This document shows, piece after piece, positions 1 to 64,000 of a DNA stretch of 64,000 nt (positions are counted from its first letter, which is position 1; the number at the start of each line of letters is the position of its first letter). Source of the stretch: Closterium sp. NIES-65 (Eukaryota > Streptophyta > Zygnematophyceae > Desmidiales > Closteriaceae); contig CANXME010002576.1 in assembly GCA_948144175.1 (NCBI GenBank), positions 120,072 through 184,071 of the forward strand. The letters are read 5' to 3'. A program made the translations under genes and the position numbers. The notes beneath the pieces are model-generated. The model worked only from the letters and a program-made list of their open reading frames with translations, was not told the origin of the DNA and did no database searches.

Positions 1-118
1 TAATCGCATTCAGCTGGTCCTCGAACACCTCCACCTCGACCCCGCCTACACTAAGGATGAGGCCGCGTCGAACCGTGGCCTCGTTCATGACGGATACGGA
101 GGCGGGGCTCGTAGCCAT
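1..118 (-). CDS. 5' end of an unidentified minus-strand gene (partial)
   Basis: An ATG reading leftward from 118 opens a frame of 39 codons that runs off the window edge, beginning MATSPASVSVMNEATVRRG and continuing with a hydrophobic, acidic stretch. No family is recognised from so short a piece. The frame is intact to the edge, and the ATG is the first one downstream of a GC-rich region that could be a promoter. It could be the first exon of a longer gene. Low certainty. Confidence 0.4.
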   Translation of the reverse strand, partial: MATSPASVSVMNEATVRRGLILSVGGVEVEVFEDQLNAI

Positions 119-919
119 GTCTGTTCTAGCAGTGGAGAGGGCGGACGCGCAGGGGAGTTGGGAACTAGCAGGGACTAGGAAGTAGGGAAGCAAAAATCGG
201 AAACAGCAACAAAATGAGACCGGACGCAGGGTATTAGCTGTTTGCCATCCCTCCCACCGCGACGGACCATGGGGGTTCAAGGGCGAGGAGGCAGGGCGCG
301 TTCCGAGACGTGGGAGGAGGAGGGAGGCCGGCGGGGCCCCATTGGCCTCGACGTGAAACCTGGTTGTTGGTAGCATGGGGTGGGCAGCCTTGCATGCAGC
401 TGAAAGGCCCCTTCCGAGGTTCGGGAGGGGGCCTTCGACACGTCGCCAAGTTCGAGAACGAAACGGGCCCGTCTAGGGCGAGAGCGGTGGAGCGCGGCGC
501 AGATGGGCGTCGCTTGCGTCTGGCCGGCGAAATTTCGCGGACTGGTTCCGTCGGCGAGGCATCGCTCGGCGAGGGATGGGTGGGTTACCTGACGGAACCC
601 GTCCACGAATCGAGCGGGGGGTTGGGCTCGGTTGGGAGGGGGACCACTGCCAGCTCGAGGGCGCGGGCTGCTGGCGTCATCGGAAGCTGGCGCCAGCTGG
701 GGGTGCCCGTTTTTGGGCGGGAGGGGGGGGGTGGCTCCCGCCCCTCGCGTGCGCCGCTAGGCGACTGCGGGAAAACGAGAATCCCTCCGAGGAAAACCCG
801 CAATGGCGAACGGGTTTTCGCGGAGGGATTCTGGCGAGGTCTTCCCAACGATAGACAGAGGAGTTTCTGTCTTTGTACATGTATTCCAGCAAGGCGATTG
901 GAGAATGTGTGACATACAT
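119..919. other. GC-rich spacer, possible promoter of the leftward gene
   Basis: No convincing gene. The long frames here are mutually overlapping on both strands, as expected from GC-rich sequence, and match no family I recognise. Confidence 0.4.
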
Positions 920-2325
920 TCTGGCCTCGGCAAGCATTCTCGCAATTATGGGCATTTTTAACGGGCCCCCAGAAAATGGCCCCAAGAAACAGATTGTAGC
1001 TGCAGTGAAACTTCGGAAAAATGGGCCCGAGTGTTCGGTTGGCATTAACTGAGGCCCGGTTCGTTAGGCATTGAAAAAACGGTTTCCCCGTATGGGCTAC
1101 AGTAAATCGACCACCCTCAAACCTTCATTGATAAGCGCGTGAAAGGTTATCTAGGTTCGATATAAGCGGATCAGCACCGAACCAGACAATAATGGAATGC
1201 CAGCCGAACACCCCAATTAACGCTGGCATTTTCCACAAGAGGAACCTTCCTCGAACCCTTCTGCTCAGGCAAACTGGCCATTATCTCATCCGCCGTACCA
1301 TGCGGCCTCGAGGTCCCGCACCATGCGGCGGATCACTGATTCGGGGCAATCACTTCTTGCACTGGAAAAAAAAAATCCGGATCATTCACACCCCTCTTCG
1401 TGCCCGCTGGAAAATTACACATTACCAGCACACCACCATTAACACAACGAACGCAACACCCATTCGACCTAGGGATTTTTTTCCCTACCTCTCCCGCTGG
1501 TTTGCAGGGCTGCCCGGGATGCCAGTACAGTGATTCTGCGCACTATCAGCATTGGTGCAAACGGGCTTCGGGGAAGTGTCGTTTCCAATTGATGCCATTA
1601 ATATGGGCGCAATTAATGCCAACCCAACACATGGGCCCATTTTCCCGAGATTTCAATGCAGCTGCGGTCTGCTTTCGCGTCAATTTATTGGGGCCATTTT
1701 TGGGGGGCCCATTAAAAATGCCCATAATGGCGATAATGGCGAGAATGTCTGCCGAACGGGGCCTGAGCCAAGATTAATGGCATCAACCGAAAACGACACT
1801 TCGGAGAAGCCTGTATGCAGCCGCGCGGAAGGAGCGCTGAATCACTGTTTTGGCAGCCCGGGCAGCTCTGCAAACCAGCGGTGGATGTCGAAAAAAAAAT
1901 ATGCGAAGGGAAACGGTTCGTTCGATGTGTTAGTGATGGTGTGTTGGTGATGTGCGAAATTCCAGCGGGCACGGAGAGGGTTGAGAATGACCGGGATTTG
2001 TTTTTTTTCAGAGCAAGGTGTGATTGCCCCAAATCAATGATCTCCCGCAGGGTCAGGGACCTCGAGGTCGCATGCTGCGGCGAATGAGAAAATGGACACT
2101 TTGCCTGAGAAATATGGTTCGAGGAAGGTTCGACTGGTGGAAAATGCCAGCGTTACAAGGGGTGTTTGGCTGGTATTCCATTATTGTCTGGTTCGGCAAC
2201 GACCCACTTATATCGAGCCTATATAACATTTCACGCGCTTGTGAAAAAAGGTTCCATGGTGGTCGGTTTATTGTAGCCCATATGGGGAAACCGTTTTTTT
2301 TAATACATGCCGAACTGGGCCTCTG
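920..2325. mobile_element. Foldback/MITE cluster with long inverted repeats
   Basis: The segment 1051-1602 reappears in inverted orientation at 1773-2323. A second, shorter segment 920-1050 reappears inverted at about 1612-1755. The order is therefore short arm, long arm, inverted short arm, inverted long arm. Element ends resemble GGCCC-GTTCGGCA (near 1053, 1739-1755 and 2307-2323), the same end sequence as the element at 11202-11709. No transposase frame is present, so this is read as a non-autonomous TIR DNA transposon with a partly duplicated, inverted neighbour. Superfamily not determined. Confidence 0.6.
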
Positions 2326-2389
2326 TTTCCTGCCCTTTTTCGAATCGTGGCCGCGATATCGCATGCTGCAGTTTTGAAATAATCGCCCG

Positions 2390-3170
2390 ACGCGACGATT
2401 TCTGAATTTTTCTCAATACTGTCGACTACCTTCGCGCCGCGCTACTCAATTTTTATATTTCTAAATCCCATGGACTTCTACATGTGCTTTGTTGATAATG
2501 ACATAACCACTCTCGACAAAGTTTGTGTCAGATTTGTTGGACGACACATTCTTTGGCCATACATGGTTTACCATGAATACTCAATAACCGTTAAGGTATT
2601 TTGGTTTGGGCTGCAGAGTTATGTAAGGTATTATATGAATTAAATATGACATATTGGAGTTTAGTTTTCTAGTACTACCGGGAAACGAAAAAAAAACGGA
2701 ACTGAATAAAATACTACTTGATACTCCCAAGAGATTTCATTAAAGAGAAGTACTCTGCCGTTTTGCTAGATAATTTTGGAAAATTGCATTTCTTGTATAA
2801 AAAGCTAAACCTCTTTGAACATGCTTGTGGATATGTGGGTTGGAAAATACATTTTATTTTGCTAAATTTGAAAGTTATAGTCGACACTATGTCGTTGTTT
2901 AGATGCAAGAGTCCAATCATCTCATTACGGTTGGTCCTAATGTACAGTGTAATTATATCTACAATATTGTATTTTGTTTATCACCTAGCTTTGAAATATT
3001 TACGCGTCACATCAGTACAACCGCTGTGTATCATGAATGCAACTGTGCAAAATGAAACATGTACTAATGGGTTGCAGTTATTGCATCTGGATAGCGTCAG
3101 ATTTGTTCTCACCCAAAAGCAAGAAATCGAATGGATCCAAAACTGTTGATAACAAATACGCAGACCGTGA
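2390..3170. other. AT-rich island
   Basis: Base composition drops sharply to AT-rich compared with both flanks. A plus-strand frame of 143 codons at 2718-3149 is hydrophobic and Leu/Ile/Phe-rich but matches nothing I recognise and has no splice or promoter context; it is not called as a gene. Could be an organelle-derived or foreign insert, or simply AT-rich spacer. Confidence 0.35.
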
Positions 3171-4743
3171 ATTCAGGTGTAGAGCAAGCTGCTCTCCATG
3201 GGACTGAGAAATCTGAAAAAGGGGGAGCGCTGTGCGAGCTTGGTCGACAGGATTGAGAAAACTTTGAGAGTCGTCGCGTCGCGCAATTAATTCTGCGGTC
3301 TTTCGACCACTGTGGTGTAGTGGGGCAAAATAAAAAGTCTGAGGGCGCGTTACTTTTTCGCTTTTTATCGTCCGGACGGAGGCCCCGTCCGGACTTTCGT
3401 AGGGTTACTACGTTCGTAAGACCCCTCGCGACGTCGCGATCGTATGTACGAAGTCTGACACTTTTCTGTCAGTTTACCGTCCGTTCTACGCTACTGATAC
3501 TGTCCGGACAGCATTTCGGACTGTCCGGAACCCCTGCAACGTCATTGGTGCGCGAAACACATTTTTCAGAATCAGTTTTCCCACTCCAACATTCAATTTG
3601 TTTGTGTGTTGTAGTCACAGTAGCGCGAGCAAGAGGGCAAAGTGGTTGGAAAGTTCAAACATTACCGAGCCGCAAATGCATGCTTGCGAATTGAGCGATG
3701 TGCTAGCGAGGTAGGTTATGCTCGTTACAGTTTCGCACGAGTTTCAAATTTCGAAACTGCAAAAAAGTGTCACAATTGTGGTGCGGACGCTTCATCGTCC
3801 GAACCACATCCCCATCCGTCCGGACGGAGCTCCGTTCGGACGTTTTGGGGGCTCCGTTCGGACATTGGCCTAAAATGGAAAAAGTTACGGGCCCTTGTCA
3901 ACCGAACCGAAGTCCTTTCGCAGCAGACCGCAAAACGATATGCAAAATGTCGAATTCGCCTACCACGGCCACACCACTCCGCCTCCTGCCTTGATCCACT
4001 GTCTCCTCAGCCCCCCTTCAGCAACCTCAGGTGGGCATCCCAAAAGCTCCTTCGGATGAAGCTCGGTAAACAGAGTTCAGATTATCATCTAGAACGGTTG
4101 GGTGGGGTGATGAAGGGAAACTACCGTTTTCGATGGGACATCTGAGGGCAATCTTTACCTGCAATCAGATTATGTATGCAAGCTGGCCGCCAGATCAAAA
4201 GCTTCAAGAATGCTTGCTTGCTCACTGCAAAGGGCAACAGTCAGAAACAACGCTCCAAGCGTTGGTCCCAGACCCAGTGTGCCTCTCTCATTTCTCTCAT
4301 GATATGACAGCCATGGGATCTGACGATTCGATGATTCTTCCGCCAGGAAAGTCGGCTCTTCCGCTCCTGCCATTTAAAGCCAGGGTCTCACGTACTACAA
4401 GTGCTTTGCAATTGATGGTGAAAGTGTGGCTTTGATTGGTTGGCGAGTTGTAAGGTTCGAAGTGGGGTGAAGCGAGGGATGCGAAGCAAACGTAAATCGC
4501 TGGGGGTAACCGAACCATCTAGGCTTGGAAACTTGGTTCGGAGCCAAACCTAAAATGCCCCCAACTCATCGAAAGTCTCAAGTACCCAAAAGTGTTGTGC
4601 AATTGCTTTTGGGGCAGTGACGCAAGCTGAGTTTCCAACCCAACCAGAGACAACTTTGCCAGCACGAACTTGGTTACCTAGCTTCAAGTGCTTTGCAGTC
4701 GATGGCTCCTTAGCTTACATGAGACCCTGGCTTTAAAACTTCC
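3171..4743. other. Intergenic spacer upstream of the kinase gene
   Basis: No gene seen. The stretch 3360-3560 and 3780-3870 is rich in small palindromes containing GTCCGGAC. Several overlapping frames have no recognisable domain. Confidence 0.4.
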
Positions 4744-4750
4744 TATATAA
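4744..4750 (+). promoter_or_regulatory. Probable TATA box of the kinase gene
   Basis: TATATAA lies 134 bp upstream of the kinase ATG, giving a plausible start site near 4775 and a 5' leader of about 110 nt rich in C/T. Confidence 0.5.
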
Positions 4751-4883
4751 CAGCAGCTGATTTCGTGAATGGGCGCGGTAATTACAAGCACCTTAGCGTT
4801 ACTTTCCCTAATCAGTTCCCTTGCACAACCCCTCGTCTTCTTTCTCTGACAACTTCTTACAAATCCAGCGCGACGCCTGAAAA

Positions 4884-6038
4884 ATGAAGCATTTTCTGCC
4901 GTCTGCTGGCGAGATGCGAAAGCGTTTCACATTTTCTGACATAATTGGTGAGGGTAATTCTGGAAGGGTTTGGCGATGCGTCGACCGAACCTCAGGGAGT
5001 CTTCATGCGTGCAAGGTGATTCTCAAGTCAGGGCTTTCCTCCTTCCAAATGGAAGGAGTTTACAACGAAGTGACTACAATGAGTCTACTATCGGGCCACA
5101 AGAATGTTCTTTCTCTTCGCGAAGCATACGAAGACGACGATGCGTTTTACTTGATGACGGATCTCTGCACGAGTGGGGACCTGTTCGATCTAATCGCGGA
5201 AACCAACGGCCTGGATGAACAAATCGCGAGGCACATATTTCTTCAGATTGCTAGAGGGCTTCGTTGGTGCCACCACTTCGACGTGGCTCATCGCGACATC
5301 AAGCCCGAAAACATCCTGCTGACGTCATCCAAGGCCCTAAAATCTGTACCGATATCTGCGCTGACAACCCAGCATCAACAAGCTACTGCAATCTCCACTT
5401 CTCGTATAACTCCCTCCGAGGCGGAAGATAAACACCTTCAGTCCAATTGCGGGCTTGAAGATATTGAGGTTCGAATTGGAGACTTTGGATTGGCTCAGGA
5501 GATTCGCAACGGCAAGGAATTGAGAAACGTGGTCGGGAGCTATCCGTACGAGGCGCCCGAGGTGCTTGCGTGTCAGGGACACGATCTTAAAGCCGACGTC
5601 TGGTCTCTCGGTGTGGTTCTGTACATGATGGTATGTGCCGACTGGCCCGCGTTCCCTAACGATCGCAGGGAATTGCTGCCGGTCGATTTCGCCGTCAGTC
5701 CTTGGCCGTCCGTGTCGAGCGGCTTGAAAGATCTCGTCCGTCGGATGATGGAGGTCGACCCGACGAAGAGACTGAGCATTGATGGAGTTCTGTCGCATCC
5801 ATGGGTTCTGTCAGCAAAGGGAAGCACAAAAAGAGCTGTCTGTTTTGAAGTTCCAAGACTCGGCAGTATTGGGGGCACTCGCAACTGTGAAGAATGCAAG
5901 GAATCGCTTTTGGCTTCCTCGCTAGAGGATTCATACGGGTGCTCTTCACCATCCTCCTCATCCGCGGATGAGCTGTGTCATACACCAACTAGTGTACTTG
6001 ATAGGGCACCAACAGTTTTGTGCAATGACACAAAATAA
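4884..6038 (+). CDS. Ser/Thr protein kinase, CaMK group, PPCK/CDPK-like without EF hands
   Basis: An intronless 384-residue protein kinase. Visible landmarks: Gly-rich loop GEGNSGRV (22-29), ATP lysine in ACKV (K44), catalytic loop HRDIKPEN (136-143), Mg-binding DFG (200-202), APE (224-226), and a DVWSLGVVLYMM helix. The C-terminal HPWVLS marks the end of the kinase domain; about 85 Ser-rich residues follow with no EF hands and no junction domain. Overall shape is that of PEP-carboxylase kinases and CDPK-related kinases. An unusual insert of roughly 50 residues (about 147-195), Ser/Thr-rich, separates the catalytic loop from the DFG. The start is the first ATG after the TATA box and leaves a normal N-lobe. 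Substrate unknown; a calcium-independent cytosolic CaMK-type kinase is the inference. Confidence 0.88.
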   Translation: MKHFLPSAGEMRKRFTFSDIIGEGNSGRVWRCVDRTSGSLHACKVILKSGLSSFQMEGVYNEVTTMSLLSGHKNVLSLREAYEDDDAFYLMTDLCTSGDLFDLIAETNGLDEQIARHIFLQIARGLRWCHHFDVAHRDIKPENILLTSSKALKSVPISALTTQHQQATAISTSRITPSEAEDKHLQSNCGLEDIEVRIGDFGLAQEIRNGKELRNVVGSYPYEAPEVLACQGHDLKADVWSLGVVLYMMVCADWPAFPNDRRELLPVDFAVSPWPSVSSGLKDLVRRMMEVDPTKRLSIDGVLSHPWVLSAKGSTKRAVCFEVPRLGSIGGTRNCEECKESLLASSLEDSYGCSSPSSSSADELCHTPTSVLDRAPTVLCNDTK

Positions 6039-6246
6039 CTGCTTACTAATACTGTGGTATATCACTAACTCTGGAAACCTGTAAGCCTTTGTTCTGTGAT
6101 TGGTTCCTGATACTGCAACTTTACCTGCTACTCTTTGTCACTACAGCCAATGAAACGCCAAATCAAATGGGAAGAACAGCCTATGACAGGTAAGCTGGGG
6201 AAGGAAGTCAACTGCAAACCAAATCAAATCTACAATACATAGACAG

Positions 6247-9200
6247 TTATTGGCTTTCACCCCCTGCATCGCCACCAGAGTTGGCATCACCAGCAGGTTC
6301 TTCTGCAGTTGAATCCGCAGCGGCAGCAGCAACAGCGTCAGCAGCTGCATCAGCAGCAGCTTCGGCAGTATCAGCTGCAGTATCAGCAGCAGCATCCCCG
6401 GCACCAGCAGCATCACCGGCAGTAGCAGGAGCCTCAGGAGTTGGAAACATGGATTTGGGCTTTAAGAAGTTTTCATGAACAAATGAGAGTTCATAGCAGC
6501 TGTTACAGCGTGGGTTGGCCTCTGCATTGAAGAGGCGGTAACCCATGTCCTCCAATGGGAAGAGGACTTGCGTGGTCCTGGCCACGTGGCGAATCCTGAT
6601 TGGGCGTGGAAGGGTGTGGAGGACAGAGGGTATAGAGCATGAGCAGATTCGTGCTTCTGTAACCAACAAGGGAACACAGCAGGGTATTGCTGATCACGTA
6701 TGGATCACATACATGTGTATCCATATGGGATATTACATTCGTATCATTCATCATTTTGAGTTCTTGAGCTGCAGTAACTGCATGGTAATACATGGTAACG
6801 AGTGACTCACTGGTGAATCTCCACTAAGATTTGCTCTGCTGGTGGATTCTCCTTGCCAAACGTGTTGAGCAGATCCTCCATGAGCCGCTCCTCACAGCGC
6901 TCACAGTCAATCTGATGGGAAAAGGGGGAAAGGAGGGGGGATGGGGGGGTGAGAGAATGGACAGTGACAGAGAAAGTCACGTGTTGCAAGGGAAGGGCTG
7001 ATGGAATGGGGGGGGGGTGTGCAGATATTCCCTGAGCCGCTCCTCACAATGCTCACAGTCGATCTGAGACAGAGGAGCGAAATGGGGAGAGAAAGGGGTG
7101 ACACTGACACAGAGCGAGGCACATGCTGAGGGGGGATGGCAAGTAGGGCAGCCCGAAGGGGATGTACCACAGGAGGTGCTTGGGGTGCTATATCCTGCGG
7201 CGCACCATGTGAGAGTGGTTGAGTTTCCCCATCAGCTGGGCCAGCGTGGCAAAACGCTTCCCTGGCACCCCTCTCCTGAGCGCCGACAGCTGCTTCCCCG
7301 CGCCCAGCCCGATGGGGATGTACCGCAGCAGGTGCTTGGGCTCATATAAGGCGTGACGTGAGACGATACACACCTTCAGCACGTCGATGTGAGAGTGGTT
7401 GAGCTTCCCCATCAGCTGAGCCAGCGTGGCAAACCGCTTTCCCGGCGCCCCTCTCCGGAGAGCAGAGAGCTGCTTGCCCGCGCCCAGGCCGATGGGGATG
7501 TAGCGCAGGAGGTGCTTGGCCTCATGTAAGCCATGCCAATACACACCCTCCCTCCATTTGAACCATCAATTCGTGTCCTCGTTATAAGACGTTTGAGCAC
7601 ACAAACTCACCTTGAGAACGTCAATATGCGAGTGGTTGAGCTTCCCCATCAGCTGGGCCAGCGTGGCAAACCGCTTCCCCGGCGCCCCCCGCCGTAAAGC
7701 AGAGAGCTGCTTGCCCGCACCAAGGCCGATGGGGATGTACCGCAGCAGGTGCTTGGCTCGCAGCGCTGCTGCCTGCTGGTCGTCCAGAAACGGGTCGAAG
7801 GTGAACGCCTTGGTGCGCAGCCGCTCCCTCACAGCCTGCTCGAAGGAGGTTTCCCCTGCACTGCCCACACTGCAAGGAAGGGAGAAAGGGGAGGGAGAAG
7901 AGGGAAACGAGATGGAAAAGGTCTATCTAAAGGGTCTAGTTTTGAGTAAACTCAAATCTATCTAAAGGGTCTTTTTCCGCTTCCTGTTCCTTCTTTCTTT
8001 GATTTCCCCCTCCCTCACACGGTTCTTCCACCTCTTATTCCTCCCCACCAATCCCCACTCCCCTCGGCTTTCCCATCACCACCCCCCCAACCTTTTCCCC
8101 ACCCCACCTCCCTCACCTTCCTATTTTCCCCTAACCTTTACCCACACCTTTCCCTCTTCCCTGCCCCTCTCAGTTTCGAGATGTCACACGCCCACTGTCT
8201 CTCCCTCCACTCTCCCTTCGCTCTTTGCCCACACACACCCCCCACACACCTTCTCCGCTCCCCACCCCCTTCAGTACCCCCACCCCTTCAAGAACCTCAC
8301 CTGTACACGATAGGCCTCCTGCCCCCTCCTCTCAGTTTCCGGATGTTGCACACCCACTGCCCGTGGGGGAAACAGGGGCGGGTGAGGGGGAACAAGGGCG
8401 GGTGAGGGGGAACAGGGGCGGGTGAGGGGGAACAGGGGCGGGTGAGGGGGAACAGGGGCGGGTGAGGGGGAACAGGGGCGGGTGAGGGGGAACAGGGGCG
8501 GGTGAGGGGGAACAGGGGCGGGTGAGGGGGAACAGGGGCGGGTGAGGGGGAACAGGGGCGGGTGAGGGGGAACAGGGGCGGGTGAGGGGGAACAGGGGCG
8601 GGTGAGGGGGAACAGGGGCGGGTGAGGGGGAACAGGGGCATAGGAACAGGGGTATGGGAACAGGGGCATGGGAACAGGGGCATGAGAACAGGGGCATGGG
8701 GACAGGGGCAGGGCGGGACGGGATAAGGGCATGGGAACACGATAGGCCTCCTGCCTCCCCCTCTCAGTTTCCGGATGTTGCACACCCACTGCCAGTGGGG
8801 GAAACAGGGGCGGGGGCGGGCGGGGACAAAGACAGGGGAGAGGGGGAACAGCGTTGGGGGCAGGGTGGGGCAGGACGGGAACGGGGTAATGGGGACAGGG
8901 ACCGGGGAGGGGATTTAGAGGTAGACTGGAAATTGAGAGAAGATGCGGAGGGAGAGGAAGGCGATAGTGAGGAAGGGTCAAGGGCAAAAGGAGAAGGAAA
9001 TAGATTTCAAGGGCAGATTTCGTCTCTCACTCGTCCATTTGGCCTTCTCCACCAGTAGAGTTACCCCATCAACACCAAATCTGCCCCTTTCCCCCTCGCC
9101 GTCCGCCCCCGTGCCCCCCAGGCGCTCGGCGTGCTTGCAGGGGTAGATGGGCGTGAGGAAGACCTCCTTGATCTTGCCCGGCTTCCCATCAAGGCCTTTC

Positions 9201-10621
9201 CCACCCACCCAGGGCTGCTTCTCACCATCATCCATCACACTCAGATCAGACCTACCAACCACCTTCACCTTGCCCCTCCCTTCGTCCGCCCCCCTCACCT
9301 TTCCGCCTTCTCCGTCCGCCCCCGTGCCCCCCAGGCGCTCGGCGCGCTTGCAGGGGTAGGTGGGCGTGAGGAACACCTCCTTGATCTTGCCCGGCTTCCA
9401 CCGCGGGAACGGCGGCTCGGGGCGCTTGCCCCCTGTCAGCTCGTTCCGCCGCGCCAGACGCATCTGGGGAAGGAGGCGGAGGAGAAAGGAGGAAAGGGGA
9501 GGGGGGGGGGGGGGGGGTTTGGGGGGAGGGAGGGGGGGGGGGAAAGGGGGTTTGGTGGAAGCGGACAATGAAATTCACAACAATAACCTATAAGGTAAAG
9601 GTGCATGTAGCATTGACACACATAAGACTTTTGAGTCGACTCAAAAGTCACAACAATAACCTATAAGGTGAAGGTGCATGTAGCATTGACACACATAAGG
9701 CCACGCAACGCAACACCTGCAAGATTCGTTCCTCCCAAGACACTGATATCTGACATCTAAATCAAGCTCCGTCTTTCCACCATCAGCGCCTCTTACTCTC
9801 CCACCCGAACAGTTCCTTTCTCCCTGAAAACAACCCTGACCTGACAGTGACACTTTGACACATATACATTGATATCGCAATCTGTAACTGGCATTATTCC
9901 TAGTTCTCGCCTGGTGTTCCGCCTCCGCGCTCACATTTTCCCCTCCTCCATCTCCCTCACAATGTATCCAATCGGCGCATTTAGATGCGTACGAATTGAG
10001 TCGCGATTTTCGTCTGATATTCCGCCTCCACGCTCACCTACTCTTGCTCTGAATTCATCTTTCCGTCATCGGGCTGTCTCAGATCGACGCTTCGAGAACA
10101 ACATCCAACATAACTTCAGATACCTCACCTGGTATTCCTCCGCGCTCACACACTCCTGCTCCTCCGCATCGCCGATCAGACCATCTCATATTGATGCATT
10201 TCCCGAAATGTCGATTTTTTATTCCGGGCTAAACATTATTTCTCACCTGGTATTCCGCCTCCGCGCTCACGTACTCCTGCTCCTCTTTACTCAACCGCTT
10301 CCCCTTCGGCCCGTGCTCCACTGGACGGCTCAGATCGAAATCCGGCAGGAATGGCGCCGCGCCTACGCCACCCTTTACGAACGACATTTCCCCCGCGTCA
10401 TCCCCCTCCCCCCCGCCTTCCTCCATGACGTCCGCGCTTTCCCCCCCTCCGCGCGGGTTCTTTGCGCCGGGCTGCGCGGATGATGCTTTCGTGGCGACGT
10501 TAGCGCCGGTGTACGAAATGACCAAAATGACGCACGCAGCGGAAATGAGGAAGACTATACAGGGGATCAACGATCTTGCACCCCCTTCGGCCTTTTTGCG
10601 ACCGGCTTTGACGCGGTTCAT
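6247..10621 (-). CDS. METTL24-like type II membrane protein with Methyltransf_22-type domain
   Basis: Six exons on the minus strand: 10621-10247, 9463-9299, 8356-8301, 7869-7611, 6911-6811, 6595-6247; GT..AG junctions and phases agree, giving 434 residues. The N-terminus is basic, followed by one membrane span (about 18-37), then a lumenal stem. The catalytic-like domain shows WVCNIRK (exon 3), IVYSVGSAGETSFEQ (exon 3/4 junction), HIDVLKIDCE (exon 4/5 junction), VEIHQ, and GYRLFNAEANPRCNSCYELS (exon 6), the pattern of METTL24/FkbM-like methyltransferases. The C-terminus is an Ala/Asp-rich low-complexity tail. Probable secretory-pathway (Golgi) location; substrate unknown. Degenerate copies of exons 1 to 5 lie in the introns; only the copies listed have both correct acceptor and donor in phase. 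Confidence 0.72.
6995..7070 (-). pseudogene. Shadow copy of methyltransferase exon 5 start
   Basis: At 7028-7068 the start of exon 5 (the IDCE-CEERL segment with its CAG acceptor) is repeated, about 155 bp upstream of the real exon on the minus strand, then breaks off without a donor. Confidence 0.6.
7193..7537 (-). pseudogene. Two shadow copies of methyltransferase exon 4
   Basis: The 3' two thirds of exon 4, from KHLLRYIPIGLGAGK to the LNHSH motif, is repeated at 7386-7537 and again at 7193-7331, downstream of the real exon on the minus strand. The reading is close to identical but the copies lack the acceptor side, and the last lacks a proper donor. Confidence 0.7.
7922..7972. repeat. Palindrome-centred duplication, 16-bp arms
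   Basis: TCTATCTAAAGGGTCT at 7922-7937 is repeated exactly at 7957-7972. Between them sits the palindrome-like TTTTGAGTAAACTCAAAT. Confidence 0.8.
8370..8640. repeat. 20-bp G-rich minisatellite, about 14 units
   Basis: Near-perfect tandem copies of a 20-bp unit (GGGGCGGGTGAGGGGGAACA) inside intron 2 of the methyltransferase gene, immediately upstream (sense strand) of the exon 3 acceptor. On the sense strand it forms a long C-rich tract. Confidence 0.9.
8740..8810 (-). pseudogene. Shadow copy of methyltransferase exon 3
   Basis: The WVCNIRKL exon with its CAG acceptor is repeated here but the donor is lost (the sequence continues into G-rich repeats). The 20-bp minisatellite separates it from the real exon 3. 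Confidence 0.7.
9097..9187 (-). pseudogene. Shadow copy of methyltransferase exon 2
   Basis: The 3' half of exon 2 (IKEVFLTP-YPCK-AERLGGTGADGEG) is repeated downstream of the true exon 2 without a usable donor. Confidence 0.7.
9575..9699. repeat. Palindrome-centred duplication, 52-bp arms
   Basis: A 52-bp segment at 9575-9626 is repeated at 9648-9699 with one mismatch. The spacer is the perfect palindrome containing CTTTTGAGTCGACTCAAAAG (9627-9648). Confidence 0.9.
9905..10170 (-). pseudogene. Decaying tandem copies of the exon 1 end of the methyltransferase gene
   Basis: The last 40 to 50 nt of exon 1 with its donor region recur at about 9905-9950, 10012-10055 and 10122-10170, spaced 107 to 119 bp from each other and from the real end at 10247. 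Divergence grows with distance, as in an old tandem array. Confidence 0.65.
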
Positions 10622-11201
10622 TCTGACTCAACTTTGAAGAGAAAGCTGTAGTCAACCCTAGCAAAATGTCAACATATGCGGCTGACGAAGCGGATTATGG
10701 AAAACCCTATTGCAAATGGTAGGAGCGCACATGCGCCGAAGTTAAACACTGGAGTATTCAGTCAGAAATTCGCGAAGGATCCTCGCAACCCAGACCTGGG
10801 AAGACTCCTGGCTCCAGAGAAGAAGAATAACAGATGCTTGTCGAATTCAATACTGTTGCACAATGCAGACCTGCAGCAGCTTGCACCTTGAAACTATCCT
10901 GATAGCTTAGACCTTGAAAGTTGGAACATTGGGAATAGAAATGCTCCTTGGGATTGTGGGGAGACAATGCTGTTGGTGCTGTGGTGTAAACTGATTGTGG
11001 TGGCATGTCTCCAAACCGACTCGTTTTCTTGTTTCCCGTTCTGAAACGATCAGAACCGTCTCACCCAGCACCTTTTTCAACCTGCTGCAAGGTTGCTGTG
11101 CGCTGCTGTTACAACAGACCCCACAGGTGGAGAGCGCTGTTGTTTGGTTGGTGAGGTGAGACTCAGGGCTTGACGAGAGATGAATGCCTACGATGAACTC
11201 T
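10622..11201. other. Intergenic spacer
   Basis: Probable upstream region of the methyltransferase gene. No gene or clear motif seen. Confidence 0.4.
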
Positions 11202-11709
11202 GGGCCCTGTTCGGCAGGCATTTAAAAGGCCACTAGTATCAGGCTCGGGGACCAGCTACAGCAAAACGCTAAGCGAACTACGGGTTATCAAGGTTCGAGA
11301 TAGGCGTTCTCATGCCGAACCTGAGGGTGTTAAAATGCCTGCCGAACGGCCCTTGTGTTGCTGGCGTTTTTTGCCAAACGTAGGTTCCCGGAAATCACTT
11401 GCACGGGCAAAAGGGCGGACCACTGATCCGCCCCCTGGTGCACCGTCGAGAGCTTGCACCATACGGGTTGGGGTGATGCGGCCAATCATATGCGACTGGC
11501 CGAAAATACACACCAATCATGTGATTCTGCGAAGGTGCTGCGAAACTCTCTAACCTTTACGTGGCGTGGTTTAAATGCCCTTAACGCCAGCCGAACGGTG
11601 TTCACATGATTTTCTATAACGCCAAGCAAACCTCCAAGTTCCCGAGCCTGCGTTTGGGCCAGCGGGTTTTAACGCCCATAACGCCCATAACTCCTGTCGA
11701 ACAGGGCCC
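11202..11709. mobile_element. MITE with GGGCCCTGTTCG terminal inverted repeats
   Basis: The left end GGGCCCTGTTCGGCAGG (11202) matches the reverse complement of the right end near 11692-11709. Internal sequence (for example GGTTATCAAGGTTCGA and GCCTGCCGAACGG) is related to the foldback cluster at 920-2325. About 508 bp, no coding frame. No clear target duplication was found. Confidence 0.6.
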
Positions 11710-13948
11710 TGGTACAATATCGTCACATGTTTTCTATCGAACGGTTTACAATTAGAGCGCTTCGACTTGGGGGTTCCCAGAGGTTGGGGCTGACTATTGA
11801 GTGAAGCCAATCGCAGGTGGCTCGTGCGGAGGAACAGGCCAGGTGGCAAATAGATTTGACCTGTAACCACCCTAGCCTAGCAGGCTGTATCAAGCCAAAC
11901 GAAACAGGTTTGGATTGGTATGTAAGGCGAACCTCCTTGGCTTGGGACGTACCTGGTCTTGACCCTCATCAGCCTCCTACCTCGCCATAGCATTCCACAC
12001 TCGACTCGTTTTGACGCAAATGTACTACATATAATGTAGTAAAGACGGCCCTTATGTACACGTATACTATATACTATTTTCTCACTCTTTAAATTGATGC
12101 ATACATGAAAACCTCACAACTTTAAATCGCAACTTCAACCATGAAATATGAGGGTTGGTGGGGAGTGTGGAAAGAAACGTGGGTTTTGAGGGGCATGATC
12201 TTTTCCCTAGGGCAGGGTGTTGGGCTGTTGTCGAGTGTCGTTTTTCATTTTGGGCTGTTTACAGGCAGTTATGGTTTATGTTTCTATGGTGTGCGTACGG
12301 TACATAATCATATTGCTGTTTCGTTTGATCTGGTGTACTATTCTACGTTTGGCGAAGACGTTTCAAGCGAATACCAACCTTGCTTCGACTCTGTGCAGTG
12401 GTGATGTCAGGTGATTCCGACAGCGCCAGCTTACCAACGTTCTCTGCCAAAACAATTCCACCGTGACTGTTCCTATGGTGAGTGGAATGGAAACCCAGGG
12501 TAGCTGCGGAAACCAACCAACCACGCGACCAGCCAAGTATTTGTCTGGGCAAATATTGTGCTTGGTCTTGATTAGATGGGTGTTTTGGCGCAAGATGAAG
12601 AGGAAGTCAGCAAGAATGCTGGGGTTCTGTACTGACTTGAATATTTTTGAAACCATAGAAGTTCCTGCCCCGCCGGTATATTGTCATCACAGGGACGGGG
12701 AGTGTGAGTGCAGTGTACAGTCCAGGGAGACAGAATCGAGGCTGACATGGCGTGACAGCCGAATGAATTGCCACAAGTAGAAAGCCTTCCCCCCACCCCC
12801 CCCCCCCCCCCCCTCCTCCTCCCCCCCAAGTGCCCCTTCTCTTCCCTCGCGTAGAATTTTCGGCCTCAACGATGAGCCGATACCCGTGCTTCTGGCTCCC
12901 CGAGTCCCCCGTCTTGTTCCCTCCCCGCTCCCTAGAAAGACTGTCCTGTCGTGAATCTTGGGCATTGCGCAATTCTGTACCCTCCCGCCCTTGCCCCTCC
13001 CAAGACCTCCCCCCAGCTCCTCCCCGCATTCCCTCATTCCCGCCCGACCATCCGAAGCGGCGAGGCACTGGTGAGAATGGAAACCCTAGGGTCCGCAGAT
13101 TCTCCGCGTGGACCCCCCTCCCCCCCCTTCTCCTCCTAACCACAGCCACCCACTCTTTCACGCCGCGTCACAAGAAGTTTTGATTGCAGTTCGTGGTTCG
13201 TTATCCACAAAGGTTAAAAACGGTTAAGAGCGGTATTTGAATCTACCGTTCTTAACCGAGCATGATATGTTTTGTGCAGACTGTCAAATCACCCTGAGCA
13301 GTGCCTTTGTCGCAATGTGCTGACCTGACCACAACAGACAGACGCACACACCATCCATCCGCCATGGCTGCTGGCGCGAGGCGAGGCGACACCTTGTCAT
13401 TCATGGTGCAGGGAGGAGTGAGGTGAGGAGCAACAACCCTACCCTAGCAAAGTTGTGGAGGAGGTTGTTGGTGTGTCCACAAAAAACAAGAGAGAATGGA
13501 AGCCTTGCGAAGAGCCTAGACGTGATTTTTCACACCATCACTGTTCTTGGTTCTCCCCTGCTCCTAAATCTACGACATTAGGCTAATCACAGCAACGTCC
13601 GCCTAAGCAGGCACCACAAACCCATAGGACAGTTCCGTCTGGCCCATACTAGACATAGATTTCGCCACTGTATAGCTATTTAATATATCATCCTCGCACT
13701 CGGTCCTAAGTGATCTGCGGCGTGATCTGTAAACAGTCATCGACTTCAGTCCCTACCCTCTAGCGTCCTGTACTTACTAAGTCGCCTCGGCATCTACTTA
13801 TCGTCTTCCATTATAATTCACCGACAAGTTCCCACCGTCTAGCGTTAGTCCATCCGTCTGGGCCGAGTTTTCTCGGTCTGCTGAAGATAGTAATTCCCGG
13901 GCTAGTACTCATTCTGCGAACGAAGCGACAACCTTGATCGACACAGAC
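11710..13948. other. Long intergenic region upstream of LRR gene 1
   Basis: No gene supported. It holds a long C-run with CCT/CCC repeats (12790-12830), an inverted repeat with 15-bp arms and one mismatch at 13221-13258, and an AT-rich patch (13676-13692) that could serve as a TATA region for the downstream gene. Confidence 0.4.
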
Positions 13949-14459
13949 ATGGCCAGAAATAGCTGGCCTTCGAGGCTGCAGTACAGAGTGCTGTTCTCGT
14001 TCTGCGTCGCCATGGCTCTCGTCTCGTCAGTCTATTCAGCCGACCCCGTGACGCTAAATGCCGAGATTTGTACGTTCATTCAGACGCCCACCACCTCTTA
14101 CTCCAGTAGCTTTTGAGTCAAACTTGAAAGTTCCCGCAGCCGACCCCGTGACCCTAAATAGCAACATATGTGCGTCCTTTTAGATACCCACTAGCTCTCA
14201 GCTCAGAAGCTTTCGTACGTCAGGGCACCACATGCTAGTCTACTCTCCTCGCATCTGCACACAGCCCCCTTTTGAGACGTCTCAAAACTCTCCTCGCGTC
14301 CGCACCCAGCCCCCTTCCCTTTCGCACCTCCTGCACCTCCGTCCGTGCAGCACAAGCGATGGCGAATATAGTGACGAGTCTTGACGCGCCAGCTTTGTCT
14401 GGCATTCACAGACTAATCTTCTCCTCTCGCGTTTCTCCCCACCCTCCCCTTCCCGCACA

Positions 14460-14493
<34 letters not shown>

Positions 14494-16679
14494 ACCCTCT
14501 TCCTCCTACACCGCCGTCCCTGCAGCGCAAGCGATGGCGAATATAGCGACGAGTATTGGAAGTGCCAGCTGTGTCTAGACGCTGTGTGTTAGTATTGCAT
14601 CCACACGCTAATCTTCTCTCATCGCCTTCTTCCCTCCCCCCGCTCCCTTTCCCGCCTTCCCCTCAACCATCCCCCTCCCTTCACCCCCTTCCCTCCCCTC
14701 TGTCCGTGCAGCGCAAGCGATGGTTAGTATAGCGACGAGTCTCAAAGTGCCGTCGACGTTCGGCTGGTTGGCGGCGCGGCAATGCAACTCCGCGACGGGA
14801 TGGCTGGGAGTCACGTGCGACACCGACGGTCACCCCGTTTCTATGTACGACCGTTTGTCGCAAAACCATTGGCGTGCGACACTGTCTGATACCCTGTTCG
14901 TTCAGATGTTGCAACAATACGTAGCGTAGCGTGCGTTACGCTGTTTCCTGGTCTCGTCGACGCCGCGACATTACGGCTACAAATGGCTCGGAGTTGCGTG
15001 CGATGCGGTCGGTCTTCCTGTTTCCATGTAGAACCATGGTCACGTAGGATTGTTACCGTGTTACCCCATTAGCATCCTCTCTTCGTGAGAGTAGTTATCG
15101 TATTCTCACGGCTCCAGCCCCCTTCAATGTCCCGCGTCACCCACCTTTCTATCATACCTCTGGGGGACGAATTGACTTACACTACGAGATCCACCCGACC
15201 TTCGGCTCGTTTCCTCTGTGAAACTTTTTGCCGTTTCGGATGTCGACGGCATTCCACCTTCGACATCCTTTCCCCTTTTGGATTTGACATTCACGACGAG
15301 TTTCATGGCTTGGACATGCCTCGGAGTCATGACTTGGACATGTTAGTAACGGGCAGGTGGGCTGCGGTGCGGATGCCTTACTTCCATTCACAACGAGTGT
15401 CATGGCTTGGACATGCCTCGGAGTGATAACTTGGGCATGCCTCTGAGTCATGGCTTGGACATGCCTCGGAGTGATAGCTTGGGCATGCCTCTGAGTCATG
15501 GCTTGGACATGCCTCGGAGTCATGGCTTGGACATGCCTCGGAGTCATGGCTTGGACATGCCTCGGAGTCTGAGATCCCCGCGCCGCTCTGTTTGCCCACC
15601 TTCCTCCTCACCATGCCCCCCTCGTCTCATCTGCCATTGTTCTCCCCCATTTGTAACATTGTGCGTGGTATATATGGTTGATAATGGTTGTGATTTGATT
15701 GGATATGATTGGGATGTGATGCCAATCAGATCGTTCAACAAGCCCACGTGGACCGGCGGTTCGCTGCACACGTCTGTCGGCACCCTGAGCCGTCTGCAGG
15801 CCTTGTAAGTCCCGCGAGCCTTGGGAGTCTCGCGAGCCTTGGGAGTCTCGCGAGCCTTGGGATCGCCGCGAGCGTTACCGCGAGCCGCGGGAGTGCGTCG
15901 AGACCTAGGGATGGTGCTGTCAGCTCTTCGTACATGCGCTTTAAGGGTGCTTTCGATTTAACCCTCTTTAAGGGTGCTTTCGATTTATCCCTCTTCAGGG
16001 TGCTTTCGATTTAACCCTCTTTAAGGGTGCTTTCGATTCAACCCTCTTTAAGGGTACCTTCAATCCTGGGAATTCTGTCTCGCCGCGTCTACCTTTGCCG
16101 TGACTCCGACGGCGCGCTTCTTAACTGCCTGTACCACGTGCTTGTAATTGGTGTGCTTGTAACAGGTTGCTCAACAACCTGGACATGACTGGCAGCATTC
16201 CCACGGAAGTCGGCCGCCTGGCGAGCCTGTCCTCGATGTAAGCACTCTCACTTACAATCACGCCCTAGCCGCCTCTCTCCCGTCCTGGCATGCTGCAGTT
16301 GTTCCGTCTCCTTTATTGATGCATTCGTTCTCACAACGCAAGCATTGTTCGCCCTCCTTCGCCTCCTCACCCTCCACCCACCCACTCTCTCTCTCTCTCC
16401 ATCACCCTTACCTCTCCCTTCTCAAATGCGTCCGCACACGTCTTTCCCTTCTCAAATGCGTCGGCGGCATTCCCGAGGCGCTCCTCACCCTCCACCCACC
16501 CTCTCTCTCTCCATCACCCTTACCTCTCCCTTCTCAAATGCGTCCGCTCCGCACACGTCTTTCCCCCCTCCAACTCCCCCATCCTCGTTCCCCCCTTTCG
16601 CAGCGCACTCAACGGACTCGCGCTTTCGGGACCCATCCCCGCTAATCTCGGCGGCTTATGAGGCGCCCAAACAACTTTT

Positions 16680-16759
<80 letters not shown>

Positions 16760-19700
16760 CCCCACCCCTCCCCTCCCCCCCTTTCTCAGCGCACTCAACG
16801 GACTCGCGCTTTCGGGCCCTATCCCCGCTAGTCTCGGCGGCCTCACCAATCTGGCGAACCTGTAAGTCCCTTATCTCTCGAGTCTTGGCTTTTGCGTTAG
16901 CCTCTTGAGCCTTTTGCGTCAACTAGAAAAGCTCCCTGCTAGTCTCGGCGGCCTCACCAATCTCGCGAACCTGTAAGCCCCTTATCTCTTCTCCTCGTCA
17001 CCTCCCCTCCTCGTCATCTCCCCTCCTCGTCTTCCTTCGTCACCTCCCCATTTCTCTCCCTCCCCCTTGCCTCGCTTTTCCCTCCGCTCTGGCTCCCTCT
17101 CTCCCTCTCCGCCTGCCCGCCCCCGCTCCATTCTTCGCCCCTCCCCTCTCCCCCACTCTTCTTCCACACCGTTAGTCCGCCATCCGCGGGAGCGTCTGTT
17201 TTCCGCCGCCGCCCTGTGCTCTCTCCGCCGTCTTCCGCCCGCAGCCGCTCAGCCGTCTCCCCAGTTCCCCCTCGGTTCCCCGCGTCTCCAACCAATCACA
17301 TAAGCCTGAAGGTTGAGGCGACAATCCCGAGGTTCAAGTCCAGAGCCTCCTTCTCAGCCGTGCTGGATAATTTCTAGCCACTTCAAAACTCACTGAACGA
17401 CTCATCACCAAGGGCGCGCTCCAGGGTTTGGAGAGTTGGTGAAGTGATGGGGGGGAAGGAGGAGAATTTCCCCCCCCCAGGAACATCACGGGCGGATCGT
17501 TGTCCGGTCAGATCCCCGCGGAGCCCGGCCAGCTCTCGCGCCTGCAGCCGATGAGCGTCTGTTTCCTCTCTCCCCTTTTCCCTCCCCTCCCCCCTCCCCT
17601 CCCCCTGGCTCCCCCTCTCTTCCCCTGGTCCGCGCAGCAACATCACGGGCGGGTCCCTGTCCGGGCAGATCCCCGCGGAGCTCGGGCAGCTCTCGCGCCT
17701 GCAGCTGCTCAGCGTGGGCTCCGCCGCGCCCTTCAACCGCCTCTCCGCCATCAACGGCGGCATTCCCGAGGCGCTCTGCGACATCGCGCCGCTGCAGTAC
17801 CTGTAAGCGCGCGGGGGAAAGGTTAGGCGGCCGGGGGGTGGGGGGGGGTTGGCTTAGGGGGGAGGGGAAGGGGCAGAGGGGAGGGGAAGAGGCAGGGGGG
17901 AGGGGGGAGCGAGCAAAGGTGCAGGGGGGGAGAGGGGGGAGGGTGAGGCCTAGAGGGTGGAGGGATGGGGGGCGCACTGGTTGAGGTCCGGGGAAAGAGG
18001 GGGAGGGAAAAGGAGGGAGTGAAGATTCAGTGAAAAGCTGTCTGTCGTCCACCGCCCGCCGCCCTCCGTCTGCCATCTGCTCTCCTCCGCTTCCTTTTCC
18101 CGCCGCATCCTGTGCTCTCCTCAGGTCGTCGTTGCTGCCTTTGCACTCCTCCCGCTCTATCCGCTCGCCTATTCGCCCGCCATTGTTTCTCTTTCCCGTC
18201 TACCACCTCGTCCCCGCTTGGGCGCTTCCCCTTTCTGCTTCCCCACCCACCTCCCCCCCACCCTCCCCCCACCTCCCCCCCACCTCCCCCCCACCTCCCC
18301 CCCACCTCCCCCCCACCTCCCCCCCACCTCCCCCCCACCTCCCCCCCACCTCCCCCCCGCCTCCCCCCCGCCTCCCCCCCGCCTCGACCCGGCGTCGTCC
18401 TCATCTCGTCCCCCCCCTCGTCCTCACCTACCCGCCCACCTCGTCCCCGCATGTTCCCCTGCAGGAACCTGGGCTTTAACCGCCTGCAGGGCTCTCTTCC
18501 GCTCTGCCTCAGCCAGCTCACCAACCTCTTCTATTTGTAAGCATGCTCGTTACAAGCATACTCGTTTAATAACCCTCTTCAAGCACATTGGTTCCGAGCA
18601 CGTGTTTCATTCCTCCTCCCTCTCTTCCCGCCCCCCACCCTCTTTTCCCCTTCCCGCCTCCCCCCTTCCCTTCCCCTCCCTCACTATCCCTCCCTCCCGC
18701 CTCCCTTCTGCTATCTGTTTCAAGCACGTGTCTCCTAACTCTTAGTCTGCTAACCTCCCATTCCCTCCTGGGATATTCCCTCGCCCTCTCCACCCCTCTC
18801 CACCCCTCTCCACCCCGCCCCGCCGCTCCCCGCCCTTCCCCACCCCTCTCCGCCCCTCTCTGTCCGTCCCCGCTCCTCGTCTCGTCCTCACCAGGTCTGC
18901 GCTAAGCAACACAGTCTCTGACGACATCCCACCTGAAATCGCCGCCCTGCCGCACCTCCTCTTATAATGCTAACCTCCTTCCTCCCCAACCCTCTCCACC
19001 CCTCCCCTTTCCGCCCCTCGTCTCGCTCCCACCAGGGCCGCACCAAGCAACACACTCTCTGACGACATCCCACCTGAAATCGCCGCCCTGCCGCACCTCT
19101 ACGAAGTGTAAGCGCTGCATTCCCCCCACCCCCCCTCGCTCCCCACTCCCTGTTGTGTATGCTACCTACATGGGGGAAGCCTTCACCCTGCTTTGTGCGC
19201 TACATGCCCTCTCCCGCATTTTCTTCTGAGCTCGATTTACTACTCATTCACTCACTCATCCATTCCTCCCTCCTCTCCCCCTCTGCCGCCTCTCTCTCCC
19301 CCACCCCCCTTTCCCATCCCACCCTGCACCGATCTCCACTCCTTTCTTCACACTCATTTACCCTTCACTATCTCTCCCTTTCTCCCCACCTCCCGCCCCC
19401 CCCGTCTCGTCCCCCCTCCTTCACGGCCCACCCTCTTCCTCCCCCCTCTCCCCCCACTTCTGCAGTGATCTTTCCAGCAACCTCTTCACGGGCCCATTCC
19501 CAGCCTTTTCAACCGAGCTGGACTCCCTCACACTCTCCAAAAACCTTCTCTCCGGCCCGCTCCCCCCCGTGCTCCCTCCTCTCCTCACCTCCCTCGCGAT
19601 CAACACCAATTACTTCACCGGCAACCTTCCCCTCTTCTTCCCACTCAACCTCACCTACATCGACCTATCTGAGAACTATTTCACCGGAATCGCCAACGTG

Positions 19701-20654
19701 TTTGTCGGGACCAGTCTCTTCTATGCCTTTCCTGTGAGATGCGCCGCGCTCGGCGCCGCTCTCTCCAAAAACTGCTTCTCCGAGTCGTCTAAATGCACGG
19801 CATCGGAAGCCCAGCGCAACAGCACCATGTGCAGAGCGGCTTGCGGTACAGGTGTGTGGGAGCCGCTCGTCAAGGGGAAGAGTCAGTGCCAGGGGTATGG
19901 AACATGCTACCCTGATATCCCCACCACCACCACCACTGTCGCCACCTCCCAGGCCCTATCCCCCCCCACAACCTCGACTATCCAGCGCCCCAGACTCGCC
20001 CCTGGGGCTCTCCCCCCTACCTGGACTTGCGCGTGCGATGCTAATGCTGTGAATGTGCCGAATAGAGATGATGCGTGCACGTGCAAGCAGAAGCGATCGT
20101 GGCCGTGCGTTGCCCCCGGGCGGGTCAACGGCGGCTGCCCGAAAAATGCCCGCTGCTACCCGTACTACTTTTCGTGCCGCGGCGTGGGTTGTTTCTGTCT
20201 CAGCGGGTACACACCCACGTATAATGCCCGGAAGGAGGTAGTGTTGTGTACACCCAAGGCGGCTGCTACCACCCGAACCGGCACCAGGAGCACCTCTCTG
20301 AGCGCACACGCAGCCTCGGTGGCCGAGCGTCTAGGCTCGGTGAGAGGCTCGGGGATGCTAGGGTTGGTGTCAGGTCCGGCGCGAATGGGAATGGAAATTG
20401 CAGGGGCTGTGAGTGAGGGGGTGAAGGCTGTTCAGGAGGAGGTTGAGGAGGCTGGGGCGAGAACGGTGAGGGGACCGGCTCGGATTGACCTGGAAGTGGA
20501 TTATGAGAGGGCGGAGCAGGCAGAGCTGATTGCCGATGAGGAGGAGAAGAGGGGGCAAGAGCAGCAGAAGGAGAAGGCACAGAGAAGAGTCGGCAGCAGC
20601 GGCAGCAGCAGCACTGAGCTGCTTCATTCACTCGCGTCATTCATTGGCTCCTAG
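13949..20654 (+). CDS. Secreted leucine-rich-repeat protein with Cys-rich C-terminus (LRR gene 1)
   Basis: Nine exons: 13949-14069, 14712-14844, 15730-15804, 16166-16237, 16790-16861, 17638-17802, 18465-18536, 19036-19107, 19466-20654; phases agree throughout (656 residues). Exon 1 gives a signal peptide ending near VYSADP. Exon 2 is an LRRNT_2 cap (FGWLAARQC..W.GV.C). Exons 3-8 mostly encode one 24-residue LRR each (72 nt, phase-2 introns) of the plant type L-GxIPxxLGxLxxL. The last exon adds further LRRs, then a Cys-rich, partly EGF-like region, a Thr/Pro linker and an acidic/basic helical tail. No membrane span or kinase is seen, so an apoplastic or wall LRR protein is inferred. Paralogue of the gene at 25088-33330. 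Partial copies of exons 1, 2, 5, 6 and 8 lie in the introns. Confidence 0.75.
14037..14185 (+). pseudogene. Duplicated end of LRR gene 1 exon 1 around a degenerate palindrome
   Basis: The segment beginning CAGCCGACCCCGTGAC at 14037 recurs at 14137 with an acceptor-like CCCGCAG before it, and the similarity fades over the next 70 bp. CTTTTGAGTCAAACTTGAAAG, an imperfect member of the palindrome family, lies between. Confidence 0.6.
14242..14314. repeat. Palindrome-centred duplication, 28-bp arms
   Basis: ACTCTCCTCGC-TC-GCAC-CAGCCCC at 14242-14269 recurs at 14287-14314. The perfect palindrome TTTTGAGACGTCTCAAAA (14270-14287) separates them. Confidence 0.85.
14343..14590 (+). pseudogene. Two truncated shadow copies of LRR gene 1 exon 2
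   Basis: The start of exon 2 (acceptor plus GCGATGGCGAATATAG-GACGAGT) occurs at about 14345 and 14519 before the real exon at 14712. Both copies lose the LRRNT part after 50 to 60 nt. A run of about 31 C separates them. Confidence 0.7.
14946..15031 (+). pseudogene. Diverged downstream copy of the LRRNT exon
   Basis: Encodes a piece like YGYKWLGVACDAVGLPVSM, homologous to the end of exon 2, without an acceptor; closer to decay than the upstream copies. Confidence 0.55.
15300..15575. repeat. 24-bp minisatellite in LRR gene 1
   Basis: About ten imperfect copies of TCATGGCTTGGACATGCCTC in intron 2. Confidence 0.85.
15805..16062. repeat. Two short tandem arrays in LRR gene 1 intron 3
   Basis: An 18-bp unit GAGCCTTGGGAGTCTCGC (about 15810-15865) and a 27-28 bp unit built on AAGGGTGCTTTCGATTTAAC (about 15945-16060, five copies). 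Confidence 0.8.
16604..16660 (+). pseudogene. Truncated shadow copy of LRR gene 1 exon 5
   Basis: Acceptor and first 50 nt of the ALNGLALSGPIPA exon are repeated, then end at TTATGAGGCGCCC, which resembles a damaged TTTTGAG-GCGC-CTCAAAA palindrome. A (CT)n tract (16683-16755) follows before the real exon at 16790. Another 3' fragment lies at 16933-16975. Confidence 0.65.
16683..16755. repeat. (CT)n microsatellite
   Basis: About 36 uninterrupted CT dinucleotides just upstream of the exon 5 acceptor. Confidence 0.95.
17479..17560 (+). pseudogene. Shadow copy of LRR gene 1 exon 6
   Basis: AACATCACGGGCGG and the following LSGQIPAE-GQLSRLQ coding stretch are repeated 160 bp upstream of the real exon; no donor. 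Confidence 0.7.
18240..18390. repeat. C-rich ACCTCCCCCC tandem array
   Basis: A run of about a dozen 10-11 bp units ending in the pyrimidine tract before the exon 7 acceptor. Confidence 0.85.
18892..18968 (+). pseudogene. Shadow copy of LRR gene 1 exon 8
   Basis: Nearly identical to the exon at 19036-19107 (SNT-SDDIPPEIAALPHL) with a good acceptor, but the donor is replaced by CTTATAATG. Confidence 0.75.
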
Positions 20655-21112
20655 TGTGTTCTGTTCTCGTGGCTCCTCTCTGTGTGATGTGAAACCTGAT
20701 TTGCTTTCGTTCGGGGGTCTTCATAAGCTGCTTGCTTGCTTTGCTGCTCCAAACGCCTGTCTCTGACTTGTCGATGTGGGTGGGTTTTCCGGTTTGTCAG
20801 ACATTGGCTGGCTCTAGAATGAGAGCCACTTAGAAGTACCATAGTTGTAGAGGGCATTCCATGTACTAAAGTTGTTTCAGGCACCTGCCTTGCTGATTTA
20901 ATTTTATTCTTTTGCTACCATGTTTCATCATTTTATTTAGTTATAGCAGCTATACCGCACTTGCATCTAGCAGTAACGATGGATGAAGGTAAACTGTTCA
21001 CCATTTTTGTGATCACCAATTCACACACCATTCAGAAACTCTTGTACCTTGTTGAAGTCTTATCATGCCTCCATACGTCAGTAAGCATGCATGCATACAC
21101 ATTAGCAGCATG
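20655..21112. other. Convergent 3' region between LRR gene 1 and the ankyrin gene
   Basis: Holds the 3' untranslated ends of two genes facing each other. No frame of note. Confidence 0.4.
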
Positions 21113-22558
21113 TCAGGCTGCTTCCTCCTCCCATGCATCGTCCACATCAGCACTGAGATGAGACAAACCAATCTTGGGTTTTTTAGCTGCCCGAGGCTCT
21201 GCCTCTTGCCTCGCCCCTTCCTCCTTCCCTTCTCCTCCCTTGTCAGCCCCTCTGTCCTCCTTCTCCCCATCCTCCTGTCTCCTACGAACCCTCTCCTTCC
21301 CTTCCACCTCCCCTTCTCCCCTCTCCTCTCCCGAATCTTCTGCCTTCCCTTCTCTCTTCCCTTCTCCCTTCCCCCCGTCCCCCGCCATCTCACCAACTCC
21401 AAAAGCACTTTCTCTTCTCTCCTGCTCATGACTGTCACTCCCCGCTCTTCTCTCAACCCCTCCCTCCTCTTTCGCCTCCCCTCCTTCCCCTCCTTTCCCT
21501 CCTTCTCCCCCTTTCCCTCCCTCTCCCCCTTCCCCTCCCTCTCCTCCTTCCCCAACATCCTTTCCCGTTCCTCCCTCCCCGCCCTTCCCTTCCTCCCCTT
21601 CTACTTCCCTGTGCGTCCCATCCCCTCCTTTCTCCTCCCCCCCAGAGTGTTCCTTCTTCCCCTTCTCCTTGCCCTTGCCTCCACCACTGCTGATTAACTC
21701 CTCCTCCAGACCCTCCAATAGTCTCTTGATCTCCTCATTCCCAGCCAAATCAGCCGCCTTCTCGCCACTTTTGTTCCGCATACCTAATAGCTCCTTGCCC
21801 CCCTTCCTAGCCAGTAACCTAACTACCTCCGGAAAGTTCTTGGAAGCTGCAAAGTGCAAGGCAGTCATGCCCTTTCTAGTGGCCGCGGCCGGCTTTGCTC
21901 CTTCCGTCAGCAGCGCACGCGTGGCGCTGATGTGGCCCTTCTGCGCTGCGAAGTGGAGCGCTGACGTGTCGTCCGCGGCTGCTGCGTTGACTGCCGCCTT
22001 GCTGGCGCACAACAGGGTGATGACGTCAGCGTGGCCCGCCCAGGCTGCTAGATGGAGCCTGATTGGACGAGCAGTGCGAGACGAAGAGGGACATAGGAGA
22101 GGGGGAGGTGGAGGGAGAGGGGAAGGGGTAGGGTTCGGGAAAGAAGGAAAGATGCGAGCGCGGGAGGATATGGTGGAGGTGGGTGGCGGGGATGGGAAGG
22201 GGAGAGAAGGGAGAATGGGGGGGAAACGAGGATACTCGATGAAGCATAACAGGGAAGCCTAGGGTTGCCGATGATAAGAAAAATTAGCCGGCATCAGGGA
22301 GATAAGGTGAATTATCGGAATTCATAGAGGGCCAACTTAGGGTTTTCAAGGGCAGAATGGACTGATGAGATAGCACAGCAGTTAACCGCGTGTAACAACG
22401 CCGAACAGCATCTCGGCTCTTTGAGACGTCTCAAATTTCGCTGGCTCTTACGGCGTGCGGTTCAGCTTATCGCGAGCGTTGACGTCGGCGCCATCCACCA
22501 CTATCATCCGTCGAACCGCCTCCAAGTCGCCGTTTCGTGCGGCCGTGTGAAGTTCCAT
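21113..22558 (-). CDS. Ankyrin-repeat protein with charged low-complexity C-terminus
   Basis: Two exons on the minus strand: 22558-22452 and 22058-21113, 350 residues. Exon 1 begins MELHTAARNGDLEAV and ends in the codon completed as TPLHLAAWAGH by exon 2, a textbook ankyrin junction that fixes the intron (donor GTAAGA, acceptor CAATCAG). Three ankyrin repeats follow (TPLHLAA, SALHFAAQKGH, TALHFAASKNF), then a Gly/Glu/Lys-rich tail of about 200 residues and a basic motif AAKKPKIG near the C-terminus that could act as a nuclear signal. Probable protein-protein adaptor; partner unknown. Confidence 0.82.
22420..22435. repeat. TTTGAG-ACGT-CTCAAA palindrome without clear flanking duplication
   Basis: Perfect 16-bp palindrome in the ankyrin intron 17 bp from the donor. 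Flanks share only a short GGCTCT. Confidence 0.8.
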
Positions 22559-22991
22559 GGCGGATCTGTCCTCGTTATTATGTGGCTTCGCTTTCCGATA
22601 TGATCTCTGCGACATCCTCTGCGAACTTCGTCGTCACCTCAACCACTCAAGAACAACCAGAGGAAGAAACCAGAATTACTACACTATAATCTGCTCCAAA
22701 CTATATGAACAATAGGTGGATCACCCAAGCTTACAGGCACCACGAGCATCGCAATCGGAAGGCGCGCCTCGTTCAAGTTCGTTGTTTGGAAGAAGCGAAT
22801 TAAGCAATGTTATTGACGTCCCGGAACAAGCAAAAGTTGTTCCGTAATACAGAAGTGCAGTTATTCCTATATACATTAATGTGATGGCAAAGGTCGTTGT
22901 TGCGAAGGTTGCGGCGTTGCGAATGCAGCAGGTTGCGTATGGAGAATGGGAGGGAGGGTTTCCCAGGCATGCACAGCACATGCCTTCTCCC

Positions 22992-23301
22992 GCTACAAGA
23001 CAGCCTGCGCCAGTGGCGACCCTGAAGGATGTGGCCCATTGCACAAGTGGATGACTGAGATGGGGCTTGTTCCAGAGGTCACTCGACACGATCTCCCCAG
23101 TCCATCCGGGCCCTGGGCCCTGGTGGCTCGAGTCCCACCAGGTCCCCCTCCTGGTGGAACGGGTTTCCACCAGGGCCGCACGCGGATGCGAGGGCTACAA
23201 GACAGCCTGCGCCAGTGGCGAACCTGAAGGATGTGGCCCATTGCACAAGTGGATGACTGAGATGGGGCTTGTTCCAGACGTCACTCGACACGATCTCCCC
23301 A
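22992..23301. repeat. 108-bp direct repeat around two palindromes
   Basis: 22992-23099 is repeated at 23194-23301 with two mismatches. The 94-bp spacer holds two near-palindromes of another family, CCTGGTGG...CCACCAGG, at 23119-23142 (centre CTCGAG) and 23150-23174. Confidence 0.9.
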
Positions 23302-25087
23302 TTTCGAGCTTTGTGACTACACATGATGCCCAGCCACTGCGCGCGAATTTGCCTTGTACATTTCAGAAACTCTACACCCGTGTTTTTTTTCCCACTCAGC
23401 TGCACCCAGGTTATAGGCACGCGGATCAACTTGCATTTGGGCGAGGAAACGCCAAAGTATGAATCTTAGGCGCAAAACAAACCATGCTGACCCGGTAGGT
23501 TCTTGTTTCTTGGCCAGAAACAAGCATAAACCCAAAACCCTGAACTGACAACAACACAGGCGCACCAGCACTGTTTTGGAAAAAACAAACGCGTTACAAC
23601 CTGTGTTTTTTAGAAGCACCTCAACACCCTGGCGAAATGGAACGAACCAGGCGAAATGCCTAAAACGTTTAAGAGCAGAAAGAACAACCCAATTACGGGA
23701 AATCAAACGGAAATCAAGTGTATTACAGCCTGGCGTCTCGACACCCCTTCTCGCCTCTCTGAACCATTGAAAACTGAACAAGCACCAATCTTTCGCCCCC
23801 TTGCACAGTGTTTCGGTCTTTTGAACATGGAAATTGCGACTTGTGCACAGTGCTGCCCCACTGTCGGTCTCGGCAGCCAGCTCAGGCTCTCATGCTTGTG
23901 TGGCCCTTCCCCAGCCTGGTCCTCTATTGATGATCAATATCCCCCCTTCCTGGTACACAAGATGCCCAACCCACGGTGGCAAGACGAACACCTACAGCGT
24001 GAAGGTCAGCGAACAGTTTCACCAATGTGGAACCTTTCCCGAACCAGACAGGAGACTGTGGTCCTCTAAACGGACCCTTACACAGGCCCTGAGCCAAGAA
24101 GTGTCCTGCATTCCATTCATGCCTTCCACCAAGGGATCTTGACGCCCATTGCAGCTACTCCGTTACTTTCACACGGATTTGTCTGGTTGTTTGCATTCCA
24201 ATGTGTTAATGTGCGTTAATAAGCGGTGTTGAACCCACGCGAACCGCAAGTACCAACGCGTTCGACATCCAACCGAGCTAGGTCCTCAGCCCATGCTCAC
24301 CGTTCTTGCAGCTCCTACAAACGGAGCTGATAGTGTGAGTTCTCTCCGTTCTTGCAGCACTATGTGCTCTCCGTTCTTGCAGCTCCTACAAACTTGCTCA
24401 CCATTCCACATCACCTGATTTAACGCGCAGCGCTCCTTACACAAATTCCGTTTTTTTTGCGGTGACAGTGCCTTCTACGAAACCTCCTCAAAACTGCCCT
24501 GTCGTTCCGTCAGTACCTTATTCCAGTCGCACGAGCCTGCCCTACACGCCAGCGGCAGCATAGATTACCTTTGATCGAGGTTTTTTATTTCACTCAGGAA
24601 GGGATTAGCTGTTTAAAAACAGCACGTATCTGATTTCTAGCGCTGCAACTGCTAAACGAGAAATAGTAGGCTCGAGTCAAAATCGTTCCTGTGTTTTCCG
24701 GGCTGATCGGCCGCATCGAGTTGACGTCTTTTGTACTACTCCCGATTTCAGGAGTTAGTAGCTTCTGACATCACGAGGGATTTTCCTCCCCGTTACTACC
24801 GTCTACGAAAGTTGCTATCTAGCTGAGCGTCTTAGTTACTCCGCTGCATACGATCTGCGAAGGCGTACTTCTCCTCACAGCTCGATAGACTTCACGAGTT
24901 CAGAATGACGATTAATCAGCCGAGCAGCTGCACGCCAGGAACCACCCAAGCATCATCAAAGCGCCGCCGGTCATTGCAGCGGGCTTACGAGGCTTCAGAA
25001 CCTTCACCTGCGCTTAGGATGATTCCTTTCGAGGCGCGAGATCATTCTCATCACACGGCCCTTCCAGCTTCAGAACCCTTACCTGCC
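23302..25087. other. Intergenic region upstream of LRR gene 2
   Basis: No gene supported. CCGTTCTTGCAG recurs three times at 24300-24385. Near 24989 and 25068 a short stretch (CTTCAGAACC-T-ACCTG) is duplicated. An in-frame upstream ATG at 24905 exists. Confidence 0.4.
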
Positions 25088-28000
25088 ATGGCATCCCGGA
25101 CCCTCGCTTCTTGTCGAGTTGCGCTAATCGCGGCGTCAATCGCGCTGCTTGTGATGCTCGCTGGAATCCCATCAACGGCTGCCGTCGCACCTGCGCCAGT
25201 TGCGGTGCACTCGAGCATGTGTAAGCGCCAACTCCTCCGTCCCTCTCTCCGTCCCCACTCTCCATCCCTCCGTCCCCTCTCCATCCCCACTCTCCATCCC
25301 CACTCTCCATCCCCCACTCGACCGTGCGGAAGCTCCCCGCTCGCTCCCGGGCTCCTTCTACCCGCTTCCCGTTTTCCGTCCACCTCTTCGATCCCCCGCT
25401 CCGTTTCCCCCGTGCCGTTCCCCCCTCTCCGTCCCGCTCTGCGCCCCCCTCCCTGCTCCCCTGGTTCCTTCCGCGCACGTCCCAGATTACACGCCCCAGC
25501 CTCCCCCCTTCGCCAGTTCTTTCCGCCTGCTTTCCGGTCTCTCCCTCCTCTCACATTCCCCCACCGCTCCCAGACTCTCCCCCCTTCCCTTCCGCAACCC
25601 CCGGCCTCCCCCCTTTTTCTCCTCCTCTCTCTTCCCCTTCCTTCCACCTTCCTCCCCTCTCCCCAACCCCCCTCACTTCTCAACTCCGCTAACTAGCCTT
25701 TTCGGCTCACCCTCTCTGTTGTAACTCTCTGGTTTTCCGCCCTTCGTTTCCGCAGTCCAACCGCTAAGCGCACTGGGCAAGGCGTTGCGAGTGCCGAGCA
25801 GCTATGGTTGGTTGGGCACGCGCGAGTGCAACGACGGGTGGACGGGCGTCGTGTGCGACGCGGACGGCAAGCCGATTTCGATGTGCGTATTAGTTTTGAG
25901 TTTGCTTCGACAGTAGTGCAGTTCGCTGAAAATGTGTGTCACGTCGTGAAGATTTTTGCGTTCACTAGCTACAATTAACAAATCGCTTACTGTTTGTTCC
26001 TGCCCTACAAATTAATCCGTCCATTTGTATATCCATCCCTCCATCTAACTATCCTTCCATCCGGTCATGCAGACAATTCAAGTCATCATTTAATGGAGGA
26101 TTCCTCTCTGCTGACGTCATCAAACTCACATCACTCAAATCTCTGTACGTTTCACATGATACAACCTTCTCGCACCATGTACTGTGCAAGGCAAGCTGGT
26201 TATAGGAGACTACTTCCCCTAGCGAAGGAGGAAGGTCCTGGGTATACTACATCCTGGATCCCATTTCTCATGTTTTATACTAGATAAATATGTATATTAT
26301 ATATGTATATATATATAAATCCCAAGTATCTAATCATGTACATTTATTCGTTTTTTGTGTATCCTATTATGCACTGTATGCAGGCTTCTTGACCAGGTGA
26401 ACATCGGGGGCTTGATTCCAGCAGGCATGGATAGCCTTCAGCTTCTCACCTCGCTGTAAGCCTCAGCGCATTCGTTATAAGCACATGCCGCTCAGTCAGA
26501 TCACGTGCCATCTGTTGCAGTCACACACTGTTGAATACTCGCGCTCACCACCCTTTCCCCCAACCCCCGTTCTCTCCCCCCCTCTCTTTTTCCGCCTTCC
26601 GCCTTCCTCCTTCCCCCACTCCCCCCACGCAACACGCGCAGGTCTCTGAACGGAAAGTATTTAAGGGGGGAAGTCCCGCCTGCATTGGGAGAACTCACCA
26701 ACCTCGTGCATCTGTGAGTTCTGCCTCAGGTGCTGCCTCAGGTGCTGCCTCGGGTGCTGCCTCAGGTGCTGCCTCAGGTGCCTTGGTGCTGCGTGTTGCC
26801 TCAGGTGTTGTTTTCATTTGGTCCATCAGGTGGTTGCAGTTTCACTTCCCAGGTTCACTTACCAAGTCCCACTCTGTTTTCGATTCCTCAGCCTCCTTAC
26901 ACTCTTGCTCACCCCTCTCCGCCCCTCTCCACCCCACGCTATCCCTGGCAGGTCCATCAAGGGCGGCGATCTCTTCGGCGGTCTCCCAGAGGAGCTCAGC
27001 TCTCTCACGCGCCTCATCCACCTGTGAGTGCCTCGCAGCAGTGCGCGTGTGCTCATTTGTTTGTGTGTGTATGCACATACTTGTGCGTGTGCGTGTGCGT
27101 GTGCGTGTGCGTGTGCGTGTGCGTGTGCTTGTGCGTGTGCTTGTGCGTGTGCGTGTGCTTGTGCTTGTGCGTGTGCGTGTGCTTGTGCTTCCGCCCTCAC
27201 TCCTTTCAGCCCCTCTGTTCGGCCAGACACTCAAATCCAAAGAGACCATCTCAACACATTCTCCCACCCCCCTCCCTCCCTCCCTCCCTCCCTCCCCCCA
27301 GCGCCATGGGCTCAAAGCCCTCCTTCGACCAGCTCACCAACGTACGAGGACCCCTTCCTGACATTGGGAATCCCCCAATCACCCCCCCATCTCGTCTCCC
27401 CCATCCCCCCCAATCTCGTCCCCCCATCCCTCCCCTTTCCCCTCCCCCCAGCGCCATCGGCTCCAAGCCCTCCTTCGACCAGCTCACCAACGTACGAGGA
27501 CCCCTTCCTGACATTGGGAATCCCCCAATCACCCCCCCATCTCGTCTCCCCCATCCCCCCCAATCTCGTCCCCCCATCCCTCCCCTTTCCCCTCCCCCCA
27601 GCGCCATCGGCTCCAAGCCCTCCTTCGACCAGCTCACCAACGTACGAGGACCCCTTCCTGACATTGGGAATCCCCCAATCACCCCCCCATCTCGTCTCCC
27701 CCATCCCCCCCAATCTCGTCCCCCCATCCCTCCCCTTTCCCCTCCCCCCAGCGCCATCGGCTCCAAGCCCTCCTTCGACCAGCTCACCAACGTACGAGGA
27801 CCCCTTCCTGACATTGGGAATCCCCCAATCACCCCCCCATCTCGTCTCCCCCATCCCCCCCAATCTCGTCCCCCCATCCCTCCCCTTTCCCCTCCCCCCA
27901 GCGCCATCGGCTCCAAGCCCTCCTTCGACCAGCTCACCAACGTACGAGGACCCCTTCCTGACATTGGGAATCCCCCAATCACCCCCCCATCTCGTCTCCC

Positions 28001-31000
28001 CCATCCCCCCCAATCTCGTCCCCCCATCCCTCCCCTTTCCCCTCCCCCCAGCGCCATCGGCTCCAAGCCCTCCTTCGACCAGCTCACCAACGTACGAGGA
28101 CCCCTTCCTGACATTGGGAATCCCCCAATCACCCCCCCATCTCGTCTCCCCCATCCCCCCCAATCTCGTCCCCCCATCCCTCCCCTTTCCCCTCCCCCCA
28201 GCGCCATCGGCTCCAAGCCCTCCTTCGACCAGCTCACCAACGTACGAGGACCCCTTCCTGACATTGGGAATCCCCCAATCACCCCCCCATCTCGTCTCCC
28301 CCATCCCCCCCAATCTCGTCCCCCCATCCCTCCCCTTTCCCCTCCCCCCAGCGCCATCGGCTCCAAGCCCTCCTTCGACCAGCTCACCAACGTACGAGGA
28401 CCCCTTCCTGACATTGGGAATCCCCCAATCACCCCCCCATCTCGTCTCCCCCATCCCCCCCAATCTCGTCCCCCCATCCCTCCCCTTTCCCCTCCCCCCA
28501 GCGCCATCGGCTCCAAGCCCTCCTTCGACCAGCTCACCAACGTACGAGGACCCCTTCCTGACATTGGGAATCCCCCAATCACCCCCCCATCTCGTCTCCC
28601 CCATCCCCCCCAATCTCGTCCCCCCATCCCTCCCCTTTCCCCTCCCCCCAGCGCCATCGGCTCCAAGCCCTCCTTCGACCAGCTCACCAACGTACGAGGA
28701 CCCCTTCCTGACATTGGGAATCCCCCAATCACCCCCCCATCTCGTCTCCCCCATCCCCCCCAATCTCGTCCCCCCATCCCTCCCCTTTCCCCTCCCCCCA
28801 GCGCCATCGGCTCCAAGCCCTCCTTCGACCAGCTCACCAACGTACGAGGACCCCTTCCTGACATTGGGAATCCCCCAATCACCCCCCCATCTCGTCTCCC
28901 CCATCCCCCCCAATCTCGTCCCCCCATCCCTCCCCTTTCCCCTCCCCCCAGCGCCATCGGCTCCAAGCCCTCCTTCGACCAGCTCACCAACGTACGAGGA
29001 CCCCTTCCTGACATTGGGAATCCCCCAATCACCCCCCCATCTCGTCTCCCCCATCCCCCCCAATCTCGTCCCCCCATCCCTCCCCTTTCCCCTCCCCCCA
29101 GCGCCATCGGCTCCAAGCCCTCCTTCGACCAGCTCACCAACGTACGAGGACCCCTTCCTGACATTGGGAATCCCCCAATCACCCCCCCATCTCGTCTCCC
29201 CCATCCCCCCCAATCTCGTCCCCCCATCCCTCCCCTTTCCCCTCCCCCCAGCGCCATCGGCTCCAAGCCCTCCTTCGACCAGCTCACCAACGTACGAGGA
29301 CCCCTTCCTGACATTGGGAATCCCCCAATCACCCCCCCATCTCGTCTCCCCCATCCCCCCCAATCTCGTCCCCCCATCCCTCCCCTTTCCCCTCCCCCCA
29401 GCGCCATCGGCTCCAAGCCCTCCTTCGACCAGCTCACCAACGTACGAGGACCCCTTCCTGACATTGGGAATCCCCCAATCACCCCCCCATCTCGTCTCCC
29501 CCATCCCCCCCAATCTCGTCCCCCCATCCCTCCCCTTTCCCCTCCCCCCAGCGCCATCGGCTCCAAGCCCTCCTTCGACCAGCTCACCAACGTACGAGGA
29601 CCCCTTCCTGACATTGGGAATCCCCCAATCACCCCCCCATCTCGTCTCCCCCATCCCCCCCAATCTCGTCCCCCCATCCCTCCCCTCTCCCCTCCCCCCA
29701 GCGCCATCGGCTCCAAGCCCTCCTTTAGCCAGCTCACCAACATTCGAGGACCCCTTCCTGACATTGGGAATCCCCCAATCACCCCCCCATCTCGTCTCCC
29801 CCATCCCCCCCAATCTCGTCCCCCCATCCCTCCCCTCTCCCCTCCCCCCAGCGCCATCGGCTCCAAGCCCTCCTTTAGCCAGCTCACCAACATTCGAGGA
29901 CCCCTCCCTGCTGCCTACTCAACCCTCGTGGCCCTACAGTACCTGTAAGCCCTCCTCCCCCACCCCACCCCACCCCACCCCACCCCACCCCACCCCACCC
30001 CCCCCTACCACCCCTCCTTTCCTGCCGCCTGCTCAGCCCTCGTTTCCCTACAGTACCTGTAAGCCCTCCCCCTCCCCCACCTCCTCCCCCCCGCCTTGCC
30101 ACGCGTACTCAACCCTCGTGGCCAGTACTTTTGAGTCGACTCAAAAGTCAGCTCAACCCTCGTGGCCCTACAGTACCTCAGAGTCCTCATTTGTCCTTCC
30201 TGTAAGCCCCACCCTTTATTCTTTCCCCCTCTTCCCTCATCCCCCGTTATTCTTTCCCCCTCTTCCCTCATCCCCCGTTATTCTTTCCCCCTCTTCCCTC
30301 ATCCCCCTTTATTCTTTCCCCTCTTCCCTCATCCCCCTTTATTCTTTCCCCCTCTTCCCTCATCCCCCTTTATTCTTTCCCCCTCTTCCCTCATCCCCCT
30401 TTATTCTTTCCCCCTCTTCCCTCATCCCCCTTTATTCTTTCCCCCTCTTCCCTCATCCCCCTTTATTCTTTCCCCCTCTTCCCTCATCCCCCTTTATTCT
30501 TTCCCCTCTTCCCTCATCCCCCTTTATTCTTTCCCCCTCTTCCCTCATCCCCCTTTATTCTTTCCCCCTCTTCCCTCATCCCCCTTTAGTCTTTCCCCCT
30601 CTTCCCTCATCCCCCTTTATTCTTTCCCCCTCTTCCCTCATCCCCCTTGATTCTTTCCCCCTCTTCCCTCATCTCCCTTTATTCTTTCCCCCTCTTCCCT
30701 CATCCCCCTTTATTCTTTCCCCCTCTTCCCTCATCCCCCTTTATTCTTTCCCCCTCTTCCCTCATCCCCCTTTAGTCTTTCCCCCTCTTCCCTCATCCCC
30801 CTTTATTCTTTCCCCCTCTTCCCTCATCCCCCTTTATTCTTTCCCCCTCTTCCCTCATCCCCCTTTATTCTTTCCCCCTCTTCCCTCATCCCCCTTTATT
30901 CTTTCCCCCTCTTCCCTCATCCCCCTTTAGTCTTTCCCCCTCTTCCCTCATCCCCCTTTATTCTTTCCCCCTCTTCCCTCATCCCCCTTGATTCTTTCCC

Positions 31001-33330
31001 CCTCTTCCCTCATCCCCCTTTATTCTTTCCCCCTCTTCCCTCATCCCCCTTTATTCTTTCCCCCTCTTCCCTCATCCCCCTTTAGGGTTTCACATCAGTG
31101 CACAAAAGTCCCACTTCCCCCTCTTCCTTATTAGTATACACTGTCAGATCTACCCGCTGCTGTCCTGTCAGCCCTACCCGCTGCCGTCCTGTCAGCCCTA
31201 CCCACTACCGTCCCGTCAGCCCTACCCTCTACCATCCCGTCTGCCCTACCCACTACCATCCTGTCTTTTCTGCCCTTGGCAACACCACCCACCCATGAGT
31301 ACTACCCATTCCCACTCACTCTCCCGCTCCCCCCATTCCTGAACCCATCTCTGCAGCGACCTGGGCTTTAATCGCCTCTCAGGCCCGATCCCCGACTCCT
31401 GGGGTGCTCTCCAGAGCCTCTTCTACCTGTGAGCAGCTCTCTGCCTTTTGCAGACAATTGTGCTCTCTTTTCTTTCTTTTCTTTCTTTTCTTTCTTTCTT
31501 TTTTTTTGTTTCTTTCTTCTTTGAGAAATCTCAAAAGTGCTCTCCGGAGCCTCTTCTACCTGTGAGCAGCTCTCTGCCTTGCTTTCTGTGCTCACTTTGT
31601 GCTCTTTTTAGTGTAGTCGGCTACGTCGCGCACAGTACGAGTCGTGCTTGTAATGAGTACAACAAGACAATCACGTGCCTGCTGAGTGCTCACATGCTCC
31701 GTGCCGTGCCACCCCCGCCACCCCCGCCACCACCGCCACCACCGCCACCACCGCCACCACTGCCACCACTGCCACCACCGCCACCACTGCCACCACTGCC
31801 ACCACTGCCACCACTGCCACCACCGCCACCGCCGCCACCACCGCCACCACTGCCACCACTGCCACCACTGCCACCACTGCCACCACTGCCACCACTGCCA
31901 CCACTGCCACCACTGCCTGCCACCACTGCCACCACTGCCACCACTGCCACCACCGCCACCACTGCCACCACTGCCACCACCGCCACCACTGCCACCACCG
32001 CCACCACCGCCACCACCGCCACCACCGCCACCACTGCCACCACTGCCACCACCGCCACCACCGTCACCACTGCAACAACTGCCATGACCTTACATCACAA
32101 CTCGCTGCTCTCTCAGCCAATACCTTGAATCAGTTTTCTCACTTTTCTCACTTTCCTCACTTTCACCTTTCTCACTTTTCTCACTTTTCTTCACACCCCC
32201 ATTTCCATCTCTCTTTTGGCAGGTCCATGCCCAGCAACCTGCTCTCTCACCACATCCCCACGGCTGTTGCCAGCCTTCCCCATCTGGACTACGTGTGAGT
32301 GTTACCCGCCCCGTTTGGTCTATGTGTGTGTGTTACCCTGCCCCATCTGGTCTACGTGTGAGTGTTACCCGCCCCTTTTGGTCTATGTGCGTGTGTTACC
32401 CTGCCCCATCTGGACTATGTGTGAGTGTTACCCTGCCCCATCTGGACTATGTGTGAGTGTTACCCTGCCCCATCTGGACTATGTGTGAGACTTACCCTGC
32501 CCCGTCTGGTCTATGTGTGAGCCTTACCCTTCCCCATGTTACCCTGCTCCATCTGGACCCCTGCTCCGTGCATGGCATCTGCATGCCATGCATGTGTAGT
32601 TGTTGCATGTGCACATGCATGTGTAGTTGTTGCATGTGCACATGCATGTGTAGTTGTTGCATGTGCACATGCATGTGTAGTTGTTGCATGTGCACATGCA
32701 TGTTCCTTATCGACCGTTTACTTTGTCTCACGCGTCCGCCCTCTCGTTCTTTCTCACTCTTCTGCTTCCCCCCTCCACAGAAATCTCGCCAACAACGCTC
32801 TATCCGGCGAAATACCCGCATTCTCAGACACAGTAGACCTCCTACACGTGCCCCGGAACCTCCACACTGGCAATCTTCCCCGCCTCCCGCTCCTCATCAC
32901 CTCCCTCTCCGTCGCCAACAATTTCCTCACGGGTCCCCTCCCGAACGTCTTCCCGCCGCAACTAAAATCTCTCGACCTCCGGAGGAACTATTTCGTTGGG
33001 TCCGTTCGGTTGCAGTTCGGGTTAAGTCCGGCTTCGGCAACGCCAATTTCGACGTGTACGAATATGAGACTTGCAGGAAATTGCTTGTCTTCGAAATCGG
33101 ACTGCGCGAATAGAAAAGGGCAACGCAGGCAGTACCGGCGCCGGAATTTGTGCGGGTCGTTCGGATGGAATTCAAAATCGACTTCTGGGACTCAGTGCGG
33201 AGGGTTGGGACAATGTCGGCCGCTTTCTATGAGACGTGGCTGGCGGAAAGCCATTCTTTGGACCTGCAGGTGTGATGCGGGTGCAAGGCCAGCAATTTTG
33301 AAGGGTTTTCAAACCTGTGTGAAAATGTAA
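25088..33330 (+). CDS. Secreted leucine-rich-repeat protein (LRR gene 2), paralogue of LRR gene 1
   Basis: Ten exons: 25088-25220, 25756-25882, 26073-26144, 26384-26455, 26642-26713, 26952-27023, 29852-29944, 31357-31428, 32223-32294, 32781-33330; all phases agree (444 residues). The ATG at 25088 (GCCATGGC context) gives a signal peptide like that of gene 1; an in-frame ATG at 24905 would add 61 residues. Exon 2 is the LRRNT_2 cap (YGWLGTREC..GWTGVVCD), the 72-nt exons each give one LRR, and the last exon has LRRs plus a Cys-rich end (CGGLGQC, WTCRCDAG). No membrane span or kinase. Exon 7 is the last unit of the 150-bp tandem array; if the first acceptor (27301) is used without internal splicing, one long exon 27302-29944 stays open in the same frame. 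Confidence 0.72.
26714..26800. repeat. 12-bp minisatellite GCTGCCTCAGGT
   Basis: About six tandem copies directly after the exon 5 donor. Confidence 0.8.
27075..27190. repeat. GTGTGC-type microsatellite
   Basis: Hexamer GTGCGT/GTGCTT array of about 18 units in intron 6 of LRR gene 2. Confidence 0.9.
27301..29944 (+). repeat. 150-bp exon-bearing tandem array, 18 units
   Basis: Units start at 27301 and every 150 bp to 29851. Units 2 to 16 look identical. Each carries a C-rich tract, an AG acceptor and the start of an LRR exon (AIGSKPSF-QLTN-RGPLP) before jumping to the next unit. In units 1-16 the exon reads AACGTACGAGG, offering a GT; the last two units read AACATTCGAGG and only the last is followed by a full exon end and CTGTAAGC donor. 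Since 150 is a multiple of 3, four of six frames stay open for over 2.4 kb. Confidence 0.95.
30030..30205 (+). pseudogene. Shadow copies of the end of exon 7, one pair split by a palindrome
   Basis: The 3' end of exon 7 (CTCAACCCTCGTGGCC-TACAGTACCTGTAAG) recurs in whole or part at 30030-30065, 30105-30123 and 30150-30205. The last two are separated by the palindrome CTTTTGAGTCGACTCAAAAG (within 30127-30148). Confidence 0.75.
30215..31085. repeat. 31-bp pyrimidine minisatellite, about 28 units
   Basis: Tandem copies built on TTATTCTTTCCCCCTCTTCC followed by CTCATCCCCCT, in intron 7 of LRR gene 2; some units have TTTAGTC or TTGATTC variants and a few are one base shorter. Confidence 0.95.
31404..31590 (+). 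pseudogene. Shadow copy of the end of exon 8 next to a palindrome
   Basis: GTGCTCTCC-GAGCCTCTTC and the following donor recur at 31537, directly after TTTGAGAAATCTCAAAA (31520-31536). A TTTC-rich tract lies between the first copy and the palindrome. Confidence 0.7.
31706..32075. repeat. CCACCG/CCACTG trinucleotide-based array
   Basis: About 370 bp of (CCACYG)n-like sequence; open in most frames, so the apparent Pro/His/Thr/Val-only proteins are artefacts. Confidence 0.95.
32283..32520 (+). repeat. Tandem copies of the exon 9 end plus donor
   Basis: The last 15 nt of exon 9 with its donor (CATCTGGACTACGTGTGAGT) is repeated about seven times with variants, unit roughly 30 to 35 bp, so several potential 5' splice sites follow the real one. 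Confidence 0.8.
32580..32703. repeat. 30-bp minisatellite TGCATGTGTAGTTGTTGCAT
   Basis: Four near-identical units containing the internal palindrome TGCATGTGCACATGCA, in the last intron of LRR gene 2. Confidence 0.9.
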
Positions 33331-34943
33331 CTAATCCTTATCCTGTTTGGAACCATGCACTTGGCTTGGTAGAGTTTGTATTATGTGGTATGCATTAGGT
33401 GATGGAACCATGTACTTGGCTTGGTTGAGTTAGTACTTCATACTAGCGAATGTGTTGACTTAAAATGTGGGATTGTGGCGGAGCTGCAGTTCGCCTTGGC
33501 TGCCCAATCGAAGCCCTTCCCTCCGTCACATGGTCGCCTGTAATGTGCTGTTGCCAGGTCAGCTTTTCGCGATCCGACGTATGAGCGAATCAGCACGCAA
33601 GAAGCCCCACCTCACCCTTCGTTGTAGTCGTCACGCAAGAATGTCCCTAGTCTAATCAACGCCAGAGATTCAATTATTTTGGGCACTTGTTCAGCGCCGG
33701 TCAGGTCGAGAACTTGCCCCATTCCTGCCCCGACGAAGTTCCTTCCCCCCCATTTTCCCCGCCCCTCGGCGCATGCGTCGCGCTAAAAGTTCGGGAGCTC
33801 CGCGCCCCTCAATTCCACCCCACTGAGCTCATCAATCTTCCCCATTTTCGCGCAGCAGCTCACCTGCGGGCAAGAGCGGGAAGTCGGGCCGGATAGAAAA
33901 GAAAAGAAAGAGAAATGACTTGTGCCCAAGAAATGGCTGCTGCCTGCTTGTGTTTGCCTCGGTGATTTATTTCTAATAAGCACGCTTGGCGGTGTGCCAT
34001 GACGTGCTGGGACGTCACAAAGCAGTAAAATACGGTTCTTATATGTTGCCTGGTGTCTGGGAACGGTTGGGTGTTACGTCACCAGCTAATAATGTCCTTG
34101 AGCCCAGATTTCGTTTTTTTACAGCAGAGCGAAAGCGCATCCCAACTCAGCCTCCCAAGAAGCTTTGATAGAAGCTTCGTGCTTCAGCTTTTCGTGTTGT
34201 AGCCGCCCCCATAGCTCGTTCGCGTCACTGCTTATTTCCTGCTTAGTATATTTTTTTGGAGCTAATTGAGCCTGATCAGTCACGGTCACCGTCGCGTGGA
34301 CCGTCCTGTCGTGTGCGATATTTGCGGATCCATTATTCACGGATGAACGAATCTAGTGCGTCCGCGACACCACACCACGCCACGCCACTCCACACCGCAC
34401 CGCACCGCACCCCGGGGCGCAAAGTTCAGCGAGATCGAAGAACAAGCGTCGCGCGACGAGCAATAAGTGCCGAACGGATAGTTTCCTTTCGCCGTTGTGC
34501 GCGGTGCTTTTTGAATAAGGTCGAGCAGAGGGAATAAGGTGACCGGCGAACTGCATTACCTTTTTGGCGACCGTCGAGTCCGCTCGACAAGGTCTGAATT
34601 CGAGGGAGCCGCATTGGTCTGCTCCTTATACCTTCTCAGGCGTCAACCGTCGGCCGGATTGAACGGAGCATCTCAACAGCCGGATTTAACGAAAGACCAC
34701 GACGGCGTTCTGCGATGTTCGCGCCGCCTCGAGCATCGCTCCCCGATATCCCATCAACTCGCACGCGCCGTCGATCTATTATTTCTCGGGGATAGTCAGA
34801 AATCTGGGGACCAATAACGGATATATAGAAGCCGTCGTTATGTAACAAGCAGTTGGCGCGCAAAGTTTGCCACCAGATCCGCGTTACAATTCCAAAGCCA
34901 GTGTCAACACTCGTTCGCGTGTCAACTCTCGTGTCAACTCAGC
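33331..34943. other. Intergenic region between LRR gene 2 and the NAD+ carrier
   Basis: No gene supported. Short frames here show no domain. The part from about 34250 is likely the promoter and leader of the carrier gene. Confidence 0.4.
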
Positions 34944-37900
34944 ATGCAGAAGTGGCTGGGCGAGCTCCCCGAGGAGCGCCGGTCGCAGATCTTCAGCGGC
35001 GTCGCGGGCGCCGGTGCAGGTGAATGGCCACGTCAGACTCTTGTTGACTCGTCAGACTCTTCTCACTTCAGACTTGATCGATTGTTTCAAAATGCGCACA
35101 AGTGCCATTCCAACCATTCCCCATTTCTCTTCCGTCTCCTTCCCGTCTCCATTCCGTCTCCTCTCCCTTTTCTCTCCGTCTCCTTCCCGTCTCCATTCCG
35201 TCTCCTCTCCCATTTCTCTTCCGTCTCCTTCCCGTCTCCATTCCGTCTCCTCTCCCTTTTCTCTCCGTCTCCTCCGTCTCCGTTATCCCGCGTACCAATC
35301 CAATCGCCAGGCGCCATAGCCGCCACGTTAGTCGCGCCGCTCGATGTCGTCAAAACGCGGCTGCAAGTGCAGTCAATCCCTCGCTCCCGGCCACAACCGG
35401 CTGCCGGCAGCTCTACCGGCCAAACAACCGGCAGCCTCACGGCCGCCGCCCAACTCAACCAACACTCCAACCCTACCCCAGCGCAACCCTCTAACCGCGC
35501 AAGCGGTAACCTGGGCGTTTCCGCTTCCGCTTCCCCGTCCCCTTCTCCGCACGCGCAAGCTACAGTTCCCCCCTGCAGCTCCGCCAATCCCGCCTTCCCC
35601 TCTACGCACTCGGGGGGGGGCCGCTCCTCCGCCGCAGGTTTCCCCGTTATGAGCAGCCTCGCTGGAAGAAACGGGCTTTCTATTGCACGCGCAGGGATAG
35701 GCAGGCAAGCGGGCGCGGGACACGAAGCCTCCGCTTGCGCCACATCGGGGGGGGCCGCATTCCCGCCCGCCTGGTTCCCCGCACTCCCCGGGGCCTCCGC
35801 TTCCCCCCCGGGGAAATGCAGCTGGGAGCGGGGCGGGCGCAGCAGGGGCGCATGCGCGCGCGGGTAGGGCGGCGGGCGCGAAGGCGGGGGTGATTGCGAC
35901 GACGCTCCGCGCCATCTGGCGGGAGGAGGGCATCCGCGGGCTGTACAGGGGACTCTGCCCCTCCGTCGTGGCGCTGCTGCCGAACTGGGCGGTAAGGAGG
36001 GCGCGTTGGGGGAAAAAAGGGGGGGAATGGGGCAGGAGGGGGAGGGGGGTAAGGGGATGAGGGCATCCGCGGGCTGTACAGGGGGCTGTGCCCCTCCGTG
36101 GTTGCGCTGCTGCCGAACTGGGCGGTAAGGGGAACGTGGGGCAGGGGCTGAGAGGGGAGAGGAGGAGGATGGGGGAGGGGCGGTTTCGAAAGGGGAGGGA
36201 ATGTACAGGGGGTTGTGCCCGTTCGGGGTTGCGCTGCTGCTGAACTGGGCGGTAAGGGGAGGGTGAGCTGGAAGAGGGGGAAGAGAGGCGGGTTGGTGCA
36301 AAGGAAAAGGGAGAGGGGGTTGAAAAAAATAACAGAAAACGAAACATTGACAAAAACAGAAGCAACAGCAACAACGAAGCAAACAAGAGCGGGAGCAGAG
36401 AGGAGAGAGGGGGGAACTCCGTTCAAACCTACTCCGTTAAGAGGTGTAATTCTCAGTGTACGGCCATCTCAAGAAGATGCTCAAAGCGAGGAGCCATGGG
36501 CATCCCCTCTCTCATGCTTAGGCTAACATGTTGTTCGCTCCAACCCATCACCCCACAGGTGTACTTTTCAGTATACGACCATCTCAAGAAGATGCTCAGT
36601 GCACCCGACTCCCATTTCCCCGGGAGCAGCAGCAGCAGCGCAGGGAGGGTATGCACGGAGGAAGGGTGCGCTGGTAGTGCCAGCAGCACACTCGCCAGCA
36701 CCCCTGGTGTGAGGTGCACGGGGGTGTCCTGTACAGGGGACTGCACGGGCTAACATGTGGTCTGCCCCGACCTTGCCCCACCTCCCTCCCCACCCACAGG
36801 TGTACTTTTCAGTGTACGACCATCTCAAGAAGATGCTCAGTGCACCCGACAGCGCAGGGAGGGTATGCACGGGGGAGGGCTGCACTGGTAGTGCCAGCAG
36901 CACGGGAGGCAGCACCTCTGGTGTCACGTGCACGGGGGTGGCCTGTACAGGGGACTGCACTGGAGTCCCCTTCCCCTCCTCCTCCTCTGCCCCTCCGCCG
37001 CTGCTCACCAGCGTTACGGCAGCAGCGGGTGCCGGTGCTGCCACTGCCATTCTCACCAACCCCCTCTGGGTCGTGAAAACGCGCCTGCAGGTATGCAAGG
37101 GGGAGTTCAATAACGCGTATACGAGGGCTGCTTGTAAAGTTGCAGAGAAACAAAGAGACTGTGTTGCTTGCAGGAGGGTGGGTGGGTGGCAACAGGTGCT
37201 GCCACTTCCTTTCTCACCAATCTCCTCGGGGTCGTGAAAATCCGTCTGCAGGTAAGAGGTGGGGGGGGATGATAACAGGTGTACCAAGGCTGTTTGTTCA
37301 GTGGAAGGTTCTTTAGTCGACAAAAACAGGTGGAGGGGGGAGATAATCATGCGTACACCAAGGCTGCTCGTTCAGTGGCAGAGAAACAAAGCGCTGCTAG
37401 CAGGGGGGTGGTTAGCAACCAGTGCCATTCGTCTGACCAAACCGCTCTGGGTTGTAGAAACTCGCTTGCTGGTATGGGGGAGGGTAACAGCCGCATGCCT
37501 CTCCCGTGCCTGCCCCACGCCTGTCACCTGGTATGTTTTTGAGAATTCTTAAAAACACCCTGCAGCATCATGGGGGAGGGTAACAACCGCGTGCCTCTCC
37601 CGTGCCTGCCCCATGCCTTCCCCAATTCTCTCCCATGCCTTTTCCAACTTCGATGTTTCCTTCCTCATGCTCCCTTTTCCCGCCACACGCCAGACCCCAC
37701 TGGGGTCTGCTCCCCCACACCGCCATTCAGCCGTCGGCTCCCTACAAGGGCATCAATCTTTCCTACAATCACTGACCCCGCTTTCCTGCTTCCCCCTTCC
37801 CTGCCCTATTCCTATTCCTGCCAGTCCCACGGGGACTTCCCCTTCCCCTTCACTCAACCGCATGGATGTCTACCTACTAAGGCATCAATCACTGAACCAC

Positions 37901-39632
37901 TGCCGCATTCATGGATGACCCCTCTCTCCTTCTTCCCCCATTCCCCCAACTCCGTCCTTCTCATCCCTGCCAGACCCAGGGGCTGCGCCCCCATCGCCTG
38001 CCATACAAGGGCACTGTGTCGGCGCTGGTGCGGATCTTCAGAGAGGAGGGCGTGGCAGGGCTGTACAGGTGTGTGCGTGTGTGTGCAAGAGCGCGCGAGC
38101 GCGCGAGGGAGTGAGGGAGTGAGGGAGGGAGGGAGTGAGGGAGGGAGGGCGGGAGGGAGTGAGTAAGGGCCTGCGCCCCCATCGCCTGCCGTACAAGGGA
38201 ACGGTGTCGGCACTGGTTCGGATCTTCAGAGAGGAGGGTGTTGCAGGGCTGTACAGGTCTGTGGTGTGAGAGGGGGGGAGTGAGTGAGTGAGTGATTGAA
38301 GGGAGGAGGGAGTGGCAGGGTCGTATTAGGTGTGTGTGAGGGAGTGAGTGAGAGAGGAGGGAGTGAGTGATTGTGCATGTGTGATATTGTTGTCCCCTCC
38401 CTCCCTCCCCGTCTCTTCATTCACTCACCTTCCAATCTTGCTCCCCTCTCTCTCTCCTCATCCCCATTTCTCTCACTCGCCTCCAACCTTGCTCCTCGTT
38501 CTCCCATCCTCACAGTAGGGTGGTGCCAGCGCTGGCAGGAGTGAGCCACGTGGCCATCCAGTTTCCCCTCTACGAGCACCTCAAGCAGACCATGGCGGAG
38601 AGAGCAACCACCCCCTCCCCTTTCCTGTACCCCATTTCTCTCCTTGGGAACACCCTTTCTCCCTCCCAGTGGAGTGGTACCAGCGCTGGCAGGAGTGAGC
38701 CACGTGGCCATCCAGTTCCCTCTCTACGAGCACCTCAAGCAGACCATGGCGGAGAGAGCAACCACCTGCCCCCCCCTTCCCTCCCTTTCTCCGCTTCTCT
38801 CCTGCAGTGGGGTGGTGCCAGCACTGGCAGGGGTGAGCCACGTGGCCATCCAGTTTCCCCTCTACGAGCACCTCAAGCAGACCATGGCGGAGAGAGCAAA
38901 CACTAGTGTCGATAAGCTATCGCCCATCGACCTCGCTCTGGCCTCCGCAGTCTCGAAAGTCGTGGCCTCCACCCTCACATACCCTCACGAGGTACAAGTG
39001 TGTGCCGGCGTGTTTGTATATATCATGTGGGTGTATATATATACATATATATATATGTTTTTTTTTGTTATTGCTAGACACATAGATTCTCATTGCATTG
39101 TACCTCACTCACTCGTCTGTCCATGCACGTGTGTGGGATGTGGCAGGTGGTGCGGTCGCGACTGCAGGAGCAAGGCAGAGCAATCGCAGCAGCGGGAGCA
39201 GATAGCAGTGTGCCCCGCTATCTTGGTGTCATTGACTGCATCCAAAAGGTGCCTTTTTCATATCCTTGCTGGACTTTTTTCTCCCCTCTCCTCCCACCCC
39301 CTCCTCCCCCCCCCCCCCCCCCCCCCCCCCCTCCTCCACCCCTTCGTTTGCCTTTTTGTCGTCACTGTCTCATGCACGAGCATCCCCTCCACATCTCTCT
39401 CTTCCTCGCTTAGAAGGAGCACAGCTTCTTTCTGTGTTATGCTTGCGTACAGATTATCAAATACGAAGGTGCTCAAGCGTTTTACAGAGGATGCGTTGCA
39501 AACTTGTACAGAACTACTCCAGCAGCTGTCATCACTTTCACTTCATTTGAGCTTCTGCTTCGGTTTCTTCCTGTAGCATTTCCGCTGGCCGACGCGCAAG
39601 TGTTGGTGGTGGATGCGGCAGATCAGGAATAG
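34944..39632 (+). CDS. NDT: Mitochondrial-carrier family protein, NAD+ transporter (NDT) type
   Basis: Eight exons: 34944-35019, 35311-35505, 35822-35991, 36800-37090, 37974-38068, 38808-38991, 39147-39248, 39453-39632 (430 residues, phases agree). Three carrier signatures are visible: PLDVVK (exon 2), PLWVVK (exon 4), PHEVVR (exon 6/7 junction), each followed by a repeat containing G-RGLYRG, G-AGLYR or [31 protein letters not shown] and [13 protein letters not shown] match plant NDT1/NDT2 NAD+ carriers of mitochondria and plastids. Extra low-complexity residues occur in the first matrix loop (exons 2-3) and a Cys/Thr/Gly insert in exon 4, so extra small introns are possible there. The 35506-35821 intron is my inference from a frame change. 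Exons 3 to 6 have one to three extra partial copies each. Confidence 0.82.
36058..36256 (+). pseudogene. Two shadow copies of carrier exon 3
   Basis: The end of exon 3 ([21 protein letters not shown] plus GTAAGG donor) recurs at 36058-36130 and, more diverged, at 36201-36258. Both keep the donor but have no clear acceptor. Confidence 0.75.
36440..36765 (+). pseudogene. Two shadow copies of carrier exon 4
   Basis: The exon 4 start (GTGTA-TTCTCAGT-TACG-CCATCTCAAG) occurs at about 36446 and 36559 before the real exon at 36800. The second extends about 200 bp and then stops in frame. Confidence 0.75.
37190..37480 (+). pseudogene. Shadow copies of the exon 4 end
   Basis: Degenerate copies of the [12 protein letters not shown] coding end lie at about 37190-37252 and 37395-37475. 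Confidence 0.65.
37473..37617. repeat. Palindrome-centred duplication, 49-bp arms
   Basis: ATGGGGGAGGGTAACA-CCGC and the following bases at 37473-37521 recur at 37569-37617 with a few mismatches. The near-palindrome TTTTTGAGAATTCTTAAAAA (37536-37555) lies between. Confidence 0.8.
38166..38258 (+). pseudogene. Shadow copy of carrier exon 5
   Basis: Encodes the same [20 protein letters not shown] segment as 37974-38068 with silent changes, but without a clean acceptor; the donor differs (GTCTGT). Confidence 0.75.
38514..38770 (+). pseudogene. Two shadow copies of carrier exon 6
   Basis: The [20 protein letters not shown] segment occurs at about 38518-38610 and 38670-38762 before the complete exon at 38808. 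Changes are mostly silent; both copies end after ERATT without a donor. Confidence 0.8.
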
Positions 39633-40828
39633 AATATTTCAGAGGTTATGTGTCCTCGTTTTTAATATGAGATATTTGTTCCATCGTCTTGTTACGTGTT
39701 CGACTTCTGTGCAAGCTAGTGTTTTTGAGTCAAATGGTCGGTGAAACTGTGCTGGTCCCAGCCCAGAAACTGTGCTGACTGCTCAACAGAAGCTTCCCGC
39801 GCTGCTTGGCTGAAAAGCTTTCGCCGTCAGCGTCTTGCCAAGTGCTAGCTTGCATTCCACGTCAGCAACATGCACTCATGCAACTTGAATGATTTTGCTT
39901 ACTCTACGGTGCCAAACGGTTGATTGCATGTTTGGTTACATGACAGAGGGTTCTAGCGGGACTGTCACTGAGCAGAGCCATCAAGCTCGCGTGACACGCA
40001 AAAGGTGCTGCAGACAAATGGGAAATCGACGGTCCTGAAGAAGTTTCTCCCTCCCTCCTGTCCTCATCGGCGGTTCCTCGATTCTTCCTAGTCCGCAACT
40101 TCCCGAAAGAATCAGTCCCGCGTACGCTTCTGTCTAATTCAACAGTGGCACAGAAATCCACCACCACCACCTCTCAACACTGTCACCTTTACCAAGCCGT
40201 TTAAACCGTATCTAACCTAGCCTTTTGTCAACTGCAAACCTTTATCCTGTGTCAGCATGCGAAACCCCTTCCGCTCGATCCTGACCGTATTCCCTCCCGC
40301 ACGCAACTCCCAATCCAGGCAGTCGTGCTGTCTCTCCGCCCATTCAACCCCCATCCCGCCACCCTCTCCCGCCCCCATGCTCCCCATTTTTCCGCACCTC
40401 TTTCCATCCTTTCCCGTTTCTCCCGAAGCCCCTTCCGTTATTCCCCCCCCCCCCTCCCCCCCCCCCCTCACCCGCTTTCCCCACCAACAGTTTCACCCCC
40501 CTGCGTGCTACCCACCCACCACATCCTTCCCACCCCCTTCCTCCCCACCCTGCCCTCTCCACGGCTTCTGTTCGTTTCTTTCTGCTTCCTCGATTCTTCC
40601 GTGCATTTGTTATTTCTGTGAAGTGCGGTCTCGACTTGGCAAGCACACGCGGCACCCTCTTTTTCAACCAGTGACCGTTTCGAACCGCTTTTTTCATCAA
40701 AACGAGCTGGTGAGCAGAAATATCTGATCAGTTAATGAATCCGCATGTGCGCCTAAGCCGAGCTAATTTGCTGTCGCTGCGCTATGTTGGCCTGTAGATT
40801 ATTTGAACAACTCAGCTGTCGCCAGAGC
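39633..40828. other. Intergenic region between carrier and CBP60 genes
   Basis: No gene supported. 40430-40560 is C-rich. One TTTTGAGTCAAA half-palindrome at about 39723 has no flanking duplication. Confidence 0.4.
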
Positions 40829-43374
40829 ATGGATCTTGAACAGCGGTATGGGGAGAAAAGACCTTTCGAAGAAGGGAACGGGGAAAGTCAATCTCCCGAA
40901 AAAAGACATCGAGGACCAACGATAGCTAAGTAGGTTGCTGCTGCGCTGACTGTTTTGCGAAGTGTCTTGTGTCGCCGCGTCGTCGTCTCTTCGTAAGACT
41001 AACAACCTCGCGCTTATGTGTTATCTCCAGTGTCGTTGTGGAGACGGTTAAGATGGACAATTTGGCGAAATTGTGCACCGTTTTGGAGCCGTTGCTTCGA
41101 CGCGTGGTACGCGGGAAGACGCGCTCGTACAAGATGCGTCATTTTTCTTTGATTATTATCTCTATGTATTAACAAGTCGACTAGTTTTTCAGGTGTCTGA
41201 AGAAATTCAAAAAGCGTTTGCAACCTTCCAGCCGTCATCCAGCTCTAAGCCGCCACTACGGTAGGTTCTTATTGAAGCCCTGATTTGATTCTTACGGCTG
41301 TTTCTCGTCTATAACTTATTGGCGCAGAGCATGAAAACTTCGGTGGTGAGCCTTTCCTTGACCCACACCTATTTTCGGCGATTAGTTTCTCACGGTGGTG
41401 ATGTGTTTGGCACGAGAAGGGGTGTAAAAGGCTTGTCTGGAAAAAGGTGTGAGACCAAATTTGAAAAAGGAGGTATGGCGGCGATTTTGCTTGCTCAAGT
41501 CCAGATGGAATGTTGGATGGTAAAGAAAAGCGCTGATGTGGTTGTTGGAAACGGTTATCAGGTGCCAATTAGTTGCTGGAAACTGTGGCTAGGTGTAATT
41601 GTGCTTTCATGGCAGACCAGGTATTTGAAGCTTTTGACACTCTGCCGAGCCGAAGGATTTTCTTATTGGCTGGTCGTTTTCTGGTTTCTGTCCCTTTTCC
41701 TCTGAGCTCTTGAGCTTATAGTTTGCAGTTTATGCTGTATTTTGTTTCTGTGCCCAACTCCACCATATTCCAGCAGTCTTGAAGCTCCTAAACGACTACC
41801 AGCCAATGGCGTCAAGCGTGATTTGAGGCTGCAATTCCGCAACAAGTTGGCACTTCCTTTGTTCACTGGAGGGAAGGTGGAGGGCGAAGGGAGTGAGCCA
41901 ATCCGAGTGTTTCTCCAGGATGGAGATACAGGTTCTGTGGTTACCACAGGACCAGAGGCCAATCTGAAGCTTGAAGTTGTGGTGCTTGAAGGAGATTTCA
42001 GCAGAGATGATGAAGATGATTGGCTACCGGTAAGAACTCTCGTTGTCCACCCTTGTGCTTCAATATTCCTCGAAATGTTTTGGCTCTGCGTTTCGTCCTT
42101 TTCTGTAGTCTCAGACTGAAGAACCTGCTGTTCTGTGCAGGGAGAATTTGACCAGTTTTTGGTGAAAGAGAGAGATGGAAAGAGGCCACTTTTGACTGGC
42201 GAGACGTTTGTGGTGCTGAAAGACGGGCTAGGGGTTATGGGCGAGATCACGTTCACAGACAACTCCAGTTGGATCCGGAGTCGCAAGTTTAGGTTGGGAG
42301 TGAGAGTGTCGCCAGGGCAGGTTGGGGAGAGCAGGGTACGAGAAGGGAAGACAGAGGCGTTCACAGTGAAGGATCACCGTGGAGAATGTGAGTTGCTGCG
42401 GGGTTCCTTGAATGTTTGGCCACTTGGGTTTTGGTTTATTTCCTATCATACAATGGGATTGAATCCGGCCTGATTGAAAGACGGCTCGCTGATGCTGTTT
42501 CCCTTTTCGATTGTTCATCCTGGCTGTGCAACAGTGTACAAGAAGCACTACCCGCCTGCGTTGACAGACGAAGTGTGGCGGTTGGATCGCATAGGCAAGG
42601 ATGGCGCCTTTCACAAGCGCCTGAATCAGGCTGGAATTTTCACAGTGGAGGATTTCCTACGGCTTGTTGTCATGGACCCACAAAAACTACGAAATGTAAG
42701 TGTTTTTTTTTCCCCTTTTTTTTGGAAGCCTCTTGCACATTTACGTAGCTGATGTGCGTTCCTGAATTTGATTCGCCTTTTTGTTTCCCAGATTCTTGGT
42801 TCAGGCATGTCAAACAAGATGTGGGAGAACACGGTGGAGCATGCAAAGACATGTGTGCTGAACGGCAAGCTGCATGTGTACTATGCGGATGACAAGCAGA
42901 ACATTGGCGTCATCTTCAACAACATCTTCCAGCTCATGGGCCTTATTGCAGACAGCCAGTACATGTCTGTGGATCTTCTTTCTGAGAGTGAAAAGGTAAA
43001 AAAAAAAATTCTTCTATTCTAACATCAGTTTTCTGCTGCAGATAATAAAAAACGAGTGTGGTTTCTGAGTAGAGAACCAACAGTTGACTCTTCAATTTCA
43101 AAGTATTCAGGAGTTCACATCAATGGGCCATGGCAGCTGCTGCTGCATTCAATTCGATGACTATCTACATTTCTCGTCTAAACCCTGTGGTTCTCTGATG
43201 CAGATTTACGTGGATAAGCTGGTGAAGGTTGCGTACGAGAACTGGGAAAATGTTGTGGAGTATGATGGGGAGGCTCTTATAGGGGTCAAGCCAAACGGGC
43301 TAACAACTCTTGATGCCACCACTGATGACCCTGGTGCAACACAAAGAAGTTACTCCTCCGGCCAGTACACATGA
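40829..43374 (+). CDS. CBP60: Calmodulin-binding protein 60 family (CBP60)
   Basis: Eight exons: 40829-40929, 41031-41106, 41193-41260, 41774-42029, 42141-42387, 42535-42695, 42792-42995, 43204-43374; phases agree (427 residues). Family blocks in order: [134 protein letters not shown], and [12 protein letters not shown]. This is the DNA-binding/CBP60 core of plant immune and development transcription regulators (CBP60g/SARD1 family). The start follows the family pattern of a short basic N-terminus (PEKRHRGP). The exon 4 acceptor is CAGCAG, so Ser inclusion may vary. Introns are short and free of exon copies. Confidence 0.92.
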
Positions 43375-45179
43375 GACATCTGCTGCAGTTGTCTGATTCC
43401 CTGGTGAGCTCCCCCCCTGCTTCCCCCACCACTCCCCTCCCTTCCCTATCCCTCTTCCTCTCCCGCCCCCTCCCTCCACTCTCTCGCCTCTTCTCCCTGA
43501 TACCCGCACATGTTCACACGCATACGCACAGCGGCATGTATGGCCCAGCAAGAGCATCGTCTGCACACTACACTACACACTGCATGTGTACTAGAAACGC
43601 TCCACTCTGCTCGCCACATTTTCACATTTTCCTGTTCCCTTGTGTTTAATGCCCGCAGCTTAAGTTCAAGCTTACTGATGTTGCCTATTTTGTGTGTTTG
43701 CAGGTTGTACAAAATGTAGTACATGTTCATCTAGGGTACCTTGATTACTCAAGGAGCAAATGGTACTTGTTTAGCTTATGGATCGTGGTTGCTTTAGCGT
43801 ATCTGATATTGGATTCATCCATCAATTTTGTTGTGCAGATGGATGTGATAATGCCCCTCAGCTGAAGGCTACAAACGGCTTTTGCACATTTGATTTTTGG
43901 GTCTATATCAGGTAGTCATGGCCACTCATCGTATTGCCAAAGTCAGCACTAAGGGTGAAAAACAGTTTCGCCGTACACAATCATTCGGGCCTGCATCTCT
44001 GCCTTCAGGGGCCAAATCTACGGCATCGCATGCCACCTCATCCTGACGCAGAAGCAACCGCATACACGTACAACTTGCGTCCATCTTGCATCTTTTAGCC
44101 AATCAAGCTGATCCAGGTGAGAGGCAGTCTGGTTTAAGTGGATGATGGGTTGTGCGTCAGAGAGGCGCCTCGGCGTAGTCCTCCACCTCAGCTGAATAGC
44201 CGCATGGCACAGCCTGATGTGCTTGAAGATCTTTCATAACTGATGAGCCGGGCAGCACGAAAACAAGTCACTCCTGCTGCATGGGAATTTCATCCCTGTA
44301 TGTGCATGGCCTTCCCGCACTCCCATTGGCGTAACTCTCTCTGGGCAGACGGAATGGGATAATAAATGGACCGCTACCCTCCCTCAACATCACTTCAGCC
44401 CCTCACAACAGAGGGAGCAGGAGGAGGGGGGTGCATTGGGGATTGGCGTTGTGCAAAGCTCTGCGGCAAAAGGCACGAATGTGAGTGAAGCATGAGAACC
44501 TAGCTGAAACGGAATGCGCTCCAGCTGGAAGTGGGCAAGAAAGCATGCCTTGTCGCCCCACCAAGCCAAGGTGGGATATTCATACCTTTCAGTAACTTAG
44601 CTCCTCTTGCTTGACACTCAAGAGCTTGCACCAGCGGCATCTAACCCCTCATTTGAGGTGTTCGCATCTACGAATTCATATCGTTTTCAGGCTCTCTCGT
44701 TCATGAATTTCATTAGTTTCATTTGTCACGCTCTCTTGCAGCCATTCTAGTGTCGTCTATTCGTGCTTCGAGGGGACGTGCCGTCGCGGTTCCGCCGTTT
44801 CATCTGCATCATCTGCACCTGTTTCGTCTCAAGCCACTCTATCTGGAGTCATTCTATCTGAAACCCTTTCATCGCGAATACCATTGTGACATCACAAACA
44901 TTTCGGTGACCGCGTGGGATACAGCAATGGCTTCTCTGTCCTCAGTCACCCCACTCTTGTTCCTTCGGCCGCCGGCAAGCGGAAGCTGAAGTTGTCGCTG
45001 GGTGAATAGAGGCGCCCAACTCTGTGAAGCCGCTGTTGCGTTGGAGCATGCGATTTGTTTGAAGCGTTTTCAGGCCTTTTAAGCCACGCCAGGAAGGACG
45101 AGAGAAAAGGACGGGAAACGGAGACAGGGACAAGAGGAAGGTTAAGAATACGGAACGAGAACGGGAGCACGTTGACGCT
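43375..45179. other. Intergenic region between CBP60 and RNI-LRR genes
   Basis: No further gene supported. The first 350 bp are C-rich and may hold a 3' UTR intron. 43880-44700 shows no repeats or frames of note. Confidence 0.4.
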
Positions 45180-48100
45180 ATGGGTGGCGCGTGCTCTCGT
45201 CGACTCCGCCCCAGCTCCAGCGGCTACGGCGGCGGCTCCACCAGCGCCGGCGGCGGCGGCGGAGGCGGAGCGATGGAGGGAGGCTCCATCCGGGGGAGGT
45301 TGAGCGCGGAAGGCATATTCGCGAGCGAGCGGCGGCACCTGCACCACTGCCACCAGCACTGCCAGGGGCCGCGGTTCCACTGCGACGGACAGGACGTCCA
45401 CGTGGATTGGGACGTTGCTGACGATGCTCGCGACGGGGACGAGTGCGGCGAGGAGCTCCCGTGGTCCACGGCGTCGATTCCCGTTGCCACGTGAGTTGCT
45501 ATTCGCTTTCCGCCCCTAAGCTGGTGTGATGCGCCCTGTCTCTCACCACTTCCTAGGTTGTATGTCTTGCCCCACCTTCTTCTCCCACTTTCTCCCCCAT
45601 CCCGTCCGTCTTCCCTCACCCCCGTCTTTTCGGTGCAACTCACTTCCTTCCTTTTGCGCCCGACCCATCAATTGTTTTTCTTTTCTTTTCTCTTCCCTTT
45701 CTTTTTAACACCGTTTTCCTGGCAGGCTGAGCCAACGGTCTTTGTCAGGGGCGAGAATGGGCAGCGCGAACAGCCAGGGCAGGGTTACTAGTGGAAGCAG
45801 AGGTAACACCGAGAATTGTGGCAGCCGCAGCCTCGGCAGCAGCAGCCTCGGCAGCAGCAGCCTCGGCAGTAGCAGCCTCAGCAGCAGCAGGCCCGGCAGT
45901 AGCAGCCTCGGCAGCAGCTCGAGCAGCGGCACCACCATCAGCGACGGTAGCATGTTTACCGTCCGCAGCACACGCAGCACGCGCAGCACGAGCAGCACGG
46001 GCAGCACGGGCGGCGTGGGCAATCATCAGCAGCACGGGAATGATGGAGGCAGAATGCGCAGTGAGACGGCGTCGCCTGTTGGGATCCCCAGGGGTGATGG
46101 CGAGCAGGGACACGAGAGCGAGGAGCGGGGAGCAAACGTGGTTATGTGGCTAGATGCAAACGTAACTGTCGATGGTGATGGTGATGGTGGTGTCAGTGCT
46201 GGTGGTGGTGGCGGTGGCAGTGGTGCTGCTGCTGTTGTTGCTGACGGTGTTGCTCCTGGTGATCGTTCTGGTCCTGCTACTGCTGCTGCTGCTGCAACTC
46301 CGTCTGGTGCTTCTGCTGCTGCTGCAGCGGCTGTAGCCAGTGCTGCTGCTGCCACGACGGCTTCAACGACCAGCCGTGGGGGGCTCACAACCAGCGACCC
46401 TTTCAGCAGCCGGCTGTGCTCGTGCTGCTGCTGCCACTGCTGCTACGCCCTTGCCTTTCTTTCCGGGCGCTGGGAACCACCCGAAGAGCAGATGCAGCAG
46501 AACCAGAAGCAGAAGCAGCTGCAGTGGGATAGTCAGCTGCAGGAGCAGCAGCCGTATAGGCAGCAGCAGCTGCGGAGGGCGAGAAGCGTGGGCACAGGAG
46601 CAGGAGGGATGGCAGTCGTAAGGGGCGGTGGTGGTGGCAGAAGCAGCACCCTCATGATCAACGGCAGCAGTACCAACTGTAGTATCAACGGCAATGGTGG
46701 CGGCAGCAGCAGCGGCGGCGACGGCGGCGGCAGCAGCAATGGCACGGCGAGGCGTGTGGTGGGAGGGCGGTGGCCAGCTGGCATGGCCAGGCTGTCACTT
46801 GAGGAGCTTGCCACGCTGGCAGTCTGCCGCGATTTGATTCGCCGACCAGTAAGCTACTTTTATCACTCCCTCATCCCCTCCCTTCTCCATCCATCTCCTG
46901 CGCTCACCTCTCTTTTTTTCCCTCCCTCTCTGCCCCTTGTCTATCTTAACCTGCAATCACTTTGTGAGTCTAGTTCCACCTTTACCTTAGCCATTTCCTT
47001 GACCTCCAGTCAACCTATCAGCCATCCATATCCTCCTTCCGTTCCCTCTCTCCCTCCCCCCCTTCTCCTTCCTCGGCCTCCTTTCCCACCCTTCCCTTTC
47101 ACAACGTTCTGTTTCTGCTGCGTGCAGTCTAGCTACACACCATCCAAGCTCGCACGTCTCTCCCCACACGTGCTGCAATCGCTGCTCCACGTGCTTGTGC
47201 ACGTCAGGGAGCTCTCCCTGCCACTCTTACATGCACTGCCCGCGCCACTTCTAGAGGTGAGCATTCCTCAACCCGCCTCTCCGTACCGCCAAGTTCGGTG
47301 CTGCAATCGCTGCTCCACGTGCTCGTGCACGTCAGGGAGCTCTCCCTGCCGCTCCTGCACGCACTGCCCGCACCACTCCTTGAGGTATAATAATCCTCAA
47401 CCCCTCCTTGAAGTTCCGTACTCCAGGCTCTGCGCCACGTGCTCGTGCACGTCAGGGAGCTCTCCCTGCCGCTGTTACATGCACTGCCCGCGCCACTCCT
47501 CGTGGTCAGCATTCCTCACATTCCCAACACTCTTTGCTCCTTCTCCTTAACACCAAACTTGCAGATGTCTCAACTCAAACCACGAAAAATAACTCTTTTC
47601 GCTGTTCCTGAATGCGCCCATCATTCCACAAGTCCCATTAACCACGGTCCCATTGCATTCCCTGCGACTCGCACTGACCTTACCTTAACAACCATTGTTT
47701 ATGAGTTAAGTGCTTTCAATTTTTTCCCATTCCCCAACAGTCCCTGCCTCTGGCGCATTACCCCAACCTTAATGATCGCTGGCTAGAGCTGCTGTCGCCC
47801 CACGCGCCCACACTGCTCTCCATCGACCTCTCCTTTGCTGCTGCTGTCACCAACACGGGCATTCAGAAGCTGCTTCTTGGTTCCCCTCCTGCTCTTCCTG
47901 CTGCAACCGGTACTGCTGCTGCGATTACTGATAATTTTGTCACCAGTGCTGCTGGCAAGAATTTGGCGGTAGTCAATACTGCTTCCGTCAACGCTGTTGC
48001 TCCTTGTTGTGATGCCAGCACTTGCAATGGCCACGACAGCACCACCACCCCTCCCTTCTGCTCCCCTCTCACCTCCCCCCTCGCCTCCCCTCGCACTCCT

Positions 48101-51100
48101 CCTCTCTCCCCCTCTTCTCACAACCCTGCCTCCGTCGCCATTACCCTTCCCTCCACCCTCCCCGTCCCCTCCTCCTCCTCCTCCTCCCACCCTCTCTCCT
48201 CCACGCCAACGTCTACACTCGTCGCTCCATCCCCATCCCCGCTCTCAGCCTCCCCCTCTTCTCCCCCTATGGGTCTAACCACGCCCCAAGGCCGAAACCT
48301 GTCCTCCCCCACTCTGTCGGACATCCGCCTTTTAAGCAACCCCGCTTCCAGCAGTAGCTCCCAAGAAGATCTGTCAGACGGAAGTTCCTCGGAAGGAGTG
48401 TTTTTGGAGTTGAGTCTTGGGGAAGAGGAGGGAGAAGAGAGGGAGGAGAGGAGGGTTGGAGAGGAGGACGATGAAGAAAGGAGAGAGAGGGAAGAGAGGG
48501 ATGAAAGGGAGGGGAGGGATTGTGAGGAGAGGAGGAATTTAAGGGAGAGTGAGATTTGCATGCGTCTGGTAACAGCGAGAATGGAGAGGGAGAGGGATGG
48601 GGATGCCTTTTGCAGCAGAAAACGGCAGAAGGCAGCAGCAGCCTCGGTTGCAGCCACAGCAGCAGCTGCAGCTGCTGCTACGACCGGGGTTGTATCGCTG
48701 GCTGCAGCTGACTCGTCGCTGCATGCTTCCCAGCTTCGCTCGCTGTGCCTTGATTGGTGCATCCAGATCACAGACGACGCCCTGGCGCCTCTTGCTGGTA
48801 ACCACACGGCCTATGCCGGTAACCATGCGGACCAAAGCTGGTAACCGGATGTGCTTTAGTGTAACAATCTGCTGTACTGCACTGGTTACCACACACGCGC
48901 TTCTTTCATGCGAATCCTCCACCATCCAGGTTAAGACAACCACATGCCTGTTTTAGGATTGTGCACCGCATGCACAGTACCCTCCATGCACCATGCAAAG
49001 CCGTTGTTAGATATCCCTGGGAAGCCGTCCCTAAATCTGTACTGTGTGACGTGTCGCTATGTCTCTCTGCCCATCTTGTCTCCTCTTACCCCCTTTCAGC
49101 CTGCCACCACCTCGCCTCTCTCAGCACTCGTGGCTGTAACCGCCTGTCTGCTGCTTAAGTACTCCTGACGTGCTTTCTCTCCTCAAACCTCTCCCACACC
49201 ACTCCCCTCCCCTCCCGTCCCCTCCTTCACATCAGCCTGCCACCACCTCGCCTCTCTCAGCACACGTGGCTGTAACCGCCTGTCTGCTGCTGCTCTCACG
49301 CACGTCAGCCACCTGCCCTCCCTCACGCGCCTGAACCTGGAGATGTGCGGATTGCTCAAGGGGGGGATGCGCCACCTTACAGGTACGTCCGCTGTGTGAT
49401 ATTTGACTGACTCTGACTGATTCTGACTGAATCTGACTGAACCACCTCCTGCTGCTCTCACGCACTTGGCCCACATGCCTTCCCTCACTCACCTGAACCT
49501 CGGGGTGTGCGGAATGCTCAAGGGAGGCATGCGCCACCTCTCAGGCACGGCCTGCTGTGATCCCTGACTGACTCTAACTGATTCTGACTGGCTCTGGCTG
49601 ATTCTGACTGTGTCTGACTGATTAACCTGCTGCTCTCGCGCACATCAGTCACCTGCCCTCCCTCACCCACCTGAACGCACTTCCGTCCCCTCTCCCAAAC
49701 GGTCCGTTGTATTAATTCAGCAGGGGTACAAACATGCAGTTCTATCCATGATAGCCTCAATCCCTCGATCCCTGTCTCTCACAGCGCTCTCCTCCCTCCA
49801 CACCCTCAACGTCAGCTGGTGCACGTCCCTAGATGACGATGACATGGCACACATGGCAGTTTCCCTGGTTCTCATTTCCCCATTCCTGCTCCCGCCTCTC
49901 ATGCAGGGCTCTCCTCCCTCCACGCCCTCAACGTCGGCTGGTGCACGTTCCTAGATGACGACGACATGGCACACATAGCCCGCCTCTCCTCGCTGCACTC
50001 CCTCAACGTCTCACCCACATCCTGACATCAAAATCACAACTAAGACTCCTTGTGCCAAACCCCTCCACCCATCTGTCACAGGGCTTTCCTCCCTCCGCAC
50101 TCTGAACGTCGGTTGGTGCACGTCTCTCGACGACGATGACATGGCAGACATAGCCCGCCTCTCCTCGCTACACTCCCTCAACGTCTCCCGCTGCAAGATC
50201 ACAGATGCAGGCCTCACAGCTCTGCTGCAAGGTAAGCCATGCAGTCGAGTCCTCTCACATTTTCCATTCCCGCGGCCCCCCTCTCTCTCAGCGCTCTCCT
50301 CTCTCAGTGCTCGCCTCGCTACACTCCCTCAACGTCTCTCGCTGCAAGATCACCGACCTGGGCCTCACGGCTCTGCTGTAAGGTAAGATTGATATGACTT
50401 TCTAGGTGTGCGGTAACAGATAGGGTCGTCTGAAATCATGCGTTCGGACGACCCTATCTGTGTCCCTCTGCCCTGATGTGACTTTCTAGGTGTGCTGAAA
50501 TCATGCTAACAGAACGCATGATTTCACACGACCCTATCTGTGTCCCTCTGCCCTGATATGACTTTCTAGGTGTGCTGAAATCATGCTAACAGAACGCATG
50601 ATTTCACACGACCCTATCTGTGTCCCTCTGCCCTGATATGACTTTCTAGGTGTGCTGAAATCATGCTAACAGAACGCATGATTTCACACGACCCTATCTG
50701 TGTCCCTCTGCCCTGCTTCCAGTCCTCTCTCCCATCCTTTCGCACGCTCCATTCCATCAGCATCTGCAGCACTCTGCTCCCCCACCAGGCGCCTCAGGAG
50801 GAATAGTTTTCATCTTTCCACACGACCCATCATTCCATGCACCCCATCCCGCCCCACGCCCACATTTACAGCTATATCATCCCTCATCACTCTCCCTTTG
50901 AGCCGCCTAATACTTCCTTTCTGTCGCCGCACATGCCCCATTCCCATCCCGTCACATCCGCACCTGCAGCTCTCTCCTCCCTGACCAGTTTCAGCATGGC
51001 GGGCTGTCAGCATGCGACGGACACAGCCTTCTCTCTCATCTCTAGTAAGTGGTTCGTTTCATTACGAGTAAGCATTTTTTACCCACTTATCAGTTCGTTT

Positions 51101-54100
51101 CGATCCCCACTTACCTTTTTAGTCGTCAGCGTGGGACCGACCGACACAACCTACTCCCTCATGCTCATCTCCAGTAGGCGATTTCTCATTTCCCCAGGAA
51201 GTCTTCTCCGTCCCCACTGATTTTGGAGGCGCCTCAAAAACACTTTCACAGAGGTCTTCCCCACCCCACTGATCGTGCTAGCCATTTGGCCTGCTTCCTG
51301 CCTCTTCTCCAGCAAGCCTTTTCCCCTAAACCCGCCTTCCCTCCTGGTTTCACAGCAAGTCTTTCCCCTCACACTTCCACTTGTCGCTCACCCATTTGTG
51401 CCACGTGTCAGGCGTTCACGGATTGACTGAGCTCAACGTGGAGTGGTGTGCGCTTCTCAGTAACACGGGCCTCAAGCACATGCAAGGTGGGACAGTAGGA
51501 ATAGGGGGGATTGAAGCGGGGGAATGTGGAGGGGAGAGCACTGGGGTTTGGAGCGGAAGTGGGTTGGGGGGAACGTGGAGTGGTGTGCGCTTCTCAGTAA
51601 CACGGGCCTCAAGCACATGCAAGGTGGGGGAGAGAAAGGGGGAAGCGGGGGAGGGGACGGGAGGGATGGGAGGGGAGGGGAAAGGGGGAGACGGGAGGAG
51701 GGGGGGAACGTGGAGTGGTGTGCACTGCTCGCTAACATAGGCCTCAAGCATCTCCAAGGTGGGGGGGGGCTGTAGGGGAAGGGTTGGGGGAGGGGAGGAG
51801 GGGGGTAAGGGGCATGGGAAGCGGGGAGGCGCGGGAAGAGGGGAGGCGCGGGAAGAGGGGAGGCGCGGGAAGAGGGGAGGCGCGGGAAGCGGGGAGGCGC
51901 GGGAAGCGGGGAGGCGCGGGAAGCGGGGAGGCGAGGGTACGGAATAAGGTTTGGAGCGGAAGTGGGTTGGGGGGGTGTGGTGCCGCGTGCATTGCACACC
52001 AACACAGGCCCAAGATGCTGTAGGGTTTTTTTGAGAATTCTCAAGGCGCCTCAAAAATTGAGAATTCTCAAAAAAGCCCTATTGCCCACCAACACAGGCC
52101 CACGCACCTGCAAGGTGCTTCCTCTCTCCCCCTTCTTAAGGCGCCTCAAAAACATTGAGGCACCTCAAAACGCGGGAGTGGGTGGTGGGGAACGTGGAGT
52201 GGTGTGCATTTTCCGCCATCACAAGCCCAAGCACCTGCAAGGTGCTTCCTCTCTCCCCCTTCCTCCGTTCTCACGCATTTCACATTGCAGAATCTCGCCC
52301 GCACCTGCTTTGGAATCATCACACCAATTCCCCCCCACCACCCCCTCCCACTCACCACCTGTGCTTGAGATTTTTCTCTTTACTTGTTGCACTGTCCGAT
52401 TTTGCTTTTTCCCCTCTACTCTGCCCTTCCCACCCTTCTCTTCCCGCCCTTCCCTTCCCGCCCTTCCCTTTCCCCCCTTGCTTTTCCCCCCTTTTCTTTC
52501 CACCCTTGCTTTTCAACCCTGCTTCCCATCCACGTGCTCTCATGCGTCTCACATCTCAATCTGGCCTATACCCACTTTGGCTACTTCCTCCCTCTCTGCT
52601 TACCTTCTCCTCCCATTCTTTTTTCCCTCCCTTCCTCTCCCCCCTCCACCGCCCCTCCCTCCCAGCCTCCCCACCTCCACAGCTTTCACGCGTCTCACGT
52701 CTCTCATCCTGGCCTACACCCGCTTTGGTGTCATAGACACCCCTCCCCGTCCCCCTACCCGTGCTTCCCCTTTTTCTCTTTACTCGTTGCCCCTCCCTCC
52801 AGCTCTCACACGTCTCACGTCTCTCAACCTGGCCTACACCCGCTTTGGCGTCATCGACACACCCCGCAACAGGAGCATGCAGAGTGCTCCTTCCTTCATC
52901 TCCTGTAAGCCTCCCATCCCTCTCTCCTTGTCACCCACTTTGCTATATCAACTCCTCCCTCTCTATCACCCACTTTGCTCAACACCTTCCGCTTATCGTA
53001 CACTCTCCTCTATCAGTGCCTTTCACCTGTCACGTGTTTTTTTCTACATACTCCTTCATTCACCTTGCTCTTGCTCTATCGATCCTGTCCTTTATTACAA
53101 AGAAAAACTATCGACCCTGTCACCCCATTTTGTCCTCTATTGCGATCCATTACCCCACAGGGTAACCACCACCTCTACAGGAGTTTGTTGTTTTGATTAA
53201 TTCACTTTCCTCCCTCGCAGTCCTTCCCCACACGTTCTGTCTCTGCTGTGCTCTGCTCCCTTGCGTCGATTTGAGACATCTCAAAAGCCACGTGATAAAA
53301 GTGTTGTTGTGAGACGTCTCAAAAGCCACGTGATAAAAGTGTTGTTTTGAGACGTCTCAAAACAACACTTTTATCTCCTCCCTCGCAGTCCTTCCCCACA
53401 CGATCTGTCTCTGCTGTGCTCTGCTCCCTTGCATCGAATTACTCACTACCACTTTCCCACTCTTTCCCCACCCCTCTATTCTCCCCCTCCCCTCCACACC
53501 GACCACCCACCAACCCCCACTGCAGCGCTGCGCTCCCTCCGCCACCTCAACCTTGACTCATCACGCGTCAACGACCTTGCCATGGGAGAACTTGCAGGTG
53601 AACACATCCGTCTCTTTCCTTTTTTTCATTTTTTCCATTTACAAGTTGGAAAGGTTCCCAACTCTCTCATTATTCCCCTCTCATTGTAACCCTGCTGTAT
53701 GATTCCTCACAGGTCTAACTGCCTTGGAGAGCCTTGATCTGTCAGACTCCACAGTGGGCGATGCAGGGATTCGCAGCGTCTCTGGTAAGCAGTTGTAGTA
53801 GACATGCCCCTTCCCTCACCTCATCCCTCACCTCCCTTCCCCGCCCTTCCCCGCCCTTTCGCACCCTTCCCTTCCTGCCTCTCACAACGTTGACCTCGTC
53901 CCACCTCTCCCTCCTCCACTTCTTTCACCATCCCCTCCTTCTCTACTGCCATGACTCGTCTCTAAACCCTCACCCTCGGTTACTGCAATGTCACCGACGG
54001 TGGTGTGGGCAGCACTACCCTATCTCTTGACACTCCCCACCGCTCCCCACCTTCCCCTCTTCCCTCCCAATACAGCCATGACTCGTCTCTCCTCCCTCAA

Positions 54101-56174
54101 CCTGAGCTACTGCAACGTCACTGATGGCGGTGTGACCAGCATCACCCACCTCTCCACCTCTTCACCTCGCTCCACCTCTCTCCATTTCTCCCCACTTTCC
54201 CTTCTTCCCTCCCAATACAGCCATGACTCGTCTCTCCTCCCTCAACCTGAGCTACTGCAGTGTCACAGATGGCGGTGTGACTAGCATCGCTCACCTCTCC
54301 GCCCTCACATCCCTCTCCCTTGACACTCGCTCCATCACTGATGCTGGGCTGAAACGCCTGTCAGGTGAGTTCGTACCACTTTTCAGTCAAAACAAACTCC
54401 TCTCCTTCCTTGACCTGTCTCTCCAAGAATCATGGGTTGTGTTCGCCCACCTCTCCGCCCTCACCTCCCTCTCCCTCGACTCTTGCTCCGTCACCGACAC
54501 TGGGCTGAAGCGACCATCAGGTGAGATGGAAAGGTTGTCAGATAAGTTGCGAGATGAAACGGCTGTCACATGAGACGGTTGTGAGGTGAGATGAAACAGC
54601 TGTCAGATCATAGCCCGTCCAAAGTCTCATCATTTCTTTTCCATTCTCACCCCTTCACCCTCCCGTCCTTTCCCCATCTCCCGTTTTCCCTTCGCTCTGT
54701 TGTCTTTCTTGTTGTCCGCCCCACCCCACACAGCCCTGACCAAGTGACTTTTGAGTCGACTCAAATGTTTCCCCATCTCCCGTTCTCTCTTCTCTCTGTT
54801 CTCTCTGTTGTCTTTCTTGTTGTCCGCCCCACCCCGCACAGCCCTGACCAACCTCACCAACCTAGACTTGTTTGGAGCACGGGTGACGGACGAAGGCATG
54901 GCAGTGCTCAAGGGTGAGTTGGAAGGAGGGGAGAAAGGGGCTCAACAAATGGGGGATGGGGGAAATAGAATGGGGGAAGAAGAAGTGAGGAGGGTGGGAA
55001 TTCGGGGGACGGGGTATGAGGGTGACAAACGAGCTGTCCTTCTGCCCCTTGCTCCCCTTGCTCCATATGTGCCCCTTACCCCAGGATTCAAGAAGCTTCG
55101 GGTGTTGGAGGTGTGTGGGGGCGGCATCACGGACAAGGGAGTGAAGGAGCTTTCCTCACTGCCCCTGAACTGCCTCACACTCTCCTTCTCCTTCCTTCAT
55201 GCTTCCCACGTAACCCTAGCGCAGGCTTCAAGAAGCTTCGGGTGTTGGAGGTGTGTGGGGGCGGCATCACAGACCAGGGAGTGAAGGAACTCGCTTCTCT
55301 GCCCCAACTGGCCTCCCTCAACGTCTCTCAGAACCAGCGCATCACCGACGCTGGTGTCAAGGCTCTGGCAGGTGGGATGGGGAGGGGAATGCTTCCGTGT
55401 TAGACATACTTTGAATGGTGTGTGCTGCTGCTGTCCCAACTGGCCTCCCTCAACGTCTCTCAGAGCCAGCGCATCTCTGATGCGGGCGTCAAGGCTCTGG
55501 CAGATTAAGGAAGAAGAAGAAGACGACAAAAAGAAACAAGCAAAACACAGCATATGTTGGTACACTAAGCAGTAACGTGTGCAGCTGCATTGCATAGCAC
55601 CTGCTAAGCATGTGCTGTGTACGCTAGCATTCTCCGATGTCTCTCGGAACCAGCACATTTGGGACACTCCGAGTTGAGGCACGTGTAGAGAGGGTAATTC
55701 TGAGACGTCTTAAAACCCTCTCTACACATGTGCTGTGTACGCTAGCATTCCTCGATGCCTCTCTGAACCAGCACATCACGGACACTCGAAGTAGAGGCTT
55801 TTGCATGCGAGATAAAACATTGTCTATTATCGAAACCACACTGTCTTGTGAATCGTGTGAGGGAATCAGCACTCTGGTTCTTCCTTATCGCCCTCTTCTG
55901 TCCTCACAAGATTCCCTCTTTGCCCCACACCAACCCCCCCCCCCCCTGCCCCCCCCTTCCCCTTTCCACACCTGCAGCACTCACCACTCTCGAAACCCTC
56001 AACCTCTCGGGATCAGGAGTAACCCGCAATGGCCTCTGCCACCTGCTCGCCCTCTCCCGCCTCACCTCCCTCTCCCTGCACGGCTGCAAGGTGCACAGAG
56101 CGCATCTCAATCACCTGCTCGTCTCCCCTCTCTGTGACTGGGACCCGAGCCTCACCGTTACAGGGGTTAACTGA
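45180..56174 (+). CDS. RNI-type leucine-rich-repeat protein of the plant MGGACSR family
   Basis: Fifteen exons: 45180-45490, 45726-46848, 47128-47256, 47741-48797, 49236-49382, 50082-50231, 50970-51044, 51412-51486, 52803-52904, 53526-53597, 53713-53784, 54221-54364, 54842-54913, 55225-55371, 55978-56174; every phase agrees, 1290 residues. The N-terminus MGGACSRR fits N-myristoylation and is shared with a plant LRR family. Exon 2 is a Ser/Gly/Ala/Gln-rich insert. Exons 3-4 cover LSLPLLHALPAPLLE and YPNLNDRWLELLSPH, with a large low-complexity insert in exon 4. From residue about 860, RNI-type LRRs follow, one or two per exon, in the order of land-plant homologues (LDLFGARVTDEGM, LEVCGGGITDQGV, LNVSQN). 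No F-box seen. Role unknown, perhaps a membrane-anchored scaffold. The gene is unusually rich in partial exon copies. Confidence 0.82.
47290..47512 (+). pseudogene. Two shadow copies of RNI-LRR exon 3
   Basis: LQSLLHVLVHVRELSLPLLH coding sequence recurs at 47302-47390 and in part at 47430-47510; the first keeps GAGGTATAA at the donor, the second GTGGTCAGC. Confidence 0.75.
49099..49690 (+). pseudogene. Shadow copies of RNI-LRR exon 5
   Basis: An exon start copy at 49099-49159 precedes the real exon (49236-49382), and two partial copies follow at about 49440-49555 and 49625-49680, all with acceptor-like or LRR-coding pieces but incomplete. (The real exon lies within this span.). Confidence 0.7.
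49784..50035 (+). pseudogene. Two shadow copies of RNI-LRR exon 6
   Basis: LNV-WCTSLDDDDMA copies at 49784-49862 and 49907-50025, each with acceptor but no donor, precede the complete exon at 50082. Confidence 0.75.
50297..50392 (+). pseudogene. Downstream shadow copy of RNI-LRR exon 6
   Basis: Repeats LASLHSLNVSRCKITDLGLTA with acceptor and GTAAG donor but has an in-frame TAA just before it. Confidence 0.75.
50395..50715. repeat. 80-bp tandem array with nested hairpins
   Basis: Four units spaced exactly 80 bp (TGTCCCTCTG at 50461, 50541, 50621, 50701). The first holds a long inverted repeat (ACAGATAGGGTCGTC against GACGACCCTATCTGT); the others hold GAAATCATGC...GCATGATTTC. Confidence 0.9.
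51122..51180 (+). pseudogene. Shadow copy of RNI-LRR exon 7 end
   Basis: Degenerate copy of the exon 7 3' end (GACACA-CCT-CTC-CTCATCTC-AGTA). Confidence 0.55.
51201..51272. repeat. Palindrome-centred duplication, about 20-bp arms
   Basis: GTCTTCTCCGTCCCCACTGA (51201) recurs as GTCTTCCCCACCCCACTGA (51253). Between lies TTTTGGAGGCGCCTCAAAAA, the GCGC-centred form of the palindrome. Confidence 0.65.
51569..52255 (+). pseudogene. Five or more shadow copies of RNI-LRR exon 8
   Basis: Pieces of the exon coding NVEWCALLSNTGLKHMQ recur near 51572, 51706, 51990, 52082 and 52189, at increasing divergence and without usable acceptors. A 17-bp GAGGCGCGGGAAG-type array (about 51820-51945) lies among them. 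Confidence 0.7.
51989..52115. repeat. Palindrome-centred duplication with compound palindrome
   Basis: ATTG-ACACCAACACAGGCCCA flanks (51991 and 52081) enclose 52026-52075, made of TTTTTTGAGAATTCTCAA, GGCGCCTCAAAA and TTGAGAATTCTCAAAAAA: two AATT-centred palindromes around a half GCGC one. Confidence 0.8.
52105..52263. repeat. Palindrome-centred duplication, about 32-bp arms
   Basis: CACCTGCAAGGTGCTTCCTC and its C-rich continuation at 52105-52137 recur at 52232-52263. Directly after the first copy lie AAGGCGCCTCAAAA and TTGAGGCACCTCAAAA. Confidence 0.75.
52270..52745 (+). pseudogene. Three shadow copies of RNI-LRR exon 9
   Basis: LTSL-LAYTRFGVIDTP-coding pieces occur at about 52270-52325, 52535-52590 and 52676-52745, similarity rising toward the real exon at 52803. 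Confidence 0.75.
53208..53440. repeat. Palindrome-centred duplication, 62-bp arms, with 42-bp perfect palindrome
   Basis: 53208-53270 recurs at 53378-53440 with two or three mismatches. The 107-bp spacer has three GAG-AC(G/A)T-CTC palindromes, two 22-bp copies of AGCCACGTGATAAAAGTG-type sequence, and a perfect 42-bp palindrome at 53333-53374 centred on GACGTC. Confidence 0.9.
53949..54175 (+). pseudogene. Two shadow copies of RNI-LRR exon 12
   Basis: CCATGACTCGTCTCT-openings at 53949 and 54079 code for the same LNLSYC-VTDGGV repeat as the real exon at 54221. The nearer copy is better preserved and has the acceptor AATACAG. A copy of the second half lies at 54440-54525. Confidence 0.8.
54670..54850. 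repeat. Palindrome-centred duplication of intron end plus acceptor
   Basis: About 74 bp ending in the acceptor and first codons of exon 13 (CACAGCCCTGACCAA) at 54670-54743 recur at 54769-54850, where they lead into the true exon. CTTTTGAGTCGACTCAAATG lies exactly at the junction. Confidence 0.85.
55083..55200 (+). pseudogene. Shadow copy of RNI-LRR exon 14
   Basis: FKKLRVLEVCGGGITDKGVK with acceptor, 142 bp upstream of the real exon; loses frame after SLPLN. Confidence 0.8.
55435..55800 (+). pseudogene. Further copies of the exon 14 end, two around a hairpin
   Basis: LASLNVSQSQRISDAGVKAL at 55440-55505 ends in-frame at TAA. Diverged copies at 55609-55657 and 55727-55776 (about 49 bp) flank GAGACGTCTTAAAA set in an 11-bp-armed hairpin (TGTAGAGAGGG / CCCTCTCTACA). 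Confidence 0.75.
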
Positions 56175-56440
56175 TATTAGCCCCCACACAGTCGGGGTTA
56201 ACTGATCTTAGCCCCCAATCAGTCAGGGTTAACTGATCTTGGCCCCCACTCAGTCAGGGTTAACTGATCTTAGCCTCCACACAGTCGCGCACTCCCACCT
56301 ACTCACCCTCTCCCGCCCCACCTCTCTCTCTCCCTGCACGGCTGCAAGGTGCGCAGGGCGCACCTCAGTCACCTGCTTGTTCCCCGTCTCTGCGACTTAA
56401 ACCTAAGCCTCACTGTCACAGGCGTTACAGGGGTCATGTG
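56155..56440 (+). repeat. 31-bp array over the stop codon and a shadow of the last exon
   Basis: The stop-codon region (GGGTTAACTGAT) starts a four-unit, about 31-bp array GTTAACTGATCTTAGCCCCC; then the LSLHGCKV-RAHL-HLL exon part recurs at about 56285-56430. Confidence 0.75.
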
Positions 56441-56710
56441 ATCTCATCTTAGCTGCTCTTGATGCTGGCAAGGCATGAGTGGTTATAACTTGGGGCCATT
56501 CTCCGACAAAATACCTTTCTTGGGAGGGTACATGGGTCAGATGTGTAGATTGTGGATAGTTATGCACAAGGGAAGCATGCATGTGATGCTCGAGCGAAGA
56601 ATGTACTACGCTGTGTTGACCTTATGTACATATGTATATATGGGTGCGATGGGGGGGGGAGGGGGGGGGGGGGTGGGTGTAATGGTTGACTACAGCTGTG
56701 AATGCCTCCA
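56441..56710. other. Spacer after the RNI-LRR gene
   Basis: Nothing beyond a G-run near 56650-56675. Confidence 0.4.
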
Positions 56711-57011
56711 CTAGGCCCTCAGATTGGTTTGAGGGTATGCTGATCGATCAGCATGCCCCGGCCGCCCAGGTGTCCAAATCAGTGTTCATGGTTTTTTTAT
56801 ACTGATTTTGCGAGTGTAAAAATCATAAGTAGACTGAACCATCAGTGTAAAAAAGTAAAACAAAGTTGAATCACCAATTCAACTCAAAGTTTGCCGCTGT
56901 GAGAGTTCCTTCCAGCGATGCAAAGCACGTCGGCACGCGATCTGCTGTACAGCGCATGGCATCTCCAAGTGTGTGGGTGGGGTCTCGTGAATCCCGGGCC
57001 AGGTACATACT

Positions 57012-57128
57012 TGTCAAATATTATAGCCTGTAGTGGGTTGGGCTATATGGGGTACAACTAGTTAGGGTTAGGTTATGTACCCCAATTCTGTTAATACAAC
57101 GCATCCCGCTGTAGTTCTCATTTTGACA
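57012..57128 (+). repeat. 5' LTR of the copia element
   Basis: 117 bp, TG...CA ends; carries GGGCTATATGGGG and TTAGGGTTAGG near its middle. Confidence 0.92.
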
Positions 57129-57140
57129 TGGTATCCGCAG
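57129..57140 (+). other. Probable primer-binding site
   Basis: TGGTATCCGCAG directly follows the 5' LTR; its first seven bases fit the initiator tRNA-Met 3' end used by plant copia elements. Confidence 0.6.
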
Positions 57141-57189
57141 TAGGTTAGCGCTCCTAGTCCTAGGCCCGCCCTTCCCTACCACTAGGGTT

Positions 57190-57790
57190 ACCACTACGCC
57201 CTGCCAGCCCGCCAGCGCCCTACCCCACGCCCCAGCCGGCGCACCCCTCCCCTCCCCGCCCTTAGCCAGCGCGCCCGCCAGCCAGCCAGCGCGCCAGCCA
57301 GCCAACGCGCCAGCAGCCTGCGCGCCAGCCAGCCAGCCAGCGCGCCAGCCAGCCAGCGCGCCAGCAGCCTACGCGCCAGCCAGCCAGCCAGCGCGCCAGC
57401 AGCTAGCGCGCCAGCCCGCCAGCGCGCCAGCCAGCCAGCGCGCCAGCGCGCCAGCCAGCCAGCGAGCCAGCGCGCCAGCCAGCCTGCGCGCCAGCCCGCT
57501 TGCACGCCAGCCCGCCAGCGCGCCCGCCAGCGGGCGCACCAGCGAGCTCGCCAGCGCGCCCGCCAGCACGCACGCCAGCGTGCCCGCTAGCGCGCCCGCC
57601 AGCGCGCCACGCCAGCGGGCCCCGCCAGCGCGCACGCCAGCGCGCCGCGCCCGCCAGCGCGCGTCCTGCTTAGCCGCCCGCCAGCGCGCCGCGCTCGCGC
57701 GCCACGTCGGCCAGCGCGCTGCGCCGGAGCGTGCCCCGCCAGCGCGCGCCCCGCCGCCCCGCGCCCAGCCAGTGCGCGCCCCGCCTGCGC
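57190..57790. repeat. GC-rich GCGCCAGCCAGC array in the element leader
   Basis: About 600 bp of imperfect GCGCCAGC/CAGCCAGC repeats between primer site and gag. All frames are open or nearly so, producing false Ala/Arg/Gly/Trp-rich proteins. Confidence 0.85.
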
Positions 57791-57865
57791 GCACCCGCCT
57801 CGCACTCACCTCCCTCTCCTCCTCCTCTCGCGGCTGGCGGCCGCTATCACTTGTCCTCGCCCCTC

Positions 57866-59216
57866 ATGGCGACGTCTCGCGTGCTCCGTTTCGACCCTGA
57901 GGGGCGTGCGATTGACTTTAGTACCTGGCTGACGCAGGCCCAGCGCCACCTTAGGAGCCAACACCAGGATGGCGTGCACCTGTTTGCGCATGCGTCCGGT
58001 GCTCTGCCCGCCCCGCCGCAGCCTTCACCGCTGCCCACTTCCCCACCGCCTACTTCCGAGCAAGAGGCTGAGTACCAGCGCCGGTTCCTCGCTCGTGACG
58101 TGTGGGAGTCTCGTGACGCTGCTGCCTGCCTCGCCCTGACCGACCTTCTCCCGCCAACTGAGGCTGTCCACTTCACTCAGGTCGAGTCTGCTGCAGACCT
58201 TTACACTGCTATTGTTGCTCGCTACTCCACTCCCTCCTCTGCCTCCCTCAGCCGCCTCCTCGTCCCCTTTATCTACCCTGACCTCGCCTCCTTTGAGACT
58301 GTCGCTGACCTCGCTACCCACCTGCGCTCCCTTGAAGCTCGCTTCAAGGCCGCTTGCACTGAGGAACAGCTTGCCCTTGCACCCCCCCCCCCATGTGGCT
58401 CACTATTCACTGGTTAGTCACTCGCCTCCCTGACCGTCTAGCCACAGCCCGCGACGCGCTTCTCCTGAAGCACCCCACTAAGCTTACTATCGATCTTCTT
58501 GAGACCGCTCTCTCGAAGATCGAGAGTAACCTCCTCGCTGTTGCCTCCGCCTCTTCTGCGCCTCCTCCTCGTCTCTTTGAGGGGTGTGCGGTACCACAGC
58601 TTCCCACCTTCACTGCCTCGCTTGCCACTGCCGCGTCTTCTGCCTCTGAGGAGACGGCGGCCGTTTCTGTCTCTGGCGGACAGAAACGTGGCAAGTCCGG
58701 CAAGAAGGGAGGGAAGGGCGGCGGGGGTTCTGGGGGTGTTGCGGGTGGCGGCGGTGGCGGTAGTACTAGTGGCGGGGGTGGCGGCGGGGGTGACTCGGGA
58801 CCTGACGGCTCTCCTCTAGACGGTGGTGAGGGGTTTTCGCAGCACCAGCAGCAGCAGACTCCTCCGCAGCTGCCACCGCCTGGACAGCAGCAGCGGCAGG
58901 GACAGCAGCAGCAGCGCCAGGGCCAACAGCAGCGTCCACCTCAGCAGCAGCCCCAGCAGTGGGGCACTCTGCAGCAGTGGGGCACTCAGCAGCAGTGGGG
59001 CCCTTCGCAGCAGTGGGCCCCCCCGCAGCAGTGGAGACCTACGGGCCCCCCGAGCACTGGGCGCAGTGGTGCCCCTTCTAGTCGGGGACCCCGCTCGGCC
59101 GGCCTCGACGTTGGTCCCTGTGAGTACTGGATCCTGACGGGTCCGCGCAGGGGCACGTACTGCGGCCGCCCTGACCACTCTGCTGCACGCTGCTTCAGCC
59201 GTCTTGACGACCTGTA
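57866..59216 (+). pseudogene. copia gag with zinc knuckle, frameshifted
   Basis: Starts MATSRVLRFDPEGRAIDF and continues with the UBN2-type gag pattern (DVWESRDAAACLALTDLL, LYTAIVARYSTP). At the C11 run 58382-58392 the frame changes by one and continues LTIHWLVTRLPDRL, then a Gly/Ser and Gln-rich stretch and the knuckle region (CEYW..., CGRPDHSAARC). A homopolymer sequencing error or programmed slippage could also explain the shift. Confidence 0.8.
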
Positions 59217-60191
59217 CGTCCTCCACCACGGTCCCTCCGCTCCCTTGCCACCGCGCTGGTTTAGTGTCTGGGGCTGCTTGGCGCTTGTCCGCGACACCTC
59301 TGCGGACAAGCTCTCACCTCGCGGCGTCCCCTGTGTCTTCCTTGGTTTCCCTGAGGCCTCCTCTGACTTCGCCTTTTACCACCCTCCCTCCCACCGGTTC
59401 TTTGACTCTCGTGACGTCAGTTTCGACGAGTCCGTCCCCTACTACGTCCGGTACCCCTGTCGAGGTCTCCCGGTTCCCCCCCCTCCCCTCTTCCTCGCCC
59501 CAGCTCCTCCTCCTCCCGCTCCCTCTCCTCCGGTACCCCCCCCGGTTCCCGCTCCGTCAGGTGTGTCGCAGGCTACCCCCCCTCCCTCGGTCCCCCCCCA
59601 GGTCTCTCCTCCTTCCCCACAGTCGTCCTCACAGCCTCCGCAGCAGCCGTCGGCGCTTCCTCTCCCGGCCACTGCGGACTCTGAGGGTGTTGGTGCTCGA
59701 GGTGAGGGCTCTGGCGGTGCCGGTTCTGGGGGTGTTGGAGTTGGAGCTGAGCGTGCACCTGCTGCAGCTGCACGTCCCGAGCGTGTTGGAGTCGGTGGTG
59801 GTGCTGGAGCTGGTGGTGTTTCTGGAGCTGGAGAGTCTGGGGCTGGTGCTGGTGCCACTGGCGGCGCCACGACTGGGGGTGCAGGTACACCTCCTACAGG
59901 TACTGGTCGTGCTGCCGCAGGGGGTCCTCGCTCTGGGGGTGCTCAGCCGGGTCCTGTCGAGGGTGGAGCCGGTTCTTCTTCGTCGTCTCCTGACACCACT
60001 CCTCCTCCTCACCCCTACCCGACTCGTTACCAGGCCCTTCGTCTTCTAGAGCGTGAGGAGCAGCAGCGTTTGGAGCGTGAGAGGTCGGAGGTTCAGCAGC
60101 GGGTGGAGCGTGAGCGGTTGGAGTTTCAGCAGCAGCAGCAGCCGCAGCCATAGCCACAGCAGCAGCAGCAGCAGCAGCCGCAGCCACAGCC

Positions 60192-60263
<72 letters not shown>

Positions 60264-60345
60264 GCAGCAGCCGCCGCAGCTGCCGGAACAGCCTCCGGCC
60301 CCTGTTTTTGGCCTTCGGGCCCTTGGTCTCCCCTCCTCTCCTCCT
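59217..60345 (+). pseudogene. Integrase C-terminal remnant and linker with in-frame stop
   Basis: FSVWGCLALVRDTSADKLSP and FDSRDVSFDESVPYY are the post-core integrase region. A Pro/Ser/Gly-rich linker follows. A TAG at 60151-60153 interrupts a Gln-rich stretch (CAG to TAG), with a (CAG)n run to 60262. Confidence 0.75.
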
Positions 60346-62467
60346 GTGTTCGGTCCCACGTTTCCTCCTCCGGACTCCACTCCGGCTGTCTTCCCTCGTT
60401 CTCAGTCTCCTCCGTCCCCCCCTCCTCTCGCCCACACTTGGGCCTCTCGCCCTCCTCGTGCTCGTCCCTCGTCCCCTGTCACCGACCTCCGTACCGTGTT
60501 GTTTCGTCCTCGTCCTCCTCGTTCTCCTCCGTCTGTCCTTCCTCGTCCTCCTGAGTCTTCCCTCACTGCCTCCCTGTCCACTCCGGTCACTGACTACTAC
60601 CGCACGTACCGCCCCACTCTCTCTCGTGTTCTCGCCTCTCTTGTTACAGACCCTCGTGCCTCTCCTTCCTCCGTCGCGGTCCTCACTGCCGCTGTCACTG
60701 ACTTTACTGCTACGCGTCGCCTTTACTACGCCACTCGAGTTGTGGCAGCTCCTCCTGTCTGTCCTCTGTCCGCCGGGGGTGTGTGTGCCCTTGGCTGTGA
60801 CGTCCTAGAGGACAGACAGTTTGAGCTAGATTTCCTGGCAGCTGCTTCGCCTCATCTCTGTGCCATGCTGCTCACTCCTGAGGGAGACCCAGACGCTCCT
60901 GACATACCTACTCCTCGCACTTACGCTGAGGCAGTGTCAGGGCCTTGGGCCTCTCAGTGGAGAGCTGCCATGGACACAGAGATGGCCTCCTACAGGTCCA
61001 CAGGCACTTACGCTGACGAGGTTCCCCCCCCTAGGGGCGAACATTGTTGACGGCATGTGGATCTTCAAGGTGAAGCGGCCGCTGGGATCTCCCCCAGTCT
61101 TCAAGGCACGCTACGTGGCTAGAGGGTTCAGTCAGCGCGAGGGGGTTGACTTCTTCCAGACCTTCGCGCCCACCCCGAAGATGACCACTCTTCGGGTGTT
61201 ACCGCACGTAGCAGCGCAGAGAGACTACGAGCTACACTCTCTTGACTTCTCCACTGCCTTCCTCCAGGGGTGCTTACTCGAGGAGATCTGGCTGCGTCGT
61301 CCTCCGGGCTTCACTGACACTTTCCCGCCTGGGACCCAGTGGAGCCTCAGACGACCGGTCTACGGTCTCCGCCAGGCACCCCGTGAGTGGCACGACACTC
61401 TCCGCTCTACTCTCTCCGACCTCGGGTTTGAGCCGTCTTCCGCCGACCCGTCGCTGTTTGTTCGTCGTGGCCGTACACCTTTTTTCGTCCTAGTCTACGT
61501 TGACGACTTGGTTTTTGCCACGGCCGACACAGCTGCACTGGCGGAGGTGAAGTCCGAACAGCAGAAGAGACACACCTGCACTGACCTTGGGGAACTGCGC
61601 CGCTACCTTGGCCTGCAGATCTCCAGGGACAGAGCCGCTCGCACCATCACTCTCACTCAGTCACACATGGTGCAGCAGGTTCTTCAGCGGTTCGGGCTTC
61701 AGGACTCTTCTCCTGCCCCCACTCCTCTTGCTGTAGACCACAGACTCACTGGGCATTTTCCTGACGAGCCGTTCGAGCCCAGTGGTCCCTACGCAGAGCT
61801 GGTGGGCTGCCTCATGTACCTGATGACGTGCACTCGCCCGGACCTCGCCTTCCCCCTTAGCATCCTGTCTCGCTTTGTTGCGACTGGGAGACACCGTGGT
61901 GTTCACTGGGCGGCGGCTAAGAGGGTGGCGAAGTACCTTGGCGCGACATCAGGCATGGGGCTTGTACTTGGAGGGACACTGCCAGTTGTACTCACCGGTC
62001 ACTGTGACTCTTCCTACGCTGACGACGTTGAGACTCAGAGGTCTACGCAGGGTTACTGTTTCAGCCTGGGTTCTGGAGCTGTTTCGTGGAGGTCTACTCG
62101 GTCCTCCTCTGTTGCGACTTCTACCGCAGAGGCCGAGATCTACGCTGGGGCCCTTGCTGCTCAGGAGCTACGCTGGTTGACCTTTTTGCTCACTGACCTT
62201 GGTGAGCGGCCGAGCTCTGCACCGACCCTGTTTGCTGACAACAGGGCGATGATTCTCCTGTGTCGTGAGCCTCGACTGGAGAGCAGAGTGACGCACATCG
62301 ACGTCAGGTACTTCCTCCTTCGAGAGTTGCAGAGACGCGGACAGGCTCGTCTGGACTTTGTGGCCTCCGAGGCCAACACTGCAGACATCTTCACCAAGGC
62401 CCTCCAGCCTTGTGACCACCGTCGATTTTGTCTGCAGTTAGGCCTCGTTGAGACTGGGTCTAGTTGA
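60346..62467 (+). pseudogene. copia reverse transcriptase and RNase H, frameshifted
   Basis: WRAAMDTEMASYRSTGTY begins the RVT_2 domain, then a C7 run at 61023-61029 changes the frame by one; the rest is open to 62467. Visible: ARGFSQREGVDFFQTFAP, LDFSTAFLQG, YVDD at 61496-61507, and RNase H with TGHCDSSYADD, STAEAEIYAG and HIDVRYFLLRE. The C-terminal KALQPCDHRRF is typical of copia. Confidence 0.85.
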
Positions 62468-62679
62468 CTGTTGTAGGGTGCTCTTTGTCTGTTACTTGCT
62501 TGTACCTTGTATACATATATATATTTTTTTGCACACTTTTGGACTGGCCTTGTGGCCCTTTGCTTGTGCTCATATTAGGTGGTGACGTTGTGATCCACCC
62601 TGAGCTTTGTATTCTTTCTCTTGTTTTTGACTGGTCTTGTGACCGTAGGTTGTTTGTTGTTGATTGGCCTTCCCCACTT

Positions 62680-62693
62680 AGGCTATGGGGGTG
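62680..62693 (+). other. Polypurine tract of the copia element
   Basis: AGGCTATGGGGGTG directly precedes the 3' LTR; short and interrupted. Confidence 0.55.
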
Positions 62694-62810
62694 TGTCAAA
62701 TATTATAGCCTGTAATGGGTTGGGCTATATGGGGTACAACTAGTTAGGGTTAGGTTATGTACCCCAATTCTGTCAATACAACGCATCCCGCTGTAGTTCT
62801 CATTTTGACA
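62694..62810 (+). repeat. 3' LTR of the copia element
   Basis: Same 117 bp as the 5' LTR apart from two transitions. Confidence 0.92.
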
Positions 62811-63076
62811 ATACTATACATACGGGTCCCCCCTCCCCCCCTCCCCCCCCCCCGAATCGGTCAAGTTCGTTTCAGTGTGACTCACGACATTACACTGATT
62901 CGTCAGTGTTACGTCTACAGCAACATGGAAAATGGTCAGTGTGGCAAGGTAGTTTATACTGAAATTTCAGTGCAAAATTGAATCATATGCTGAATTTCCA
63001 GGGAAAACGAAAATCACAGCTACAGAATCAGCCTGATCAGCGTGTTTTACGCTGATATCTGAGGGTCTGGCCTCCA

Positions 63077-64000
63077 CGCATATGATATGTGTTGCGATCA
63101 GAGGGTGATCGTGACCTAGGATCTACTCAGGAAGGTTCGCAGACAGGGTAGTGATGTTGGTGGGCCCTTGACCTCAATAGCAGAGTTAATGTAAATGCTC
63201 GAGATGATTAAGACATGCATACATCGAGTTTATATAAGAGTACGGGGGAATACGAAAAGACCTAGGCTAGCCATGTACTCTAAGGGGTACATTCCCTTAT
63301 TCAAATACATCCCCAACTGTGCAGCGCGAACAGTTATGAAACTGTTCCCGCCGAAACCATCCTGTATGCAGCTGCCCGATGCTGTCAGCCCCGACGGTTC
63401 AGATGAGTTCCAACCATCTGACGCTTCGCGCGTTCATCTGCGATACTGCGTGCTTCTCTTTTGCTGCGGTGAGGAGTGCACAGTAATATTCAAGTATTAC
63501 TATTCGTGACAATATGCAATGCGCAACAATGAATATGAAGGATGTATTAGACCATCTCGACGATAATGAGGTGGAAAGTGGGGTGGTTGAGCAGGCGATG
63601 GTAGTTTTTGGTTGATTGGGGGAATTGGCTAGGCTTATTTTAAGTGTGCTGCTGTGAACGTTGTTGTCTTTGGTTCATACATCTTTGATGCTCATTGTGG
63701 AGGACTGGTGGAGCATACTCCGGCTACTGAGATTCTGCACCTATAAAAAATTGTAGGACTAACCAAGCCCCACCATACACATAATGACGCGTTACAAGTG
63801 CACGATGGATCGCCAAAATTAGTCTGTCACCGCTAGAGAAAACATGCTCCAAACAAGTGAACCTTTCGGAACCGTCTACAACCTAGAAAATTGACGAACC
63901 TAAGAAATCCACCCAACACTTGCACGGCGTCCTGATCAACCTTCGCGAACTCAAAAGGCCCGAAGAATCCGGAAGTCCCTTGATGTCTTTTGATAGTCGC
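63077..64000. other. Intergenic sequence at the window end
   Basis: No gene, RNA or repeat recognised. A frame at 63195-63509 shows no domain. Confidence 0.4.

Follow-up and report, generated by a model that had tools for sequence, protein, structure and literature searches.

Short palindromes between long direct repeats: a possible hairpin-only mobile repeat in a probably streptophyte algal genome

LINEs mobilise tailless retropseudogenes and SINE-like retroposons in trans. The target duplication that a transposase makes, as in MITEs, is short and of fixed length. Helitrons make no target duplication; they are longer elements whose one hairpin lies close to the 3' end. A far longer target duplication, of 126 bp, is reportedly made by rotifer R9, a full-length, rDNA-specific LINE with a restriction-like endonuclease. 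In Penelope-like elements, a palindrome at the junction of head-to-head inverted repeats is interpreted as self-priming; one 5' junction is microhomology-mediated, and target duplications are 8-10 bp (PMC3846280, in part). Selfish short palindromes are described from algal organelle genomes (LIMP of Lobosphaera, and Volvox; PMC4524435, in part), and SIRC in Arabidopsis have short direct repeats around inserts that are diverse (PMC10342631, in part). A limited literature search found no described family with the combination of features reported below, and the main text of a paper on the Closterium psl. complex, in the part drawn on here, contains no word starting with "palindrom" (PMC10407611).

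The window analysed here (the whole stretch of DNA under study, 64,000 nucleotides) contains a family of palindromes of the form TTTTGAG-N4-CTCAAAA. In its working, the family is most like a trans-mobilised retroposon, that is, a non-autonomous retroposon-like repeat. Like SINEs and tailless retropseudogenes it is short, structured, dispersed and non-coding, with variable target duplications and with microhomology, which we found, at its junctions; unlike them it is palindromic, only about 20-58 bp long and trimmed at both ends, with no tail seen and with duplications of 16-98 bp. Long duplications are shared with R9, for which they are said to be explained by widely spaced nicks, but R9 is a full-length rDNA-specific LINE. 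The short inverted repeats recall MITEs, whereas the duplications of 16-98 bp and the variable ends of the outer arms do not; neither a fixed short duplication nor precise ends were found. Nor do the sites resemble Helitrons, as duplications are present and the insert consists, at most sites read, of the hairpin and a few extra bases. Penelope-like elements are long and carry an RT-EN gene, whereas here the palindrome alone is inserted (PMC3846280, in part). In the ACGT copies read, shared sequence stops at the arm end. Like the organelle palindromes, the family is very short, repeated and lineage-specific; unlike it, LIMP has a 7-nt loop and pentanucleotide repeats, and the part of that paper drawn on here describes no flanking target duplications (PMC4524435). 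The location is not organellar: the window holds kinase and mitochondrial-carrier exons, a Copia-like element (which includes the RVT_2 protein at 60860-62467) and, read by eye, intron-bearing LRR-like genes, in an 874-Mb assembly. With SIRC the family shares direct repeats around an insert, but here the inserts are one palindrome family (PMC10342631, in part).

We searched the assembly (2,400 contigs, 874,075,685 bases) and found 30,327 exact matches to TTTTGAG-N4-CTCAAAA, compared with 4 for a reversed control. Within the window, TTTTGAGNNNNCTCAAAA has 17 matches with at most two mismatches, where shuffles lead us to expect 0.36 and the largest count in any shuffle was 2. The palindrome family that a sequence-only reading of this DNA had proposed is real by both counts. 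Chance or base composition as its source is ruled out by the shuffles and the reversed control, and by the control positions and other palindromes described below. Viral or prokaryotic spread is also rejected: CTTTTGAGNCGNCTCAAAAG has 0 matches in viral contigs and 8 in prokaryote genomes, about the chance number by our own estimate, and of these 8 matches 6 have a non-palindromic centre and none has flanking repeats.

The sites in the window are as follows, by window position, with no strand assigned; "copies" are the flanking direct repeats.

7938..7956: palindromic insert with arms AGTTTTGAGTA and AACTCAAA; 16-bp copies 7922-7937 and 7957-7972, 16/16 identical
9627..9644: TCGA-family insert; 55-bp copies 9572-9626 and 9645-9699, 53/55 identical
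14111..14129: decayed palindrome; degenerate 62-bp copies 14037-14098 and 14137-14198
14271..14286: ACGT-centre insert, minimal 18-bp palindrome; 29-bp copies 14242-14270 and 14287-14315
22419..22436: ACGT-centre palindrome; flanking repeat not found (score 13)
30124..30151: TCGA-family insert; identical 16-bp copies 30108-30123 and 30152-30167 (16/16)
31519..31536: AAAT-centre palindrome; 44-bp copies 31404-31447 and 31537-31580
37523..37569: AATT-centre palindrome in a 47-bp insert; 49-bp copies 37474-37522 and 37570-37618
39723: half site, not a palindrome; repeat not found (score 15)
51222..51250: GCGC-centre insert; weak 24/23-bp copies 51198-51221 and 51251-51273 (score 25)
52013..52080: nested AATT, GCGC and AATT palindromes; 22-bp copies 51991-52012 and 52081-52102
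52134..52170: two GCGC-type palindromes, one with centre GCAC; 48-bp copies 52086-52133 and 52213-52260
53269..53375: 38-bp tandem holding three ACGT-family palindromes; 61-bp copies 53208-53268 and 53376-53436
54744..54767: TCGA-family insert with arms GTGACTTTTGAGTC and GACTCAAATG; 75/84-bp copies 54669-54743 and 54768-54851
55681..55726: ACGT-family hairpin with long imperfect arms (ACGTG..GAGAC and GTCT..CTACA); 72-bp copies 55609-55680 and 55727-55798

An alignable direct repeat thus surrounds the palindrome at all 13 sites for which the sequence-only reading had described one, weakly in one case. The two exceptions it had named, 22420 and 39723, do lack a repeat, but 39723 is a half site only and does not belong among the palindromes. 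At 9627..9644 the palindrome, GACTTTTGAGTC followed by its reverse complement, runs into the ends of the copies, and the site is filled in the homologous contig C1975 too. A T/C-rich microsatellite separates the left copy from the palindrome at 31519..31536, making an insert of 89 bp, and C1975 carries the same sequence. Read by eye, this palindrome apparently lies within an intron of an LRR gene, and in 31404-31580 the end of an LRR exon and a splice site are apparently duplicated. The third palindrome of 53269..53375, when extended, is a perfect 44-bp palindrome (53332-53375); the C1975 stretch homologous to this array is 37 bp longer over 5 kb.

To the window we added 20 fetched 10-kb stretches, making a sample of 264 kb with 72 motif hits. 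Five stretches (L016-L020) were picked for motif content and 15 (L021-L035) lay at arbitrary positions; among the latter, only L022 and L028 have hits. Dropping 48 of the 72 hits as clustered or near an edge left 24, and 2 more were dropped for tandem-array content. Under a strict test (direct repeat score of at least 26, both gaps at most 10 bp), abutting repeats occur at 12 of the 22 isolated, non-array palindromes but, among control positions taken from those loci, at only 1 of 555. With the gap loosened to 30 bp, the counts are 14/22 and 14/555; without the tandem-array mask the contrast is weaker, 12/24 versus 86/837. Other perfect palindromes of at least 12 bp have such repeats in 4 of 72 cases, compared with 19/45 for family palindromes, arrays included; L034 (TRF mask 1.0) contributes one of the four, and the 27-bp array at window 32587-32703 the other three. 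Random sites and other palindromes, which the sequence-only reading had named as comparisons to make, therefore leave the association standing in this sample of the genome. The strict test found no duplication at 10 of the 22 isolated sites; closer alignment recovers repeats at several of these, for example L018 4619 (22 bp), L016 6813 (28 bp) and window 30137 (16 bp).

Repeats could be resolved at 30 sites, where copy length is 16-98 bp (mean of the two copies; median 44) and the copies differ by 90 substitutions in 1,362 aligned positions (6.6%) and by 18 gaps. The duplications vary in age: the copies at L016 9307 are identical (60/60) and others are old. Arm mismatches come to 48/428 (11%) as computed, 33 of them from L018 2387, window 37545 and window 55706, where arms are shifted or misplaced; leaving out these three sites gives 15/365, about 4%. 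Copies more diverged than arms would be expected of a duplication older than the insert, and we reject this idea, as these figures show no such excess. Palindrome and flank are also found together in short tandem arrays, for example with five 37-bp units in L016 and five 53-bp units in L017. The 60 junctions share no strong nick-site motif; the commonest base after the junction is C (27/60).

For 20 sites, we joined the flanks without the palindrome and second copy and searched these constructs against the genome. Only one matched in one piece, that of L018 8410 (C9:123410). The match, at C1759:482229-482515, covers 287/287 bases of the joined site at 98%, whereas C9 matches in two pieces, and the fetched C1759 DNA (601 bases) has a single target copy and no palindrome. 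This one homologous contig supplies the empty site that the sequence-only reading had suggested looking for. A palindrome-free homologous copy was not seen at 18 other sites, where near-identical contigs gave split or length-shifted matches and are thus filled; the remaining construct, L028 1872, sits in a tandem of palindromes and carries no information. At L016 6776, the insert seems to be longer in the homologous copies C1658 and C347 than in C6. Compared with the empty sequence, the right-hand copy at L018 8410 shows two substitutions and a 4-bp deletion, and the two arms of the palindrome are not identical either; at this one site, these differences hint at error-prone copying. The empty sequence could also fit an exact loss, through exchange between the copies within the final 7-10 bp of the repeat. 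Insertion with a long, variable target duplication is well supported, and of the two orders of events that had been put forward, insertion of the palindrome between what became long target duplications is better supported than prior duplication, given the empty site and the abutting repeats.

Of the 74 perfect palindromes in the 264 kb that are 14 bp or longer, 41 have the centre GAG-N4-CTC, with TCGA in 18, ACGT in 11, GCGC in 7 and AATT in 5, and the 74 include no second dispersed palindrome family. The earlier description of constant halves around a variable 4-bp core stands in that the core is nearly always one of these four, but the unit is larger than the constant 18-mer. Palindromic sequence continues past the 18-mer, with arms of up to about 29 nt, and differs there by family and subfamily. 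We therefore describe the element as a palindrome of about 20-58 bp in which outer-arm sequence mostly follows the identity of the centre. In TCGA copies the sequence is often (GAG)GTGAC-TTTTGAGTC, but in some CATGC-TTTTGAGTC; AATT copies often read GAGTGAC-TTTTGAGAA; long ACGT copies have the form CACGTG-N about 12-TTTTGAGAC. Short forms with an arm of only 9-10 nt are present at L016 6813 and window 14278.

What had been taken for core-swapping is better read as four families, as the centre goes with the outer arms and the mixed centre ACGA/TCGT is rare. It occurs at 114 places genome-wide, compared with 24,964 NCGN centres; about 4,000 would be expected, by our own estimate, if arms were independent. 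NTAN accounts for 9 centres, and the remaining 5,354 are AATT, decayed or other centres. In the sampled DNA, 2 of 93 sites look mixed (GCGA and GCGT). Since mixed centres are rare, the donor would already have two like arms, and it is probably a ready-made homotypic hairpin. Centre spacings of 5-12 bp are found at only 386 places (control 42), compared with 30,327 at 4 bp, so the centre appears to be copied through rather than produced by sloppy joining. A scheme in which two RNAs are copied independently from the two target ends and joined at their 5' ends is rejected, because mixed centres and longer spacings are too rare.

The palindrome at window 53332-53375 is a copy of one ACGT subfamily. 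The 21-nt half arm of this subfamily has 113 exact matches genome-wide, of which 79 continue exactly through the centre. Half elements may be present among the 34 without exact continuation into the other arm, 14 of which lie in tandem arrays on C1643, C1783 and C1766. We fetched and read 11 copies, representing 9 distinct loci (two pairs are homologous). In 10 of the 11 the shared arm ends at or inside GCCACGTGATAAAAGTGTTGTTTTGAGAC / GCCACGTG, at most 29 nt from the centre, the exception being L052 with a variant arm; beyond this end, by eye, sequence differs between loci. The full arms read thus total only about 58 bp. A duplication is present at 8 of the 9 loci (at L050 by eye, at L052 around two palindromes), and none at L054/L055. 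Folded as RNA, the subfamily consensus is predicted to form a 27-bp stem with a 4-nt loop (-44.2 kcal/mol). Rfam at gathering scores gave no match to a known RNA family in 124 kb around copies.

The arms stop at varied points, and there the target matches the missing arm. We quantified this microhomology at the 16 of 30 sites with a usable family template (for ACGT, the outermost GCC of the template was inferred from sites that were also used in the test), using the opposite copy as the native target sequence; comparison was possible at 27 of 32 junctions, 5 being skipped where the insert was unlike the template or longer. The matching runs just outside the arm sum to 44 nt, versus 17.3 (sd 4.9) at random native positions, and 0 of 5,000 simulations reach 44. 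At least one matching nucleotide is present at 21 of the 27 junctions, at least two at 13 and at least three at 8, where the null gives 11.5, 4.0 and 1.3.

We propose, with a probability of roughly 0.5, that this is a mobile hairpin-only repeat, copied into staggered nicks via microhomology priming at both target ends. The donor would be a free hairpin molecule, most likely RNA, and the target would be nicked once on each strand, with about 16-100 bp separating the two nicks. Annealing over about 1-4 nt close to the stem base, the 3' end of one target strand would be extended through the loop and along the other arm; the second strand would be completed from the opposite target strand, whose 3' end would anneal in the same manner. 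Fill-in of the staggered cut would then leave a copy of the 16-100 bp inter-nick segment on either side. Outer arms, but not the centre, may be lost because the stem base frays, and later slippage between copies may produce the tandem arrays. We favour capture of a free hairpin at both target 3' ends because transposase, two-RNA and chromosomal-palindrome routes fit poorly. The chemistry would probably be target-primed reverse transcription in trans, by a reverse transcriptase from another element (LINE- or Penelope-like); this RNA route, which we hold at about even odds, is preferred because of the tens of thousands of copies and because head-to-head palindromes in Penelope-like elements are read as self-priming. 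That such hairpin-only elements, of 20-58 bp and copied from a free hairpin, RNA or DNA, on which both target strands prime through microhomology, form a class of their own is a possibility to which we give somewhat less than an even chance. Telomere-like or tandem addition is rejected; one array of 20-bp half-units ends at a palindrome (L017 7340-7492), and it is an exception among the DNA read.

A route that needs no RNA, in which microhomology end joining captures a DNA hairpin or short palindromic DNA fragment where the target has a staggered break, would give the same features: an exact centre, outer ends that are trimmed and microhomology at each junction. The lack of Rfam matches near copies agrees with this. 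We nonetheless consider it unlikely, as it would need a source of many thousands of alike hairpin fragments, and end joining as a rule resects ends and does not duplicate as much as about 100 bp.

Replication template switching, in which a stalled strand copies a chromosomal palindrome by microhomology and returns 16-100 bp upstream, accounts for the local duplications, the microhomology and the tandem arrays. Flanks of the donor palindrome should then often be carried along, but none is common to the ACGT copies read, and at 30 sites the insert is, by eye, the hairpin with at most about 11 extra nucleotides, window 31527 and 37545 excepted. Template switching also leaves open why one palindrome family alone does so in 264 kb, and we regard it as improbable.

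Two further readings are very doubtful. A miniature inverted-repeat DNA transposon with almost no internal sequence and an unusual transposase would explain the inverted arms, the high copy number and the single target copy at the empty site, but the duplications are 16-98 bp rather than fixed and short, the ends are ragged, ACGT-arm matches on both strands share one centre, and the 84 matches listed (40 of 529 candidates scored) include no longer element that carries these arms as its terminal repeats. Equally hard to sustain is the view that duplications came first, or were later provoked by the hairpin in replication, so that the palindrome merely marks a junction: tandem arrays of palindrome and flank do exist, a 5-kb stretch at the window array differs by 37 bp from its homologue and the L016 6776 copies differ in insert length, but one empty site has a single copy, junction repeats are rare at controls (1/555) and at other palindromes outside tandem arrays, and slippage of a palindrome-bearing segment would yield two palindromes, not one.

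If a hairpin alone can be inserted with a target duplication of 16-100 bp, it would set a lower size limit for a mobile sequence. The palindromes would then rank with the smallest mobile elements dispersed in any nuclear genome, and their duplications would often exceed the element in length. The many thousands of junctions would form a natural dataset on how two target ends prime one structured template, and both the microhomology rule and the set of four centres can be put to a direct test in this genome and in related ones. For the organism, the family would have given one lineage, probably of streptophyte algae, tens of thousands of local duplications; its insertions would generate short repeats of local sequence in large numbers, some of them perhaps spanning exon edges and splice sites.

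The palindrome family TTTTGAG-N4-CTCAAAA includes rare spacing variants. Among the matches listed genome-wide, these keep both half ends intact but separated by additional bases, as in TTTTGAGTC-N5-GACTCAAAA. In at least one variant the two halves are of different types. The additional central bases are possibly filler. In L017, a 10-kb stretch of the same genome chosen because it holds the motif, half units (ACTTTTGAGGCACTTTTGCG) form a 20-bp tandem array at 7340-7492 that stops at a palindrome centre, and this looks like one arm copied end to end.

Four of the stretches taken at arbitrary positions (L030 and L032-L034) are almost pure satellite (TRF mask 0.86-1.0), and no motif matches were identified in them. 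The satellite of L030 has a 17-bp unit that runs across 10 kb.

Within the window, 27290-29910 consists of 17.5 copies of a 150-bp unit at 99% matches, apparently a recent amplification. Each unit seems to comprise one LRR exon together with an intron. Remains of a retrotransposon were also identified:

58393-62467, Copia-like retrotransposon remains, based on SH3_retrovirus and RVT_2 domains

Several contigs of the assembly are ~98-100% identical in the pieces compared (C2278/C1975, C6/C1658/C347, C9/C1759 and C10/C1610), and these sets are either haplotypes or large segmental duplications. The 5 kb of C1975 homologous to the stretch around window 53269-53362 (C1975:175554-180591) are 37 bp longer. 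Because this excess is approximately one 38-bp palindrome unit, it suggests that palindrome-unit copy number differs between the window and C1975 at this site.
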